64,000 nt of DNA from Lodderomyces elongisporus (taxonomy: Eukaryota > Ascomycota > Pichiomycetes > Serinales > Debaryomycetaceae): positions 2,356,001-2,420,000 of the forward strand of contig NC_083674.1 of NCBI RefSeq assembly GCF_030384665.1. The letters are read 5' to 3'. The position numbers and the translations under genes are program-made. Of this stretch, positions 1 to 64,000 are shown piece by piece. Numbering within the stretch: position 1 is the first letter of the stretch; each line of letters opens with the position of its first letter. A model generated the notes under the pieces. It was not told the DNA's origin and searched no databases. It worked only from the letters and a program-made list of their open reading frames with translations.

Positions 1-364
1 CAACCCAACCTGTGATAATATGATCCCGCTGTGCCTTGTTGATACCCCTAGTGCATATGCATCCTCCACATTTTTCGTTCCCCGTACAAGATCATACGAC
101 AAAGGCGCCATTTTGTCGCAGGATCTGCCAAGTTCAGAATAAATGTGTGAGTCGGCAGCTACACTAGTGCAATGTTGTGGTAGGCTATGGGAAACGGTAG
201 CAGAGGTCGGTGGGCTCCCCTGCTTTGGGATCATGGTTGGGTTTGTGATATAGTCATCCGTGAAGCAGCAACAGAGGTAACATCAGAAATAGCACCAGTG
301 ACAGTAACGTGCTTTTTTTTTGTCCGTCTGTTTTTGTATTTTTTTTTTTTTTTTTTTCCTTTTA

Positions 365-1774
365 TTACTTGGTTGAGACCAGCATTAGACTTTTGATCCT
401 CGCTTTTATGTTTTTTATGCAGCGAGTGAAGCTGGTAGTTGGGGGTAGTGTTTTGATTTTGAACTTTTCTAGATGTAGTTCCCCCTCGATAACCTCAATG
501 TGCTGATCTAAAGTCTTAATCAACCAAGCAGCGTATTCTTCTGGTGTTTTGACATTTGCTCCTCCAAACCTAAAAAACCTAAAAAACCTTCTAAACCCCC
601 TCTCCCTGGTGTATGTCCTGTGGTAGTCGACAATCCGCACTTGGATTCCTGGTCGACTACCCACTTTTCTCTCCACCCCAACTAGAAGCTTATAGCCTGT
701 TTTGTTTCTGGCTATAAGATGGGTCGTGTCCCTTTGCAATTTGTGAAGGATGTCCTCGCGTTCTTTGGTAAGTAAGGGGAAGCGGACATTGCCTGTTGGA
801 CAGCCCTGGTCAATGGGGTGGTATAATGGCCTCAGAAATGAGGACTTATGGACAACGGAGTTGGTGCAAAGTGTTGCGAAGGTGGGTCTGGGTTCGCCCA
901 TGTCACATGCGCGTTTGTTCCTGCGTGTCATGTAATTGTATGTGCGTGTGGTGTTTGTGTTTGTGTCTGTGTTTGTGTTTGTGTCTGTGTTTGTGTTTGT
1001 GTTTGTGTTTGTGTCTGTGTCTGTAAATGTGTATGTGTTTGAGGTATATGTGTTTTTCAGGCTTGTTTCTTGTGTGCCCAAGTAATATACCTCAGTTGCT
1101 TGGTGCTCGTATGCCGGACTTACTGCATAGATAGTTTCCTCCCCTCCAAAATTCATTTTCAAGAGTTGGAAGTGGGGAAGTATCAATGATGCCTCTTTGT
1201 AGTGGCTTCCCATTCTGGGAAGCTCTCTCCTGATGTCTTCGGAGTGTTCCTCTGAAATCTTGTAGATGAGAAATTTTCCATCTGTAGATTTGTAGGCGGT
1301 GCTGCCTATTTTTGTTATGGAGTCTTCCATGGACGCAAATGACTGTAAATAGGTGGATTCCAGGCATCCCCACAGCTTTCTTACTCTTTGAAACAGCTTT
1401 GCATGGTAGGACTCGATATTGGTTGTGTATTCTTGGTGCCTAAGAAAAACACTGAAAGTTTCGTCGTACTTCCAGGTTCTCCTGAGGCAGTCGGCAATAC
1501 TTTTGTGTATTCCCTCTACAAGAAGAAACCTTTCGGCCTCTTTCTTGGTAAGCTTTTTAACTGGTGTTTCCAGCAGTGGTGCACCTGAGGGTGATTTCCC
1601 AGGTGTTTGCGAAGGTTTGAATCCCTTCGCCAAAGTTGATTTGAGGTTTTGGAAAACCTGCTTGGTTGATTGGGGTACAGGTTCTCCGGGAAGTTGAAAC
1701 CGAACCTTGCGTTCGGCTGGTTTTTCCCCCTTTGACTTGGGGGAGGTGTTAAAAGCGTTTTTAAAAAATGACAT
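365..1774 (-). CDS. ORF A, copy 1: repeat-encoded protein of unknown function (469 aa)
   Basis: I do not recognise the family. The N-terminal ~75 residues are basic and probably disordered, with a KVRF motif at 23-26 (fits the PP1-docking RVxF pattern) and proline-directed sites SPKSK (11-15), TPGK (57-60) and TPVK (70-73); the last two fit the full Cdk consensus. Residues ~75-235 look folded (mixed helix/strand composition, many aromatics). A Thr/Asn/Asp dipeptide run at about 251-276 is encoded by a 6-bp repeat at about 951-1024. A basic stretch TRRNKRA (283-289) follows, then a second folded-looking region and an Arg/Phe-rich patch (390-403). There is no signal peptide or membrane segment. 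The ATG is followed by MSFFKNAF and lies ~173 bp downstream of a TATAAATA box. Seven CTG codons (residues 67, 68, 127, 134, 138, 239, 314) would be Ser under the CUG-Ser code. Intactness in all twelve copies argues for a real gene; function is open. Confidence 0.68.
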   Translation of the reverse strand: MSFFKNAFNTSPKSKGEKPAERKVRFQLPGEPVPQSTKQVFQNLKSTLAKGFKPSQTPGKSPSGAPLLETPVKKLTKKEAERFLLVEGIHKSIADCLRRTWKYDETFSVFLRHQEYTTNIESYHAKLFQRVRKLWGCLESTYLQSFASMEDSITKIGSTAYKSTDGKFLIYKISEEHSEDIRRELPRMGSHYKEASLILPHFQLLKMNFGGEETIYAVSPAYEHQATEVYYLGTQETSLKNTYTSNTYTFTDTDTNTNTNTNTDTNTNTDTNTNTTRTYNYMTRRNKRACDMGEPRPTFATLCTNSVVHKSSFLRPLYHPIDQGCPTGNVRFPLLTKEREDILHKLQRDTTHLIARNKTGYKLLVGVERKVGSRPGIQVRIVDYHRTYTRERGFRRFFRFFRFGGANVKTPEEYAAWLIKTLDQHIEVIEGELHLEKFKIKTLPPTTSFTRCIKNIKARIKSLMLVSTK

Positions 1775-1946
1775 TATTTAAGATTTAATTAAGTAAACTA
1801 ACTGGTAAAGTCTGACTCGTTTAAACTGTACTAAGTGAGACTTTGGTTGTGGGTTTACTTCTGGCGAAAGAAGAAGAAGAAAAAGGAAAAGAAGAAAAAG
1901 AAAAGGGCAAAAAAAGGTTTGAGGTCACAAGGATTTTGTTTGTGGA

Positions 1947-1954
1947 TATTTATA
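1947..1954 (-). promoter_or_regulatory. TATA box and leader of ORF A (unit 1; present in every unit)
   Basis: TATAAATA on the minus strand lies ~173 bp before the ORF A ATG. A strongly pyrimidine-rich leader (~1862-1920 on the minus strand), as seen in well-expressed yeast promoters, lies between them. An ACGCGT word (2126-2131, MluI-box-like) lies about 350 bp upstream of the ATG. The TATA, CT-rich leader and ACGCGT are also kept at matching distance in the inverted flanking copy (TATA at 42373-42380, ATG at 42553). The promoter role is inferred from position and motif only. Confidence 0.6.
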
Positions 1955-2145
1955 CTTCACCAAGTAGCCCTCTCGCCACGCCTTGTGGTTGGAGACTAAC
2001 AAGTAAATTGTGTTATGCCATATACATTTTGGTTGCAAAACCCGCGAGGAAGTGAGGGGAACAGAAGGGCGAGGAAATCCCTTCTGGTAGCTCAGCAGTG
2101 TGTGTGCAATTGTATGCGCTACCAAACGCGTCGTAACAAAAAACC

Positions 2146-2187
2146 AAATGGGTGCTGCCAAATGGGTGCTGCCAAATGGGTGCTGCC
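2146..2187. repeat. 14-bp minisatellite AAATGGGTGCTGCC (unit 1, 3 copies)
   Basis: AAATGGGTGCTGCC is repeated three times. The same site has 3 copies in units 1-5, 7, 11 and 12, 4 copies in unit 6 (from about 19345), and 2 copies in units 8, 9 and 10. A period that is not a multiple of three, varying freely, indicates this stretch is not coding. Confidence 0.9.
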
Positions 2188-2282
2188 AATAGTGTGTGGC
2201 TGTAGCAGAAAGTGGACAACCAGAGTGGATGAATTGTGTGTTTGGATGCATGTTGGCTCAACACAATCTACAACCTTATACA

Positions 2283-2790
2283 TCCTGCAATGCATTCTAT
2301 CTCCACAAACAATTCTCGACGGATTGCCGTCAAGCTTGCAACGAGTCGAGAATTGTTTGTGTGTGTTGATTATTCCCCTGAGTTTGGTGCGAATTTACAG
2401 GGAAACATTTTTCTACTGAAGTTTGAGGAAAACTGTGGGCTCAGCTACTCCCTCCCTCTTTCCCCGCCCCATACATTTACATCATATAGGCCGGATCCCA
2501 GGTTGAGCCCTAGGTTGAACCCCAGGCTGGATCCTATGTCAGTTCTACAAAAATGCGCCACTTCCAGAACATAGGGAGAATCTGGCTCCTATCACTGCTG
2601 CTGCCCACTGTAGTGTTTTTTTGTAAAGTTTTTTGTAAAGTACACACCCACCCGCGCGCGTCCATCTTACGTGTATATTACGTGTATCTGAGGTTAACTC
2701 GTTCACAGCAGCTCACGTGCGCGTATACATACACATACTCCAACCCGAGATACTCTAGTTTGCAATGACAGCGATTGCGCGAAATATACA
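2283..2790. repeat. 508-bp segment present in array units, absent from the inverted flanking copy
   Basis: In unit 1 this stretch is bounded by two TATACA words (2277-2282 and 2785-2790). In the inverted flanking copy near 42062 the sequence passes directly from one side to the other with a single TATACA. It holds a perfect hairpin (2304-2361), two GGATCC words (2493, 2529) around short AGGTTGA repeats, a tandem duplication of TTTTTTGTAAAG (2617-2640), a direct repeat TTACGTGTAT (2667 and 2678) and a CACGTG word (2714-2719). It could be an insertion with a 6-bp duplication or a segment lost from the flank by microhomology; the sequence alone cannot choose. Confidence 0.75.
2304..2361. repeat. 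Perfect 17-bp inverted repeat with 24-nt loop (unit 1)
   Basis: The left arm CACAAACAATTCTCGAC (2304-2320) and right arm (2345-2361) are exact reverse complements around a 24-nt loop. The element recurs without change in all twelve complete units (for example 5758-5815 in unit 2). Possible roles include a protein-binding or recombination site, a replication element, or a transcript hairpin; none is shown by the sequence. Confidence 0.85.
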
Positions 2791-2925
2791 GAACGTTCAA
2801 TTTTGTAGGCTGAATGCGAAATAGAAGAATGGTTCAATTACAAATAGCAGAGTGTTTACATAAACAGAAAAGTGTGTTAATATTAGAAAAAAAAAGTGCA
2901 AAGATTAATAGCAGGAACAGCAACA

Positions 2926-3185
2926 CCACCAGACATAACATCAGCAACACCATCAGCAACACCATCAGCAACACCACCAGACATAACACCAGCAACACAA
3001 CCAGACATAACACCAGCAACACAACCAGACATAACATCAGTAACACCACCAGACATAACACCAGCAACACAACCAGACATAACATCAGCAACACAACCAG
3101 ACATAACATCAGCAACACAACCAGCAACACCATCAGCAACACAACCAGCAACACCATCAGCAACGCAACCAGTGACACAACCAGG
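2926..3185. repeat. 24-bp-period minisatellite (unit 1)
   Basis: This is a run of CAACACCACCAGACATAACA-like words in 24-bp and shorter sub-periods. Relative to unit 2, units 1 and 3 are 72 bp longer and units 5-12 are 96 bp longer; unit 4 equals unit 2. The repeat lacks stop codons in several frames on both strands, so it creates overlapping long open frames (up to 292 codons on the minus strand, 137 on the plus strand). These are low complexity, overlap one another, and in units 3, 10 and 11 the longest loses its N-terminus because of a one-base C insertion in the following unit. I read this as a non-coding minisatellite. Confidence 0.85.
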
Positions 3186-3818
3186 AAAAAACACCAGGAA
3201 TAACACCAAAAACATTTCTGACAAGTTTGAATGGCATAGTTTGAGTTTGGTCGACGTCGGATAGCACACACTATAATAAATATGTTGGATATAATAAATA
3301 TGATAAATATGATAAATATTAGTGGTGGTAGTAGTAGTGGTGCTATTCCAACACGAGCAAACAATGATTTTGATGCAACATTAACAAACCCCGGAAGCAG
3401 ATTCCACAAGCTTTTCTTCTGCACCATCTGAAACAACTTGCACGGTGACTTACACAACCCAACCTGTGATAATATGATCCCGCTGTGCCTTGTTGATACC
3501 CCTAGTGCATATGCATCCTCCACATTTTTCGTTCCCCGTACAAGATCATACGACAAAGGCGCCATTTTGTCGCAGGATCTGCCAAGTTCAGAATAAATGT
3601 GTGAGTCGGCAGCTACACTAGTGCAATGTTGTGGTAGGCTATGGGAAACGGTAGCAGAGGTCGGTGGGCTCCCCTGCTTTGGGATCATGGTTGGGTTTGT
3701 GATATAGTCATCCGTGAAGCAGCAACAGAGGTAACATCAGAAATAGCACCAGTGACAGTAACGTGCTTTTTTTTTGTCCGTCTGTTTTTGTATTTTTTTT
3801 TTTTTTTTTTTCCTTTTA

Positions 3819-5228
3819 TTACTTGGTTGAGACCAGCATTAGACTTTTGATCCTCGCTTTTATGTTTTTTATGCAGCGAGTGAAGCTGGTAGTTGGGGGT
3901 AGTGTTTTGATTTTGAACTTTTCTAGATGTAGTTCCCCCTCGATAACCTCAATGTGCTGATCTAAAGTCTTAATCAACCAAGCAGCGTATTCTTCTGGTG
4001 TTTTGACATTTGCTCCTCCAAACCTAAAAAACCTAAAAAACCTTCTAAACCCCCTCTCCCTGGTGTATGTCCTGTGGTAGTCGACAATCCGCACTTGGAT
4101 TCCTGGTCGACTACCCACTTTTCTCTCCACCCCAACTAGAAGCTTATAGCCTGTTTTGTTTCTGGCTATAAGATGGGTCGTGTCCCTTTGCAATTTGTGA
4201 AGGATGTCCTCGCGTTCTTTGGTAAGTAAGGGGAAGCGGACATTGCCTGTTGGACAGCCCTGGTCAATGGGGTGGTATAATGGCCTCAGAAATGAGGACT
4301 TATGGACAACGGAGTTGGTGCAAAGTGTTGCGAAGGTGGGTCTGGGTTCGCCCATGTCACATGCGCGTTTGTTCCTGCGTGTCATGTAATTGTATGTGCG
4401 TGTGGTGTTTGTGTTTGTGTCTGTGTTTGTGTTTGTGTCTGTGTTTGTGTTTGTGTTTGTGTTTGTGTCTGTGTCTGTAAATGTGTATGTGTTTGAGGTA
4501 TATGTGTTTTTCAGGCTTGTTTCTTGTGTGCCCAAGTAATATACCTCAGTTGCTTGGTGCTCGTATGCCGGACTTACTGCATAGATAGTTTCCTCCCCTC
4601 CAAAATTCATTTTCAAGAGTTGGAAGTGGGGAAGTATCAATGATGCCTCTTTGTAGTGGCTTCCCATTCTGGGAAGCTCTCTCCTGATGTCTTCGGAGTG
4701 TTCCTCTGAAATCTTGTAGATGAGAAATTTTCCATCTGTAGATTTGTAGGCGGTGCTGCCTATTTTTGTTATGGAGTCTTCCATGGACGCAAATGACTGT
4801 AAATAGGTGGATTCCAGGCATCCCCACAGCTTTCTTACTCTTTGAAACAGCTTTGCATGGTAGGACTCGATATTGGTTGTGTATTCTTGGTGCCTAAGAA
4901 AAACACTGAAAGTTTCGTCGTACTTCCAGGTTCTCCTGAGGCAGTCGGCAATACTTTTGTGTATTCCCTCTACAAGAAGAAACCTTTCGGCCTCTTTCTT
5001 GGTAAGCTTTTTAACTGGTGTTTCCAGCAGTGGTGCACCTGAGGGTGATTTCCCAGGTGTTTGCGAAGGTTTGAATCCCTTCGCCAAAGTTGATTTGAGG
5101 TTTTGGAAAACCTGCTTGGTTGATTGGGGTACAGGTTCTCCGGGAAGTTGAAACCGAACCTTGCGTTCGGCTGGTTTTTCCCCCTTTGACTTGGGGGAGG
5201 TGTTAAAAGCGTTTTTAAAAAATGACAT
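3819..5228 (-). CDS. ORF A, copy 2 (469 aa)
   Basis: Protein identical to copy 1, including the length of the Thr/Asn run. The unit is the shortest of the array (3382 bp) because its 24-bp minisatellite has lost 72 bp relative to units 1 and 3. Confidence 0.66.
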   Translation of the reverse strand: MSFFKNAFNTSPKSKGEKPAERKVRFQLPGEPVPQSTKQVFQNLKSTLAKGFKPSQTPGKSPSGAPLLETPVKKLTKKEAERFLLVEGIHKSIADCLRRTWKYDETFSVFLRHQEYTTNIESYHAKLFQRVRKLWGCLESTYLQSFASMEDSITKIGSTAYKSTDGKFLIYKISEEHSEDIRRELPRMGSHYKEASLILPHFQLLKMNFGGEETIYAVSPAYEHQATEVYYLGTQETSLKNTYTSNTYTFTDTDTNTNTNTNTDTNTNTDTNTNTTRTYNYMTRRNKRACDMGEPRPTFATLCTNSVVHKSSFLRPLYHPIDQGCPTGNVRFPLLTKEREDILHKLQRDTTHLIARNKTGYKLLVGVERKVGSRPGIQVRIVDYHRTYTRERGFRRFFRFFRFGGANVKTPEEYAAWLIKTLDQHIEVIEGELHLEKFKIKTLPPTTSFTRCIKNIKARIKSLMLVSTK

Positions 5229-7203
5229 TATTTAAGATTTAATTAAGTAAACTAACTGGTAAAGTCTGACTCGTTTAAACTGTACTAAGTGAGACTTTGG
5301 TTGTGGGTTTACTTCTGGCGAAAGAAGAAGAAGAAAAAGGAAAAGAAGAAAAAGAAAAGGGCAAAAAAAGGTTTGAGGTCACAAGGATTTTGTTTGTGGA
5401 TATTTATACTTCACCAAGTAGCCCTCTCGCCACGCCTTGTGGTTGGAGACTAACAAGTAAATTGTGTTATGCCATATACATTTTGGTTGCAAAACCCGCG
5501 AGGAAGTGAGGGGAACAGAAGGGCGAGGAAATCCCTTCTGGTAGCTCAGCAGTGTGTGTGCAATTGTATGCGCTACCAAACGCGTCGTAACAAAAAACCA
5601 AATGGGTGCTGCCAAATGGGTGCTGCCAAATGGGTGCTGCCAATAGTGTGTGGCTGTAGCAGAAAGTGGACAACCAGAGTGGATGAATTGTGTGTTTGGA
5701 TGCATGTTGGCTCAACACAATCTACAACCTTATACATCCTGCAATGCATTCTATCTCCACAAACAATTCTCGACGGATTGCCGTCAAGCTTGCAACGAGT
5801 CGAGAATTGTTTGTGTGTGTTGATTATTCCCCTGAGTTTGGTGCGAATTTACAGGGAAACATTTTTCTACTGAAGTTTGAGGAAAACTGTGGGCTCAGCT
5901 ACTCCCTCCCTCTTTCCCCGCCCCATACATTTACATCATATAGGCCGGATCCCAGGTTGAGCCCTAGGTTGAACCCCAGGCTGGATCCTATGTCAGTTCT
6001 ACAAAAATGCGCCACTTCCAGAACATAGGGAGAATCTGGCTCCTATCACTGCTGCTGCCCACTGTAGTGTTTTTTTGTAAAGTTTTTTGTAAAGTACACA
6101 CCCACCCGCGCGCGTCCATCTTACGTGTATATTACGTGTATCTGAGGTTAACTCGTTCACAGCAGCTCACGTGCGCGTATACATACACATACTCCAACCC
6201 GAGATACTCTAGTTTGCAATGACAGCGATTGCGCGAAATATACAGAACGTTCAATTTTGTAGGCTGAATGCGAAATAGAAGAATGGTTCAATTACAAATA
6301 GCAGAGTGTTTACATAAACAGAAAAGTGTGTTAATATTAGAAAAAAAAAGTGCAAAGATTAATAGCAGGAACAGCAACACCACCAGACATAACATCAGCA
6401 ACACAACCAGACATAACATCAGTAACACCACCAGACATAACACCAGCAACACAACCAGACATAACATCAGCAACACAACCAGACATAACATCAGCAACAC
6501 AACCAGCAACACCATCAGCAACACAACCAGCAACACCATCAGCAACGCAACCAGTGACACAACCAGGAAAAAACACCAGGAATAACACCAAAAACATTTC
6601 TGACAAGTTTGAATGGCATAGTTTGAGTTTGGTCGACGTCGGATAGCACACACTATAATAAATATGTTGGATATAATAAATATGATAAATATGATAAATA
6701 TTAGTGGTGGTAGTAGTAGTGGTGCTATTCCAACACGAGCAAACAATGATTTTGATGCAACATTAACAAACCCCGGAAGCAGATTCCACAAGCTTTTCTT
6801 CTGCACCATCTGAAACAACTTGCACGGTGACTTACACAACCCAACCTGTGATAATATGATCCCGCTGTGCCTTGTTGATACCCCTAGTGCATATGCATCC
6901 TCCACATTTTTCGTTCCCCGTACAAGATCATACGACAAAGGCGCCATTTTGTCGCAGGATCTGCCAAGTTCAGAATAAATGTGTGAGTCGGCAGCTACAC
7001 TAGTGCAATGTTGTGGTAGGCTATGGGAAACGGTAGCAGAGGTCGGTGGGCTCCCCTGCTTTGGGATCATGGTTGGGTTTGTGATATAGTCGTCCGTGAA
7101 GCAGCAACAGAGGTAACATCAGAAATAGCACCAGTGACAGTAACGTGCTTTTTTTTTGTCCGTCTGTTTTTGTATTTTTTTTTTTTTTTTTTTTTTCCTT
7201 TTA

Positions 7204-8631
7204 TTACTTGGTTGAGACCAGCATTAGACTTTTGATCCTCGCTTTTATGTTTTTTATGCAGCGAGTGAAGCTGGTAGTTGGGGGTAGTGTTTTGATTTTG
7301 AACTTTTCTAGATGTAGTTCCCCCTCGATAACCTCAATGTGCTGATCTAAAGTCTTAATCAACCAAGCAGCGTATTCTTCTGGTGTTTTGACATTTGCTC
7401 CTCCAAACCTAAAAAACCTAAAAAACCTTCTAAACCCCCTCTCCCTGGTGTATGTCCTGTGGTAGTCGACAATCCGCACTTGGATTCCTGGTCGACTACC
7501 CACTTTTCTCTCCACCCCAACTAGAAGCTTATAGCCTGTTTTGTTTCTGGCTATAAGATGGGTCGTGTCCCTTTGCAATTTGTGAAGGATGTCCTCGCGT
7601 TCTTTGGTAAGTAAGGGGAAGCGGACATTGCCTGTTGGACAGCCCTGGTCAATGGGGTGGTATAATGGCCTCAGAAATGAGGACTTATGGACAACGGAGT
7701 TGGTGCAAAGTGTTGCGAAGGTGGGTCTGGGTTCGCCCATGTCACATGCGCGTTTGTTCCTGCGTGTCATGTAATTGTATGTGCGTGTGGTGTTTGTGTT
7801 TGTGTCTGTGTTTGTGTTTGTGTCTGTGTTTGTGTTTGTGTCTGTGTTTGTGTTTGTGTTTGTGTTTGTGTCTGTGTCTGTAAATGTGTATGTGTTTGAG
7901 GTATATGTGTTTTTCAGGCTTGTTTCTTGTGTGCCCAAGTAATATACCTCAGTTGCTTGGTGCTCGTATGCCGGACTTACTGCATAGATAGTTTCCTCCC
8001 CTCCAAAATTCATTTTCAAGAGTTGGAAGTGGGGAAGTATCAATGATGCCTCTTTGTAGTGGCTTCCCATTCTGGGAAGCTCTCTCCTGATGTCTTCGGA
8101 GTGTTCCTCTGAAATCTTGTAGATGAGAAATTTTCCATCTGTAGATTTGTAGGCGGTGCTGCCTATTTTTGTTATGGAGTCTTCCATGGACGCAAATGAC
8201 TGTAAATAGGTGGATTCCAGGCATCCCCACAGCTTTCTTACTCTTTGAAACAGCTTTGCATGGTAGGACTCGATATTGGTTGTGTATTCTTGGTGCCTAA
8301 GAAAAACACTGAAAGTTTCGTCGTACTTCCAGGTTCTCCTGAGGCAGTCGGCAATACTTTTGTGTATTCCCTCTACAAGAAGAAACCTTTCGGCCTCTTT
8401 CTTGGTAAGCTTTTTAACTGGTGTTTCCAGCAGTGGTGCACCTGAGGGTGATTTCCCAGGTGTTTGCGAAGGTTTGAATCCCTTCGCCAAAGTTGATTTG
8501 AGGTTTTGGAAAACCTGCTTGGTTGATTGGGGTACAGGTTCTCCGGGAAGTTGAAACCGAACCTTGCGTTCGGCTGGTTTTTCCCCCTTTGACTTGGGGG
8601 AGGTGTTAAAAGCGTTTTTAAAAAATGACAT
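7204..8631 (-). CDS. ORF A, copy 3 (475 aa)
   Basis: Same protein with a six-residue in-frame extension of the Thr/Asn/Asp run (one extra TDTNTN block). No other residue differs from copy 1. The unit has the 72-bp-longer minisatellite form of unit 1. Confidence 0.66.
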   Translation of the reverse strand: MSFFKNAFNTSPKSKGEKPAERKVRFQLPGEPVPQSTKQVFQNLKSTLAKGFKPSQTPGKSPSGAPLLETPVKKLTKKEAERFLLVEGIHKSIADCLRRTWKYDETFSVFLRHQEYTTNIESYHAKLFQRVRKLWGCLESTYLQSFASMEDSITKIGSTAYKSTDGKFLIYKISEEHSEDIRRELPRMGSHYKEASLILPHFQLLKMNFGGEETIYAVSPAYEHQATEVYYLGTQETSLKNTYTSNTYTFTDTDTNTNTNTNTDTNTNTDTNTNTDTNTNTTRTYNYMTRRNKRACDMGEPRPTFATLCTNSVVHKSSFLRPLYHPIDQGCPTGNVRFPLLTKEREDILHKLQRDTTHLIARNKTGYKLLVGVERKVGSRPGIQVRIVDYHRTYTRERGFRRFFRFFRFGGANVKTPEEYAAWLIKTLDQHIEVIEGELHLEKFKIKTLPPTTSFTRCIKNIKARIKSLMLVSTK

Positions 8632-10679
8632 TATTTAAGATTTAATTAAGTAAACTAACTGGTAAAGTCTGACTCGTTTAAACTGTACTAAGTGAGACTT
8701 TGGTTGTGGGTTTACTTCTGGCGAAAGAAGAAGAAGAAAAAGGAAAAGAAGAAAAAGAAAAGGGCAAAAAAAGGTTTGAGGTCACAAGGATTTTGTTTGT
8801 GGATATTTATACTTCACCAAGTAGCCCTCTCGCCACGCCTTGTGGTTGGAGACTAACAAGTAAATTGTGTTATGCCATATACATTTTGGTTGCAAAACCC
8901 GCGAGGAAGTGAGGGGAACAGAAGGGCGAGGAAATCCCTTCTGGTAGCTCAGCAGTGTGTGTGCAATTGTATGCGCTACCAAACGCGTCGTAACAAAAAA
9001 CCAAATGGGTGCTGCCAAATGGGTGCTGCCAAATGGGTGCTGCCAATAGTGTGTGGCTGTAGCAGAAAGTGGACAACCAGAGTGGATGAATTGTGTGTTT
9101 GGATGCATGTTGGCTCAACACAATCTACAACCTTATACATCCTGCAATGCATTCTATCTCCACAAACAATTCTCGACGGATTGCCGTCAAGCTTGCAACG
9201 AGTCGAGAATTGTTTGTGTGTGTTGATTATTCCCCTGAGTTTGGTGCGAATTTACAGGGAAACATTTTTCTACTGAAGTTTGAGGAAAACTGTGGGCTCA
9301 GCTACTCCCTCCCTCTTTCCCCGCCCCATACATTTACATCATATAGGCCGGATCCCAGGTTGAGCCCTAGGTTGAACCCCAGGCTGGATCCTATGTCAGT
9401 TCTACAAAAATGCGCCACTTCCAGAACATAGGGAGAATCTGGCTCCTATCACTGCTGCTGCCCACTGTAGTGTTTTTTTGTAAAGTTTTTTGTAAAGTAC
9501 ACACCCACCCGCGCGCGTCCATCTTACGTGTATATTACGTGTATCTGAGGTTAACTCGTTCACAGCAGCTCACGTGCGCGTATACATACACATACTCCAA
9601 CCCGAGATACTCTAGTTTGCAATGACAGCGATTGCGCGAAATATACAGAACGTTCAATTTTGTAGGCTGAATGCGAAATAGAAGAATGGTTCAATTACAA
9701 ATAGCAGAGTGTTTACATAAACAGAAAAGTGTGTTAATATTAGAAAAAAAAAGTGCAAAGATTAATAGCAGGAACAGCAACACCACCAGACATAACATCA
9801 GCAACACCATCAGCAACACCATCAGCAACACCACCAGACATAACACCAGCAACACAACCAGACATAACACCAGCAACACAACCAGACATAACATCAGTAA
9901 CACCACCAGACATAACACCAGCAACACAACCAGACATAACATCAGCAACACAACCAGACATAACATCAGCAACACAACCAGCAACACCATCAGCAACACA
10001 ACCAGCAACACCATCAGCAACGCAACCAGTGACACAACCAGGAAAAAACACCAGGAATAACACCAAAAACATTTCTGACAAGTTTGAATGGCATAGTTTG
10101 AGTTTGGTCGACGTCGGATAGCACACACTATAATAAATATGTTGGATATAATAAATATGATAAATATGATAAATATTAGTGGTGGTAGTAGTAGTGGTGC
10201 TATTCCAACACGAGCAAACAATGATTTTGATGCAACATTAACAAACCCCGGAAGCAGATTCCACAAGCTTTTCTTCTGCACCATCTGAAACAACTTGCAC
10301 GGTGACTTACACAACCCAACCTGTGATAATATGATCCCGCTGTGCCTTGTTGATACCCCTAGTGCATATGCATCCTCCACATTTTTCGTTCCCCGTACAA
10401 GATCATACGACAAAGGCGCCATTTTGTCGCAGGATCTGCCAAGTTCAGAATAAATGTGTGAGTCGGCAGCTACACTAGTGCAATGTTGTGGTAGGCTATG
10501 GGAAACGGTAGCAGAGGTCGGTGGGCTCCCCCTGCTTTGGGATCATGGTTGGGTTTGTGATATAGTCATCCGTGAAGCAGCAACAGAGGTAACATCAGAA
10601 ATAGCACCAGTGACAGTAACGTGCTTTTTTTTTGTCCGTCTGTTTTTGTATTTTTTTTTTTTTTTTTTTTTTCCTTTTA

Positions 10680-12089
10680 TTACTTGGTTGAGACCAGCAT
10701 TAGACTTTTGATCCTCGCTTTTATGTTTTTTATGCAGCGAGTGAAGCTGGTAGTTGGGGGTAGTGTTTTGATTTTGAACTTTTCTAGATGTAGTTCCCCC
10801 TCGATAACCTCAATGTGCTGATCTAAAGTCTTAATCAACCAAGCAGCGTATTCTTCTGGTGTTTTGACATTTGCTCCTCCAAACCTAAAAAACCTAAAAA
10901 ACCTTCTAAACCCCCTCTCCCTGGTGTATGTCCTGTGGTAGTCGACAATCCGCACTTGGATTCCTGGTCGACTACCCACTTTTCTCTCCACCCCAACTAG
11001 AAGCTTATAGCCTGTTTTGTTTCTGGCTATAAGATGGGTCGTGTCCCTTTGCAATTTGTGAAGGATGTCCTCGCGTTCTTTGGTAAGTAAGGGGAAGCGG
11101 ACATTGCCTGTTGGACAGCCCTGGTCAATGGGGTGGTATAATGGCCTCAGAAATGAGGACTTATGGACAACGGAGTTGGTGCAAAGTGTTGCGAAGGTGG
11201 GTCTGGGTTCGCCCATGTCACATGCGCGTTTGTTCCTGCGTGTCATGTAATTGTATGTGCGTGTGGTGTTTGTGTTTGTGTCTGTGTTTGTGTTTGTGTC
11301 TGTGTTTGTGTTTGTGTTTGTGTTTGTGTCTGTGTCTGTAAATGTGTATGTGTTTGAGGTATATGTGTTTTTCAGGCTTGTTTCTTGTGTGCCCAAGTAA
11401 TATACCTCAGTTGCTTGGTGCTCGTATGCCGGACTTACTGCATAGATAGTTTCCTCCCCTCCAAAATTCATTTTCAAGAGTTGGAAGTGGGGAAGTATCA
11501 ATGATGCCTCTTTGTAGTGGCTTCCCATTCTGGGAAGCTCTCTCCTGATGTCTTCGGAGTGTTCCTCTGAAATCTTGTAGATGAGAAATTTTCCATCTGT
11601 AGATTTGTAGGCGGTGCTGCCTATTTTTGTTATGGAGTCTTCCATGGACGCAAATGACTGTAAATAGGTGGATTCCAGGCATCCCCACAGCTTTCTTACT
11701 CTTTGAAACAGCTTTGCATGGTAGGACTCGATATTGGTTGTGTATTCTTGGTGCCTAAGAAAAACACTGAAAGTTTCGTCGTACTTCCAGGTTCTCCTGA
11801 GGCAGTCGGCAATACTTTTGTGTATTCCCTCTACAAGAAGAAACCTTTCGGCCTCTTTCTTGGTAAGCTTTTTAACTGGTGTTTCCAGCAGTGGTGCACC
11901 TGAGGGTGATTTCCCAGGTGTTTGCGAAGGTTTGAATCCCTTCGCCAAAGTTGATTTGAGGTTTTGGAAAACCTGCTTGGTTGATTGGGGTACAGGTTCT
12001 CCGGGAAGTTGAAACCGAACCTTGCGTTCGGCTGGTTTTTCCCCCTTTGACTTGGGGGAGGTGTTAAAAGCGTTTTTAAAAAATGACAT
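10680..12089 (-). CDS. ORF A, copy 4 (469 aa)
   Basis: Protein equal to copies 1 and 2. Just downstream on the minus strand (about 10530) this unit has one extra C in a C tract, shared with units 11, 12, the partial unit 13 and the decayed copy near 44600. The change is outside ORF A. Confidence 0.66.
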   Translation of the reverse strand: MSFFKNAFNTSPKSKGEKPAERKVRFQLPGEPVPQSTKQVFQNLKSTLAKGFKPSQTPGKSPSGAPLLETPVKKLTKKEAERFLLVEGIHKSIADCLRRTWKYDETFSVFLRHQEYTTNIESYHAKLFQRVRKLWGCLESTYLQSFASMEDSITKIGSTAYKSTDGKFLIYKISEEHSEDIRRELPRMGSHYKEASLILPHFQLLKMNFGGEETIYAVSPAYEHQATEVYYLGTQETSLKNTYTSNTYTFTDTDTNTNTNTNTDTNTNTDTNTNTTRTYNYMTRRNKRACDMGEPRPTFATLCTNSVVHKSSFLRPLYHPIDQGCPTGNVRFPLLTKEREDILHKLQRDTTHLIARNKTGYKLLVGVERKVGSRPGIQVRIVDYHRTYTRERGFRRFFRFFRFGGANVKTPEEYAAWLIKTLDQHIEVIEGELHLEKFKIKTLPPTTSFTRCIKNIKARIKSLMLVSTK

Positions 12090-14064
12090 TATTTAAGATT
12101 TAATTAAGTAAACTAACTGGTAAAGTCTGACTCGTTTAAACTGTACTAAGTGAGACTTTGGTTGTGGGTTTACTTCTGGCGAAAGAAGAAGAAGAAAAAG
12201 GAAAAGAAGAAAAAGAAAAGGGCAAAAAAAGGTTTGAGGTCACAAGGATTTTGTTTGTGGATATTTATACTTCACCAAGTAGCCCTCTCGCCACGCCTTG
12301 TGGTTGGAGACTAACAAGTAAATTGTGTTATGCCATATACATTTTGGTTGCAAAACCCGCGAGGAAGTGAGGGGAACAGAAGGGCGAGGAAATCCCTTCT
12401 GGTAGCTCAGCAGTGTGTGTGCAATTGTATGCGCTACCAAACGCGTCGTAACAAAAAACCAAATGGGTGCTGCCAAATGGGTGCTGCCAAATGGGTGCTG
12501 CCAATAGTGTGTGGCTGTAGCAGAAAGTGGACAACCAGAGTGGATGAATTGTGTGTTTGGATGCATGTTGGCTCAACACAATCTACAACCTTATACATCC
12601 TGCAATGCATTCTATCTCCACAAACAATTCTCGACGGATTGCCGTCAAGCTTGCAACGAGTCGAGAATTGTTTGTGTGTGTTGATTATTCCCCTGAGTTT
12701 GGTGCGAATTTACAGGGAAACATTTTTCTACTGAAGTTTGAGGAAAACTGTGGGCTCAGCTACTCCCTCCCTCTTTCCCCGCCCCATACATTTACATCAT
12801 ATAGGCCGGATCCCAGGTTGAGCCCTAGGTTGAACCCCAGGCTGGATCCTATGTCAGTTCTACAAAAATGCGCCACTTCCAGAACATAGGGAGAATCTGG
12901 CTCCTATCACTGCTGCTGCCCACTGTAGTGTTTTTTTGTAAAGTTTTTTGTAAAGTACACACCCACCCGCGCGCGTCCATCTTACGTGTATATTACGTGT
13001 ATCTGAGGTTAACTCGTTCACAGCAGCTCACGTGCGCGTATACATACACATACTCCAACCCGAGATACTCTAGTTTGCAATGACAGCGATTGCGCGAAAT
13101 ATACAGAACGTTCAATTTTGTAGGCTGAATGCGAAATAGAAGAATGGTTCAATTACAAATAGCAGAGTGTTTACATAAACAGAAAAGTGTGTTAATATTA
13201 GAAAAAAAAAGTGCAAAGATTAATAGCAGGAACAGCAACACCACCAGACATAACATCAGCAACACAACCAGACATAACATCAGTAACACCACCAGACATA
13301 ACACCAGCAACACAACCAGACATAACATCAGCAACACAACCAGACATAACATCAGCAACACAACCAGCAACACCATCAGCAACACAACCAGCAACACCAT
13401 CAGCAACGCAACCAGTGACACAACCAGGAAAAAACACCAGGAATAACACCAAAAACATTTCTGACAAGTTTGAATGGCATAGTTTGAGTTTGGTCGACGT
13501 CGGATAGCACACACTATAATAAATATGTTGGATATAATAAATATGATAAATATGATAAATATTAGTGGTGGTAGTAGTAGTGGTGCTATTCCAACACGAG
13601 CAAACAATGATTTTGATGCAACATTAACAAACCCCGGAAGCAGATTCCACAAGCTTTTCTTCTGCACCATCTGAAACAACTTGCACGGTGACTTACACAA
13701 CCCAACCTGTGATAATATGATCCCGCTGTGCCTTGTTGATACCCCTAGTGCATATGCATCCTCCACATTTTTCGTTCCCCGTACAAGATCATACGACAAA
13801 GGCGCCATTTTGTCGCAGGATCTGCCAAGTTCAGAATAAATGTGTGAGTCGGCAGCTACACTAGTGCAATGTTGTGGTAGGCTATGGGAAACGGTAGCAG
13901 AGGTCGGTGGGCTCCCCTGCTTTGGGATCATGGTTGGGTTTGTGATATAGTCGTCCGTGAAGCAGCAACAGAGGTAACATCAGAAATAGCACCAGTGACA
14001 GTAACGTGCTTTTTTTTTGTCCGTCTGTTTTTGTATTTTTTTTTTTTTTTTTTTTTTCCTTTTA

Positions 14065-15474
14065 TTACTTGGTTGAGACCAGCATTAGACTTTTGATCCT
14101 CGCTTTTATGTTTTTTATGCAGCGAGTGAAGCTGGTAGTTGGGGGTAGTGTTTTGATTTTGAACTTTTCTAGATGTAGTTCCCCCTCGATAACCTCAATG
14201 TGCTGATCTAAAGTCTTAATCAACCAAGCAGCGTATTCTTCTGGTGTTTTGACATTTGCTCCTCCAAACCTAAAAAACCTAAAAAACCTTCTAAACCCCC
14301 TCTCCCTGGTGTATGTCCTGTGGTAGTCGACAATCCGCACTTGGATTCCTGGTCGACTACCCACTTTTCTCTCCACCCCAACTAGAAGCTTATAGCCTGT
14401 TTTGTTTCTGGCTATAAGATGGGTCGTGTCCCTTTGCAATTTGTGAAGGATGTCCTCGCGTTCTTTGGTAAGTAAGGGGAAGCGGACATTGCCTGTTGGA
14501 CAGCCCTGGTCAATGGGGTGGTATAATGGCCTCAGAAATGAGGACTTATGGACAACGGAGTTGGTGCAAAGTGTTGCGAAGGTGGGTCTGGGTTCGCCCA
14601 TGTCACATGCGCGTTTGTTCCTGCGTGTCATGTAATTGTATGTGCGTGTGGTGTTTGTGTTTGTGTCTGTGTTTGTGTTTGTGTCTGTGTTTGTGTTTGT
14701 GTTTGTGTTTGTGTCTGTGTCTGTAAATGTGTATGTGTTTGAGGTATATGTGTTTTTCAGGCTTGTTTCTTGTGTGCCCAAGTAATATACCTCAGTTGCT
14801 TGGTGCTCGTATGCCGGACTTACTGCATAGATAGTTTCCTCCCCTCCAAAATTCATTTTCAAGAGTTGGAAGTGGGGAAGTATCAATGATGCCTCTTTGT
14901 AGTGGCTTCCCATTCTGGGAAGCTCTCTCCTGATGTCTTCGGAGTGTTCCTCTGAAATCTTGTAGATGAGAAATTTTCCATCTGTAGATTTGTAGGCGGT
15001 GCTGCCTATTTTTGTTATGGAGTCTTCCATGGACGCAAATGACTGTAAATAGGTGGATTCCAGGCATCCCCACAGCTTTCTTACTCTTTGAAACAGCTTT
15101 GCATGGTAGGACTCGATATTGGTTGTGTATTCTTGGTGCCTAAGAAAAACACTGAAAGTTTCGTCGTACTTCCAGGTTCTCCTGAGGCAGTCGGCAATAC
15201 TTTTGTGTATTCCCTCTACAAGAAGAAACCTTTCGGCCTCTTTCTTGGTAAGCTTTTTAACTGGTGTTTCCAGCAGTGGTGCACCTGAGGGTGATTTCCC
15301 AGGTGTTTGCGAAGGTTTGAATCCCTTCGCCAAAGTTGATTTGAGGTTTTGGAAAACCTGCTTGGTTGATTGGGGTACAGGTTCTCCGGGAAGTTGAAAC
15401 CGAACCTTGCGTTCGGCTGGTTTTTCCCCCTTTGACTTGGGGGAGGTGTTAAAAGCGTTTTTAAAAAATGACAT
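14065..15474 (-). CDS. ORF A, copy 5 (469 aa)
   Basis: Protein equal to copy 1. This is the first unit (from the left) with the longest 24-bp minisatellite form, which all units to its right then share. Confidence 0.66.
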   Translation of the reverse strand: MSFFKNAFNTSPKSKGEKPAERKVRFQLPGEPVPQSTKQVFQNLKSTLAKGFKPSQTPGKSPSGAPLLETPVKKLTKKEAERFLLVEGIHKSIADCLRRTWKYDETFSVFLRHQEYTTNIESYHAKLFQRVRKLWGCLESTYLQSFASMEDSITKIGSTAYKSTDGKFLIYKISEEHSEDIRRELPRMGSHYKEASLILPHFQLLKMNFGGEETIYAVSPAYEHQATEVYYLGTQETSLKNTYTSNTYTFTDTDTNTNTNTNTDTNTNTDTNTNTTRTYNYMTRRNKRACDMGEPRPTFATLCTNSVVHKSSFLRPLYHPIDQGCPTGNVRFPLLTKEREDILHKLQRDTTHLIARNKTGYKLLVGVERKVGSRPGIQVRIVDYHRTYTRERGFRRFFRFFRFGGANVKTPEEYAAWLIKTLDQHIEVIEGELHLEKFKIKTLPPTTSFTRCIKNIKARIKSLMLVSTK

Positions 15475-17545
15475 TATTTAAGATTTAATTAAGTAAACTA
15501 ACTGGTAAAGTCTGACTCGTTTAAACTGTACTAAGTGAGACTTTGGTTGTGGGTTTACTTCTGGCGAAAGAAGAAGAAGAAAAAGGAAAAGAAGAAAAAG
15601 AAAAGGGCAAAAAAAGGTTTGAGGTCACAAGGATTTTGTTTGTGGATATTTATACTTCACCAAGTAGCCCTCTCGCCACGCCTTGTGGTTGGAGACTAAC
15701 AAGTAAATTGTGTTATGCCATATACATTTTGGTTGCAAAACCCGCGAGGAAGTGAGGGGAACAGAAGGGCGAGGAAATCCCTTCTGGTAGCTCAGCAGTG
15801 TGTGTGCAATTGTATGCGCTACCAAACGCGTCGTAACAAAAAACCAAATGGGTGCTGCCAAATGGGTGCTGCCAAATGGGTGCTGCCAATAGTGTGTGGC
15901 TGTAGCAGAAAGTGGACAACCAGAGTGGATGAATTGTGTGTTTGGATGCATGTTGGCTCAACACAATCTACAACCTTATACATCCTGCAATGCATTCTAT
16001 CTCCACAAACAATTCTCGACGGATTGCCGTCAAGCTTGCAACGAGTCGAGAATTGTTTGTGTGTGTTGATTATTCCCCTGAGTTTGGTGCGAATTTACAG
16101 GGAAACATTTTTCTACTGAAGTTTGAGGAAAACTGTGGGCTCAGCTACTCCCTCCCTCTTTCCCCGCCCCATACATTTACATCATATAGGCCGGATCCCA
16201 GGTTGAGCCCTAGGTTGAACCCCAGGCTGGATCCTATGTCAGTTCTACAAAAATGCGCCACTTCCAGAACATAGGGAGAATCTGGCTCCTATCACTGCTG
16301 CTGCCCACTGTAGTGTTTTTTTGTAAAGTTTTTTGTAAAGTACACACCCACCCGCGCGCGTCCATCTTACGTGTATATTACGTGTATCTGAGGTTAACTC
16401 GTTCACAGCAGCTCACGTGCGCGTATACATACACATACTCCAACCCGAGATACTCTAGTTTGCAATGACAGCGATTGCGCGAAATATACAGAACGTTCAA
16501 TTTTGTAGGCTGAATGCGAAATAGAAGAATGGTTCAATTACAAATAGCAGAGTGTTTACATAAACAGAAAAGTGTGTTAATATTAGAAAAAAAAAGTGCA
16601 AAGATTAATAGCAGGAACAGCAACACCACCAGACATAACATCAGCAACACCATCAGCAACACCATCAGCAACACCACCAGACATAACATCAGTAACACCA
16701 CCAGACATAACACCAGCAACACAACCAGACATAACACCAGCAACACAACCAGACATAACATCAGTAACACCACCAGACATAACACCAGCAACACAACCAG
16801 ACATAACATCAGCAACACAACCAGACATAACATCAGCAACACAACCAGCAACACCATCAGCAACACAACCAGCAACACCATCAGCAACGCAACCAGTGAC
16901 ACAACCAGGAAAAAACACCAGGAATAACACCAAAAACATTTCTGACAAGTTTGAATGGCATAGTTTGAGTTTGGTCGACGTCGGATAGCACACACTATAA
17001 TAAATATGTTGGATATAATAAATATGATAAATATGATAAATATTAGTGGTGGTAGTAGTAGTGGTGCTATTCCAACACGAGCAAACAATGATTTTGATGC
17101 AACATTAACAAACCCCGGAAGCAGATTCCACAAGCTTTTCTTCTGCACCATCTGAAACAACTTGCACGGTGACTTACACAACCCAACCTGTGATAATATG
17201 ATCCCGCTGTGCCTTGTTGATACCCCTAGTGCATATGCATCCTCCACATTTTTCGTTCCCCGTACAAGATCATACGACAAAGGCGCCATTTTGTCGCAGG
17301 ATCTGCCAAGTTCAGAATAAATGTGTGAGTCGGCAGCTACACTAGTGCAATGTTGTGGTAGGCTATGGGAAACGGTAGCAGAGGTCGGTGGGCTCCCCTG
17401 CTTTGGGATCATGGTTGGGTTTGTGATATAGTCGTCCGTGAAGCAGCAACAGAGGTAACATCAGAAATAGCACCAGTGACAGTAACGTGCTTTTTTTTTG
17501 TCCGTCTGTTTTTGTATTTTTTTTTTTTTTTTTTTTTTCCTTTTA

Positions 17546-18973
17546 TTACTTGGTTGAGACCAGCATTAGACTTTTGATCCTCGCTTTTATGTTTTTTATG
17601 CAGCGAGTGAAGCTGGTAGTTGGGGGTAGTGTTTTGATTTTGAACTTTTCTAGATGTAGTTCCCCCTCGATAACCTCAATGTGCTGATCTAAAGTCTTAA
17701 TCAACCAAGCAGCGTATTCTTCTGGTGTTTTGACATTTGCTCCTCCAAACCTAAAAAACCTAAAAAACCTTCTAAACCCCCTCTCCCTGGTGTATGTCCT
17801 GTGGTAGTCGACAATCCGCACTTGGATTCCTGGTCGACTACCCACTTTTCTCTCCACCCCAACTAGAAGCTTATAGCCTGTTTTGTTTCTGGCTATAAGA
17901 TGGGTCGTGTCCCTTTGCAATTTGTGAAGGATGTCCTCGCGTTCTTTGGTAAGTAAGGGGAAGCGGACATTGCCTGTTGGACAGCCCTGGTCAATGGGGT
18001 GGTATAATGGCCTCAGAAATGAGGACTTATGGACAACGGAGTTGGTGCAAAGTGTTGCGAAGGTGGGTCTGGGTTCGCCCATGTCACATGCGCGTTTGTT
18101 CCTGCGTGTCATGTAATTGTATGTGCGTGTGGTGTTTGTGTTTGTGTCTGTGTTTGTGTTTGTGTCTGTGTTTGTGTTTGTGTCTGTGTTTGTGTTTGTG
18201 TTTGTGTTTGTGTCTGTGTCTGTAAATGTGTATGTGTTTGAGGTATATGTGTTTTTCAGGCTTGTTTCTTGTGTGCCCAAGTAATATACCTCAGTTGCTT
18301 GGTGCTCGTATGCCGGACTTACTGCATAGATAGTTTCCTCCCCTCCAAAATTCATTTTCAAGAGTTGGAAGTGGGGAAGTATCAATGATGCCTCTTTGTA
18401 GTGGCTTCCCATTCTGGGAAGCTCTCTCCTGATGTCTTCGGAGTGTTCCTCTGAAATCTTGTAGATGAGAAATTTTCCATCTGTAGATTTGTAGGCGGTG
18501 CTGCCTATTTTTGTTATGGAGTCTTCCATGGACGCAAATGACTGTAAATAGGTGGATTCCAGGCATCCCCACAGCTTTCTTACTCTTTGAAACAGCTTTG
18601 CATGGTAGGACTCGATATTGGTTGTGTATTCTTGGTGCCTAAGAAAAACACTGAAAGTTTCGTCGTACTTCCAGGTTCTCCTGAGGCAGTCGGCAATACT
18701 TTTGTGTATTCCCTCTACAAGAAGAAACCTTTCGGCCTCTTTCTTGGTAAGCTTTTTAACTGGTGTTTCCAGCAGTGGTGCACCTGAGGGTGATTTCCCA
18801 GGTGTTTGCGAAGGTTTGAATCCCTTCGCCAAAGTTGATTTGAGGTTTTGGAAAACCTGCTTGGTTGATTGGGGTACAGGTTCTCCGGGAAGTTGAAACC
18901 GAACCTTGCGTTCGGCTGGTTTTTCCCCCTTTGACTTGGGGGAGGTGTTAAAAGCGTTTTTAAAAAATGACAT
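17546..18973 (-). CDS. ORF A, copy 6 (475 aa)
   Basis: Carries the six-residue longer Thr/Asn run seen in copies 3, 7 and 9. The upstream region of this unit has four 14-bp repeats instead of three, making it the longest unit (3513 bp). Confidence 0.66.
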   Translation of the reverse strand: MSFFKNAFNTSPKSKGEKPAERKVRFQLPGEPVPQSTKQVFQNLKSTLAKGFKPSQTPGKSPSGAPLLETPVKKLTKKEAERFLLVEGIHKSIADCLRRTWKYDETFSVFLRHQEYTTNIESYHAKLFQRVRKLWGCLESTYLQSFASMEDSITKIGSTAYKSTDGKFLIYKISEEHSEDIRRELPRMGSHYKEASLILPHFQLLKMNFGGEETIYAVSPAYEHQATEVYYLGTQETSLKNTYTSNTYTFTDTDTNTNTNTNTDTNTNTDTNTNTDTNTNTTRTYNYMTRRNKRACDMGEPRPTFATLCTNSVVHKSSFLRPLYHPIDQGCPTGNVRFPLLTKEREDILHKLQRDTTHLIARNKTGYKLLVGVERKVGSRPGIQVRIVDYHRTYTRERGFRRFFRFFRFGGANVKTPEEYAAWLIKTLDQHIEVIEGELHLEKFKIKTLPPTTSFTRCIKNIKARIKSLMLVSTK

Positions 18974-21058
18974 TATTTAAGATTTAATTAAGTAAACTAA
19001 CTGGTAAAGTCTGACTCGTTTAAACTGTACTAAGTGAGACTTTGGTTGTGGGTTTACTTCTGGCGAAAGAAGAAGAAGAAAAAGGAAAAGAAGAAAAAGA
19101 AAAGGGCAAAAAAAGGTTTGAGGTCACAAGGATTTTGTTTGTGGATATTTATACTTCACCAAGTAGCCCTCTCGCCACGCCTTGTGGTTGGAGACTAACA
19201 AGTAAATTGTGTTATGCCATATACATTTTGGTTGCAAAACCCGCGAGGAAGTGAGGGGAACAGAAGGGCGAGGAAATCCCTTCTGGTAGCTCAGCAGTGT
19301 GTGTGCAATTGTATGCGCTACCAAACGCGTCGTAACAAAAAACCAAATGGGTGCTGCCAAATGGGTGCTGCCAAATGGGTGCTGCCAAATGGGTGCTGCC
19401 AATAGTGTGTGGCTGTAGCAGAAAGTGGACAACCAGAGTGGATGAATTGTGTGTTTGGATGCATGTTGGCTCAACACAATCTACAACCTTATACATCCTG
19501 CAATGCATTCTATCTCCACAAACAATTCTCGACGGATTGCCGTCAAGCTTGCAACGAGTCGAGAATTGTTTGTGTGTGTTGATTATTCCCCTGAGTTTGG
19601 TGCGAATTTACAGGGAAACATTTTTCTACTGAAGTTTGAGGAAAACTGTGGGCTCAGCTACTCCCTCCCTCTTTCCCCGCCCCATACATTTACATCATAT
19701 AGGCCGGATCCCAGGTTGAGCCCTAGGTTGAACCCCAGGCTGGATCCTATGTCAGTTCTACAAAAATGCGCCACTTCCAGAACATAGGGAGAATCTGGCT
19801 CCTATCACTGCTGCTGCCCACTGTAGTGTTTTTTTGTAAAGTTTTTTGTAAAGTACACACCCACCCGCGCGCGTCCATCTTACGTGTATATTACGTGTAT
19901 CTGAGGTTAACTCGTTCACAGCAGCTCACGTGCGCGTATACATACACATACTCCAACCCGAGATACTCTAGTTTGCAATGACAGCGATTGCGCGAAATAT
20001 ACAGAACGTTCAATTTTGTAGGCTGAATGCGAAATAGAAGAATGGTTCAATTACAAATAGCAGAGTGTTTACATAAACAGAAAAGTGTGTTAATATTAGA
20101 AAAAAAAAGTGCAAAGATTAATAGCAGGAACAGCAACACCACCAGACATAACATCAGCAACACCATCAGCAACACCATCAGCAACACCACCAGACATAAC
20201 ATCAGTAACACCACCAGACATAACACCAGCAACACAACCAGACATAACACCAGCAACACAACCAGACATAACATCAGTAACACCACCAGACATAACACCA
20301 GCAACACAACCAGACATAACATCAGCAACACAACCAGACATAACATCAGCAACACAACCAGCAACACCATCAGCAACACAACCAGCAACACCATCAGCAA
20401 CGCAACCAGTGACACAACCAGGAAAAAACACCAGGAATAACACCAAAAACATTTCTGACAAGTTTGAATGGCATAGTTTGAGTTTGGTCGACGTCGGATA
20501 GCACACACTATAATAAATATGTTGGATATAATAAATATGATAAATATGATAAATATTAGTGGTGGTAGTAGTAGTGGTGCTATTCCAACACGAGCAAACA
20601 ATGATTTTGATGCAACATTAACAAACCCCGGAAGCAGATTCCACAAGCTTTTCTTCTGCACCATCTGAAACAACTTGCACGGTGACTTACACAACCCAAC
20701 CTGTGATAATATGATCCCGCTGTGCCTTGTTGATACCCCTAGTGCATATGCATCCTCCACATTTTTCGTTCCCCGTACAAGATCATACGACAAAGGCGCC
20801 ATTTTGTCGCAGGATCTGCCAAGTTCAGAATAAATGTGTGAGTCGGCAGCTACACTAGTGCAATGTTGTGGTAGGCTATGGGAAACGGTAGCAGAGGTCG
20901 GTGGGCTCCCCTGCTTTGGGATCATGGTTGGGTTTGTGATATAGTCGTCCGTGAAGCAGCAACAGAGGTAACATCAGAAATAGCACCAGTGACAGTAACG
21001 TGCTTTTTTTTTGTCCGTCTGTTTTTGTATTTTTTTTTTTTTTTTTTTTTTCCTTTTA

Positions 21059-22486
21059 TTACTTGGTTGAGACCAGCATTAGACTTTTGATCCTCGCTTT
21101 TATGTTTTTTATGCAGCGAGTGAAGCTGGTAGTTGGGGGTAGTGTTTTGATTTTGAACTTTTCTAGATGTAGTTCCCCCTCGATAACCTCAATGTGCTGA
21201 TCTAAAGTCTTAATCAACCAAGCAGCGTATTCTTCTGGTGTTTTGACATTTGCTCCTCCAAACCTAAAAAACCTAAAAAACCTTCTAAACCCCCTCTCCC
21301 TGGTGTATGTCCTGTGGTAGTCGACAATCCGCACTTGGATTCCTGGTCGACTACCCACTTTTCTCTCCACCCCAACTAGAAGCTTATAGCCTGTTTTGTT
21401 TCTGGCTATAAGATGGGTCGTGTCCCTTTGCAATTTGTGAAGGATGTCCTCGCGTTCTTTGGTAAGTAAGGGGAAGCGGACATTGCCTGTTGGACAGCCC
21501 TGGTCAATGGGGTGGTATAATGGCCTCAGAAATGAGGACTTATGGACAACGGAGTTGGTGCAAAGTGTTGCGAAGGTGGGTCTGGGTTCGCCCATGTCAC
21601 ATGCGCGTTTGTTCCTGCGTGTCATGTAATTGTATGTGCGTGTGGTGTTTGTGTTTGTGTCTGTGTTTGTGTTTGTGTCTGTGTTTGTGTTTGTGTCTGT
21701 GTTTGTGTTTGTGTTTGTGTTTGTGTCTGTGTCTGTAAATGTGTATGTGTTTGAGGTATATGTGTTTTTCAGGCTTGTTTCTTGTGTGCCCAAGTAATAT
21801 ACCTCAGTTGCTTGGTGCTCGTATGCCGGACTTACTGCATAGATAGTTTCCTCCCCTCCAAAATTCATTTTCAAGAGTTGGAAGTGGGGAAGTATCAATG
21901 ATGCCTCTTTGTAGTGGCTTCCCATTCTGGGAAGCTCTCTCCTGATGTCTTCGGAGTGTTCCTCTGAAATCTTGTAGATGAGAAATTTTCCATCTGTAGA
22001 TTTGTAGGCGGTGCTGCCTATTTTTGTTATGGAGTCTTCCATGGACGCAAATGACTGTAAATAGGTGGATTCCAGGCATCCCCACAGCTTTCTTACTCTT
22101 TGAAACAGCTTTGCATGGTAGGACTCGATATTGGTTGTGTATTCTTGGTGCCTAAGAAAAACACTGAAAGTTTCGTCGTACTTCCAGGTTCTCCTGAGGC
22201 AGTCGGCAATACTTTTGTGTATTCCCTCTACAAGAAGAAACCTTTCGGCCTCTTTCTTGGTAAGCTTTTTAACTGGTGTTTCCAGCAGTGGTGCACCTGA
22301 GGGTGATTTCCCAGGTGTTTGCGAAGGTTTGAATCCCTTCGCCAAAGTTGATTTGAGGTTTTGGAAAACCTGCTTGGTTGATTGGGGTACAGGTTCTCCG
22401 GGAAGTTGAAACCGAACCTTGCGTTCGGCTGGTTTTTCCCCCTTTGACTTGGGGGAGGTGTTAAAAGCGTTTTTAAAAAATGACAT
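21059..22486 (-). CDS. ORF A, copy 7 (475 aa)
   Basis: Protein identical to copy 6; the unit differs from unit 6 mainly by one fewer 14-bp repeat upstream. Confidence 0.66.
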   Translation of the reverse strand: MSFFKNAFNTSPKSKGEKPAERKVRFQLPGEPVPQSTKQVFQNLKSTLAKGFKPSQTPGKSPSGAPLLETPVKKLTKKEAERFLLVEGIHKSIADCLRRTWKYDETFSVFLRHQEYTTNIESYHAKLFQRVRKLWGCLESTYLQSFASMEDSITKIGSTAYKSTDGKFLIYKISEEHSEDIRRELPRMGSHYKEASLILPHFQLLKMNFGGEETIYAVSPAYEHQATEVYYLGTQETSLKNTYTSNTYTFTDTDTNTNTNTNTDTNTNTDTNTNTDTNTNTTRTYNYMTRRNKRACDMGEPRPTFATLCTNSVVHKSSFLRPLYHPIDQGCPTGNVRFPLLTKEREDILHKLQRDTTHLIARNKTGYKLLVGVERKVGSRPGIQVRIVDYHRTYTRERGFRRFFRFFRFGGANVKTPEEYAAWLIKTLDQHIEVIEGELHLEKFKIKTLPPTTSFTRCIKNIKARIKSLMLVSTK

Positions 22487-24522
22487 TATTTAAGATTTAA
22501 TTAAGTAAACTAACTGGTAAAGTCTGACTCGTTTAAACTGTACTAAGTGAGACTTTGGTTGTGGGTTTACTTCTGGCGAAAGAAGAAGAAGAAAAAGGAA
22601 AAGAAGAAAAAGAAAAGGGCAAAAAAAGGTTTGAGGTCACAAGGATTTTGTTTGTGGATATTTATACTTCACCAAGTAGCCCTCTCGCCACGCCTTGTGG
22701 TTGGAGACTAACAAGTAAATTGTGTTATGCCATATACATTTTGGTTGCAAAACCCGCGAGGAAGTGAGGGGAACAGAAGGGCGAGGAAATCCCTTCTGGT
22801 AGCTCAGCAGTGTGTGTGCAATTGTATGCGCTACCAAACGCGTCGTAACAAAAAACCAAATGGGTGCTGCCAAATGGGTGCTGCCAAATGGGTGCTGCCA
22901 ATAGTGTGTGGCTGTAGCAGAAAGTGGACAACCAGAGTGGATGAATTGTGTGTTTGGATGCATGTTGGCTCAACACAATCTACAACCTTATACATCCTGC
23001 AATGCATTCTATCTCCACAAACAATTCTCGACGGATTGCCGTCAAGCTTGCAACGAGTCGAGAATTGTTTGTGTGTGTTGATTATTCCCCTGAGTTTGGT
23101 GCGAATTTACAGGGAAACATTTTTCTACTGAAGTTTGAGGAAAACTGTGGGCTCAGCTACTCCCTCCCTCTTTCCCCGCCCCATACATTTACATCATATA
23201 GGCCGGATCCCAGGTTGAGCCCTAGGTTGAACCCCAGGCTGGATCCTATGTCAGTTCTACAAAAATGCGCCACTTCCAGAACATAGGGAGAATCTGGCTC
23301 CTATCACTGCTGCTGCCCACTGTAGTGTTTTTTTGTAAAGTTTTTTGTAAAGTACACACCCACCCGCGCGCGTCCATCTTACGTGTATATTACGTGTATC
23401 TGAGGTTAACTCGTTCACAGCAGCTCACGTGCGCGTATACATACACATACTCCAACCCGAGATACTCTAGTTTGCAATGACAGCGATTGCGCGAAATATA
23501 CAGAACGTTCAATTTTGTAGGCTGAATGCGAAATAGAAGAATGGTTCAATTACAAATAGCAGAGTGTTTACATAAACAGAAAAGTGTGTTAATATTAGAA
23601 AAAAAAAGTGCAAAGATTAATAGCAGGAACAGCAACACCACCAGACATAACATCAGCAACACCATCAGCAACACCATCAGCAACACCACCAGACATAACA
23701 TCAGTAACACCACCAGACATAACACCAGCAACACAACCAGACATAACACCAGCAACACAACCAGACATAACATCAGTAACACCACCAGACATAACACCAG
23801 CAACACAACCAGACATAACATCAGCAACACAACCAGACATAACATCAGCAACACAACCAGCAACACCATCAGCAACACAACCAGCAACACCATCAGCAAC
23901 GCAACCAGTGACACAACCAGGAAAAAACACCAGGAATAACACCAAAAACATTTCTGACAAGTTTGAATGGCATAGTTTGAGTTTGGTCGACGTCGGATAG
24001 CACACACTATAATAAATATGTTGGATATAATAAATATGATAAATATGATAAATATTAGTGGTGGTAGTAGTAGTGGTGCTATTCCAACACGAGCAAACAA
24101 TGATTTTGATGCAACATTAACAAACCCCGGAAGCAGATTCCACAAGCTTTTCTTCTGCACCATCTGAAACAACTTGCACGGTGACTTACACAACCCAACC
24201 TGTGATAATATGATCCCGCTGTGCCTTGTTGATACCCCTAGTGCATATGCATCCTCCACATTTTTCGTTCCCCGTACAAGATCATACGACAAAGGCGCCA
24301 TTTTGTCGCAGGATCTGCCAAGTTCAGAATAAATGTGTGAGTCGGCAGCTACACTAGTGCAATGTTGTGGTAGGCTATGGGAAACGGTAGCAGAGGTCGG
24401 TGGGCTCCCCTGCTTTGGGATCATGGTTGGGTTTGTGATATAGTCATCCGTGAAGCAGCAACAGAGGTAACATCAGAAATAGCACCAGTGACAGTAACGT
24501 GCTTTTTTTTTGTCCGTCTGTT

Positions 24523-24553
<31 letters not shown>

Positions 24554-24560
24554 CCTTTTA

Positions 24561-25976
24561 TTACTTGGTTGAGACCAGCATTAGACTTTTGATCCTCGCT
24601 TTTATGTTTTTTATGCAGCGAGTGAAGCTGGTAGTTGGGGGTAGTGTTTTGATTTTGAACTTTTCTAGATGTAGTTCCCCCTCGATAACCTCAATGTGCT
24701 GATCTAAAGTCTTAATCAACCAAGCAGCGTATTCTTCTGGTGTTTTGACATTTGCTCCTCCAAACCTAAAAAACCTAAAAAACCTTCTAAACCCCCTCTC
24801 CCTGGTGTATGTCCTGTGGTAGTCGACAATCCGCACTTGGATTCCTGGTCGACTACCCACTTTTCTCTCTACCCCAACTAGAAGCTTATAGCCTGTTTTG
24901 TTTCTGGCTATAAGATGGGTCGTGTCCCTTTGCAATTTGTGAAGGATGTCCTCGCGTTCTTTGGTAAGTAAGGGGAAGCGGACATTGCCTGTTGGACAGC
25001 CCTGGTCAATGGGGTGGTATAATGGCCTCAGAAATGAGGACTTATGGACAACGGAGTTGGTGCAAAGTGTTGCGAAGGTGGGTCTGGGTTCGCCCATGTC
25101 ACATGCGCGTTTGTTCCTGCGTGTCATGTAATTGTATGTGCGTGTGGTGTTTGTGTTTGTGTCTGTGTTTGTGTTTGTGTTTGTGTTTGTGTTTGTGTTT
25201 GTGTTTGTGTTTGTGTCTGTGTCTGTAAATGTGTATGTGTTTGAGGTATATGTGTTTTTCAGGCTTGTTTCTTGTGTGCCCAAGTAATATACCTCAGTTG
25301 CTTGGTGCTCGTATGCCGGACTTACTGCATAGATAGTTTCCTCCCCTCCAAAATTCATTTTCAAGAGTTGGAAGTGGGGAAGTATCAATGATGCCTCTTT
25401 GTAGTGGCTTCCCATTCTGGGAAGCTCTCTCCTGATGTCTTCGGAGTGTTCCTCTGAAATCTTGTAGATGAGAAATTTTCCATCTGTAGATTTGTAGGCG
25501 GTGCTGCCTATTTTTGTTATGGAGTCTTCCATGGACGCAAATGACTGTAAATAGGTGGATTCCAGGCATCCCCACAGCTTTCTTACTCTTTGAAACAGCT
25601 TTGCATGGTAGGACTCGATATTGGTTGTGTATTCTTGGTGCCTAAGAAAAACACTGAAAGTTTCGTCGTACTTCCAGGTTCTCCTGAGGCAGTCGGCAAT
25701 ACTTTTGTGTATTCCCTCTACAAGAAGAAACCTTTCGGCCTCTTTCTTGGTAAGCTTTTTAACTGGTGTTTCCAGCAGTGGTGCACCTGAGGGTGATTTC
25801 CCAGGTGTTTGCGAAGGTTTGAATCCCTTCGCCAAAGTTGATTTGAGGTTTTGGAAAACCTGCTTGGTTGATTGGGGTACAGGTTCTCCGGGAAGTTGAA
25901 ACCGAACCTTGCGTTCGGCTGGTTTTTCCCCCTTTGACTTGGGGGAGGTGTTAAAAGCGTTTTTAAAAAATGACAT
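24561..25976 (-). CDS. ORF A, copy 8 (471 aa)
   Basis: The Thr/Asn run is longer by two residues than in copy 1 and has fewer Asp interruptions. A base difference at 24870 (T instead of C) does not change the protein and is shared only with copy 10. The unit has two 14-bp repeats and a small variant block at about 26586-26620 shared with units 9 and 10. Confidence 0.66.
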   Translation of the reverse strand: MSFFKNAFNTSPKSKGEKPAERKVRFQLPGEPVPQSTKQVFQNLKSTLAKGFKPSQTPGKSPSGAPLLETPVKKLTKKEAERFLLVEGIHKSIADCLRRTWKYDETFSVFLRHQEYTTNIESYHAKLFQRVRKLWGCLESTYLQSFASMEDSITKIGSTAYKSTDGKFLIYKISEEHSEDIRRELPRMGSHYKEASLILPHFQLLKMNFGGEETIYAVSPAYEHQATEVYYLGTQETSLKNTYTSNTYTFTDTDTNTNTNTNTNTNTNTNTDTNTNTTRTYNYMTRRNKRACDMGEPRPTFATLCTNSVVHKSSFLRPLYHPIDQGCPTGNVRFPLLTKEREDILHKLQRDTTHLIARNKTGYKLLVGVERKVGSRPGIQVRIVDYHRTYTRERGFRRFFRFFRFGGANVKTPEEYAAWLIKTLDQHIEVIEGELHLEKFKIKTLPPTTSFTRCIKNIKARIKSLMLVSTK

Positions 25977-28033
25977 TATTTAAGATTTAATTAAGTAAAC
26001 TAACTGGTAAAGTCTGACTCGTTTAAACTGTACTAAGTGAGACTTTGGTTGTGGGTTTACTTCTGGCGAAAGAAGAAGAAGAAAAAGGAAAAGAAGAAAA
26101 AGAAAAGGGCAAAAAAAGGTTTGAGGTCACAAGGATTTTGTTTGTGGATATTTATACTTCACCAAGTAGCCCTCTCGCCACGCCTTGTGGTTGGAGACTA
26201 ACAAGTAAATTGTGTTATGCCATATACATTTTGGTTGCAAAACCCGCGAGGAAGTGAGGGGAACAGAAGGGCGAGGAAATCCCTTCTGGTAGCTCAGCAG
26301 TGTGTGTGCAATTGTATGCGCTACCAAACGCGTCGTAACAAAAAACCAAATGGGTGCTGCCAAATGGGTGCTGCCAATAGTGTGTGGCTGTAGCAGAAAG
26401 TGGACAACCAGAGTGGATGAATTGTGTGTTTGGATGCATGTTGGCTCAACACAATCTACAACCTTATACATCCTGCAATGCATTCTATCTCCACAAACAA
26501 TTCTCGACGGATTGCCGTCAAGCTTGCAACGAGTCGAGAATTGTTTGTGTGTGTTGATTATTCCCCTGAGTTTGGTGCGAATTTACGGGAAAACTCTTTT
26601 CTGCTGAAGTTTGAGGATAATTGTGGGCTCAGCTACTCCCTCCCTCTTTCCCCGCCCCATACATTTACATCATATAGGCCGGATCCCAGGTTGAGCCCTA
26701 GGTTGAACCCCAGGCTGGATCCTATGCCAGTTCTACAAAAATGCGCCACTTCCAGAACATAGGGAGAATCTGGCTCCTATCACTGCTGCTGCCCACTGTA
26801 GTGTTTTTTTGTAAAGTTTTTTGTAAAGTACACACCCACCCGCGCGCGTCCATCTTACGTGTATATTACGTGTATCTGAGGTTAACTCGTTCACAGCAGC
26901 TCACGTGCGCGTATACATACACATACTCCAACCCGAGATACTCTAGTTTGCAATGACAGCGATTGCGCGAAATATACAGAACGTTCAATTTTGTAGGCTG
27001 AATGCGAAATAGAAGAATGGTTCAATTACAAATAGCAGAGTGTTTACATAAACAGAAAAGTGTGTTAATATTAGAAAAAAAAAGTGCAAAGATTAATAGC
27101 AGGAACAGCAACACCACCAGACATAACATCAGCAACACCATCAGCAACACCATCAGCAACACCACCAGACATAACATCAGTAACACCACCAGACATAACA
27201 CCAGCAACACAACCAGACATAACACCAGCAACACAACCAGACATAACATCAGTAACACCACCAGACATAACACCAGCAACACAACCAGACATAACATCAG
27301 CAACACAACCAGACATAACATCAGCAACACAACCAGCAACACCATCAGCAACACAACCAGCAACACCATCAGCAACGCAACCAGTGACACAACCAGGAAA
27401 AAACACCAGGAATAACACCAAAAACATTTCTGACAAGTTTGAATGGCATAGTTTGAGTTTGGTCGACGTCGGATAGCACACACTATAATAAATATGTTGG
27501 ATATAATAAATATGATAAATATGATAAATATTAGTGGTGGTAGTAGTAGTGGTGCTATTCCAACACGAGCAAACAATGATTTTGATGCAACATTAACAAA
27601 CCCCGGAAGCAGATTCCACAAGCTTTTCTTCTGCACCATCTGAAACAACTTGCACGGTGACTTACACAACCCAACCTGTGATAATATGATCCCGCTGTGC
27701 CTTGTTGATACCCCTAGTGCATATGCATCCTCCACATTTTTCGTTCCCCGTACAAGATCATACGACAAAGGCGCCATTTTGTCGCAGGATCTGCCAAGTT
27801 CAGAATAAATGTGTGAGTCGGCAGCTACACTAGTGCAATGTTGTGGTAGGCTATGGGAAACGGTAGCAGAGGTCGGTGGGCTCCCCTGCTTTGGGATCAT
27901 GGTTGGGTTTGTGATATAGTCGTCCGTGAAGCAGCAACAGAGGTAACATCAGAAATAGCACCAGTGACAGTAACGTGCTTTTTTTTTGTCCGTCTGTTTT
28001 TGTATTTTTTTTTTTTTTTTTTTTTTCCTTTTA

Positions 28034-29461
28034 TTACTTGGTTGAGACCAGCATTAGACTTTTGATCCTCGCTTTTATGTTTTTTATGCAGCGAGTGAAG
28101 CTGGTAGTTGGGGGTAGTGTTTTGATTTTGAACTTTTCTAGATGTAGTTCCCCCTCGATAACCTCAATGTGCTGATCTAAAGTCTTAATCAACCAAGCAG
28201 CGTATTCTTCTGGTGTTTTGACATTTGCTCCTCCAAACCTAAAAAACCTAAAAAACCTTCTAAACCCCCTCTCCCTGGTGTATGTCCTGTGGTAGTCGAC
28301 AATCCGCACTTGGATTCCTGGTCGACTACCCACTTTTCTCTCCACCCCAACTAGAAGCTTATAGCCTGTTTTGTTTCTGGCTATAAGATGGGTCGTGTCC
28401 CTTTGCAATTTGTGAAGGATGTCCTCGCGTTCTTTGGTAAGTAAGGGGAAGCGGACATTGCCTGTTGGACAGCCCTGGTCAATGGGGTGGTATAATGGCC
28501 TCAGAAATGAGGACTTATGGACAACGGAGTTGGTGCAAAGTGTTGCGAAGGTGGGTCTGGGTTCGCCCATGTCACATGCGCGTTTGTTCCTGCGTGTCAT
28601 GTAATTGTATGTGCGTGTGGTGTTTGTGTTTGTGTCTGTGTTTGTGTTTGTGTCTGTGTTTGTGTTTGTGTCTGTGTTTGTGTTTGTGTTTGTGTTTGTG
28701 TCTGTGTCTGTAAATGTGTATGTGTTTGAGGTATATGTGTTTTTCAGGCTTGTTTCTTGTGTGCCCAAGTAATATACCTCAGTTGCTTGGTGCTCGTATG
28801 CCGGACTTACTGCATAGATAGTTTCCTCCCCTCCAAAATTCATTTTCAAGAGTTGGAAGTGGGGAAGTATCAATGATGCCTCTTTGTAGTGGCTTCCCAT
28901 TCTGGGAAGCTCTCTCCTGATGTCTTCGGAGTGTTCCTCTGAAATCTTGTAGATGAGAAATTTTCCATCTGTAGATTTGTAGGCGGTGCTGCCTATTTTT
29001 GTTATGGAGTCTTCCATGGACGCAAATGACTGTAAATAGGTGGATTCCAGGCATCCCCACAGCTTTCTTACTCTTTGAAACAGCTTTGCATGGTAGGACT
29101 CGATATTGGTTGTGTATTCTTGGTGCCTAAGAAAAACACTGAAAGTTTCGTCGTACTTCCAGGTTCTCCTGAGGCAGTCGGCAATACTTTTGTGTATTCC
29201 CTCTACAAGAAGAAACCTTTCGGCCTCTTTCTTGGTAAGCTTTTTAACTGGTGTTTCCAGCAGTGGTGCACCTGAGGGTGATTTCCCAGGTGTTTGCGAA
29301 GGTTTGAATCCCTTCGCCAAAGTTGATTTGAGGTTTTGGAAAACCTGCTTGGTTGATTGGGGTACAGGTTCTCCGGGAAGTTGAAACCGAACCTTGCGTT
29401 CGGCTGGTTTTTCCCCCTTTGACTTGGGGGAGGTGTTAAAAGCGTTTTTAAAAAATGACAT
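28034..29461 (-). CDS. ORF A, copy 9 (475 aa)
   Basis: The coding part is the copy 6/7 type, while the upstream half of the same unit is the unit 8/10 type (two 14-bp repeats and the variant block near 30071). The unit is therefore a mosaic of two variants, as expected from gene conversion or unequal exchange. Confidence 0.66.
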   Translation of the reverse strand: MSFFKNAFNTSPKSKGEKPAERKVRFQLPGEPVPQSTKQVFQNLKSTLAKGFKPSQTPGKSPSGAPLLETPVKKLTKKEAERFLLVEGIHKSIADCLRRTWKYDETFSVFLRHQEYTTNIESYHAKLFQRVRKLWGCLESTYLQSFASMEDSITKIGSTAYKSTDGKFLIYKISEEHSEDIRRELPRMGSHYKEASLILPHFQLLKMNFGGEETIYAVSPAYEHQATEVYYLGTQETSLKNTYTSNTYTFTDTDTNTNTNTNTDTNTNTDTNTNTDTNTNTTRTYNYMTRRNKRACDMGEPRPTFATLCTNSVVHKSSFLRPLYHPIDQGCPTGNVRFPLLTKEREDILHKLQRDTTHLIARNKTGYKLLVGVERKVGSRPGIQVRIVDYHRTYTRERGFRRFFRFFRFGGANVKTPEEYAAWLIKTLDQHIEVIEGELHLEKFKIKTLPPTTSFTRCIKNIKARIKSLMLVSTK

Positions 29462-31483
29462 TATTTAAGATTTAATTAAGTAAACTAACTGGTAAAGTCT
29501 GACTCGTTTAAACTGTACTAAGTGAGACTTTGGTTGTGGGTTTACTTCTGGCGAAAGAAGAAGAAGAAAAAGGAAAAGAAGAAAAAGAAAAGGGCAAAAA
29601 AAGGTTTGAGGTCACAAGGATTTTGTTTGTGGATATTTATACTTCACCAAGTAGCCCTCTCGCCACGCCTTGTGGTTGGAGACTAACAAGTAAATTGTGT
29701 TATGCCATATACATTTTGGTTGCAAAACCCGCGAGGAAGTGAGGGGAACAGAAGGGCGAGGAAATCCCTTCTGGTAGCTCAGCAGTGTGTGTGCAATTGT
29801 ATGCGCTACCAAACGCGTCGTAACAAAAAACCAAATGGGTGCTGCCAAATGGGTGCTGCCAATAGTGTGTGGCTGTAGCAGAAAGTGGACAACCAGAGTG
29901 GATGAATTGTGTGTTTGGATGCATGTTGGCTCAACACAATCTACAACCTTATACATCCTGCAATGCATTCTATCTCCACAAACAATTCTCGACGGATTGC
30001 CGTCAAGCTTGCAACGAGTCGAGAATTGTTTGTGTGTGTTGATTATTCCCCTGAGTTTGGTGCGAATTTACGGGAAAACTCTTTTCTGCTGAAGTTTGAG
30101 GATAATTGTGGGCTCAGCTACTCCCTCCCTCTTTCCCCGCCCCATACATTTACATCATATAGGCCGGATCCCAGGTTGAGCCCTAGGTTGAACCCCAGGC
30201 TGGATCCTATGCCAGTTCTACAAAAATGCGCCACTTCCAGAACATAGGGAGAATCTGGCTCCTATCACTGCTGCTGCCCACTGTAGTGTTTTTTTGTAAA
30301 GTTTTTTGTAAAGTACACACCCACCCGCGCGCGTCCATCTTACGTGTATATTACGTGTATCTGAGGTTAACTCGTTCACAGCAGCTCACGTGCGCGTATA
30401 CATACACATACTCCAACCCGAGATACTCTAGTTTGCAATGACAGCGATTGCGCGAAATATACAGAACGTTCAATTTTGTAGGCTGAATGCGAAATAGAAG
30501 AATGGTTCAATTACAAATAGCAGAGTGTTTACATAAACAGAAAAGTGTGTTAATATTAGAAAAAAAAAGTGCAAAGATTAATAGCAGGAACAGCAACACC
30601 ACCAGACATAACATCAGCAACACCATCAGCAACACCATCAGCAACACCACCAGACATAACATCAGTAACACCACCAGACATAACACCAGCAACACAACCA
30701 GACATAACACCAGCAACACAACCAGACATAACATCAGTAACACCACCAGACATAACACCAGCAACACAACCAGACATAACATCAGCAACACAACCAGACA
30801 TAACATCAGCAACACAACCAGCAACACCATCAGCAACACAACCAGCAACACCATCAGCAACGCAACCAGTGACACAACCAGGAAAAAACACCAGGAATAA
30901 CACCAAAAACATTTCTGACAAGTTTGAATGGCATAGTTTGAGTTTGGTCGACGTCGGATAGCACACACTATAATAAATATGTTGGATATAATAAATATGA
31001 TAAATATGATAAATATTAGTGGTGGTAGTAGTAGTGGTGCTATTCCAACACGAGCAAACAATGATTTTGATGCAACATTAACAAACCCCGGAAGCAGATT
31101 CCACAAGCTTTTCTTCTGCACCATCTGAAACAACTTGCACGGTGACTTACACAACCCAACCTGTGATAATATGATCCCGCTGTGCCTTGTTGATACCCCT
31201 AGTGCATATGCATCCTCCACATTTTTCGTTCCCCGTACAAGATCATACGACAAAGGCGCCATTTTGTCGCAGGATCTGCCAAGTTCAGAATAAATGTGTG
31301 AGTCGGCAGCTACACTAGTGCAATGTTGTGGTAGGCTATGGGAAACGGTAGCAGAGGTCGGTGGGCTCCCCTGCTTTGGGATCATGGTTGGGTTTGTGAT
31401 ATAGTCATCCGTGAAGCAGCAACAGAGGTAACATCAGAAATAGCACCAGTGACAGTAACGTGCTTTTTTTTTGTCCGTCTGTT

Positions 31484-31515
<32 letters not shown>

Positions 31516-31522
31516 CCTTTTA

Positions 31523-32938
31523 TTACTTGGTTGAGACCAGCATTAGACTTTTGATCCTCGCTTTTATGTTTTTTATGCAGCGAGTGAAGCTGGTAGTTGG
31601 GGGTAGTGTTTTGATTTTGAACTTTTCTAGATGTAGTTCCCCCTCGATAACCTCAATGTGCTGATCTAAAGTCTTAATCAACCAAGCAGCGTATTCTTCT
31701 GGTGTTTTGACATTTGCTCCTCCAAACCTAAAAAACCTAAAAAACCTTCTAAACCCCCTCTCCCTGGTGTATGTCCTGTGGTAGTCGACAATCCGCACTT
31801 GGATTCCTGGTCGACTACCCACTTTTCTCTCTACCCCAACTAGAAGCTTATAGCCTGTTTTGTTTCTGGCTATAAGATGGGTCGTGTCCCTTTGCAATTT
31901 GTGAAGGATGTCCTCGCGTTCTTTGGTAAGTAAGGGGAAGCGGACATTGCCTGTTGGACAGCCCTGGTCAATGGGGTGGTATAATGGCCTCAGAAATGAG
32001 GACTTATGGACAACGGAGTTGGTGCAAAGTGTTGCGAAGGTGGGTCTGGGTTCGCCCATGTCACATGCGCGTTTGTTCCTGCGTGTCATGTAATTGTATG
32101 TGCGTGTGGTGTTTGTGTTTGTGTCTGTGTTTGTGTTTGTGTTTGTGTTTGTGTTTGTGTTTGTGTTTGTGTTTGTGTCTGTGTCTGTAAATGTGTATGT
32201 GTTTGAGGTATATGTGTTTTTCAGGCTTGTTTCTTGTGTGCCCAAGTAATATACCTCAGTTGCTTGGTGCTCGTATGCCGGACTTACTGCATAGATAGTT
32301 TCCTCCCCTCCAAAATTCATTTTCAAGAGTTGGAAGTGGGGAAGTATCAATGATGCCTCTTTGTAGTGGCTTCCCATTCTGGGAAGCTCTCTCCTGATGT
32401 CTTCGGAGTGTTCCTCTGAAATCTTGTAGATGAGAAATTTTCCATCTGTAGATTTGTAGGCGGTGCTGCCTATTTTTGTTATGGAGTCTTCCATGGACGC
32501 AAATGACTGTAAATAGGTGGATTCCAGGCATCCCCACAGCTTTCTTACTCTTTGAAACAGCTTTGCATGGTAGGACTCGATATTGGTTGTGTATTCTTGG
32601 TGCCTAAGAAAAACACTGAAAGTTTCGTCGTACTTCCAGGTTCTCCTGAGGCAGTCGGCAATACTTTTGTGTATTCCCTCTACAAGAAGAAACCTTTCGG
32701 CCTCTTTCTTGGTAAGCTTTTTAACTGGTGTTTCCAGCAGTGGTGCACCTGAGGGTGATTTCCCAGGTGTTTGCGAAGGTTTGAATCCCTTCGCCAAAGT
32801 TGATTTGAGGTTTTGGAAAACCTGCTTGGTTGATTGGGGTACAGGTTCTCCGGGAAGTTGAAACCGAACCTTGCGTTCGGCTGGTTTTTCCCCCTTTGAC
32901 TTGGGGGAGGTGTTAAAAGCGTTTTTAAAAAATGACAT
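31523..32938 (-). CDS. ORF A, copy 10 (471 aa)
   Basis: Protein identical to copy 8, with the same silent T at 31832. The leader has GGGTTTTG instead of GGATTTTG near 33096, a change shared with units 11, 12 and the inverted flanking copy. Confidence 0.66.
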   Translation of the reverse strand: MSFFKNAFNTSPKSKGEKPAERKVRFQLPGEPVPQSTKQVFQNLKSTLAKGFKPSQTPGKSPSGAPLLETPVKKLTKKEAERFLLVEGIHKSIADCLRRTWKYDETFSVFLRHQEYTTNIESYHAKLFQRVRKLWGCLESTYLQSFASMEDSITKIGSTAYKSTDGKFLIYKISEEHSEDIRRELPRMGSHYKEASLILPHFQLLKMNFGGEETIYAVSPAYEHQATEVYYLGTQETSLKNTYTSNTYTFTDTDTNTNTNTNTNTNTNTNTDTNTNTTRTYNYMTRRNKRACDMGEPRPTFATLCTNSVVHKSSFLRPLYHPIDQGCPTGNVRFPLLTKEREDILHKLQRDTTHLIARNKTGYKLLVGVERKVGSRPGIQVRIVDYHRTYTRERGFRRFFRFFRFGGANVKTPEEYAAWLIKTLDQHIEVIEGELHLEKFKIKTLPPTTSFTRCIKNIKARIKSLMLVSTK

Positions 32939-34997
32939 TATTTAAGATTTAATTAAGTAAACTAACTGGTAAAGTCTGACTCGTTTAAACTGTACTAAGT
33001 GAGACTTTGGTTGTGGGTTTACTTCTGGCGAAAGAAGAAGAAGAAAAAGGAAAAGAAGAAAAAGAAAAGGGCAAAAAAAGGTTTGAGGTCACAAGGGTTT
33101 TGTTTGTGGATATTTATACTTCACCAAGTAGCCCTCTCGCCACGCCTTGTGGTTGGAGACTAACAAGTAAATTGTGTTATGCCATATACATTTTGGTTGC
33201 AAAACCCGCGAGGAAGTGAGGGGAACAGAAGGGCGAGGAAATCCCTTCTGGTAGCTCAGCAGTGTGTGTGCAATTGTATGCGCTACCAAACGCGTCGTAA
33301 CAAAAAACCAAATGGGTGCTGCCAAATGGGTGCTGCCAATAGTGTGTGGCTGTAGCAGAAAGTGGACAACCAGAGTGGATGAATTGTGTGTTTGGATGCA
33401 TGTTGGCTCAACACAATCTACAACCTTATACATCCTGCAATGCATTCTATCTCCACAAACAATTCTCGACGGATTGCCGTCAAGCTTGCAACGAGTCGAG
33501 AATTGTTTGTGTGTGTTGATTATTCCCCTGAGTTTGGTGCGAATTTACGGGAAAACTCTTTTCTGCTGAAGTTTGAGGATAATTGTGGGCTCAGCTACTC
33601 CCTCCCTCTTTCCCCGCCCCATACATTTACATCATATAGGCCGGATCCCAGGTTGAGCCCTAGGTTGAACCCCAGGCTGGATCCTATGTCAGTTCTACAA
33701 AAATGCGCCACTTCCAGAACATAGGGAGAATCTGGCTCCTATCACTGCTGCTGCCCACTGTAGTGTTTTTTTGTAAAGTTTTTTGTAAAGTACACACCCA
33801 CCCGCGCGCGTCCATCTTACGTGTATATTACGTGTATCTGAGGTTAACTCGTTCACAGCAGCTCACGTGCGCGTATACATACACATACTCCAACCCGAGA
33901 TACTCTAGTTTGCAATGACAGCGATTGCGCGAAATATACAGAACGTTCAATTTTGTAGGCTGAATGCGAAATAGAAGAATGGTTCAATTACAAATAGCAG
34001 AGTGTTTACATAAACAGAAAAGTGTGTTAATATTAGAAAAAAAAAGTGCAAAGATTAATAGCAGGAACAGCAACACCACCAGACATAACATCAGCAACAC
34101 CATCAGCAACACCATCAGCAACACCACCAGACATAACATCAGTAACACCACCAGACATAACACCAGCAACACAACCAGACATAACACCAGCAACACAACC
34201 AGACATAACATCAGTAACACCACCAGACATAACACCAGCAACACAACCAGACATAACATCAGCAACACAACCAGACATAACATCAGCAACACAACCAGCA
34301 ACACCATCAGCAACACAACCAGCAACACCATCAGCAACGCAACCAGTGACACAACCAGGAAAAAACACCAGGAATAACACCAAAAACATTTCTGACAAGT
34401 TTGAATGGCATAGTTTGAGTTTGGTCGACGTCGGATAGCACACACTATAATAAATATGTTGGATATAATAAATATGATAAATATGATAAATATTAGTGGT
34501 GGTAGTAGTAGTGGTGCTATTCCAACACGAGCAAACAATGATTTTGATGCAACATTAACAAACCCCGGAAGCAGATTCCACAAGCTTTTCTTCTGCACCA
34601 TCTGAAACAACTTGCACGGTGACTTACACAACCCAACCTGTGATAATATGATCCCGCTGTGCCTTGTTGATACCCCTAGTGCATATGCATCCTCCACATT
34701 TTTCGTTCCCCGTACAAGATCATACGACAAAGGCGCCATTTTGTCGCAGGATCTGCCAAGTTCAGAATAAATGTGTGAGTCGGCAGCTACACTAGTGCAA
34801 TGTTGTGGTAGGCTATGGGAAACGGTAGCAGAGGTCGGTGGGCTCCCCCTGCTTTGGGATCATGGTTGGGTTTGTGATATAGTCATCCGTGAAGCAGCAA
34901 CAGAGGTAACATCAGAAATAGCACCAGTGACAGTAACGTGCTTTTTTTTTGTCCGTCTGTTTTTGTATTTTTTTTTTTTTTTTTTTTTTTCCTTTTA

Positions 34998-36395
34998 TTA
35001 CTTGGTTGAGACCAGCATTAGACTTTTGATCCTCGCTTTTATGTTTTTTATGCAGCGAGTGAAGCTGGTAGTTGGGGGTAGTGTTTTGATTTTGAACTTT
35101 TCTAGATGTAGTTCCCCCTCGATAACCTCAATGTGCTGATCTAAAGTCTTAATCAACCAAGCAGCGTATTCTTCTGGTGTTTTGACATTTGCTCCTCCAA
35201 ACCTAAAAAACCTAAAAAACCTTCTAAACCCCCTCTCCCTGGTGTATGTCCTGTGGTAGTCGACAATCCGCACTTGGATTCCTGGTCGACTACCCACTTT
35301 TCTCTCCACCCCAACTAGAAGCTTATAGCCTGTTTTGTTTCTGGCTATAAGATGGGTCGTGTCCCTTTGCAATTTGTGAAGGATGTCCTCGCGTTCTTTG
35401 GTAAGTAAGGGGAAGCGGACATTGCCTGTTGGACAGCCCTGGTCAATGGGGTGGTATAATGGCCTCAGAAATGAGGACTTATGGACAACGGAGTTGGTGC
35501 AAAGTGTTGCGAAGGTGGGTCTGGGTTCGCCCATGTCACATGCGCGTTTGTTCCTGCGTGTCATGTAATTGTATGTGCGTGTGGTGTTTGTGTTTGTGTC
35601 TGTGTTTGTGTTTGTGTTTGTGTTTGTGTTTGTGTCTGTGTCTGTAAATGTGTATGTGTTTGAGGTATATGTGTTTTTCAGGCTTGTTTCTTGTGTGCCC
35701 AAGTAATATACCTCAGTTGCTTGGTGGTCGTATGCCGGACTTACTGCATAGATAGTTTCCTCCCCTCCAAAATTCATTTTCAAGAGTTGGAAGTGGGGAA
35801 GTATCAATGATGCCTCTTTGTAGTGGCTTCCCATTCTGGGAAGCTCTCTCCTGATGTCTTCGGAGTGTTCCTCTGAAATCTTGTAGATGAGAAATTTTCC
35901 ATCTGTAGATTTGTAGGCGGTGCTGCCTATTTTTGTTATGGAGTCTTCCATGGACGCAAATGACTGTAAATAGGTGGATTCCAGGCATCCCCACAGCTTT
36001 CTTACTCTTTGAAACAGCTTTGCATGGTAGGACTCGATATTGGTTGTGTATTCTTGGTGCCTAAGAAAAACACTGAAAGTTTCGTCGTACTTCCAGGTTC
36101 TCCTGAGGCAGTCGGCAATACTTTTGTGTATTCCCTCTACAAGAAGAAACCTTTCGGCCTCTTTCTTGGTAAGCTTTTTAACTGGTGTTTCCAGCAGTGG
36201 TGCACCTGAGGGTGATTTCCCAGGTGTTTGCGAAGGTTTGAATCCCTTCGCCAAAGTTGATTTGAGGTTTTGGAAAACCTGCTTGGTTGATTGGGGTACA
36301 GGTTCTCCGGGAAGTTGAAACCGAACCTTGCGTTCGGCTGGTTTTTCCCCCTTTGACTTGGGGGAGGTGTTAAAAGCGTTTTTAAAAAATGACAT
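34998..36395 (-). CDS. ORF A, copy 11 (465 aa)
   Basis: Shortest Thr/Asn run. The only amino acid substitution among the intact copies occurs here and in copy 12: residue 223 is Asp (AYDHQ) instead of Glu. The unit returns to three 14-bp repeats. Confidence 0.66.
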   Translation of the reverse strand: MSFFKNAFNTSPKSKGEKPAERKVRFQLPGEPVPQSTKQVFQNLKSTLAKGFKPSQTPGKSPSGAPLLETPVKKLTKKEAERFLLVEGIHKSIADCLRRTWKYDETFSVFLRHQEYTTNIESYHAKLFQRVRKLWGCLESTYLQSFASMEDSITKIGSTAYKSTDGKFLIYKISEEHSEDIRRELPRMGSHYKEASLILPHFQLLKMNFGGEETIYAVSPAYDHQATEVYYLGTQETSLKNTYTSNTYTFTDTDTNTNTNTNTNTDTNTNTTRTYNYMTRRNKRACDMGEPRPTFATLCTNSVVHKSSFLRPLYHPIDQGCPTGNVRFPLLTKEREDILHKLQRDTTHLIARNKTGYKLLVGVERKVGSRPGIQVRIVDYHRTYTRERGFRRFFRFFRFGGANVKTPEEYAAWLIKTLDQHIEVIEGELHLEKFKIKTLPPTTSFTRCIKNIKARIKSLMLVSTK

Positions 36396-38432
36396 TATTT
36401 AAGATTTAATTAAGTAAACTAACTGGTAAAGTCTGACTCGTTTAAACTGTACTAAGTGAGACTTTGGTTGTGGGTTTACTTCTGGCGAAAGAAGAAGAAG
36501 AAAAAGGAAAAGAAGAAAAAGAAAAGGGCAAAAAAAGGTTTGAGGTCACAAGGGTTTTGTTTGTGGATATTTATACTTCACCAAGTAGCCCTCTCGCCAC
36601 GCCTTGTGGTTGGAGACTAACAAGTAAATTGTGTTATGCCATATACATTTTGGTTGCAAAACCCGCGAGGAAGTGAGGGGAACAGAAGGGCGAGGAAATC
36701 CCTTCTGGTAGCTCAGCAGTGTGTGTGCAATTGTATGCGCTACCAAACGCGTCGTAACAAAAAACCAAATGGGTGCTGCCAAATGGGTGCTGCCAAATGG
36801 GTGCTGCCAATAGTGTGTGGCTGTAGCAGAAAGTGGACAACCAGAGTGGATGAATTGTGTGTTTGGATGCATGTTGGCTCAACACAATCTACAACCTTAT
36901 ACATCCTGCAATGCATTCTATCTCCACAAACAATTCTCGACGGATTGCCGTCAAGCTTGCAACGAGTCGAGAATTGTTTGTGTGTGTTGATTATTCCCCT
37001 GAGTTTGGTGCGAATTTACAGGGAAACATTTTTCTACTGAAGTTTGAGGAAAACTGTGGGCTCAGCTACTCCCTCCCTCTTTCCCCGCCCCATACATTTA
37101 CATCATATAGGCCGGATCCCAGGTTGAGCCCTAGGTTGAACCCCAGGCTGGATCCTATGTCAGTTCTACAAAAATGCGCCACTTCCAGAACATAGGGAGA
37201 ATCTGGCTCCTATCACTGCTGCTGCCCACTGTAGTGTTTTTTTGTAAAGTTTTTTGTAAAGTACACACCCACCCGCGCGCGTCCATCTTACGTGTATATT
37301 ACGTGTATCTGAGGTTAACTCGTTCACAGCAGCTCACGTGCGCGTATACATACACATACTCCAACCCGAGATACTCTAGTTTGCAATGACAGCGATTGCG
37401 CGAAATATACAGAACGTTCAATTTTGTAGGCTGAATGCGAAATAGAAGAATGGTTCAATTACAAATAGCAGAGTGTTTACATAAACAGAAAAGTGTGTTA
37501 ATATTAGAAAAAAAAAGTGCAAAGATTAATAGCAGGAACAGCAACACCACCAGACATAACATCAGCAACACCATCAGCAACACCATCAGCAACACCACCA
37601 GACATAACATCAGTAACACCACCAGACATAACACCAGCAACACAACCAGACATAACACCAGCAACACAACCAGACATAACATCAGTAACACCACCAGACA
37701 TAACACCAGCAACACAACCAGACATAACATCAGCAACACAACCAGACATAACATCAGCAACACAACCAGCAACACCATCAGCAACACAACCAGCAACACC
37801 ATCAGCAACGCAACCAGTGACACAACCAGGAAAAAACACCAGGAATAACACCAAAAACATTTCTGACAAGTTTGAATGGCATAGTTTGAGTTTGGTCGAC
37901 GTCGGATAGCACACACTATAATAAATATGTTGGATATAATAAATATGATAAATATGATAAATATTAGTGGTGGTAGTAGTAGTGGTGCTATTCCAACACG
38001 AGCAAACAATGATTTTGATGCAACATTAACAAACCCCGGAAGCAGATTCCACAAGCTTTTCTTCTGCACCATCTGAAACAACTTGCACGGTGACTTACAC
38101 AACCCAACCTGTGATAATATGATCCCGCTGTGCCTTGTTGATACCCCTAGTGCATATGCATCCTCCACATTTTTCGTTCCCCGTACAAGATCATACGACA
38201 AAGGCGCCATTTTGTCGCAGGATCTGCCAAGTTCAGAATAAATGTGTGAGTCGGCAGCTACACTAGTGCAATGTTGTGGTAGGCTATGGGAAACGGTAGC
38301 AGAGGTCGGTGGGCTCCCCCTGCTTTGGGATCATGGTTGGGTTTGTGATATAGTCATCCGTGAAGCAGCAACAGAGGTAACATCAGAAATAGCACCAGTG
38401 ACAGTAACGTGCTTTTTTTTTGTCCGTCTGTT

Positions 38433-38465
<33 letters not shown>

Positions 38466-38472
38466 CCTTTTA

Positions 38473-39870
38473 TTACTTGGTTGAGACCAGCATTAGACTT
38501 TTGATCCTCGCTTTTATGTTTTTTATGCAGCGAGTGAAGCTGGTAGTTGGGGGTAGTGTTTTGATTTTGAACTTTTCTAGATGTAGTTCCCCCTCGATAA
38601 CCTCAATGTGCTGATCTAAAGTCTTAATCAACCAAGCAGCGTATTCTTCTGGTGTTTTGACATTTGCTCCTCCAAACCTAAAAAACCTAAAAAACCTTCT
38701 AAACCCCCTCTCCCTGGTGTATGTCCTGTGGTAGTCGACAATCCGCACTTGGATTCCTGGTCGACTACCCACTTTTCTCTCCACCCCAACTAGAAGCTTA
38801 TAGCCTGTTTTGTTTCTGGCTATAAGATGGGTCGTGTCCCTTTGCAATTTGTGAAGGATGTCCTCGCGTTCTTTGGTAAGTAAGGGGAAGCGGACATTGC
38901 CTGTTGGACAGCCCTGGTCAATGGGGTGGTATAATGGCCTCAGAAATGAGGACTTATGGACAACGGAGTTGGTGCAAAGTGTTGCGAAGGTGGGTCTGGG
39001 TTCGCCCATGTCACATGCGCGTTTGTTCCTGCGTGTCATGTAATTGTATGTGCGTGTGGTGTTTGTGTTTGTGTCTGTGTTTGTGTTTGTGTTTGTGTTT
39101 GTGTTTGTGTCTGTGTCTGTAAATGTGTATGTGTTTGAGGTATATGTGTTTTTCAGGCTTGTTTCTTGTGTGCCCAAGTAATATACCTCAGTTGCTTGGT
39201 GGTCGTATGCCGGACTTACTGCATAGATAGTTTCCTCCCCTCCAAAATTCATTTTCAAGAGTTGGAAGTGGGGAAGTATCAATGATGCCTCTTTGTAGTG
39301 GCTTCCCATTCTGGGAAGCTCTCTCCTGATGTCTTCGGAGTGTTCCTCTGAAATCTTGTAGATGAGAAATTTTCCATCTGTAGATTTGTAGGCGGTGCTG
39401 CCTATTTTTGTTATGGAGTCTTCCATGGACGCAAATGACTGTAAATAGGTGGATTCCAGGCATCCCCACAGCTTTCTTACTCTTTGAAACAGCTTTGCAT
39501 GGTAGGACTCGATATTGGTTGTGTATTCTTGGTGCCTAAGAAAAACACTGAAAGTTTCGTCGTACTTCCAGGTTCTCCTGAGGCAGTCGGCAATACTTTT
39601 GTGTATTCCCTCTACAAGAAGAAACCTTTCGGCCTCTTTCTTGGTAAGCTTTTTAACTGGTGTTTCCAGCAGTGGTGCACCTGAGGGTGATTTCCCAGGT
39701 GTTTGCGAAGGTTTGAATCCCTTCGCCAAAGTTGATTTGAGGTTTTGGAAAACCTGCTTGGTTGATTGGGGTACAGGTTCTCCGGGAAGTTGAAACCGAA
39801 CCTTGCGTTCGGCTGGTTTTTCCCCCTTTGACTTGGGGGAGGTGTTAAAAGCGTTTTTAAAAAATGACAT
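38473..39870 (-). CDS. ORF A, copy 12 (465 aa), last intact copy
   Basis: Protein identical to copy 11, including Asp223. This is the last intact ORF A before the array edge. The far end of its unit (41575-41700) begins to show isolated substitutions, consistent with weaker homogenisation near the edge. Confidence 0.66.
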   Translation of the reverse strand: MSFFKNAFNTSPKSKGEKPAERKVRFQLPGEPVPQSTKQVFQNLKSTLAKGFKPSQTPGKSPSGAPLLETPVKKLTKKEAERFLLVEGIHKSIADCLRRTWKYDETFSVFLRHQEYTTNIESYHAKLFQRVRKLWGCLESTYLQSFASMEDSITKIGSTAYKSTDGKFLIYKISEEHSEDIRRELPRMGSHYKEASLILPHFQLLKMNFGGEETIYAVSPAYDHQATEVYYLGTQETSLKNTYTSNTYTFTDTDTNTNTNTNTNTDTNTNTTRTYNYMTRRNKRACDMGEPRPTFATLCTNSVVHKSSFLRPLYHPIDQGCPTGNVRFPLLTKEREDILHKLQRDTTHLIARNKTGYKLLVGVERKVGSRPGIQVRIVDYHRTYTRERGFRRFFRFFRFGGANVKTPEEYAAWLIKTLDQHIEVIEGELHLEKFKIKTLPPTTSFTRCIKNIKARIKSLMLVSTK

Positions 39871-41849
39871 TATTTAAGATTTAATTAAGTAAACTAACTG
39901 GTAAAGTCTGACTCGTTTAAACTGTACTAAGTGAGACTTTGGTTGTGGGTTTACTTCTGGCGAAAGAAGAAGAAGAAAAAGGAAAAGAAGAAAAAGAAAA
40001 GGGCAAAAAAAGGTTTGAGGTCACAAGGGTTTTGTTTGTGGATATTTATACTTCACCAAGTAGCCCTCTCGCCACGCCTTGTGGTTGGAGACTAACAAGT
40101 AAATTGTGTTATGCCATATACATTTTGGTTGCAAAACCCGCGAGGAAGTGAGGGGAACAGAAGGGCGAGGAAATCCCTTCTGGTAGCTCAGCAGTGTGTG
40201 TGCAATTGTATGCGCTACCAAACGCGTCGTAACAAAAAACCAAATGGGTGCTGCCAAATGGGTGCTGCCAAATGGGTGCTGCCAATAGTGTGTGGCTGTA
40301 GCAGAAAGTGGACAACCAGAGTGGATGAATTGTGTGTTTGGATGCATGTTGGCTCAACACAATCTACAACCTTATACATCCTGCAATGCATTCTATCTCC
40401 ACAAACAATTCTCGACGGATTGCCGTCAAGCTTGCAACGAGTCGAGAATTGTTTGTGTGTGTTGATTATTCCCCTGAGTTTGGTGCGAATTTACAGGGAA
40501 ACATTTTTCTACTGAAGTTTGAGGAAAACTGTGGGCTCAGCTACTCCCTCCCTCTTTCCCCGCCCCATACATTTACATCATATAGGCCGGATCCCAGGTT
40601 GAGCCCTAGGTTGAACCCCAGGCTGGATCCTATGCCAGTTCTACAAAAATGCGCCACTTCCAGAACATAGGGAGAATCTGGCTCCTATCACTGCTGCTGC
40701 CCACTGTAGTGTTTTTTTGTAAAGTTTTTTGTAAAGTACACACCCACCCGCGCGCGTCCATCTTACGTGTATATTACGTGTATCTGAGGTTAACTCGTTC
40801 ACAGCAGCTCACGTGCGCGTATACATACACATACTCCAACCCGAGATACTCTAGTTTGCAATGACAGCGATTGCGCGAAATATACAGAACGTTCAATTTT
40901 GTAGGCTGAATGCGAAATAGAAGAATGGTTCAATTACAAATAGCAGAGTGTTTACATAAACAGAAAAGTGTGTTAATATTAGAAAAAAAAAGTGCAAAGA
41001 TTAATAGCAGGAACAGCAACACCACCAGACATAACATCAGCAACACCATCAGCAACACCATCAGCAACACCACCAGACATAACATCAGTAACACCACCAG
41101 ACATAACACCAGCAACACAACCAGACATAACACCAGCAACACAACCAGACATAACATCAGTAACACCACCAGACATAACACCAGCAACACAACCAGACAT
41201 AACATCAGCAACACAACCAGACATAACATCAGCAACACAACCAGCAACACCATCAGCAACACAACCAGCAACACCATCAGCAACGCAACCAGTGACACAA
41301 CCAGGAAAAAACACCAGGAATAACACCAAAAACATTTCTGACAAGTTTGAATGGCATAGTTTGAGTTTGGTCGACGTCGGATAGCACACACTATAATAAA
41401 TATGTTGGATATAATAAATATGATAAATATGATAAATATTAGTGGTGGTAGTAGTAGTGGTGCTATTCCAACACGAGCAAACAATGATTTTGATGCAACA
41501 TTAACAAACCCCGGAAGCAGATTCCACAAGCTTTTCTTCTGCACCATCTGAAACAACTTGCACGGTGACTTACACAACCCAACCTGTGATAATATGATCC
41601 CGCTGTGCCTTGCTGATACCCCTAGTGCATATGCATCCTCCACATTTTTCGTCCCCCGTACAAGATCATACGACAAAGGCGCCATTTTGTCGCAGGATCT
41701 GCCAAGTTCAGAATAAATGTGTGAGTCGGCAGCTACACTAGTGCAATGTTGTGGTAGGCTATGGAAAACGGTAGCAGAGGTCGGTGGGCTCCCCCTGCTT
41801 TGGGATCATGGTTGGGTTTGTGATATAGTCGTCCGTGAAGCTGCAACAT

Positions 41850-41945
41850 CAATAGTGAAAACAGCAATGGCAGAAACAGCATCAGCAACACCACCAGAAA
41901 TAACACCAGTAAAATTTTTTAACAAATTTGAAGCGCTTTCTTTGA
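41850..41945. repeat. Diverged fragment at the array edge
   Basis: After partial unit 13 loses homology, this stretch resembles, in array orientation, the end of the 24-bp minisatellite and the following FEWHSLSL-type sequence of a unit (compare about 3100-3245), with many substitutions. The inverted copy begins at its right end. Confidence 0.55.
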
Positions 41946-42552
41946 GTTTGCACTTTTTTTTTCTAATATTAACACATTTTTCTGTTTATGTATACACTCT
42001 GCTATTTGTAATTGAACTATTCTTCTATTTCGTACTCAGCCTACAAAATTGAACATTCTGTATAAGGCTGTGGGTAATGTTGAGCCAACATGCATCCAAA
42101 CACACAATTCATCCACTCTGGTTGTCCACTTTCTGCTACAGCCACACACTATTGGCAGCACCCATTTGGCAGCATCCATTTGGTTTTTTGTTACGACGCG
42201 TTTGGTAGCGCATACAATTGCACACACACTGCTGAGCTACCAGAAGGGATTTCCTCGCCCTTCTGTTCCCCTCACTTCCTCGCGGGTTTTGCAACCAAAA
42301 TGTATATGGCATAACACAATTTACTTGTTAGTCTCCAACCACAAGGCGTGGCGAGAGGGCTACTTGGTGAAGTATAAATATCCACAAACAAAACCCTTGT
42401 GACCTCAAACCTTTTTTTGCCCTTTTCTTTTTCTTCTTTTCCTTTTTCTTCTTCTTCTTTCGCCAGAAGTAAACCCACAACCAAAGTCTCACTTAGTACA
42501 GTTTAAACGAGTCAGACTTTACCAGTTAGTTTACTTAATTAAATCTTAAATA

Positions 42553-43986
42553 ATGTCATTTTTTAAAAACGCTTTTAACACCTCCCCCAAGTCAAAGGGG
42601 GAAAAGCCAGCCAAACGCAAGGTTCGGTTTCAACTTCCCGGAGAACCTGTACCCCAATCAACCAAGCAGGTTTTCCAAAACCTCAAATCAACTTTGGCGA
42701 AGGGATTCAAACCTTCGCAAACACCTGGGAAATCACCCTCAGGTGCACCACTGCTGGAAACACCAGTTAAAAAGCTTACCAAGAAAGAGGCCGAAAGGTT
42801 TCTTCTTGTAGAGGGAATACACAAAAGTATTGCCGACTGCCTCAGGAGAACCTGGAAGTACGACGAAACTTTCAGTGTTTTTCTTAGGCACCAAGAATAC
42901 ACAACCAATATCGAGTCCTACCATGCAAAGCTGTTTCAAAGAGTAAGAAAGCTGTGGGGATGCCTGGAATCCACCTATTTACAGTCATTTGCGTTGTCAC
43001 ATAGCCACGTTAGTTAACGTAAGTGTGCGACTGCTGTCCACTAGAATCTTGCTTCTCGCTCACTAGAACCAGCGATTACATTTATGCTTAGAACCTACAC
43101 ATTCTGAGAAAGTGTTCCGGTATCTGAAGATGCTGTAATAACAACACAGTGTTTAAGTGCAAATTGTAGTTTGTCTTGCACAACCTATATGTGAAGAGAT
43201 TCAGTAGACTGATCAATTCCTCTGAATATCCACTAGATTGTGCTTAACTTGTTGTGACCGTAAAATATGTTATTTATCGATATTTCTATACAATTTGATA
43301 GAAGTCCAAAGTGCGACTTCTACTTCCTATTTATATTCTTCTATATTAACTTAACTCGTTTGTTTCTCTATTATCCTGAATAATTGGTAATGACACTAAT
43401 TTCTGTCTCACAGAAATAATGGCACAATGCGACTTACTTAAGTCGCTATGTGACATGCGTCCATAGAAAACTCCATAACAAAAATTGGCAGCACCGCCTA
43501 TAAATCTACAGATGGAAAATTTCTCATATACAAGATTTCAGAAGAACACTCCCAAGACATCAGGAGAGAGCTTCCCAGAATGGGTAGCCACTATAAAGAG
43601 GCATCATTGATACTTCCCCACTTCCAACTCTTGAAAATGAAGTTTGGAGGGGAGGAAACTATCTATGCAGTAAGTCCGGCATAAGAGCACCAAGCAACTG
43701 AGGCATATTACTTGGGCGCACAAGAAGCAAGCCTGAAAAACACAAATACCTCAAACACAGACACAAACACCACACGCACATACAATTACGTGACACGCAG
43801 AAACAAACAAGCATACGACATGGGCGAACCCAGACCCACCTTCGCAACACTTTGCACCGTTATTGAGGGGAATTGCATCTAGAAAAGTTCAAAATCAAAA
43901 CACTACCCCCAACTACCAACTTCACTCGCTACATAAAAAACATAAAAGCGAGGATCAAAAGTTTAATGCCGGTCTCAACCAAGTAA
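42553..43986 (+). pseudogene. Inverted ORF A pseudogene
   Basis: Starts with the ORF A ATG and follows it closely for about 145 codons (Glu21 is Lys here), then is split by a solo LTR. The downstream part resumes at the matching codon, but Tyr222 is a TAA stop (CCG GCA TAA, near 43680). The Thr/Asn run is reduced, and a region equivalent to about residues 305-430 is deleted near 43860. The C-terminal codons and the stop (43984-43986) are still recognisable. The promoter region upstream is well preserved. Confidence 0.9.
42995..43455. mobile_element. Solo LTR of an LTR retrotransposon (461 bp)
   Basis: Begins TGTCACATAGC and ends GCTATGTGACA, a perfect 11-bp terminal inverted repeat with TG...CA ends. 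It is flanked by a 5-bp direct repeat TGCGT (42990-42994 and 43456-43460). The sequence on either side joins exactly into the uninterrupted ORF A codons TTT GCG TCC. No internal retroelement sequence is present, so this is a solo LTR left by LTR-LTR recombination. No second copy was seen in the window; the family is not determined. Confidence 0.93.
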
Positions 43987-44092
43987 TAAAGGGGAAAAAA
44001 ACAGACGGACAAAAAAAACACGTTACTGTCATTGGCTGCGTTGCTGATGGTGTTGCTGATGTTATGTCTGGTGGTGTTGCTGTTCCTGCTAT

Positions 44093-45925
44093 AAATCTTG
44101 GTCGACACTGGATAGCACACACTATGACAAATATGTTTCCAATGTTTTCTATGATAAATATTAGTAGTGGTGGTGGTGATCGTAGTAGCAGTAGTGATAG
44201 CAGTAGCAGCAGCAGTAGCAGTAGCAGTAGTGGTAGCAGTAGTGGTAGCAGTAGTGGTAGCAGTAGTGGTAGCAGTAGTGGTAGCAGCAGCAGTAGCAGT
44301 AGTAGTGGTGCTATTCCAACACGAGCAAACAATGATTTTGATGCAACATTAACAAACCCCGGAAGCAGATTCCACAAGCTTTTCTTCTGCACCATCTGAA
44401 ACAACTTGCACGGTGACTTACACAACCCAACCTGTGATAATATGATCCCGCTGTGCCTTGTTGATACTCCTAGTGCATATGCATCCTCGACATTTTTTGT
44501 CCTCCGTGCAAGATCAAGTTCAGAATAAATGTGTGAGTCGGCAGCTACACTAGTGCAATGTTGTGGTAGGCTATGGAAAACGGTAGCAGAGGTCGGTGGG
44601 CTCCCCCTGCTTTGGGATCATGGTTGGGTTTGTGATATAGTCGTCCGTGAAGCATCAACAGAGATAACATCAGGAATAGCACCAGTGACAGTAACGTGCT
44701 TTTTTTTTGTCCGTCTGTTTTTGTATTTCTTTTTTTTTTTTTTTTTTTTCCTTTTATTACTTGGTTGAGACCAGCATTAGACTTTTGATCCTCGCTTTTA
44801 TGTTTTTTATGTAGCGAGTGAAGCTGGTAGTTGGGGGTAGTGTTTTGATTTTGAACTTTTCTAGATGTAGTTCCCCCTCGATAACCTCAATGTGCTGATC
44901 TAAAGTCTTAATCAACCAAGCAGCGTATTCTTCTGGTGTTTTGACCTTTGCTCTGCCAAACCTGAAAAACCTTCTAAACCCCCTCCCCCTGGCGTATGTG
45001 GCGGACATTGCCTGTTGGACAGCCCTGGTCAATGGGGTGGTATAATGGCTTCAGAAATGAGGACTTATGGACAACGGAGTTGGTGCAAAGTGTTGCGAAG
45101 GTGGGTCTGGGTTCGCCCACGTCGTATGCGCGTTTGTTTCTGCGTGTCATGTAATTGTATGTGCGTGTGGTGTTTGTGTTTGTGTCTGTGTCTGTGTCTG
45201 TAAATGTGTATGTGTTCGAGGTATTTGTGTTTGTCTGGCTTGTTTCTTGTGTGCCCAAGTAATATACCTCAGTTGCTTGGTGCTCGTATGCCGGACTTAC
45301 TGCATAGATAGTTTCCTCCCCTCCAAAATTCATTTTCAAGAGTTGGAAGTGGGGAAGTATCAATGATGCCTCTTTGTAGTGGCTTCCCATTCTGGGAAGC
45401 TCTCTCCTGATGTCTTGGGAGTGTTCTTCTGAAATCTTGTAGATGAGAAATTTTCCATCTGTAGATTTGTAGGCGGTGCTGCCTATTTTTGTTATGGAGT
45501 CTTCCATGGACGCAAATGACTGTAAATAGGTGGATTCCAGGCATCCCCACAGCTTTCTTACTCTTTGAAACAGCTTTGCATGGTAGGACTCGATATTGGT
45601 TGTGAATTCTTGGTGCCTAAGAAAAACACTGAAAGTTTCGTCGTACTTCCAGGTTCTCCTGAGGCAGTCGGCAATACTTTTGTGTATTCCCTCTACAAGA
45701 AGAAACCTTTCGGCCTCTTTCTTGGTAAGCTTTTTAACTGGTGTTTCCAGCAGTGGTGCACCTGAGGGTGATTTCCCAAGTGTTTGCGAAGGTTTGAATC
45801 CCTTCGCCAAAGTTGATTTGAGGTTTTGGAAAACCTGCTTGGTTGATTGGGGTATAGGTTCCCAAACCTTGCGTTTGGTTGGTTTTGTCTCTCTTGATTT
45901 AAGGGTGGTATTAAGGGTTTGTGTG
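44093..45925. repeat. Direct-orientation decayed unit at the right edge of the array
   Basis: Homology to the array resumes at GGTCGACactGGATAGCACACACTAT (compare ~3250), runs through the unit junction and ends within the 5' end of an ORF A remnant. It contains an expanded AGTAGTGGTAGC-type repeat (44167-44312), lacks a short stretch near 44515, and beyond ~45925 the sequence is unique. Confidence 0.85.
44167..44312. repeat. Expanded AGT/AGC/GGT triplet minisatellite
   Basis: Array units have only a short GGTGGTAGTAGTAGTGGT tract here. In this edge copy it has grown to about 145 bp, with a clear 12-bp AGTAGTGGTAGC period in its second half. It opens frames of Ser/Gly or Val/Ala on the plus strand and Leu/Pro on the minus strand, which I do not regard as genes. 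Confidence 0.85.
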
Positions 45926-45963
45926 AATATTAGTTGAATGGTGCAAGTTGTATCATATAACAA
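44757..45963 (-). pseudogene. Right-edge ORF A pseudogene
   Basis: The start codon and first ~30 codons of ORF A are replaced by diverged sequence with no ATG; the open frame only begins at a TTG. A deletion of about 164 bp (equivalent of 617-781 in unit 1, joint near 45001) removes roughly residues 331-386 and shifts the frame, so the C-terminal third (44757-45032) is in another frame. The Thr/Asn run is very short. The remaining parts are over 90% identical to ORF A by eye. Confidence 0.88.
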
Positions 45964-46788
45964 TTGATTAGAAAATATATAGTAGAACTATTAGTCAATT
46001 TCTACTACTATTTGAAAGGTTGTTGTTTATGTATAGGCGGTGTCACATACTTCTGTTGATGGCAGATGCTGCACAATTTATAAGTCAGTTCCGTGAGCTA
46101 CCTTATGAAAGGTTGTTGCAATTTTCTTTATGTATACATATATATATATATATATATTATTTCTTTTTTTTTGATTTTAATCTTTTTGATTAAGTGATTG
46201 ATATGTCGGTATAGTATCCAAGTGCTCTTATGATAAACTGTAATGAGTTGAGTATTGTTGTTTGCAAGACAGATTATTGGGGATTTTGATGGTGGATTTG
46301 TTCTGAATTTATAAGCTCTTGCTTTCCTTACATTACTCTTTACACCCTCCTTTCTCGCGCCCCCAACGCGCGCGCTCTCTAAAAAAGAAAGGGAGATTAA
46401 AAATTTTTTTTTAGAGTTTTGCAACAAAATTCAGCTTGCTCAGGGTAGTGCGCTGGAAAAATATTACGTGTACCATACACATACATACAATGCAAGACTA
46501 ACCCCTTAATTCTAGTTTGTTACTTGACCCCCGTCGTATGATTCAATATTTGCAGATGGTGTTTTGTGTGACTATCATCTTCTTGGTTGGTCACACTTCT
46601 TGCAGTTACGCGTAAACCCCTCTTTCTCTCTCACCCTCTCCAAATAATTCTTGCAGCAATACATACAAAGGAGCAGTGTCTTGAATGCTTTCACCTATTG
46701 CCTCGATCGCTAGCTAATAAATTAGTTTTGCATGATCAGTTTGCAACCTACCTATTTTTTGTAAATCCTTTTTCCCCACTTTTCCCAA

Positions 46789-46819
<31 letters not shown>

Positions 46820-48440
46820 TTTTTTTATTTTTCTTTTCTTGCTCAACCATGATTCTTTACAAGGTGTATGGTTACTCGTCACATTACCATACACATAAGA
46901 AAACTTTATTTAACTTTTTGTTTTCGCAACCCTTCACCCATTCTCTCCTCACTTAACCCCTCTTCTCACTGGCACATGTTGGAAGAGTGGAGAAAAAAGA
47001 GGGATCGAGCCTCTAAGAAATTGCTAGCCAATGCACCCGTGCACATGCTCATGCAAGATCTACAGTACGTAAAAATATAACGATGACGACACTTCACCTC
47101 CTCTCCTCTCCTCTCCCCTCCGCTCTCCTCTCCTCTCCAGACTTTCCAATGGTTACAGCTTTCCAATAACCATTACAGACTGAGAGCTATAATTTATTCA
47201 CATACACTTTCACAATTTATTTTATGTTTTTTTTTTTTTCAAAGACAATTTGCCACAGATCTTGTTTTTGCTTTCCTTTTTCATTTTTAATAGATGAAAA
47301 TTAGGGGTTGCCAGATTGTCCCTGTGTGTATTTTTTTTTCTTGAGAAAAAAAAAAAAGGGTGTGATCAAGATGACTCCTAGTCAAAGTAATATGTGAATA
47401 AAAGAAAAAAAAATAGGGGGAGGGGGAAGAAAGGTTGAGGGGAAAGTGGGGTTTAAAAATTGATCAGTTGGGTCACACCTACTATTCTAATAATTCCGTG
47501 AACATTAAATGGTGATAGGTCACTTTGCAAAAGTTCTGTTTTAGTTGGGTGTGACCTTCTTTACGGTTGCGTAGCTTAAGAGGTTGTTGCCAATAAATAA
47601 AATCAATTGTTTAAGCAAAATTATTACCTATCTTTGTGTGTAGTGTTTATTATGCAGAAGAAGAGATAAGATACTTTCGAATAAACATTCGGCTTTGTTC
47701 TTCATTTGTTATTCACGTCTTTATTATATTTTTTTTTTATGTTTTAACGAATATTTATTTGCAAAAGAAAAAGAAATGAAATGAAATGAAAGAAAAAAAA
47801 AAGAGTGTTGTGCGCTTTGTCCACTATGTTTTGCAACCATAACTTGTATGGTGATACAATGCTCTATAGTACAAAAATCCAGCAGCCTGTTTTTTTTTAT
47901 TATTATTTTTATTATTATTTTTTTATTATTTTTATTATTTTTTTATTATTTAATTTTTATAATATTTAGAAAATGGTAGCGATGAAGAAAAACAACAATA
48001 TTAATATATAACGAAGAGTTTCTGAATTGGACACTACTGCTGTAACATGCTTTTACCATTATTCAATAACTTGTGTGTACTTGCCTCCTCCCCCTCCCCC
48101 TTTTTTTCTATTTTTAATTTTTTTTTTAATTTTTTTTTTCTCCGCTTTGGTGTAGAGATTCTCTTTTTACTCGAAGCTCATATAGATGGAATGTGAATAG
48201 TAATACTAGTGTTTTTGAGTATAAGGGGATGAAGATGGGAGAGTATACTTGTTTACTAGTTTAACAAGTTTTTTTTCCCTTTTTTGCTTTCAATTCGCTA
48301 GCATTATTGTTTGGACATCTATTGAACTTCAAGTACATTCCCAAAGCTTTCAAGACAGATTAAAGAAGAAAAAAAAAAAAAACATTTAAAAAAAAATATA
48401 AAAAGAGCAAAGTCTGAGCACAAAAAATTACAAAAAATAA
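45926..48440. other. Unique spacer between the array edge and tRNA-Ser
   Basis: AT-rich, with poly-T/poly-A tracts, a TA microsatellite (~46135-46157), a CT microsatellite (46792-46816) and a CTCCT-rich stretch (47096-47140). A 13-bp word TGAAAGGTTGTTG occurs twice about 95 bp apart (~46012 and ~46107). Apart from the doubtful spliced ORF at 46976-47183 I see no gene: other open frames lack ATG starts or consist of low-complexity sequence. Confidence 0.6.
46976..47183 (+). CDS. Doubtful small spliced gene (43 aa)
   Basis: An ATG at 46976 opens a 29-codon exon beginning MLEEWRKKRDRASKK, composed like an amphipathic helix and unlike the surrounding low-complexity DNA. It runs into a GTACGT donor-like word at 47065. 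After a CT-rich tract ending in CAG (47140) the frame continues through 47141-47183 and ends SNGYSFPITITD, stop. Join 46976-47064 and 47141-47183, intron 76 bp. I find no convincing TACTAAC branch site, and no known protein is recognised. If unspliced the frame ends at 47080 after 34 codons. It may be chance. Confidence 0.22.
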
Positions 48441-48546
48441 CGCCAGCTACAGGATTCGAACCTGCGAAGGAAAATCCCAATGCCTAGACCGCTTTGTTAA
48501 TGAAAACATTAGCAGGGCATCGCCTTAACCACTCGGCCAAACTAGC
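48441..48546 (-). tRNA. tRNA-Ser(GCT) with intron
   Basis: Read on the minus strand the acceptor arms GCTAGTT and AGCTGGC pair over 7 bp with discriminator G, as usual for eukaryotic tRNA-Ser. The D arm (GCC...GGC), anticodon stem (ATGCC/GGCAT), a long type-II variable arm and the T arm (GCAGG TTCGAAT CCTGT) are all present. The anticodon GCT is at 48511-48513 and decodes AGC/AGT. A 24-nt intron (48486-48509) lies one base 3' of the anticodon. CCA is not encoded. A run of A (T on the transcribed strand side) beyond 48440 may end Pol III transcription. Confidence 0.95.
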
Positions 48547-49112
48547 TATCTCATTTTGTTTAATTTCAATTTTTGATCAAGTTAAACAGCATAAGACATA
48601 AATGTTGAATCAACATATATCCTCAAGACTCTAGAGAGCAGAAATGAGAATTACAACTAGGGTTTGTAAACCGCTCTCGTGACAAATGACCAAAGAAAAA
48701 ACTAATAATGATAATAATTAAACCAAAGTTCGTAACCAGAAGAAAAATGTCTACATAACTCTATATCTGCAAAAAAAAAAAAAAAGACTTTCCCCAATTT
48801 TATGTAGTAAAAGCGCATTTCGAAACAAACTCTAATTAGAGTAGACATGACAAATTGTACAAACATACACCTGAAAAGAAAAGAAAAAGAAAAGAAACAA
48901 ATAAACAAACAAACAAATAAACATATATAATTGAAATATCAAACATAGAATCGCCATAGCTAGCAAGCTATCCAAACTGAAAGCTATAAAGTAAAAAGTG
49001 GAAATACCCAAACAGAAAATGAAAAGGAGAAAAAAAAAAAACCTAAAAGAAACATCATATATGTTAGAGTCACCAGTTCCTGCTCGTGTAGAAACATTGC
49101 AACAAAACATTG
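48547..49112. other. Spacer between tRNA-Ser and the PB1/ZZ gene
   Basis: AT-rich spacer with several A tracts (for example ~48771-48785 and 49030-49041). Serves as the 3' region of the minus-strand gene to its right and the 5' flank of the tRNA. No gene-like frame was found. Confidence 0.5.
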
Positions 49113-51548
49113 CTAAGAATCTGTACTATGCATTGAGAGTACTTCAAAGTCTGAGTCTGGTGACTCTATGTCCGAGTCCAACAAGTCGTAGTTTTCACCA
49201 AATTCTTCATCTTTATCATCCATCGGTTCCACTTGCGCATCCCCACTTGAAATGCTCTCGGTCGAGGTGCTACTTTCACGAGGCAAAGAAGGTAACACTA
49301 TCGAATGAAACGACGCAGTTTGAGATTGCCAGTCAGTAGTTCCAGAAACACTCTTTTGCGTGCTTCCAATATTAAGCAGCGCATCCAAAGCTTTAACCTC
49401 TCTAGAAGAGAAAACAGATGATGTTTTTCCTGCAGCAATCTCTTTACTGAAAATCAGTAATCTGCCCTCTGTCGTCTCTTCTTCAATTGTACAGCTCGCA
49501 ACTTGAGTCTTATTTGTCAAAACCGCTGTGATTGGATAAACAAGCTCACTGATCTGCAAAGGCAAGTTGAATTTTGACGTTTTACCGCTGGAAATTCCAT
49601 GCTCGTTAAATACGGCTACTTTCAGTATCAACAAACTATTTGCATTGAAAACTGAAATCGATAAATCCTCGCCGCTAATGGCAGAACCTGAAAAATTCAG
49701 AACAACTAGTTGAAACAACAGATTACTCTTTCTTTCCAAGTGTACAAAACCAGTAGTGTTCTCATCTTCTAATGGTGGGCTGTCTCTATCAACAACATTG
49801 AAGCCCTCCGCGATATTATTGTTATCGTCATGGTCTCTACTAACAACACTAAGCTCAATATCATTCTGCCATTGAAACTTACCTTCCAATTTCAAGGTGG
49901 GCGTGATGATGTTGAATGTTGAGTTTTCAATGCCATACTCTTCGGGAATTTTGCCCAACTTGTAGAACTTGACCTGACCTGGTTTTATGTCACTAGCATT
50001 CTTGACAAAAGTGAGCTTTCTTTGCATGTCATGCCCAAACTCAAACTTCAAATTGCCACCATTAACAACTTGGTCAGATTTGTTGATCAATTGCAAAACA
50101 ACTTTGCCACCCATTATTCCTACAGTTGAAAACCTAGCAACAAGTGTGCTTCGTCTTGTTTGAGTTTCTTTCGTTGCATATGTAACTCGCTCATCACCAT
50201 CCGTTGAAGCATCTGTATTATTTCCATTTTCAACCAGTAATTGCTCCTTTTCAGTATACAAAACATCATTGTCCTCATCTTTGATGTTATTTTTGAGATC
50301 AACATCATCAGAACCATCAATATTACCATGATTTTCATTATGATTATCATCATTGTTGTTTTCAGTTTTCAAGATACCCCTGATTAAATCAACCACAAAG
50401 TCATGTCTTGATTCCGCATTCCCAAATCCTGTGTCATTGAGCAAATTCATAATCTCATCATAGCGTTGGCTTTTCCCCAAATGAAGATCAACCTCTTTCA
50501 TAAAGCCGTCTATTCCCTTCATACTCAACCATTCGGTCAAAGTCTCTCTAGTGTCATTGGTACATTGAGAAAGTGGTATGTCGTAAACTATATCCTCAAT
50601 AATGGATCTATTATTGTGCCAGCAGCCTGCCCCAGTGTTTGCACCTGCACTGGCACCAAAACCGGTAGCAGTGTATCCCTGAGTTGTAGAATAATTACAG
50701 TCAGGTTTTGCCCCTTTCAATCCAAATGCATTTGACGTGAAAAACTGAGTTGGTCTAGGAATTTTAACCATTGGATGCTCATAAGAGTGATTTCCATAAG
50801 ACAATTGCTCAGATTGCTGTTTGGCTTCACAATTTGAGCACAAATCATAGTTGTCACAGACCAAACAGGAATATCTAATTCCTTTCAATGGGTTAAATTC
50901 AATTGGTGAACATTGATCGCAACAAATATTTGAATGGATAACCTGATTATCGTTTTTTTCGACATCATGACCAGCATCAAGATTATGCTGACTTGTTTTG
51001 CACTCATTATCCTTAGTCAATAAGGGTTTTTTGTCCATTACCCCTGTGCTTAAATCATGAGAGTTGCCAAAAAGCTCCTTAAAGTGCTCCCATGCCATTT
51101 CAATCAATGCGTCTCCAAACTTGGAAATATCCTCTGTGATTTTTTGCTTCAAATCCTTTTCTGTCCTTTGTGCTAAGTTGTACTTTGATTCTGTATCAAA
51201 AAGCTTCCGCTTAGGCTCAACTTGTACATTTAACTTTACATGATTCTTGACTTTCAAGCTCCTTGCAAGGGCCTTGAAGTCATCTTCGCTCTTCAATGGA
51301 ACAAAATCCTTGTGTTTCTTGGATTTTCTAGTGAATTGTATATAGTCATTGAAAGCTTCCAATTCTTGAATATGGGGCAACTCGGTCTTTAAAAACTCGA
51401 TTAATGCATCCTTTGACCTTAGTTTTGCAACAGTCTCTCTTCTGGAGTAGACGGTTATCGCATCCGACAACGCATGGTTCCTATTGTCGTCAACCTTATC
51501 AAAGGTAACTTTGAAAGTTATCAATTGGCTTCTACTACTGCCCGTCAT
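49113..51548 (-). CDS. PB1- and ZZ-domain protein, Nbr1-like selective autophagy receptor
   Basis: 811 aa. Residues ~8-110 form a PB1-type domain (basic and acidic clusters, KSEDDFKALARSLK). Residues 209-259 are a ZZ zinc finger with the full ligand set: CDQC, CLVC, CSNC and an H-x4-H pair. A stretch at ~362-393 (IMNLLNDTGFGNAE...) resembles a UBA fold, weakly. Two beta-rich regions at ~465-570 and ~598-690 could be FW/Ig-like, as in Nbr1 and Atg19-type receptors. The acidic C-terminus has two Atg8-interacting-motif candidates, YDLL (787-790) and FEVL (801-804). PB1 followed by ZZ and a C-terminal AIM is the order in the p62/Nbr1 family, whose members link cargo to Atg8 on the phagophore. Family membership is well supported; cargo and name are inference. 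Divergent from the phosphatase gene at 52673. Confidence 0.82.
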   Translation of the reverse strand: MTGSSRSQLITFKVTFDKVDDNRNHALSDAITVYSRRETVAKLRSKDALIEFLKTELPHIQELEAFNDYIQFTRKSKKHKDFVPLKSEDDFKALARSLKVKNHVKLNVQVEPKRKLFDTESKYNLAQRTEKDLKQKITEDISKFGDALIEMAWEHFKELFGNSHDLSTGVMDKKPLLTKDNECKTSQHNLDAGHDVEKNDNQVIHSNICCDQCSPIEFNPLKGIRYSCLVCDNYDLCSNCEAKQQSEQLSYGNHSYEHPMVKIPRPTQFFTSNAFGLKGAKPDCNYSTTQGYTATGFGASAGANTGAGCWHNNRSIIEDIVYDIPLSQCTNDTRETLTEWLSMKGIDGFMKEVDLHLGKSQRYDEIMNLLNDTGFGNAESRHDFVVDLIRGILKTENNNDDNHNENHGNIDGSDDVDLKNNIKDEDNDVLYTEKEQLLVENGNNTDASTDGDERVTYATKETQTRRSTLVARFSTVGIMGGKVVLQLINKSDQVVNGGNLKFEFGHDMQRKLTFVKNASDIKPGQVKFYKLGKIPEEYGIENSTFNIITPTLKLEGKFQWQNDIELSVVSRDHDDNNNIAEGFNVVDRDSPPLEDENTTGFVHLERKSNLLFQLVVLNFSGSAISGEDLSISVFNANSLLILKVAVFNEHGISSGKTSKFNLPLQISELVYPITAVLTNKTQVASCTIEEETTEGRLLIFSKEIAAGKTSSVFSSREVKALDALLNIGSTQKSVSGTTDWQSQTASFHSIVLPSLPRESSTSTESISSGDAQVEPMDDKDEEFGENYDLLDSDIESPDSDFEVLSMHSTDS

Positions 51549-51897
51549 CCTTTAGTCTTGAAAATTGCTGTTGTTATTTTATTTTGTTTTCTATTTTGAA
51601 TAGCTGTTGTTCTTGGACCTAGTTCGAAAGTAAACAACTATGGGGAAGGGGGTCTGATTAGAAAAAACCAAAAAAAAGGGGGGGTTGGTAAAGTTATTCT
51701 TTGAATTGTAATGTGAATTGAGTAAGATGTATTTGCAAAAGTGGAATCAAAGGTATGTAAATCTGATTGTAGTATTTAAAGATAATTAAAAGCAGATTGA
51801 ATCAAGTGATTTATGGTGTGGGAATATGGCTGTATATACGTATTTGCCGTCCGAATTTTCCCCACCCACCCCTTACTCCACTCCTTCTTTTTTTTTT

Positions 51898-51937
<40 letters not shown>

Positions 51938-52672
51938 CATCTCCTTATCGCGCGCTTCCTTGCTTATTATTATATATCAGAGAAAGTAATTGCAGTGATC
52001 ATTGTGGTAGCAGTGATAACAACAATAGTCACATATTTATCTTAAATTCCTATCTTTTTCAGTGTCCTTGTGCTTGTCTCCATCTTTCAACGTTTCCGTA
52101 CTTTGTTTTTTTCTGTTTTTTAGTACAAGATCTAAACTCAGTTATACTACTCGATTTATATATATATATATATATATATATATGCTCTCTATTTCATTCC
52201 TGTTTTCATCATATTCTACAGTTTAAACCACTAATCACCTCCCACGGTTGCTTAGAAGTGCTGTGTTGTCAGCTACTCCTACTAATACTTTTTGTCTTAC
52301 ACTTCTCCACCTCCTTCTAGTAAGTAAAATGAAAAAGGAAACGAGAAAAGAATTTGGTTTGAAATTGCTACCAAATTTAATCTTGTATCGCGCATCACAA
52401 TTTCTTCTTTTAAGTTGCTTTTGCTCCTCTATACAATTATTAGTATATCTATTTATTACCATTACCACCTTCAAGATGAGCGCAATAGATATTTGAGCAT
52501 TTGCCACAGTGAGAGTTCAAGTACATTTTACAACATATGAAAATAAAAGAGTGTTTACAAGATCTTTGATTTTACTCTTGTTTGCATTCTTTCTTTTGTG
52601 CACCCCTTCATATTCATATTCATATTCATCGGTATCTTCATCTCGTGCTGCTTTTCATTCATAACGTCAATC
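51549..52672. other. Divergent promoter region
   Basis: 1.1-kb spacer serving both the PB1/ZZ gene (-) and the HAD phosphatase (+). Contains a CT microsatellite (51899-51935) and a TA microsatellite (52157-52183). A 164-codon plus-strand frame at 51826-52320 passes through both microsatellites and shows no domain, so I do not call it. Confidence 0.5.
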
Positions 52673-53242
52673 ATGACTATAAAGGCAAACCGCAATGCTG
52701 AGCACAACAAACTTGGTACCACAACCACGTCCAAAGATTATCAGTATCCGAAAGCAGTGGTGTTTGATCTAGACTACACTTTATGGCCGTGCTGGTGTGA
52801 CACTCATATCGATACCCCAATAAAATCAGTGTCTTCGACACAGGTAATTGATAGATCAGGCATGAGACTTTCCTTTTATCCACATGTTGAATCCATAATA
52901 CAGGAACTAGTTGCAAATGACGTGAAAATAATAGGTGCTAGCCGGACAGCTACGCCTCAGGTGGCAAAGAAACTTTTGTCGATGCTCCATATCAATGACA
53001 AACCCGCGATAACATACTTTGACTCACTTCAGTGGGGCCAGGGTTCCAAGATCAAACATATCGGTTTGGCTGCAAAGCAACTAGGTATGAGCCAAGAGTT
53101 ACAAGAAGGCGAGTTTGTACTTTTTGATGACGAATTGAGGAACAGAGATGTGAAAAATATCAAAGTTCACTTTGTTCATGTCCCGGATGAATCAAAGGGC
53201 CTAACAAGGCAAATATTTGAGCAAGGACTCCTATCTCGATAG
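52673..53242 (+). CDS. HAD-family phosphatase, MDP-1 type
   Basis: 189 aa from the ATG at 52673. The open frame extends upstream but without an ATG. Motif I is VFDLDYTLWP, with the DxDxT nucleophile and general acid Asp pair and the tryptophan typical of magnesium-dependent phosphatase 1. Motif II is IIGASRTA (Ser/Thr position). Motif III/IV is LFDDELRN, with the Mg-binding acidic pair. Length and layout agree with MDP-1 and the yeast YER134C-type proteins, small cytosolic phosphatases; substrates (protein tyrosine phosphate or glycated/sugar phosphates) are not settled in the family. No targeting signal is visible. Confidence 0.9.
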   Translation: MTIKANRNAEHNKLGTTTTSKDYQYPKAVVFDLDYTLWPCWCDTHIDTPIKSVSSTQVIDRSGMRLSFYPHVESIIQELVANDVKIIGASRTATPQVAKKLLSMLHINDKPAITYFDSLQWGQGSKIKHIGLAAKQLGMSQELQEGEFVLFDDELRNRDVKNIKVHFVHVPDESKGLTRQIFEQGLLSR

Positions 53243-53515
53243 TATTGAAATTTTACAAGTGCAACCAAAAGAGAATAGACCGATATAATATATTAGAATA
53301 CGCGTATAGCTTAGAAAAAATTCATATATAGACTAGTTTAGATCAAATCTCATTTGAATTCAATTAAATGTAGATGTGTATATCAAGTTAAACTGAGTGT
53401 GACCAAATTTAGAGCTGGACACTATATCACCTTGATTTCAATGATAATCGACAGTAATTTAATGTCACTTCTTGACACGAAAACAAAGCCAAAGCCAAAA
53501 CTAGTATCACCCTTT

Positions 53516-54048
53516 TCAATTCTTCCTCGTAGCGATTGACGATACTAGAGATACAAGTTGGTTGTGGCTTGTTTCTTTTGATGAATGTATATCTCTCTAT
53601 ACAATAAAAGTTAGTATTCAAATGATCAATCTCCAGTTTGCATTTACATTAGCATTCCACAATTCTTCAAAACTGAACATACCTTTGCCAACCAATCAAT
53701 TAATTTTTCATTGCTCCAGCTGCTAATGTCCCTCAATTCAGAATTGAATGCTTCCTCTGACTGAAATACTTCCACAATTCGACCTTGTTCAGAGTAGTCC
53801 CTTTGTTCACTCTCAACCACTACCGGTTTATCACGTAGCTCTCTGTCCTCTTCTTCCAGTGCATCATCATCGTTTATCCCATGGACATAATTGTATATCG
53901 ATTTCTTCAAGTGTGGGAACGTGTTCAAAACTATTGCCGTTGCTCCAATAACGATTGCACCTCCGATTAAGCCAGCTTTGATGCGTCGTGTGTGGTTGGG
54001 TTTGCTAAGTCTAAGAGACATGTTAAAGAAGAGTTTGAGATATGCCAA
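53516..54048 (-). CDS. Small membrane-anchored protein with Ish1-like C-terminus (spliced)
   Basis: Two exons: complement(53516..53596, 53683..54048). The first reads to ...SNEKLIDWLAK and meets a GTATGT donor at 53682-53677. A perfect TACTAAC branch word (53616-53610) and TATAG acceptor (53597) follow; the second exon adds 26 residues starting RDIHSSKE and a TGA. Unspliced, the frame would end in a short unrelated tail. The product is 148 aa (139 if Met10 is used, which gives a more typical MSLRLSKP start). It has a basic N-terminus, one membrane segment at ~25-42 (GLIGGAIVIGATAIVL), an acidic middle, and a W-(x)n-L-x-x-W-L pattern resembling Ish1/HeH-type domains. Mitochondrial or nuclear-envelope location is possible; function is unknown to me. 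Confidence 0.8.
53597..53682 (-). other. Spliceosomal intron (86 bp)
   Basis: Donor GTATGT, branch TACTAAC and acceptor TAG, all matching the yeast consensus. Branch A to acceptor is about 14 nt. Phase 0: it follows the complete AAG codon for Lys122. Confidence 0.85.
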
Positions 54049-54630
54049 TAAAAACCAGATGTATCCTAAAGAAGCTGGTCAAGGTTAATCGTTGTTTTTG
54101 CACTTTGTCTTTCTTCGGCGTTTGATGTGAGTTTACTCAATTTTTTTATTTATTTTTATTTCTAGTTGATTTTCTTTTCGTTTCTGTGCGTTCCTTTTTC
54201 AGAGATTTTGTAGTACCTTTTGTTTTTTTGTATGTATCTGGAAAATACCCCAGATTTCATGAAGTCACGCGATATATCGCAAATGAACAGTACACATTCA
54301 CATTGGATCTTACGAGCTTTTTTACAAACAGCTAGAAAGTAAACACCAGGGTGGACGATACGTGCTACTCAATTATATACATGATTATCCCAAAGTCGAA
54401 ATCTAATGAAAATAATAAAAAAAAGAGAGAAAGAAAGAGAAAGAAAGAAAGAACCAAACTTGCTTCAACCATATATATGTATATTTGTATATGTAAATTT
54501 AATTATTTGTACGTACGTATGTATGTATGTATGTATGTATGCTCCGCTTGCTCAACATATTGTAACACCTCACTATAGTTATCACAACTCTCCAGTGACT
54601 CCTCAGTAACCCTCTCTGTAAATTTTATAA
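54049..54630. other. Spacer between the Ish1-like gene and histone H2A
   Basis: Promoter side of the Ish1-like gene and 3' side of H2A. Contains a purine-rich stretch (~54410-54455) and a GTAT microsatellite (54511-54541). No gene found. Confidence 0.5.
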
Positions 54631-55020
54631 TCAAACGGCTGCCTTTCCGGATTTTTTTGGCAACAAGTTCTGGTGAATGTAGGGCATAACACCACCTTGC
54701 GCAATCGTGACCTGACCCAATAGCTTGTTTAGCTCTTCGTCATTCCTAATTGCTAACTGCAAATGTCTGGGAATGATTCTGGACTTCTTATTGTCTCTAG
54801 CGGCATTTCCTGCTAATTCCAAAATCTCCGCTGTCAAATACTCTAAAACAGAAGCCAAATAAACTGGTGCACTTGATCCGATCCTCTGCGCATAATTCCC
54901 GTTTCTCAAAAACCGATGAACTCTTCCAACTGGAAACGTCAAGCCTGCTTTAGAAGATCTGCTGTTTGAGGCTCCTTGAGCAACAGCGGCAACACCGCTC
55001 TTACCCTTACCACCAGTCAT
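54631..55020 (-). CDS. Histone H2A, form lacking the C-terminal SQE motif
   Basis: 129 aa, a complete H2A core: [33 protein letters not shown], the [21 protein letters not shown] helix and [17 protein letters not shown]. It is canonical H2A rather than H2A.Z (NYAQRIG and [10 protein letters not shown], not the Z-type loops). The tail ends PKKSGKAAV and stops, so the ASQEL end phosphorylated by Mec1/Tel1 in yeast H2A is missing. The serine in PKKSGK, which aligns with the Bub1 site, is kept. Unusual residues are Phe in VHRFLR, Ser in IGSSAP, and MPY where LPN is usual. Downstream sequence offers no evident exon with SQE. No H2B gene lies beside it in the window, although yeast H2A genes are usually paired divergently with H2B. 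It is likely one of several H2A genes. Confidence 0.93.
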
Positions 55021-55502
55021 TTCTTGGATGTCAAAAAGTTACCAAAAAAGAATATACAAAAAAAGAGAATAAAAAAAAAGGAGCAAATGATAGAGAGAAG
55101 AAGAAAAAGATAATAAAGAAGAAAAAGATAATAAAAAAGACAAAGTTTGTGATGAAGTAGAAGGAGTACCTGTATTTATAAAATACTAGTTTTGCAACCA
55201 AATTGAAATGTTTCATCACTCATAATGCAAAAAATATTTTTTTCTTAAAAAAAAAAAAACAGAAAAAAAAAGAGAAAAAAAATTGAACAAATCCAAGAAC
55301 ACTATCTACTCTTTAGCTACAAGGCGCGTTTTCCTTTGCGTACACGTTCGCGTTTATGCTCGTGTAATAATATAGATATCGAAGTACTATAGCTCGTTAT
55401 CAGGAAATTGCTTTTGTTCGTCTTTTGTCATTCACAGTTGAGTTTTATGTAGTGTTTCCTTCTCTTCTTGGTTAACAATCATTGATATCTTGAGCACTAC
55501 GA
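55021..55502. other. H2A promoter / RasGEF 3' region
   Basis: Holds the H2A TATA box and long A-rich tracts (55070-55140, 55232-55285). The right part is the 3' untranslated side of the Ras exchange factor gene. No further gene was seen. Confidence 0.5.
55173..55180 (-). promoter_or_regulatory. TATA box of the H2A gene
   Basis: TATAAATA on the minus strand about 155 bp before the H2A ATG, within A/T-rich promoter sequence. Confidence 0.6.
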
Positions 55503-58500
55503 TTAGGAAGCCCTCAAGTTCTTGAAAGCGGTTGTTGTAGAGTTCGAGCTCAAGTTTGAGTTCGAGTTCTGCTCTCGAGGTTCCAATTGCAATGATATTT
55601 GATATTGCTCGTCAATAGATGGACATTGCGCGAACCACAGATCTAAAAATCGCTGGATCTCAAAAACCTCAAGAAAGTTGTAGCCAGCATTCTTGAATCT
55701 ATCAATCCCTGACACAATTTCTGAAGTTTTTGCTCTTTTGGCAAAGTTGATCATTCGAGTTCTGTTGAGCAAAAAGTCAGGGTTACCATGGTATACAAAT
55801 GTCAAGTCCGACAAGTAGACTCCAAAAAACGGAACACATGGCTCAGAACCAATAAACTTTAATACGTCACGATACTCATTGAAATTCCTGGTTGAATTCA
55901 TTAGCTTGTTCATGTTTTTCAAGTGAGCCAATGATTCTGGACTAGCGAAACTCCATGTCTTGTGCAATCTATGGATTGGCGACGAGTAAAGTGCCGATAT
56001 AATTGCAGTCATCGACGAAAAATTGTTGTATTGGCGACATTTCTCTGCAACCTGTATAAAATAACGAATGGTTTGTATTCTCTTTTTTGGCTCGGCTTTC
56101 CGCAATATCATATACGCAACAAAATTTGTCAATTGATTGGAAGCCTTGATGAAATTTGTAATGGTTTCGGTACTCTCTGTGAGACCAGATTTCTTACCCC
56201 AGACTTTTGCAAGGCAGGCATACTTTGAAATTTGGCAATAGATGCGAAACTCTCGTAAAGTTAATTGACGTGCTAGCTCCACATAATCAATATCCATAAG
56301 CTTTGTCTTTTTGGTGATCAGTGAACCTTTCGTTAGAGGAGCAGGTGGTTTGGTATTGGGGATTACTGGCTTCCGTTCAGTATACTGCATTTCTCCGGCA
56401 AGCAACCTACGCAAGTCGGCTGCTAATAACCTACCAATGGAATAGGATTGCACTGCAGCACTCTCGGCAAACGCTAACCACCTTTTCAAAATAGACTCGT
56501 TATAGTATGAAGGTGACCAGTTTTTCTCGACAAGCAATTTCATAATGTTCATAACTCTCAAGCGAATCGGGCTTTGCTTTCGTGATATCCAAGTGTTGTA
56601 CTCTTCGAAGCTTAAACCTTCGGGAGGCCCAACGTCAAACCGCACTATAAGAAGCATGATCAACTCCCCCAATGACATCATCGTAGAAAAAGTTAACAAG
56701 AAATTGGCATTGAAATTACTATCAAACAAATCGTGGTGTGTCAAGTGACAAATTAAAGCCTCCTTAGTACCTCCTTTAATGTTTCCCTTTGCATCGAGTA
56801 AAAGATCCTGTTCTTCATCCCCTTCCAAATACCATGGTAGTTCCTCTGTCATTTTCTGGGCTCCGCTATAGTAGGAATGGTCTTCCGTCTTCTCCATTTG
56901 AGCGGTGTGGTTCCGCTCCAATAACAATAACTGAACATCAAAATTATCTTGCATCACTCTCGATGCATAGTTTATGATGGTTTCTCGCTCATCAATAAGT
57001 TTCAGAGTCAACTCTTCTGCCGTTTGACAATATCTAATCGCCTCGTTCAAACACTCAGATAATACACCCAGCTCAGATGTATTCGAGGTCTCAAGAAGGA
57101 CATTTGTCAAAAGCATGGCTGTTTTCTCGATATAATTTTTCATGATATCTTTATCGTAAAACAAAGTTTTATTGTCTTTCTTGCATTCAAAGAACCTTGA
57201 GCCTTCAATTGTTAAAAACTGCGTGGCCATAACAATTTTCAGAATATTGTCATGAAATTGTTGTTTCAATTGGAAAAACTCAAGAACAGTTGGGTGGTCA
57301 AATGTGAAATTGTTATTGAAATCGTCGGATTCTTGTATCCTTATATTTTGCAAAGTATCAGTCATTTGCAAAACGTCACCTTCATTTCCTACTCCACTAG
57401 CAGTTGCGGCAGTTGCGGCAGTTGCAGCGGTTGCCACAGTAGCATCAGAATCGGAGCCATTATTCCGCACTAAGCAAAATACAGTAAAGTCGAATGACTC
57501 CATCACATCAATCATGGAACTGGCATGATGAAGAAATCTATACATCAATCGTAATACTTGCGTGCTCATTTCTTCGCCTGCATTATCTGGAACTTCTGCT
57601 TGGTAATCAAAAGAGAGAATCTTAATAGCTTCGTTGGCCAAAAGAATAATTTCCTCCAGGCACTGGTATATTGTTTCGTAAACCTGGTGATCAATCACTA
57701 CTTTCGAATGGTGTCGATTTTTGAGGTCGTCTCCACTAGCGTTTAGAAAAGTATTTTTTGAACTAAAAAATGGATTGCACCAGTTCCCTCCATTAAACTC
57801 ATCAGAAAGAAATCTAGGAAATATCTGCGGAAGAATGTTTGATCTTTCTTGACCCTCGTCGTCTGAAACATCGGAAGAGTCATAATCTTGTACCTTAACC
57901 ATTTTTCCCGATGTAATTTTTAAAAACACTTGTATCATCGCCTCAGCATTACTCCTCAAAGTTTCTATTGCACGTAAAGCTCTAATTTTAAATTTTGTTT
58001 GTAATTGCTCGGTACTCTTCAGTAGCTCCTGTGGGTCCATACCATTCGGCCTAATTTGTTTTTCTTTCTCCATATTGTCCTTCTTCTGCATGCCGTTGTC
58101 GTCGTAGTCGTAGTCGTTAGTGTCATTGTTGTTGTCGTGGTGGTGAATATTATGGCGATGGTGGCCACTAAATAAAAGTGAACCGTTCATTTGTATTTGC
58201 GAAAAAGAGTCACAGACTTTGACTAGTTTCCGTCTGATAATCTTCTCATGTTTATGATTGACATAATCTGCTTGATCTAGTCTTGCTGCTGCGCATAGCA
58301 CCACCAACAACTTGTTCAACCTCGACATGTGAGTATCGTACCATTGTCGGTTCGCAATTTCAAAGGATTTGTTTATCAAATCGAGAATGTAGTTTAATTG
58401 TTCCTGCAAACTAGTCCACTGAGCAATGTCGGAAGCATGATTATAAAACAAGTTTTTCATAGCAAAAAATGGTCGACTAAACTGATGATAAGACGAAACG

Positions 58501-59681
58501 CTGCTTTGAGAGCTCACAGACGACTGTGATCCTCTTTTCATAGATTCAAATGATGCATTTGAAGAGCCTTCTCGTTGTCCAAGAACATTCTCTGAGGTTT
58601 GAACACCGCTGAGCTGGTATATTGTACTATCGGTAATGATATTCACTTTTGGAAAGGACAACTTGAGTGGGCAGAAATCTGGATCGAACGAAACTGTTGG
58701 TGTGGATTCACAAAAGACATTTAACTCGTCGCAATAGAACAGAAGGTCACCTTTGGTGGTGTACCTCGGGATCCATGTAACCGTTTTACCAGTTTTTCGT
58801 CGATATTCCTCGGCTAGTAAACCTGCTTCCTCGACATCGGTAAAATTCACCTCACTATTACTGCTACCACCGTTGTCTCCACCACTACCATCAATACCGT
58901 TTCCACTGGCACTACTGGCATAATCACTAACTCGAGCAAGTTCAGTTGCTCTTGGTTCACCATCCATTGAGTCTTTCTCGAACTGGAGTTCTTGCTCAGA
59001 ATTCAAACTCGAATAATGGCGGGTTGGTGGTGGCTCTGGAAGACTTAGTGATTGAGAGTATTTATGGTTAGAAAGTCTAGAATCATACCCAGGCACAGCC
59101 AACAGATCCAAATTTTCCAGGCTTTTCATAGATGGTTCCGTTTCGCTTGAAGAAGGTTGCTTTGGTTTCTTTGATGTCGTTATTGCATTTGTCGATTCTG
59201 GTGGCTGGCTCGTTTCTGAACTTGCAAAACTGACAACTGAATTCTTCCTACTAGTGTTCAGTGGAGTCGATTTTTCGCCGTCCTGGAGACTACGTTGCAA
59301 TAGATTTGTAAATGATGGGATGAGCACATTGGCGGCGGTGTTTGCTGCTGTCAAGGAGTCTAACTCCTTGTTATCCTTTAGTTTCTTTAAAACGGGTTGC
59401 ACATAATTGACAGAGCGTACATAGCTGTGAGGGAACCAGCCCCTATAAAGCCGACCCGTGTTTTCAATAATGACACCATCCCACCATCCAGATGCAGATT
59501 TGGCCAATACATGTATGGTGTCACCTAAAGTCAATGATAAGTGAGAAGAATTGGTCCCCGAAAAATCATACAAAGCAATCACTGTGTCAACAGACTTGAG
59601 CTTATCCAATGGGTTAGATTTGTAATTCGATGGAATTGCATCGGGTGCAATCTCCTCTGGCAATCCCAGTTTCAAAACCAT
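55503..59681 (-). CDS. CDC25: Ras guanine nucleotide exchange factor, Cdc25 family
   Basis: 1392 aa from the ATG at 59681 (MVLKLGLPEE). The frame extends 51 codons further up through low-complexity sequence that overlaps the TATA region, so the downstream start is chosen. An SH3 domain at ~33-96 (ALYDFSGT...LSLTLGDTI...GWWDG...RGWFPHSYV) is followed by long Ser/Asn-rich linkers. A RasGEF N-terminal module begins near 980 (HDLFDSNFNANFLLTF). The catalytic RasGEF domain (~1130-1365) has SKYACLAKVWG, SALYSSPIHRLHKTW and PFFGVYLSDLTFVYHGNPDF. It activates Ras at membranes and so drives adenylate cyclase/PKA signalling in yeasts. SH3 plus RasGEF identifies the Cdc25/Csc25 branch. Divergent from VPS26 across 698 bp. 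Confidence 0.96.
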   Translation of the reverse strand: MVLKLGLPEEIAPDAIPSNYKSNPLDKLKSVDTVIALYDFSGTNSSHLSLTLGDTIHVLAKSASGWWDGVIIENTGRLYRGWFPHSYVRSVNYVQPVLKKLKDNKELDSLTAANTAANVLIPSFTNLLQRSLQDGEKSTPLNTSRKNSVVSFASSETSQPPESTNAITTSKKPKQPSSSETEPSMKSLENLDLLAVPGYDSRLSNHKYSQSLSLPEPPPTRHYSSLNSEQELQFEKDSMDGEPRATELARVSDYASSASGNGIDGSGGDNGGSSNSEVNFTDVEEAGLLAEEYRRKTGKTVTWIPRYTTKGDLLFYCDELNVFCESTPTVSFDPDFCPLKLSFPKVNIITDSTIYQLSGVQTSENVLGQREGSSNASFESMKRGSQSSVSSQSSVSSYHQFSRPFFAMKNLFYNHASDIAQWTSLQEQLNYILDLINKSFEIANRQWYDTHMSRLNKLLVVLCAAARLDQADYVNHKHEKIIRRKLVKVCDSFSQIQMNGSLLFSGHHRHNIHHHDNNNDTNDYDYDDNGMQKKDNMEKEKQIRPNGMDPQELLKSTEQLQTKFKIRALRAIETLRSNAEAMIQVFLKITSGKMVKVQDYDSSDVSDDEGQERSNILPQIFPRFLSDEFNGGNWCNPFFSSKNTFLNASGDDLKNRHHSKVVIDHQVYETIYQCLEEIILLANEAIKILSFDYQAEVPDNAGEEMSTQVLRLMYRFLHHASSMIDVMESFDFTVFCLVRNNGSDSDATVATAATAATAATASGVGNEGDVLQMTDTLQNIRIQESDDFNNNFTFDHPTVLEFFQLKQQFHDNILKIVMATQFLTIEGSRFFECKKDNKTLFYDKDIMKNYIEKTAMLLTNVLLETSNTSELGVLSECLNEAIRYCQTAEELTLKLIDERETIINYASRVMQDNFDVQLLLLERNHTAQMEKTEDHSYYSGAQKMTEELPWYLEGDEEQDLLLDAKGNIKGGTKEALICHLTHHDLFDSNFNANFLLTFSTMMSLGELIMLLIVRFDVGPPEGLSFEEYNTWISRKQSPIRLRVMNIMKLLVEKNWSPSYYNESILKRWLAFAESAAVQSYSIGRLLAADLRRLLAGEMQYTERKPVIPNTKPPAPLTKGSLITKKTKLMDIDYVELARQLTLREFRIYCQISKYACLAKVWGKKSGLTESTETITNFIKASNQLTNFVAYMILRKAEPKKRIQTIRYFIQVAEKCRQYNNFSSMTAIISALYSSPIHRLHKTWSFASPESLAHLKNMNKLMNSTRNFNEYRDVLKFIGSEPCVPFFGVYLSDLTFVYHGNPDFLLNRTRMINFAKRAKTSEIVSGIDRFKNAGYNFLEVFEIQRFLDLWFAQCPSIDEQYQISLQLEPREQNSNSNLSSNSTTTAFKNLRAS

Positions 59682-60173
59682 TGTACAGTTCTGAGGAGGA
59701 TGTGCGGTGGAAAGGGGGGGTGGACAAAGATGGGATAGAAACAAGAAAGATAATGGAGTGCAAATGGAGTGCAAATGGGGTGGGGGGAAGTTTATATTCG
59801 GGGTGTGAAAAGTTGTTAGTCTAATTAATTCCAAACAAGACTTGACAGAGGTGTGTTCATAATACTGTGGTACTTGTTCAATCTATGAAAAGTTGTTAAA
59901 TTCTCTTTTCGGAGTAAAATTGGTGTGAGTCCTGGTTTCTCTGTATTCTTCACTGTGTTTTATTTTTAAAAAATGTATATACTTTTTTTTTTAGTTTGTT
60001 TTGTAACTGTAAAGTAGGAAAAGGTAGATGTCGGTGGAGTAATAAAATCATCAATTCATTTTTTTTTGTGTCAGAATTAATATTGACCAAAGAAGATGAG
60101 ACAGTGAAAGCGAGAAAAAGGGAGAGAAAGAGAGTGTGTGAAAGAAAAAGAGGGAGAGAAAAAAAAGAGGCAC

Positions 60174-60213
<40 letters not shown>

Positions 60214-60379
60214 GCACAACAAACGTATCCACTTTGCCCACCAAGACTCCCCCCTCCTCTTTGCAATTGCTACTTGCAAAGAATAAACTTCAAACCTCAT
60301 CAATTAGGATCCACGCTCAAGTAAACGGAACACGGTAATAGTATAGATATAAAAGACTCATTTGGAAAGGAAACCTACA
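59682..60379. promoter_or_regulatory. Divergent promoter of the RasGEF and VPS26 genes
   Basis: TATAAA on the minus strand at 59791-59796 lies ~110 bp before the RasGEF ATG. A purine-rich tract (60100-60168) and a CA microsatellite (60177-60209) lie upstream of VPS26, with TATAAAAG at about 60348-60355, 25-32 bp before its ATG. Open frames through the CA/GA tracts on both strands are repeat shadows. Confidence 0.55.
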
Positions 60380-61363
60380 ATGTCCTTATTTTTCAAAGCA
60401 CCAATTGAAATTGAGATTCGACTAGATAACGAGGAAGTTAGGAAGCACACGGAGGTGAAGACACCACATGGAAGGATTGAACGTATCCCTATATTCAAAG
60501 ATGGAGAGTCTGTGAAAGGTGTGGTGACGCTCCGTACAAAAGAAGGGAAAAAAGTTGAGCACCTTGGTGTGAGGATCCAACTTTTGGGACGAATCGAGAC
60601 TAATATTGATGGCTTGGTGTCCTTGGACTTTTTATCGCTAGCCACAGAGCTTGCGGCACCGGGACAATTAATACGTCCAGAGTCATACCCATTTGAGTTT
60701 AAAAATGTTGAGAAACAATATGAAAGTTATAGAGGGAAAAATGCTAAGTTGCGGTATTACTTGAAGGTAACAATGTTACGTAAGTCGAGTTCGGAGATTA
60801 CAAGAGAAAAGGAGATGTGGGTATATCAATACCATCAACGCAAATTGATGGACAATAGTACTAATACTGTTGACAATATCAACAACCAATTGAGTAATAC
60901 TCAGAGTGAAGCTGGTCTTCAATCAACGCCACGAAGAGGTAAAGGGGCACATAGTGTGAAGATGGATGTGGGAATCGAGGACTGTCTACACATTGAGTTT
61001 GAGTATTCGAAGTCGAGGTTTTCCTTGAAAGATGTCATTATAGGGAGGATATACTTTTTACTAGTAAGGCTCAAAATCAAGCATATGGAACTTTCGTTGA
61101 TCAAACGGGAGCTGGTTGGGTCTCCTCCGAATCAAGTGACTGATAGCGAGACTGTTGTCAGGTTTGAGATCATGGATGGTGCTCCCGTGAAAGGTGAGAC
61201 CATTCCCATTAGATTATTCCTCAGCGGCTATGACTTGTGTCCGACGTATAAGGACGTGAACAAGAGGTTTTCAGTGAGAACGTATCTTTCGCTAGTGCTT
61301 ATTGATGAGGATTCACGGCGGTATTTTAAACAAAGCGAGATATTCTTATACAGAGATCTGTAA
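60380..61363 (+). CDS. VPS26: Vps26, retromer cargo-recognition subunit
   Basis: 327 aa, normal length for Vps26 (yeast Pep8). The ATG at 60380 gives MSLFFKAPIEIEI; the frame upstream starts only at a TTG. The two arrestin-like lobes are present, with family blocks ESVKGVVTLRTKEGKKVEHLG-type (N lobe), DCLHIEFEYSKSRFSLKDVIIG, FEIMDGAPVKGETIPIRLFL and RRYFKQSEIFLYRD (C lobe). An insertion at ~160-195 (Asn/Ser-rich) lies between the lobes. Vps26 joins Vps35 and Vps29 in the retromer core and returns receptors from endosome to Golgi. Its only CTG codon follows IKRE, where animal Vps26 has Thr, in line with CUG read as Ser. Confidence 0.97.
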   Translation: MSLFFKAPIEIEIRLDNEEVRKHTEVKTPHGRIERIPIFKDGESVKGVVTLRTKEGKKVEHLGVRIQLLGRIETNIDGLVSLDFLSLATELAAPGQLIRPESYPFEFKNVEKQYESYRGKNAKLRYYLKVTMLRKSSSEITREKEMWVYQYHQRKLMDNSTNTVDNINNQLSNTQSEAGLQSTPRRGKGAHSVKMDVGIEDCLHIEFEYSKSRFSLKDVIIGRIYFLLVRLKIKHMELSLIKRELVGSPPNQVTDSETVVRFEIMDGAPVKGETIPIRLFLSGYDLCPTYKDVNKRFSVRTYLSLVLIDEDSRRYFKQSEIFLYRDL

Positions 61364-61392
61364 AAGTAAATCCTCGCATATATATATGTATG

Positions 61393-61423
<31 letters not shown>

Positions 61424-61871
61424 ATACATACATATATATTAGTGAGCCATTAGTAAAAAAATGAAGAAAAAAAGAATAGAAGGATTTTATAATTTTGAAA
61501 TAGAAAAAAAAAAGGCTGAAAAGCAACATTTTTTTACGCACGGAATAGGTGGAAAAGAGTAGAATTATACGTAGGGGTCTATATTATCGTAAAGTCATTA
61601 AACTAAAGTCTACGTCGTATACAAGATATTTAAAGAGCAGAGGCAAAAAAAAGGAAAAAAGAGAGAACGGGAGTTGGAAGGGGCGGGAGAAGGGTAGAAA
61701 GGGGAGTTGAGACAGTATAGAAAGCTGGATTTTGGGGAAGGGGTCCTTAGTCCTATTTTACTTCCCTCCTAATCTTTTTGTTTTCTTCTTCTTTTCTTTT
61801 TGTCTTCTTCTCATTATTATCATTGTTGTTATCCTAGAGTAATGATAATCATTATAACACAGGTTCCAGCA
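61364..61871. other. Convergent 3' spacer of VPS26 and the UNC-93-like gene
   Basis: AT-rich, with a TATC microsatellite (61393-61422) and long A/G tracts. No gene seen; probably holds both poly(A) sites. Confidence 0.5.
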
Positions 61872-63440
61872 TCAAATCTCCTCCTTATGTTCAACAGATG
61901 ATTTTTGAACTTCTATTTCATCCATTCCGACTATCTCGTCCATATCATCTGCTAATGCATTGGTGCTATCTTTAATTCTGAACCAAATCAAAGGCAATCC
62001 TAGCAAAAGAGATCCTTGGATCAATGCCCACGATGATGCAAACAAGTTCATGTAGGGCACCCTGAGAGCATCCAACCTCCATGCGATTGCTGCGCCCGCA
62101 GATTGAATACCTTTGTAGAAACCAGCGTATAATGCAACTTTTTTGGGGTTGTTTGACATGGCACCCAAGGTCCACAAGACGTATGTTTGAAAAATGGCAT
62201 CATAAAGACCATAAAAGATGTAAAGAAAGACAGGCCCGACATACCTCGACTCTTTAAAGTCCATGGGGGTAATTTGTGGAGGCGTGGCTTCGACTTCCTC
62301 ACGTGTAAACTCCAATTGAAACTTTAAACCACCACCCCAAATTGCGAGACCGGTAACAAACAAAATTACCCAGCCAATCTTTGCACGAACAGAACGACGG
62401 AAGCGTTTGAGGTCCAAGATGTAGCCCAAAATAATCGCACCAACCATCTGCGCAAGCCAATAAAGAAGTGAATTGAGCGATCTTGTTCTCAAGTTGAACA
62501 TACCATGGTTAACGTTGTTAAATTGATAGGTGTAGAACCAGTTGGAGGCAAAAAACATTGGGAATAAGAATAAAATGCTTGGTTCTTTAATGAGCAATTT
62601 GAACAACCCCATCAATTCCACCTTCCAATCTGGGTGTTTTTGAGTTATAACTCTTGAGCCGTCAGACTTCCAGACTTTTGAAGGTGCCAACATGAAAAGG
62701 GCAATAACAGAACCAACGCACATCAAAATTATAAAAGCAATGAAAGTACCATCGTTTGCCGCAGTAGTTTTATTTTCCATATTGTCGGCCAATGGAATAA
62801 TGGATCCAATGACTGCACCCAAGTTGAAGATGACCCAGAAAATCATGATGGCTTTGCCTTTATTTTCCTCGGTGGCATAACTCAAAACAACCATACCTTG
62901 GGCGGACCACAAGACGGCAGCGCATATACCCAACAAGGCACCTGCAAAGATGACAAATCCTTTATTTTCATTGTGGTTGAAAGACAATAAGGAGCCTGCG
63001 TAAAGGGCGTATCCAAGACCACCCATCACCAAAGAGGACCTAACACCGATGGTGTTACAAATGGTACCACCAAAGAATCCGATGGTTGCAAAAGTCGAGT
63101 ATAGAGCCACTGAGGCATTATCGGAGGTTTGCTTGTCACTAATGGAGGCACCAATACCAGTGAGTGCATTGTACATACCGGGTGTCATGAAGATAACAAA
63201 CGCAACCACCACGACTTGGGTCATGGCGTTTGAGTAACGAATTCGATGGCCCAAAATAGTGACGCCTTTATCGTACCAGTGACCGCTAGCTTCAATTTCT
63301 TCACTAGTGTGGTGTTTCACGACAATTTTTTCGTTATCGTCATTGTGTGTTGGAGGAGCCTCCAAGTCTTTGGATCCCAATCCTGATGAAGTGGATTTGA
63401 TGTCCAAGTTAGCACCAGTGGTTTTCTCTTCGTCTGACAT
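61872..63440 (-). CDS. UNC-93-like (DUF895) major facilitator-type membrane protein
   Basis: 522 aa. A hydrophilic N-tail of ~70 residues precedes about 11-12 hydrophobic segments, beginning at ~72 (AMTQVVVVAFVIFMTPGMYNAL). The early block VIFMTPGMYNALTGIG and the block VLWSAQGMVVLSYATEENKGKAI are typical of fungal UNC-93-like proteins. A central loop (~250-280) splits two six-helix halves. The C-terminal tail is acidic (DDMDEIVGMDEIE). In fungi these proteins are usually plasma or endomembrane proteins of unknown substrate; I infer a transporter role only from the fold. The start MSDEEKTTG is followed by a Ser/Thr/Asp-rich tail. Confidence 0.88.
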   Translation of the reverse strand: MSDEEKTTGANLDIKSTSSGLGSKDLEAPPTHNDDNEKIVVKHHTSEEIEASGHWYDKGVTILGHRIRYSNAMTQVVVVAFVIFMTPGMYNALTGIGASISDKQTSDNASVALYSTFATIGFFGGTICNTIGVRSSLVMGGLGYALYAGSLLSFNHNENKGFVIFAGALLGICAAVLWSAQGMVVLSYATEENKGKAIMIFWVIFNLGAVIGSIIPLADNMENKTTAANDGTFIAFIILMCVGSVIALFMLAPSKVWKSDGSRVITQKHPDWKVELMGLFKLLIKEPSILFLFPMFFASNWFYTYQFNNVNHGMFNLRTRSLNSLLYWLAQMVGAIILGYILDLKRFRRSVRAKIGWVILFVTGLAIWGGGLKFQLEFTREEVEATPPQITPMDFKESRYVGPVFLYIFYGLYDAIFQTYVLWTLGAMSNNPKKVALYAGFYKGIQSAGAAIAWRLDALRVPYMNLFASSWALIQGSLLLGLPLIWFRIKDSTNALADDMDEIVGMDEIEVQKSSVEHKEEI

Positions 63441-64000
63441 TGCGGTTGTCTTTTGTTAGTTCTTGTTTAGCTTTGTTTACTTTTGTTTGCTGTTTCTGGC
63501 GTTGTGCTTTCAGTTCGTGAGGCGATGCCCAAATAAGAAATTGTTATTGAGGTTGTTCTTGCTGTTGCTGTTGCTGTTGCTGTTGTTGTTGTTGCTAACT
63601 GAGATGGTCGATATAGTCAAACTATTATTCTTTGACAAAGCAACTGGCTTATTATTCTTATACTGCAAGGAGTTGGGAACTGGAGTTGGAGTTATTTGAA
63701 TGAAGGAAGATTTCTGAAACCGGAGACAGCAGCAGGAGGATATAAAACACAAGTAATCACTGGTATATTTATATTGATCAGATGGAACCGGAACATTCAT
63801 GTTTGATCCTTAGAAGATAGGATAATAAGAATAGTTAGGAATAGTGTAGTATGAGACGCATGATAAGGGTCGTTCTTTCGGGTTTTTCAAACAGAGGTAA
63901 CATTGAAGAATTTACTCCTGGTGCTGCTGCTACGACATGGACGTTTCTCGATGTAGATGTCAGCCTTTACGAAGATATTATGAAAAAAATTAAATAAAAA
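63441..64000. promoter_or_regulatory. Promoter region of the UNC-93-like gene and window end
   Basis: TATAAATA on the minus strand at 63766-63773 lies about 330 bp before the UNC-93 ATG. A GTT/GCT triplet tract (63553-63596) lies in the presumed leader. A 48-codon plus-strand frame (63851-63997, starting MRRMIRVVLSG) is open at the window end but has no recognisable features. Confidence 0.45.

Follow-up and report, generated by a model that had tools for sequence, protein, structure and literature searches.

Tandem arrays of PIP-kinase-like genes in shared flanking blocks on seven of the eight chromosomes of Lodderomyces elongisporus

What is a tandem array of protein-coding units, more than 41 kb long, doing in a compact yeast genome? 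The question is raised by a stretch of 64,000 nucleotides, here called the window, which corresponds to C2:2356001-2420000 of Lodderomyces elongisporus NRRL YB-4239 (genome of 16,086,460 bp on eight contigs; C2, 2,781,521 bp). Arrays of this kind make up about 3% of the genome, and a literature search that covered part of the assembly paper (PMC10586162) found no published description of them. We consider, with moderate confidence, that the array is one of at least eight many-fold amplified, PIP-kinase-derived and probably dead paralogues, flanked on the 5' and 3' sides by shared blocks and subject to local homogenisation and to flank exchange between chromosomes; on C2, C5 and C6 the arrays would be centromere-adjacent, with a role like that of the major repeat sequence (MRS) of Candida albicans, and the genes would produce an abundant non-catalytic protein.

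The array reported in a preliminary description of the window is real. Self-BLAST and TRF place head-to-tail copies from base 1 to base 41848, with unit lengths of 3385-3513 bp (n = 11 measured inside the window), and the twelve full units claimed there were recovered as 12 complete minus-strand copies of ORF A, each an intact frame of 465-475 codons (Table 1). The differences in unit size come, as proposed, from internal repeats of 6, 14 and 24 bp. The promoter-like sequence ascribed to each unit takes the form of a 22-bp TATA-containing motif, present in all 12 window genes at 181 bp before the ATG and in all 11 genes checked in other arrays at 172-219 bp (23 of 23 in total). Decayed copies flank the array, and in addition to the inverted one described before there is one in direct orientation. 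Leftward, the array runs on beyond the window; its left border, which had been out of view, lies at about C2:2303507 in the assembly, for a total length of about 94 kb.

Table 1. Features of the window (window coordinates) and copies of the 42-bp marker in the genome (chromosome coordinates; counts are among the matches listed)
Feature	Position	Strand	Remarks
Right part of 94-kb C2 tandem array	1..41848	-	12 complete genes; self-BLAST, TRF, ORFs
ORF A copy 1	365..1774	-	469 aa; P0001, PIP-kinase-like
ORF A copy 2	3819..5228	-	469 aa
ORF A copy 3	7204..8631	-	475 aa
ORF A copy 4	10680..12089	-	469 aa
ORF A copy 5	14065..15474	-	469 aa; reference unit
'prom' block	15475..16218	-	5' flank block, common to C2, C3, C4, C5, C6 and C8 arrays
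TATA-containing motif	15634..15655	-	GTATAAATATCCACAAACAAAA; 181 bp upstream of ATG
15-bp perfect inverted repeat	16006..16059	.	24-base loop, flipped between arrays
24-bp tandem repeat	16618..16896	.	one source of unit-size variation
'up' block	17041..17476	-	near-invariant; ~70 bp behind stop codon of neighbouring gene; contains 42-bp genome-wide marker
ORF A copy 6	17546..18973	-	475 aa
ORF A copy 7	21059..22486	-	475 aa
ORF A copy 8	24561..25976	-	471 aa
ORF A copy 9	28034..29461	-	475 aa
ORF A copy 10	31523..32938	-	471 aa
ORF A copy 11	34998..36395	-	465 aa
ORF A copy 12	38473..39870	-	465 aa; last complete gene
Decayed partial copy, inverted	42059..43765	+	pieces 42059-42994 and 43456-43765, 95-99% identical to units
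Decayed partial copy, array orientation	44515..45861	-	pieces 94-99% identical
C2 + array	C2:2184-2296 kb	+	at least 30 marker copies
C2 window array	C2:2304-2398 kb	-	at least 27 marker copies
C3 array	C3:550-617 kb	-	at least 15 marker copies
C4 array	C4:757-788 kb	-	at least 10 marker copies
C5 array	C5:1299-1340 kb	-	at least 12 marker copies
C6 array	C6:774-818 kb	-	at least 12 marker copies
C7 array	C7:488-559 kb	-	at least 16 marker copies
C8 array	C8:899-934 kb	+	at least 8 marker copies
Marker copies outside arrays	C3:661 and 665 kb	+	
Marker copy outside arrays	C6:913 kb (C6:912907)	-	
Marker copy outside arrays	C8:698 kb (C8:698518)	+	

ORF B and the other overlapping ORFs are rejected as genes, because their frame holds 19-27 CTG codons and is broken in other arrays. 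Ribosomal DNA, also considered in the preliminary description, is ruled out: at the gathering threshold Rfam finds no rRNA gene and matches only a tRNA in the window. Matches to known RNA families are all below threshold (E 0.41 or worse), and the 'up' block, folded as RNA, reaches only modest stability (z -2.46, equalled by 1 of 100 shuffles). The tRNA gene (window 48441-48546, minus strand; Rfam, 45 bits) was missed by ARAGORN with the bacterial setting, and its length suggests an intron. Right of the array, window 49113-63440 contains ordinary unique genes, encoding a ZZ-finger protein, an acid phosphatase, a RasGEF with SH3, Vps26 and an UNC-93/MFS transporter.

A problem arises with any count of near-identical units: such units are difficult to assemble, and tandem copies may be inflated or misplaced. 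The copy number used here is that of a PacBio HiFi/hifiasm assembly (GCA_030384665.1), in which HiFi reads longer than 20 kb cover several units, the karyotype agreed, and more than 0.6 Mb was gained over the Sanger assembly (PMC10586162). The units can be told apart by VNTR lengths and substitutions. Moreover, a public NRRL YB-4239 protein entry lies on a contig of 2,574,663 bp, against 2,781,521 bp for C2; the excess is about that of the two C2 arrays, and reads as if the older assembly had collapsed both. An assembly artefact is extremely improbable.

Comparison of the unit with its own genome, as suggested in the preliminary description, shows related arrays on six other chromosomes. When up to 3 mismatches are allowed, a 42-bp marker taken from the block that follows the gene has 145 sites genome-wide (43 forward and 102 reverse) and its reversed-pattern control has 0; a second marker, of 30 bp, also has 145 sites, again 43 and 102. 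Among the matches listed, 134 of the 145 copies were placed and eleven are unplaced, and 130 of the 134 form eight arrays on seven of the eight chromosomes, C1 having no marker copy among those placed. L. elongisporus has at least eight such tandem gene arrays, whose first-to-last marker spans total about 492 kb for the placed copies (~0.49 Mb, 3.1% of the genome). Left of the C3 array, at C3:541-546 kb, ORFs (L045 36-1343 and 2795-5085) resemble by eye a retroelement integrase and reverse transcriptase.

Within the window's C2 array the units are nearly identical. Sixteen complete units of this array, read end to end, differ in pairs by 0-17 substitutions. The mean is 5.4 between neighbours (16 pairs) and climbs to about 11-12 at a separation of 12-14 units; a 17th interval, extending beyond the end of the array into the decayed copy, is counted in these means and inflates the larger distances. 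The twelve coding sequences of the window are of four kinds. Between array types, coding nucleotide identity is 44-64%, with dS of 0.9-3.2 and dN of 0.41-0.88 (NG86 values, which are rough near saturation), and the coding sequences of the two C2 arrays share only 44%.

The flanking DNA is conserved and mosaic, while the coding parts have diverged. In BLAST pieces of at least about 200 bases, the 'up', 'prom' and 'mid' blocks are respectively 92-99.6%, 87-95% and 89-99.7% identical between arrays. Segment distances are 0.00-0.22 on the 5' side, except for one C4 flank that leaves its array (0.47-0.50), and 0.00-0.11 in the middle 3' segment; the short spacer that immediately follows the stop codon is unconserved (0.14-0.57). 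In the first flank segment, C2 is nearest to C5 (0.03) and C2b (0.04), with C4 at 0.08, a contrast partly due to the inverted loop, which adds mismatches; in another segment C2 is nearest to C4 (0.03), with C5 at 0.19. The 15-bp inverted repeat around this loop has a DNA fold of z -3.13 (1 of 200 shuffles as good). Read on the coding strand, the loop lies one way in C2 (19 of 19 found), C2b (1 of 1) and C5 (2 of 2), and the other way in C4 (3 of 3) and C6 (2 of 2), and a strict pattern finds no inverted repeat in C3 and C8. A loop flip at the inverted repeat appears to be the simplest reading.

Near identity within the window's array, together with mosaic flanks against divergent coding sequences, points to local unequal exchange and to exchange between chromosomes. 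Under the explanation that we favour, unequal sister-chromatid exchange and gene conversion would keep the units alike locally; exchange between arrays on different chromosomes would keep the flanking blocks alike and also carry units to new chromosomes; and the divergent coding parts would escape conversion between arrays.

The encoded proteins appear, by profile comparison, to be diverged relatives of PIP kinases. Against Pfam PIP5K (PF01504, cut-off 27 bits), P0001 scores 24.6 bits, under the cut-off, and the near-identical P0002 29.6, over it; the C5, C2b and P0005 types have weak PIP5K matches (0.0016, 0.0027 and 0.00026), and the C6-, C4a-, C3- and C8-type proteins have none. When four types are combined into a profile, PIP4K2B is matched at 6e-14 and PIP kinases form 21 of the 22 listed PDB chains; hhalign gives the array profile a probability of 90.8 against the genome's own MSS4-like kinase. 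The top PDB matches of P0001 alone, however, are oligopeptide-binding proteins (E 0.0029), which counts against a PIP-kinase reading. Three protein searches, which scored only candidates sharing short exact words (one was limited to 8000 candidates and probably crowded by the low-complexity insert), matched no Candida protein and no other relative outside L. elongisporus, only proteins of this species and ENA entries of the same types.

The genome also encodes true MSS4- and FAB1-like kinases, and the MSS4-like one was used to align the active sites of types C2, C5, C6 and C2b and of the single-copy relative P0015. At the ATP-binding lysine of FIIKT, all five have another residue (Y, Y, Y, H and S, in this order). 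The catalytic aspartate of MDYSLL is lost in four of five (G, G, N, G) and retained as D in P0015. None of the five has an intact DLKGS motif, C5 retaining DLKG. Given the lost lysine, aspartate and DLKGS, the array proteins are probably pseudokinases, catalytically dead, and the L. elongisporus arrays would provide a large family of probable pseudo-PIP-kinases. Since the C5 and C6 proteins have a hydrophobic stretch at the end, membrane binding is possible. The product of the genes may be an abundant PIP-kinase-like protein, non-catalytic and perhaps attached to membranes.

The C3 and C8 array ORFs (L011-L015) are longer. Their first ~25 residues are the same as in other types; a tandem 39-aa repeat and a long polyQ follow, with lengths that differ between units, and then a stop, behind which lies a PIP-kinase-like stretch (64% to P0015).

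These ORFs bear on two other explanations of the arrays. One is that the protein is what is amplified: the arrays would increase the dosage of a gene family that shares its promoters, or its diversity, and centromere proximity would be incidental. Full-length genes have no internal stop in 27 of 27 listed for the C2 array, 9 of 9 for C4 and 12 of 12 for C5, the TATA motif is kept in every gene checked, and omega is below 1: pooling the close pairs C2-C4, C6-C4a and C3-C8 gives 0.51 (binomial p 0.004), or 0.58 without C3-C8 (p 0.037), from which we infer weak purifying selection on the array genes. However, intactness within an array represents few independent events, the 3' flank block differs less from one array type to another than the genes do, and the ORFs amplified in the C3 and C8 arrays lack a PIP-kinase match. 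We find this explanation somewhat doubtful. The other is that the arrays are satellite-like DNA, selfish or neutral, which ectopic recombination has spread and in which the genes are passengers. The deficit of nonsynonymous changes and the maintained promoter motif and reading frames speak against it, whereas marker copies on seven chromosomes, including the single ones on C6 and C8, and the remnant behind the stop of the C3/C8-type ORFs speak for it; we judge it quite improbable.

The position of the arrays is the remaining part of the question. The preliminary description allowed that the window array could be subtelomeric; this is ruled out by its internal position (2.30-2.40 Mb of a 2.78-Mb contig) and by the absence from the window of the published telomere motif (PMC10586162). 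Its left border abuts a centromere-like stretch with a second array beyond it, and is therefore not subtelomeric. This stretch, C2:2298001-2303507, is AT-rich, has no ORF of 100 aa and no match elsewhere in the genome, and lies between the + array (last marker at 2296.2 kb) and the oppositely oriented - array of the window. Its strand composition switches from -0.148 on the left to 0.171 on the right over 1.5 kb (score 0.148). Similar switches occur at C5:1289-1292.5 kb (0.136) and C6:766-771 kb (0.164), each 5-8 kb off its array in the direction in which the genes point. Beside C3 (0.088), C7 (0.029) and C8 (0.040), the stretches read have no switch of this strength, and none was seen beside C4 (borders -0.053 and -0.101; C4:750-757 kb was read, unscored); window 46-64 kb scores 0.059. 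Strand skew has served to predict centromeres in L. elongisporus, with long repetitive DNA beside two predicted ones (PMC2924309). A study of an older assembly accepts six of those predictions and judges the centromeres to lack inverted repeats and to be mostly unique in sequence (PMC7263194).

From the skew we infer that the arrays lie beside putative centromeres on C2, C5 and C6, where they would serve as large repeats at which chromosomes recombine, in the manner of the C. albicans MRS. The genome also carries an intact Piwi-domain (Argonaute-like) gene at C5:706539-707504 (E 4.6e-72), and RNA interference may thus act on the arrays. A bolder and, in our view, unlikely extension is that this budding yeast has a pericentromeric satellite that codes for protein: most centromeres would be bordered by arrays of a common unit. 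The near-invariant noncoding block of this unit and its inverted repeat, able to form a cruciform, would be homogenised between chromosomes and would serve or bias segregation, with the pseudokinases as part of the same centromere-linked system. If the arrays are pericentromeric, L. elongisporus offers another, independent system in which to study the function of MRS-like repeats, and a natural test case for how noncoding DNA is kept alike across chromosomes while the intervening genes diverge.

Among known systems, PIP kinases (PF01504; MSS4, PIP4K2) resemble the array proteins over the N-lobe up to the MDYSLLVG region, where the array profile matches; unlike them, the array proteins lack the ATP-binding lysine, an intact DLKGS and, in four of five types, the catalytic aspartate, have a low-complexity insert and occur as arrays. 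Inverted pericentromeric repeats around a unique core are known from S. pombe (dg/dh) and from the centromeres of C. tropicalis. On C2, similarly, two opposed arrays face a unique, AT-rich, ORF-free stretch, but these arrays measure 94 and ~112 kb, their units are protein-coding and their coding sequences have diverged to 44% nucleotide identity, and on C5 and C6 only one side was seen to have an array.

Membership in the MRS is rejected on its sequence markers: the RPS marker COM29 (up to 3 mismatches) and SfiI sites, another MRS marker, each have 0 occurrences in the window. Homology, which the preliminary description had not claimed, finds no support in these markers or in the PIP-kinase-like ORF. 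Unlike in the MRS (RPS, RB2 with FGR6 genes, HOK), every unit bears the gene, and at least three arrays appear to adjoin a centromere-like skew locus. The likeness in layout noted at the outset nevertheless extends to the whole genome. The MRS is found on seven of eight C. albicans chromosomes (PMC6896093) and combines multi-kb tandem units, unit-number variation, a repeat-linked gene family and a site of inter-chromosome exchange (PMC6896093, PMC3737206). Most L. elongisporus chromosomes likewise bear a large tandem repeat at a single site (seven of the eight contigs, with eight arrays), with multi-kb units, variation in their number, a repeat-linked gene family and putative exchange between chromosomes; by analogy, the MRS is the best counterpart of the arrays in layout.
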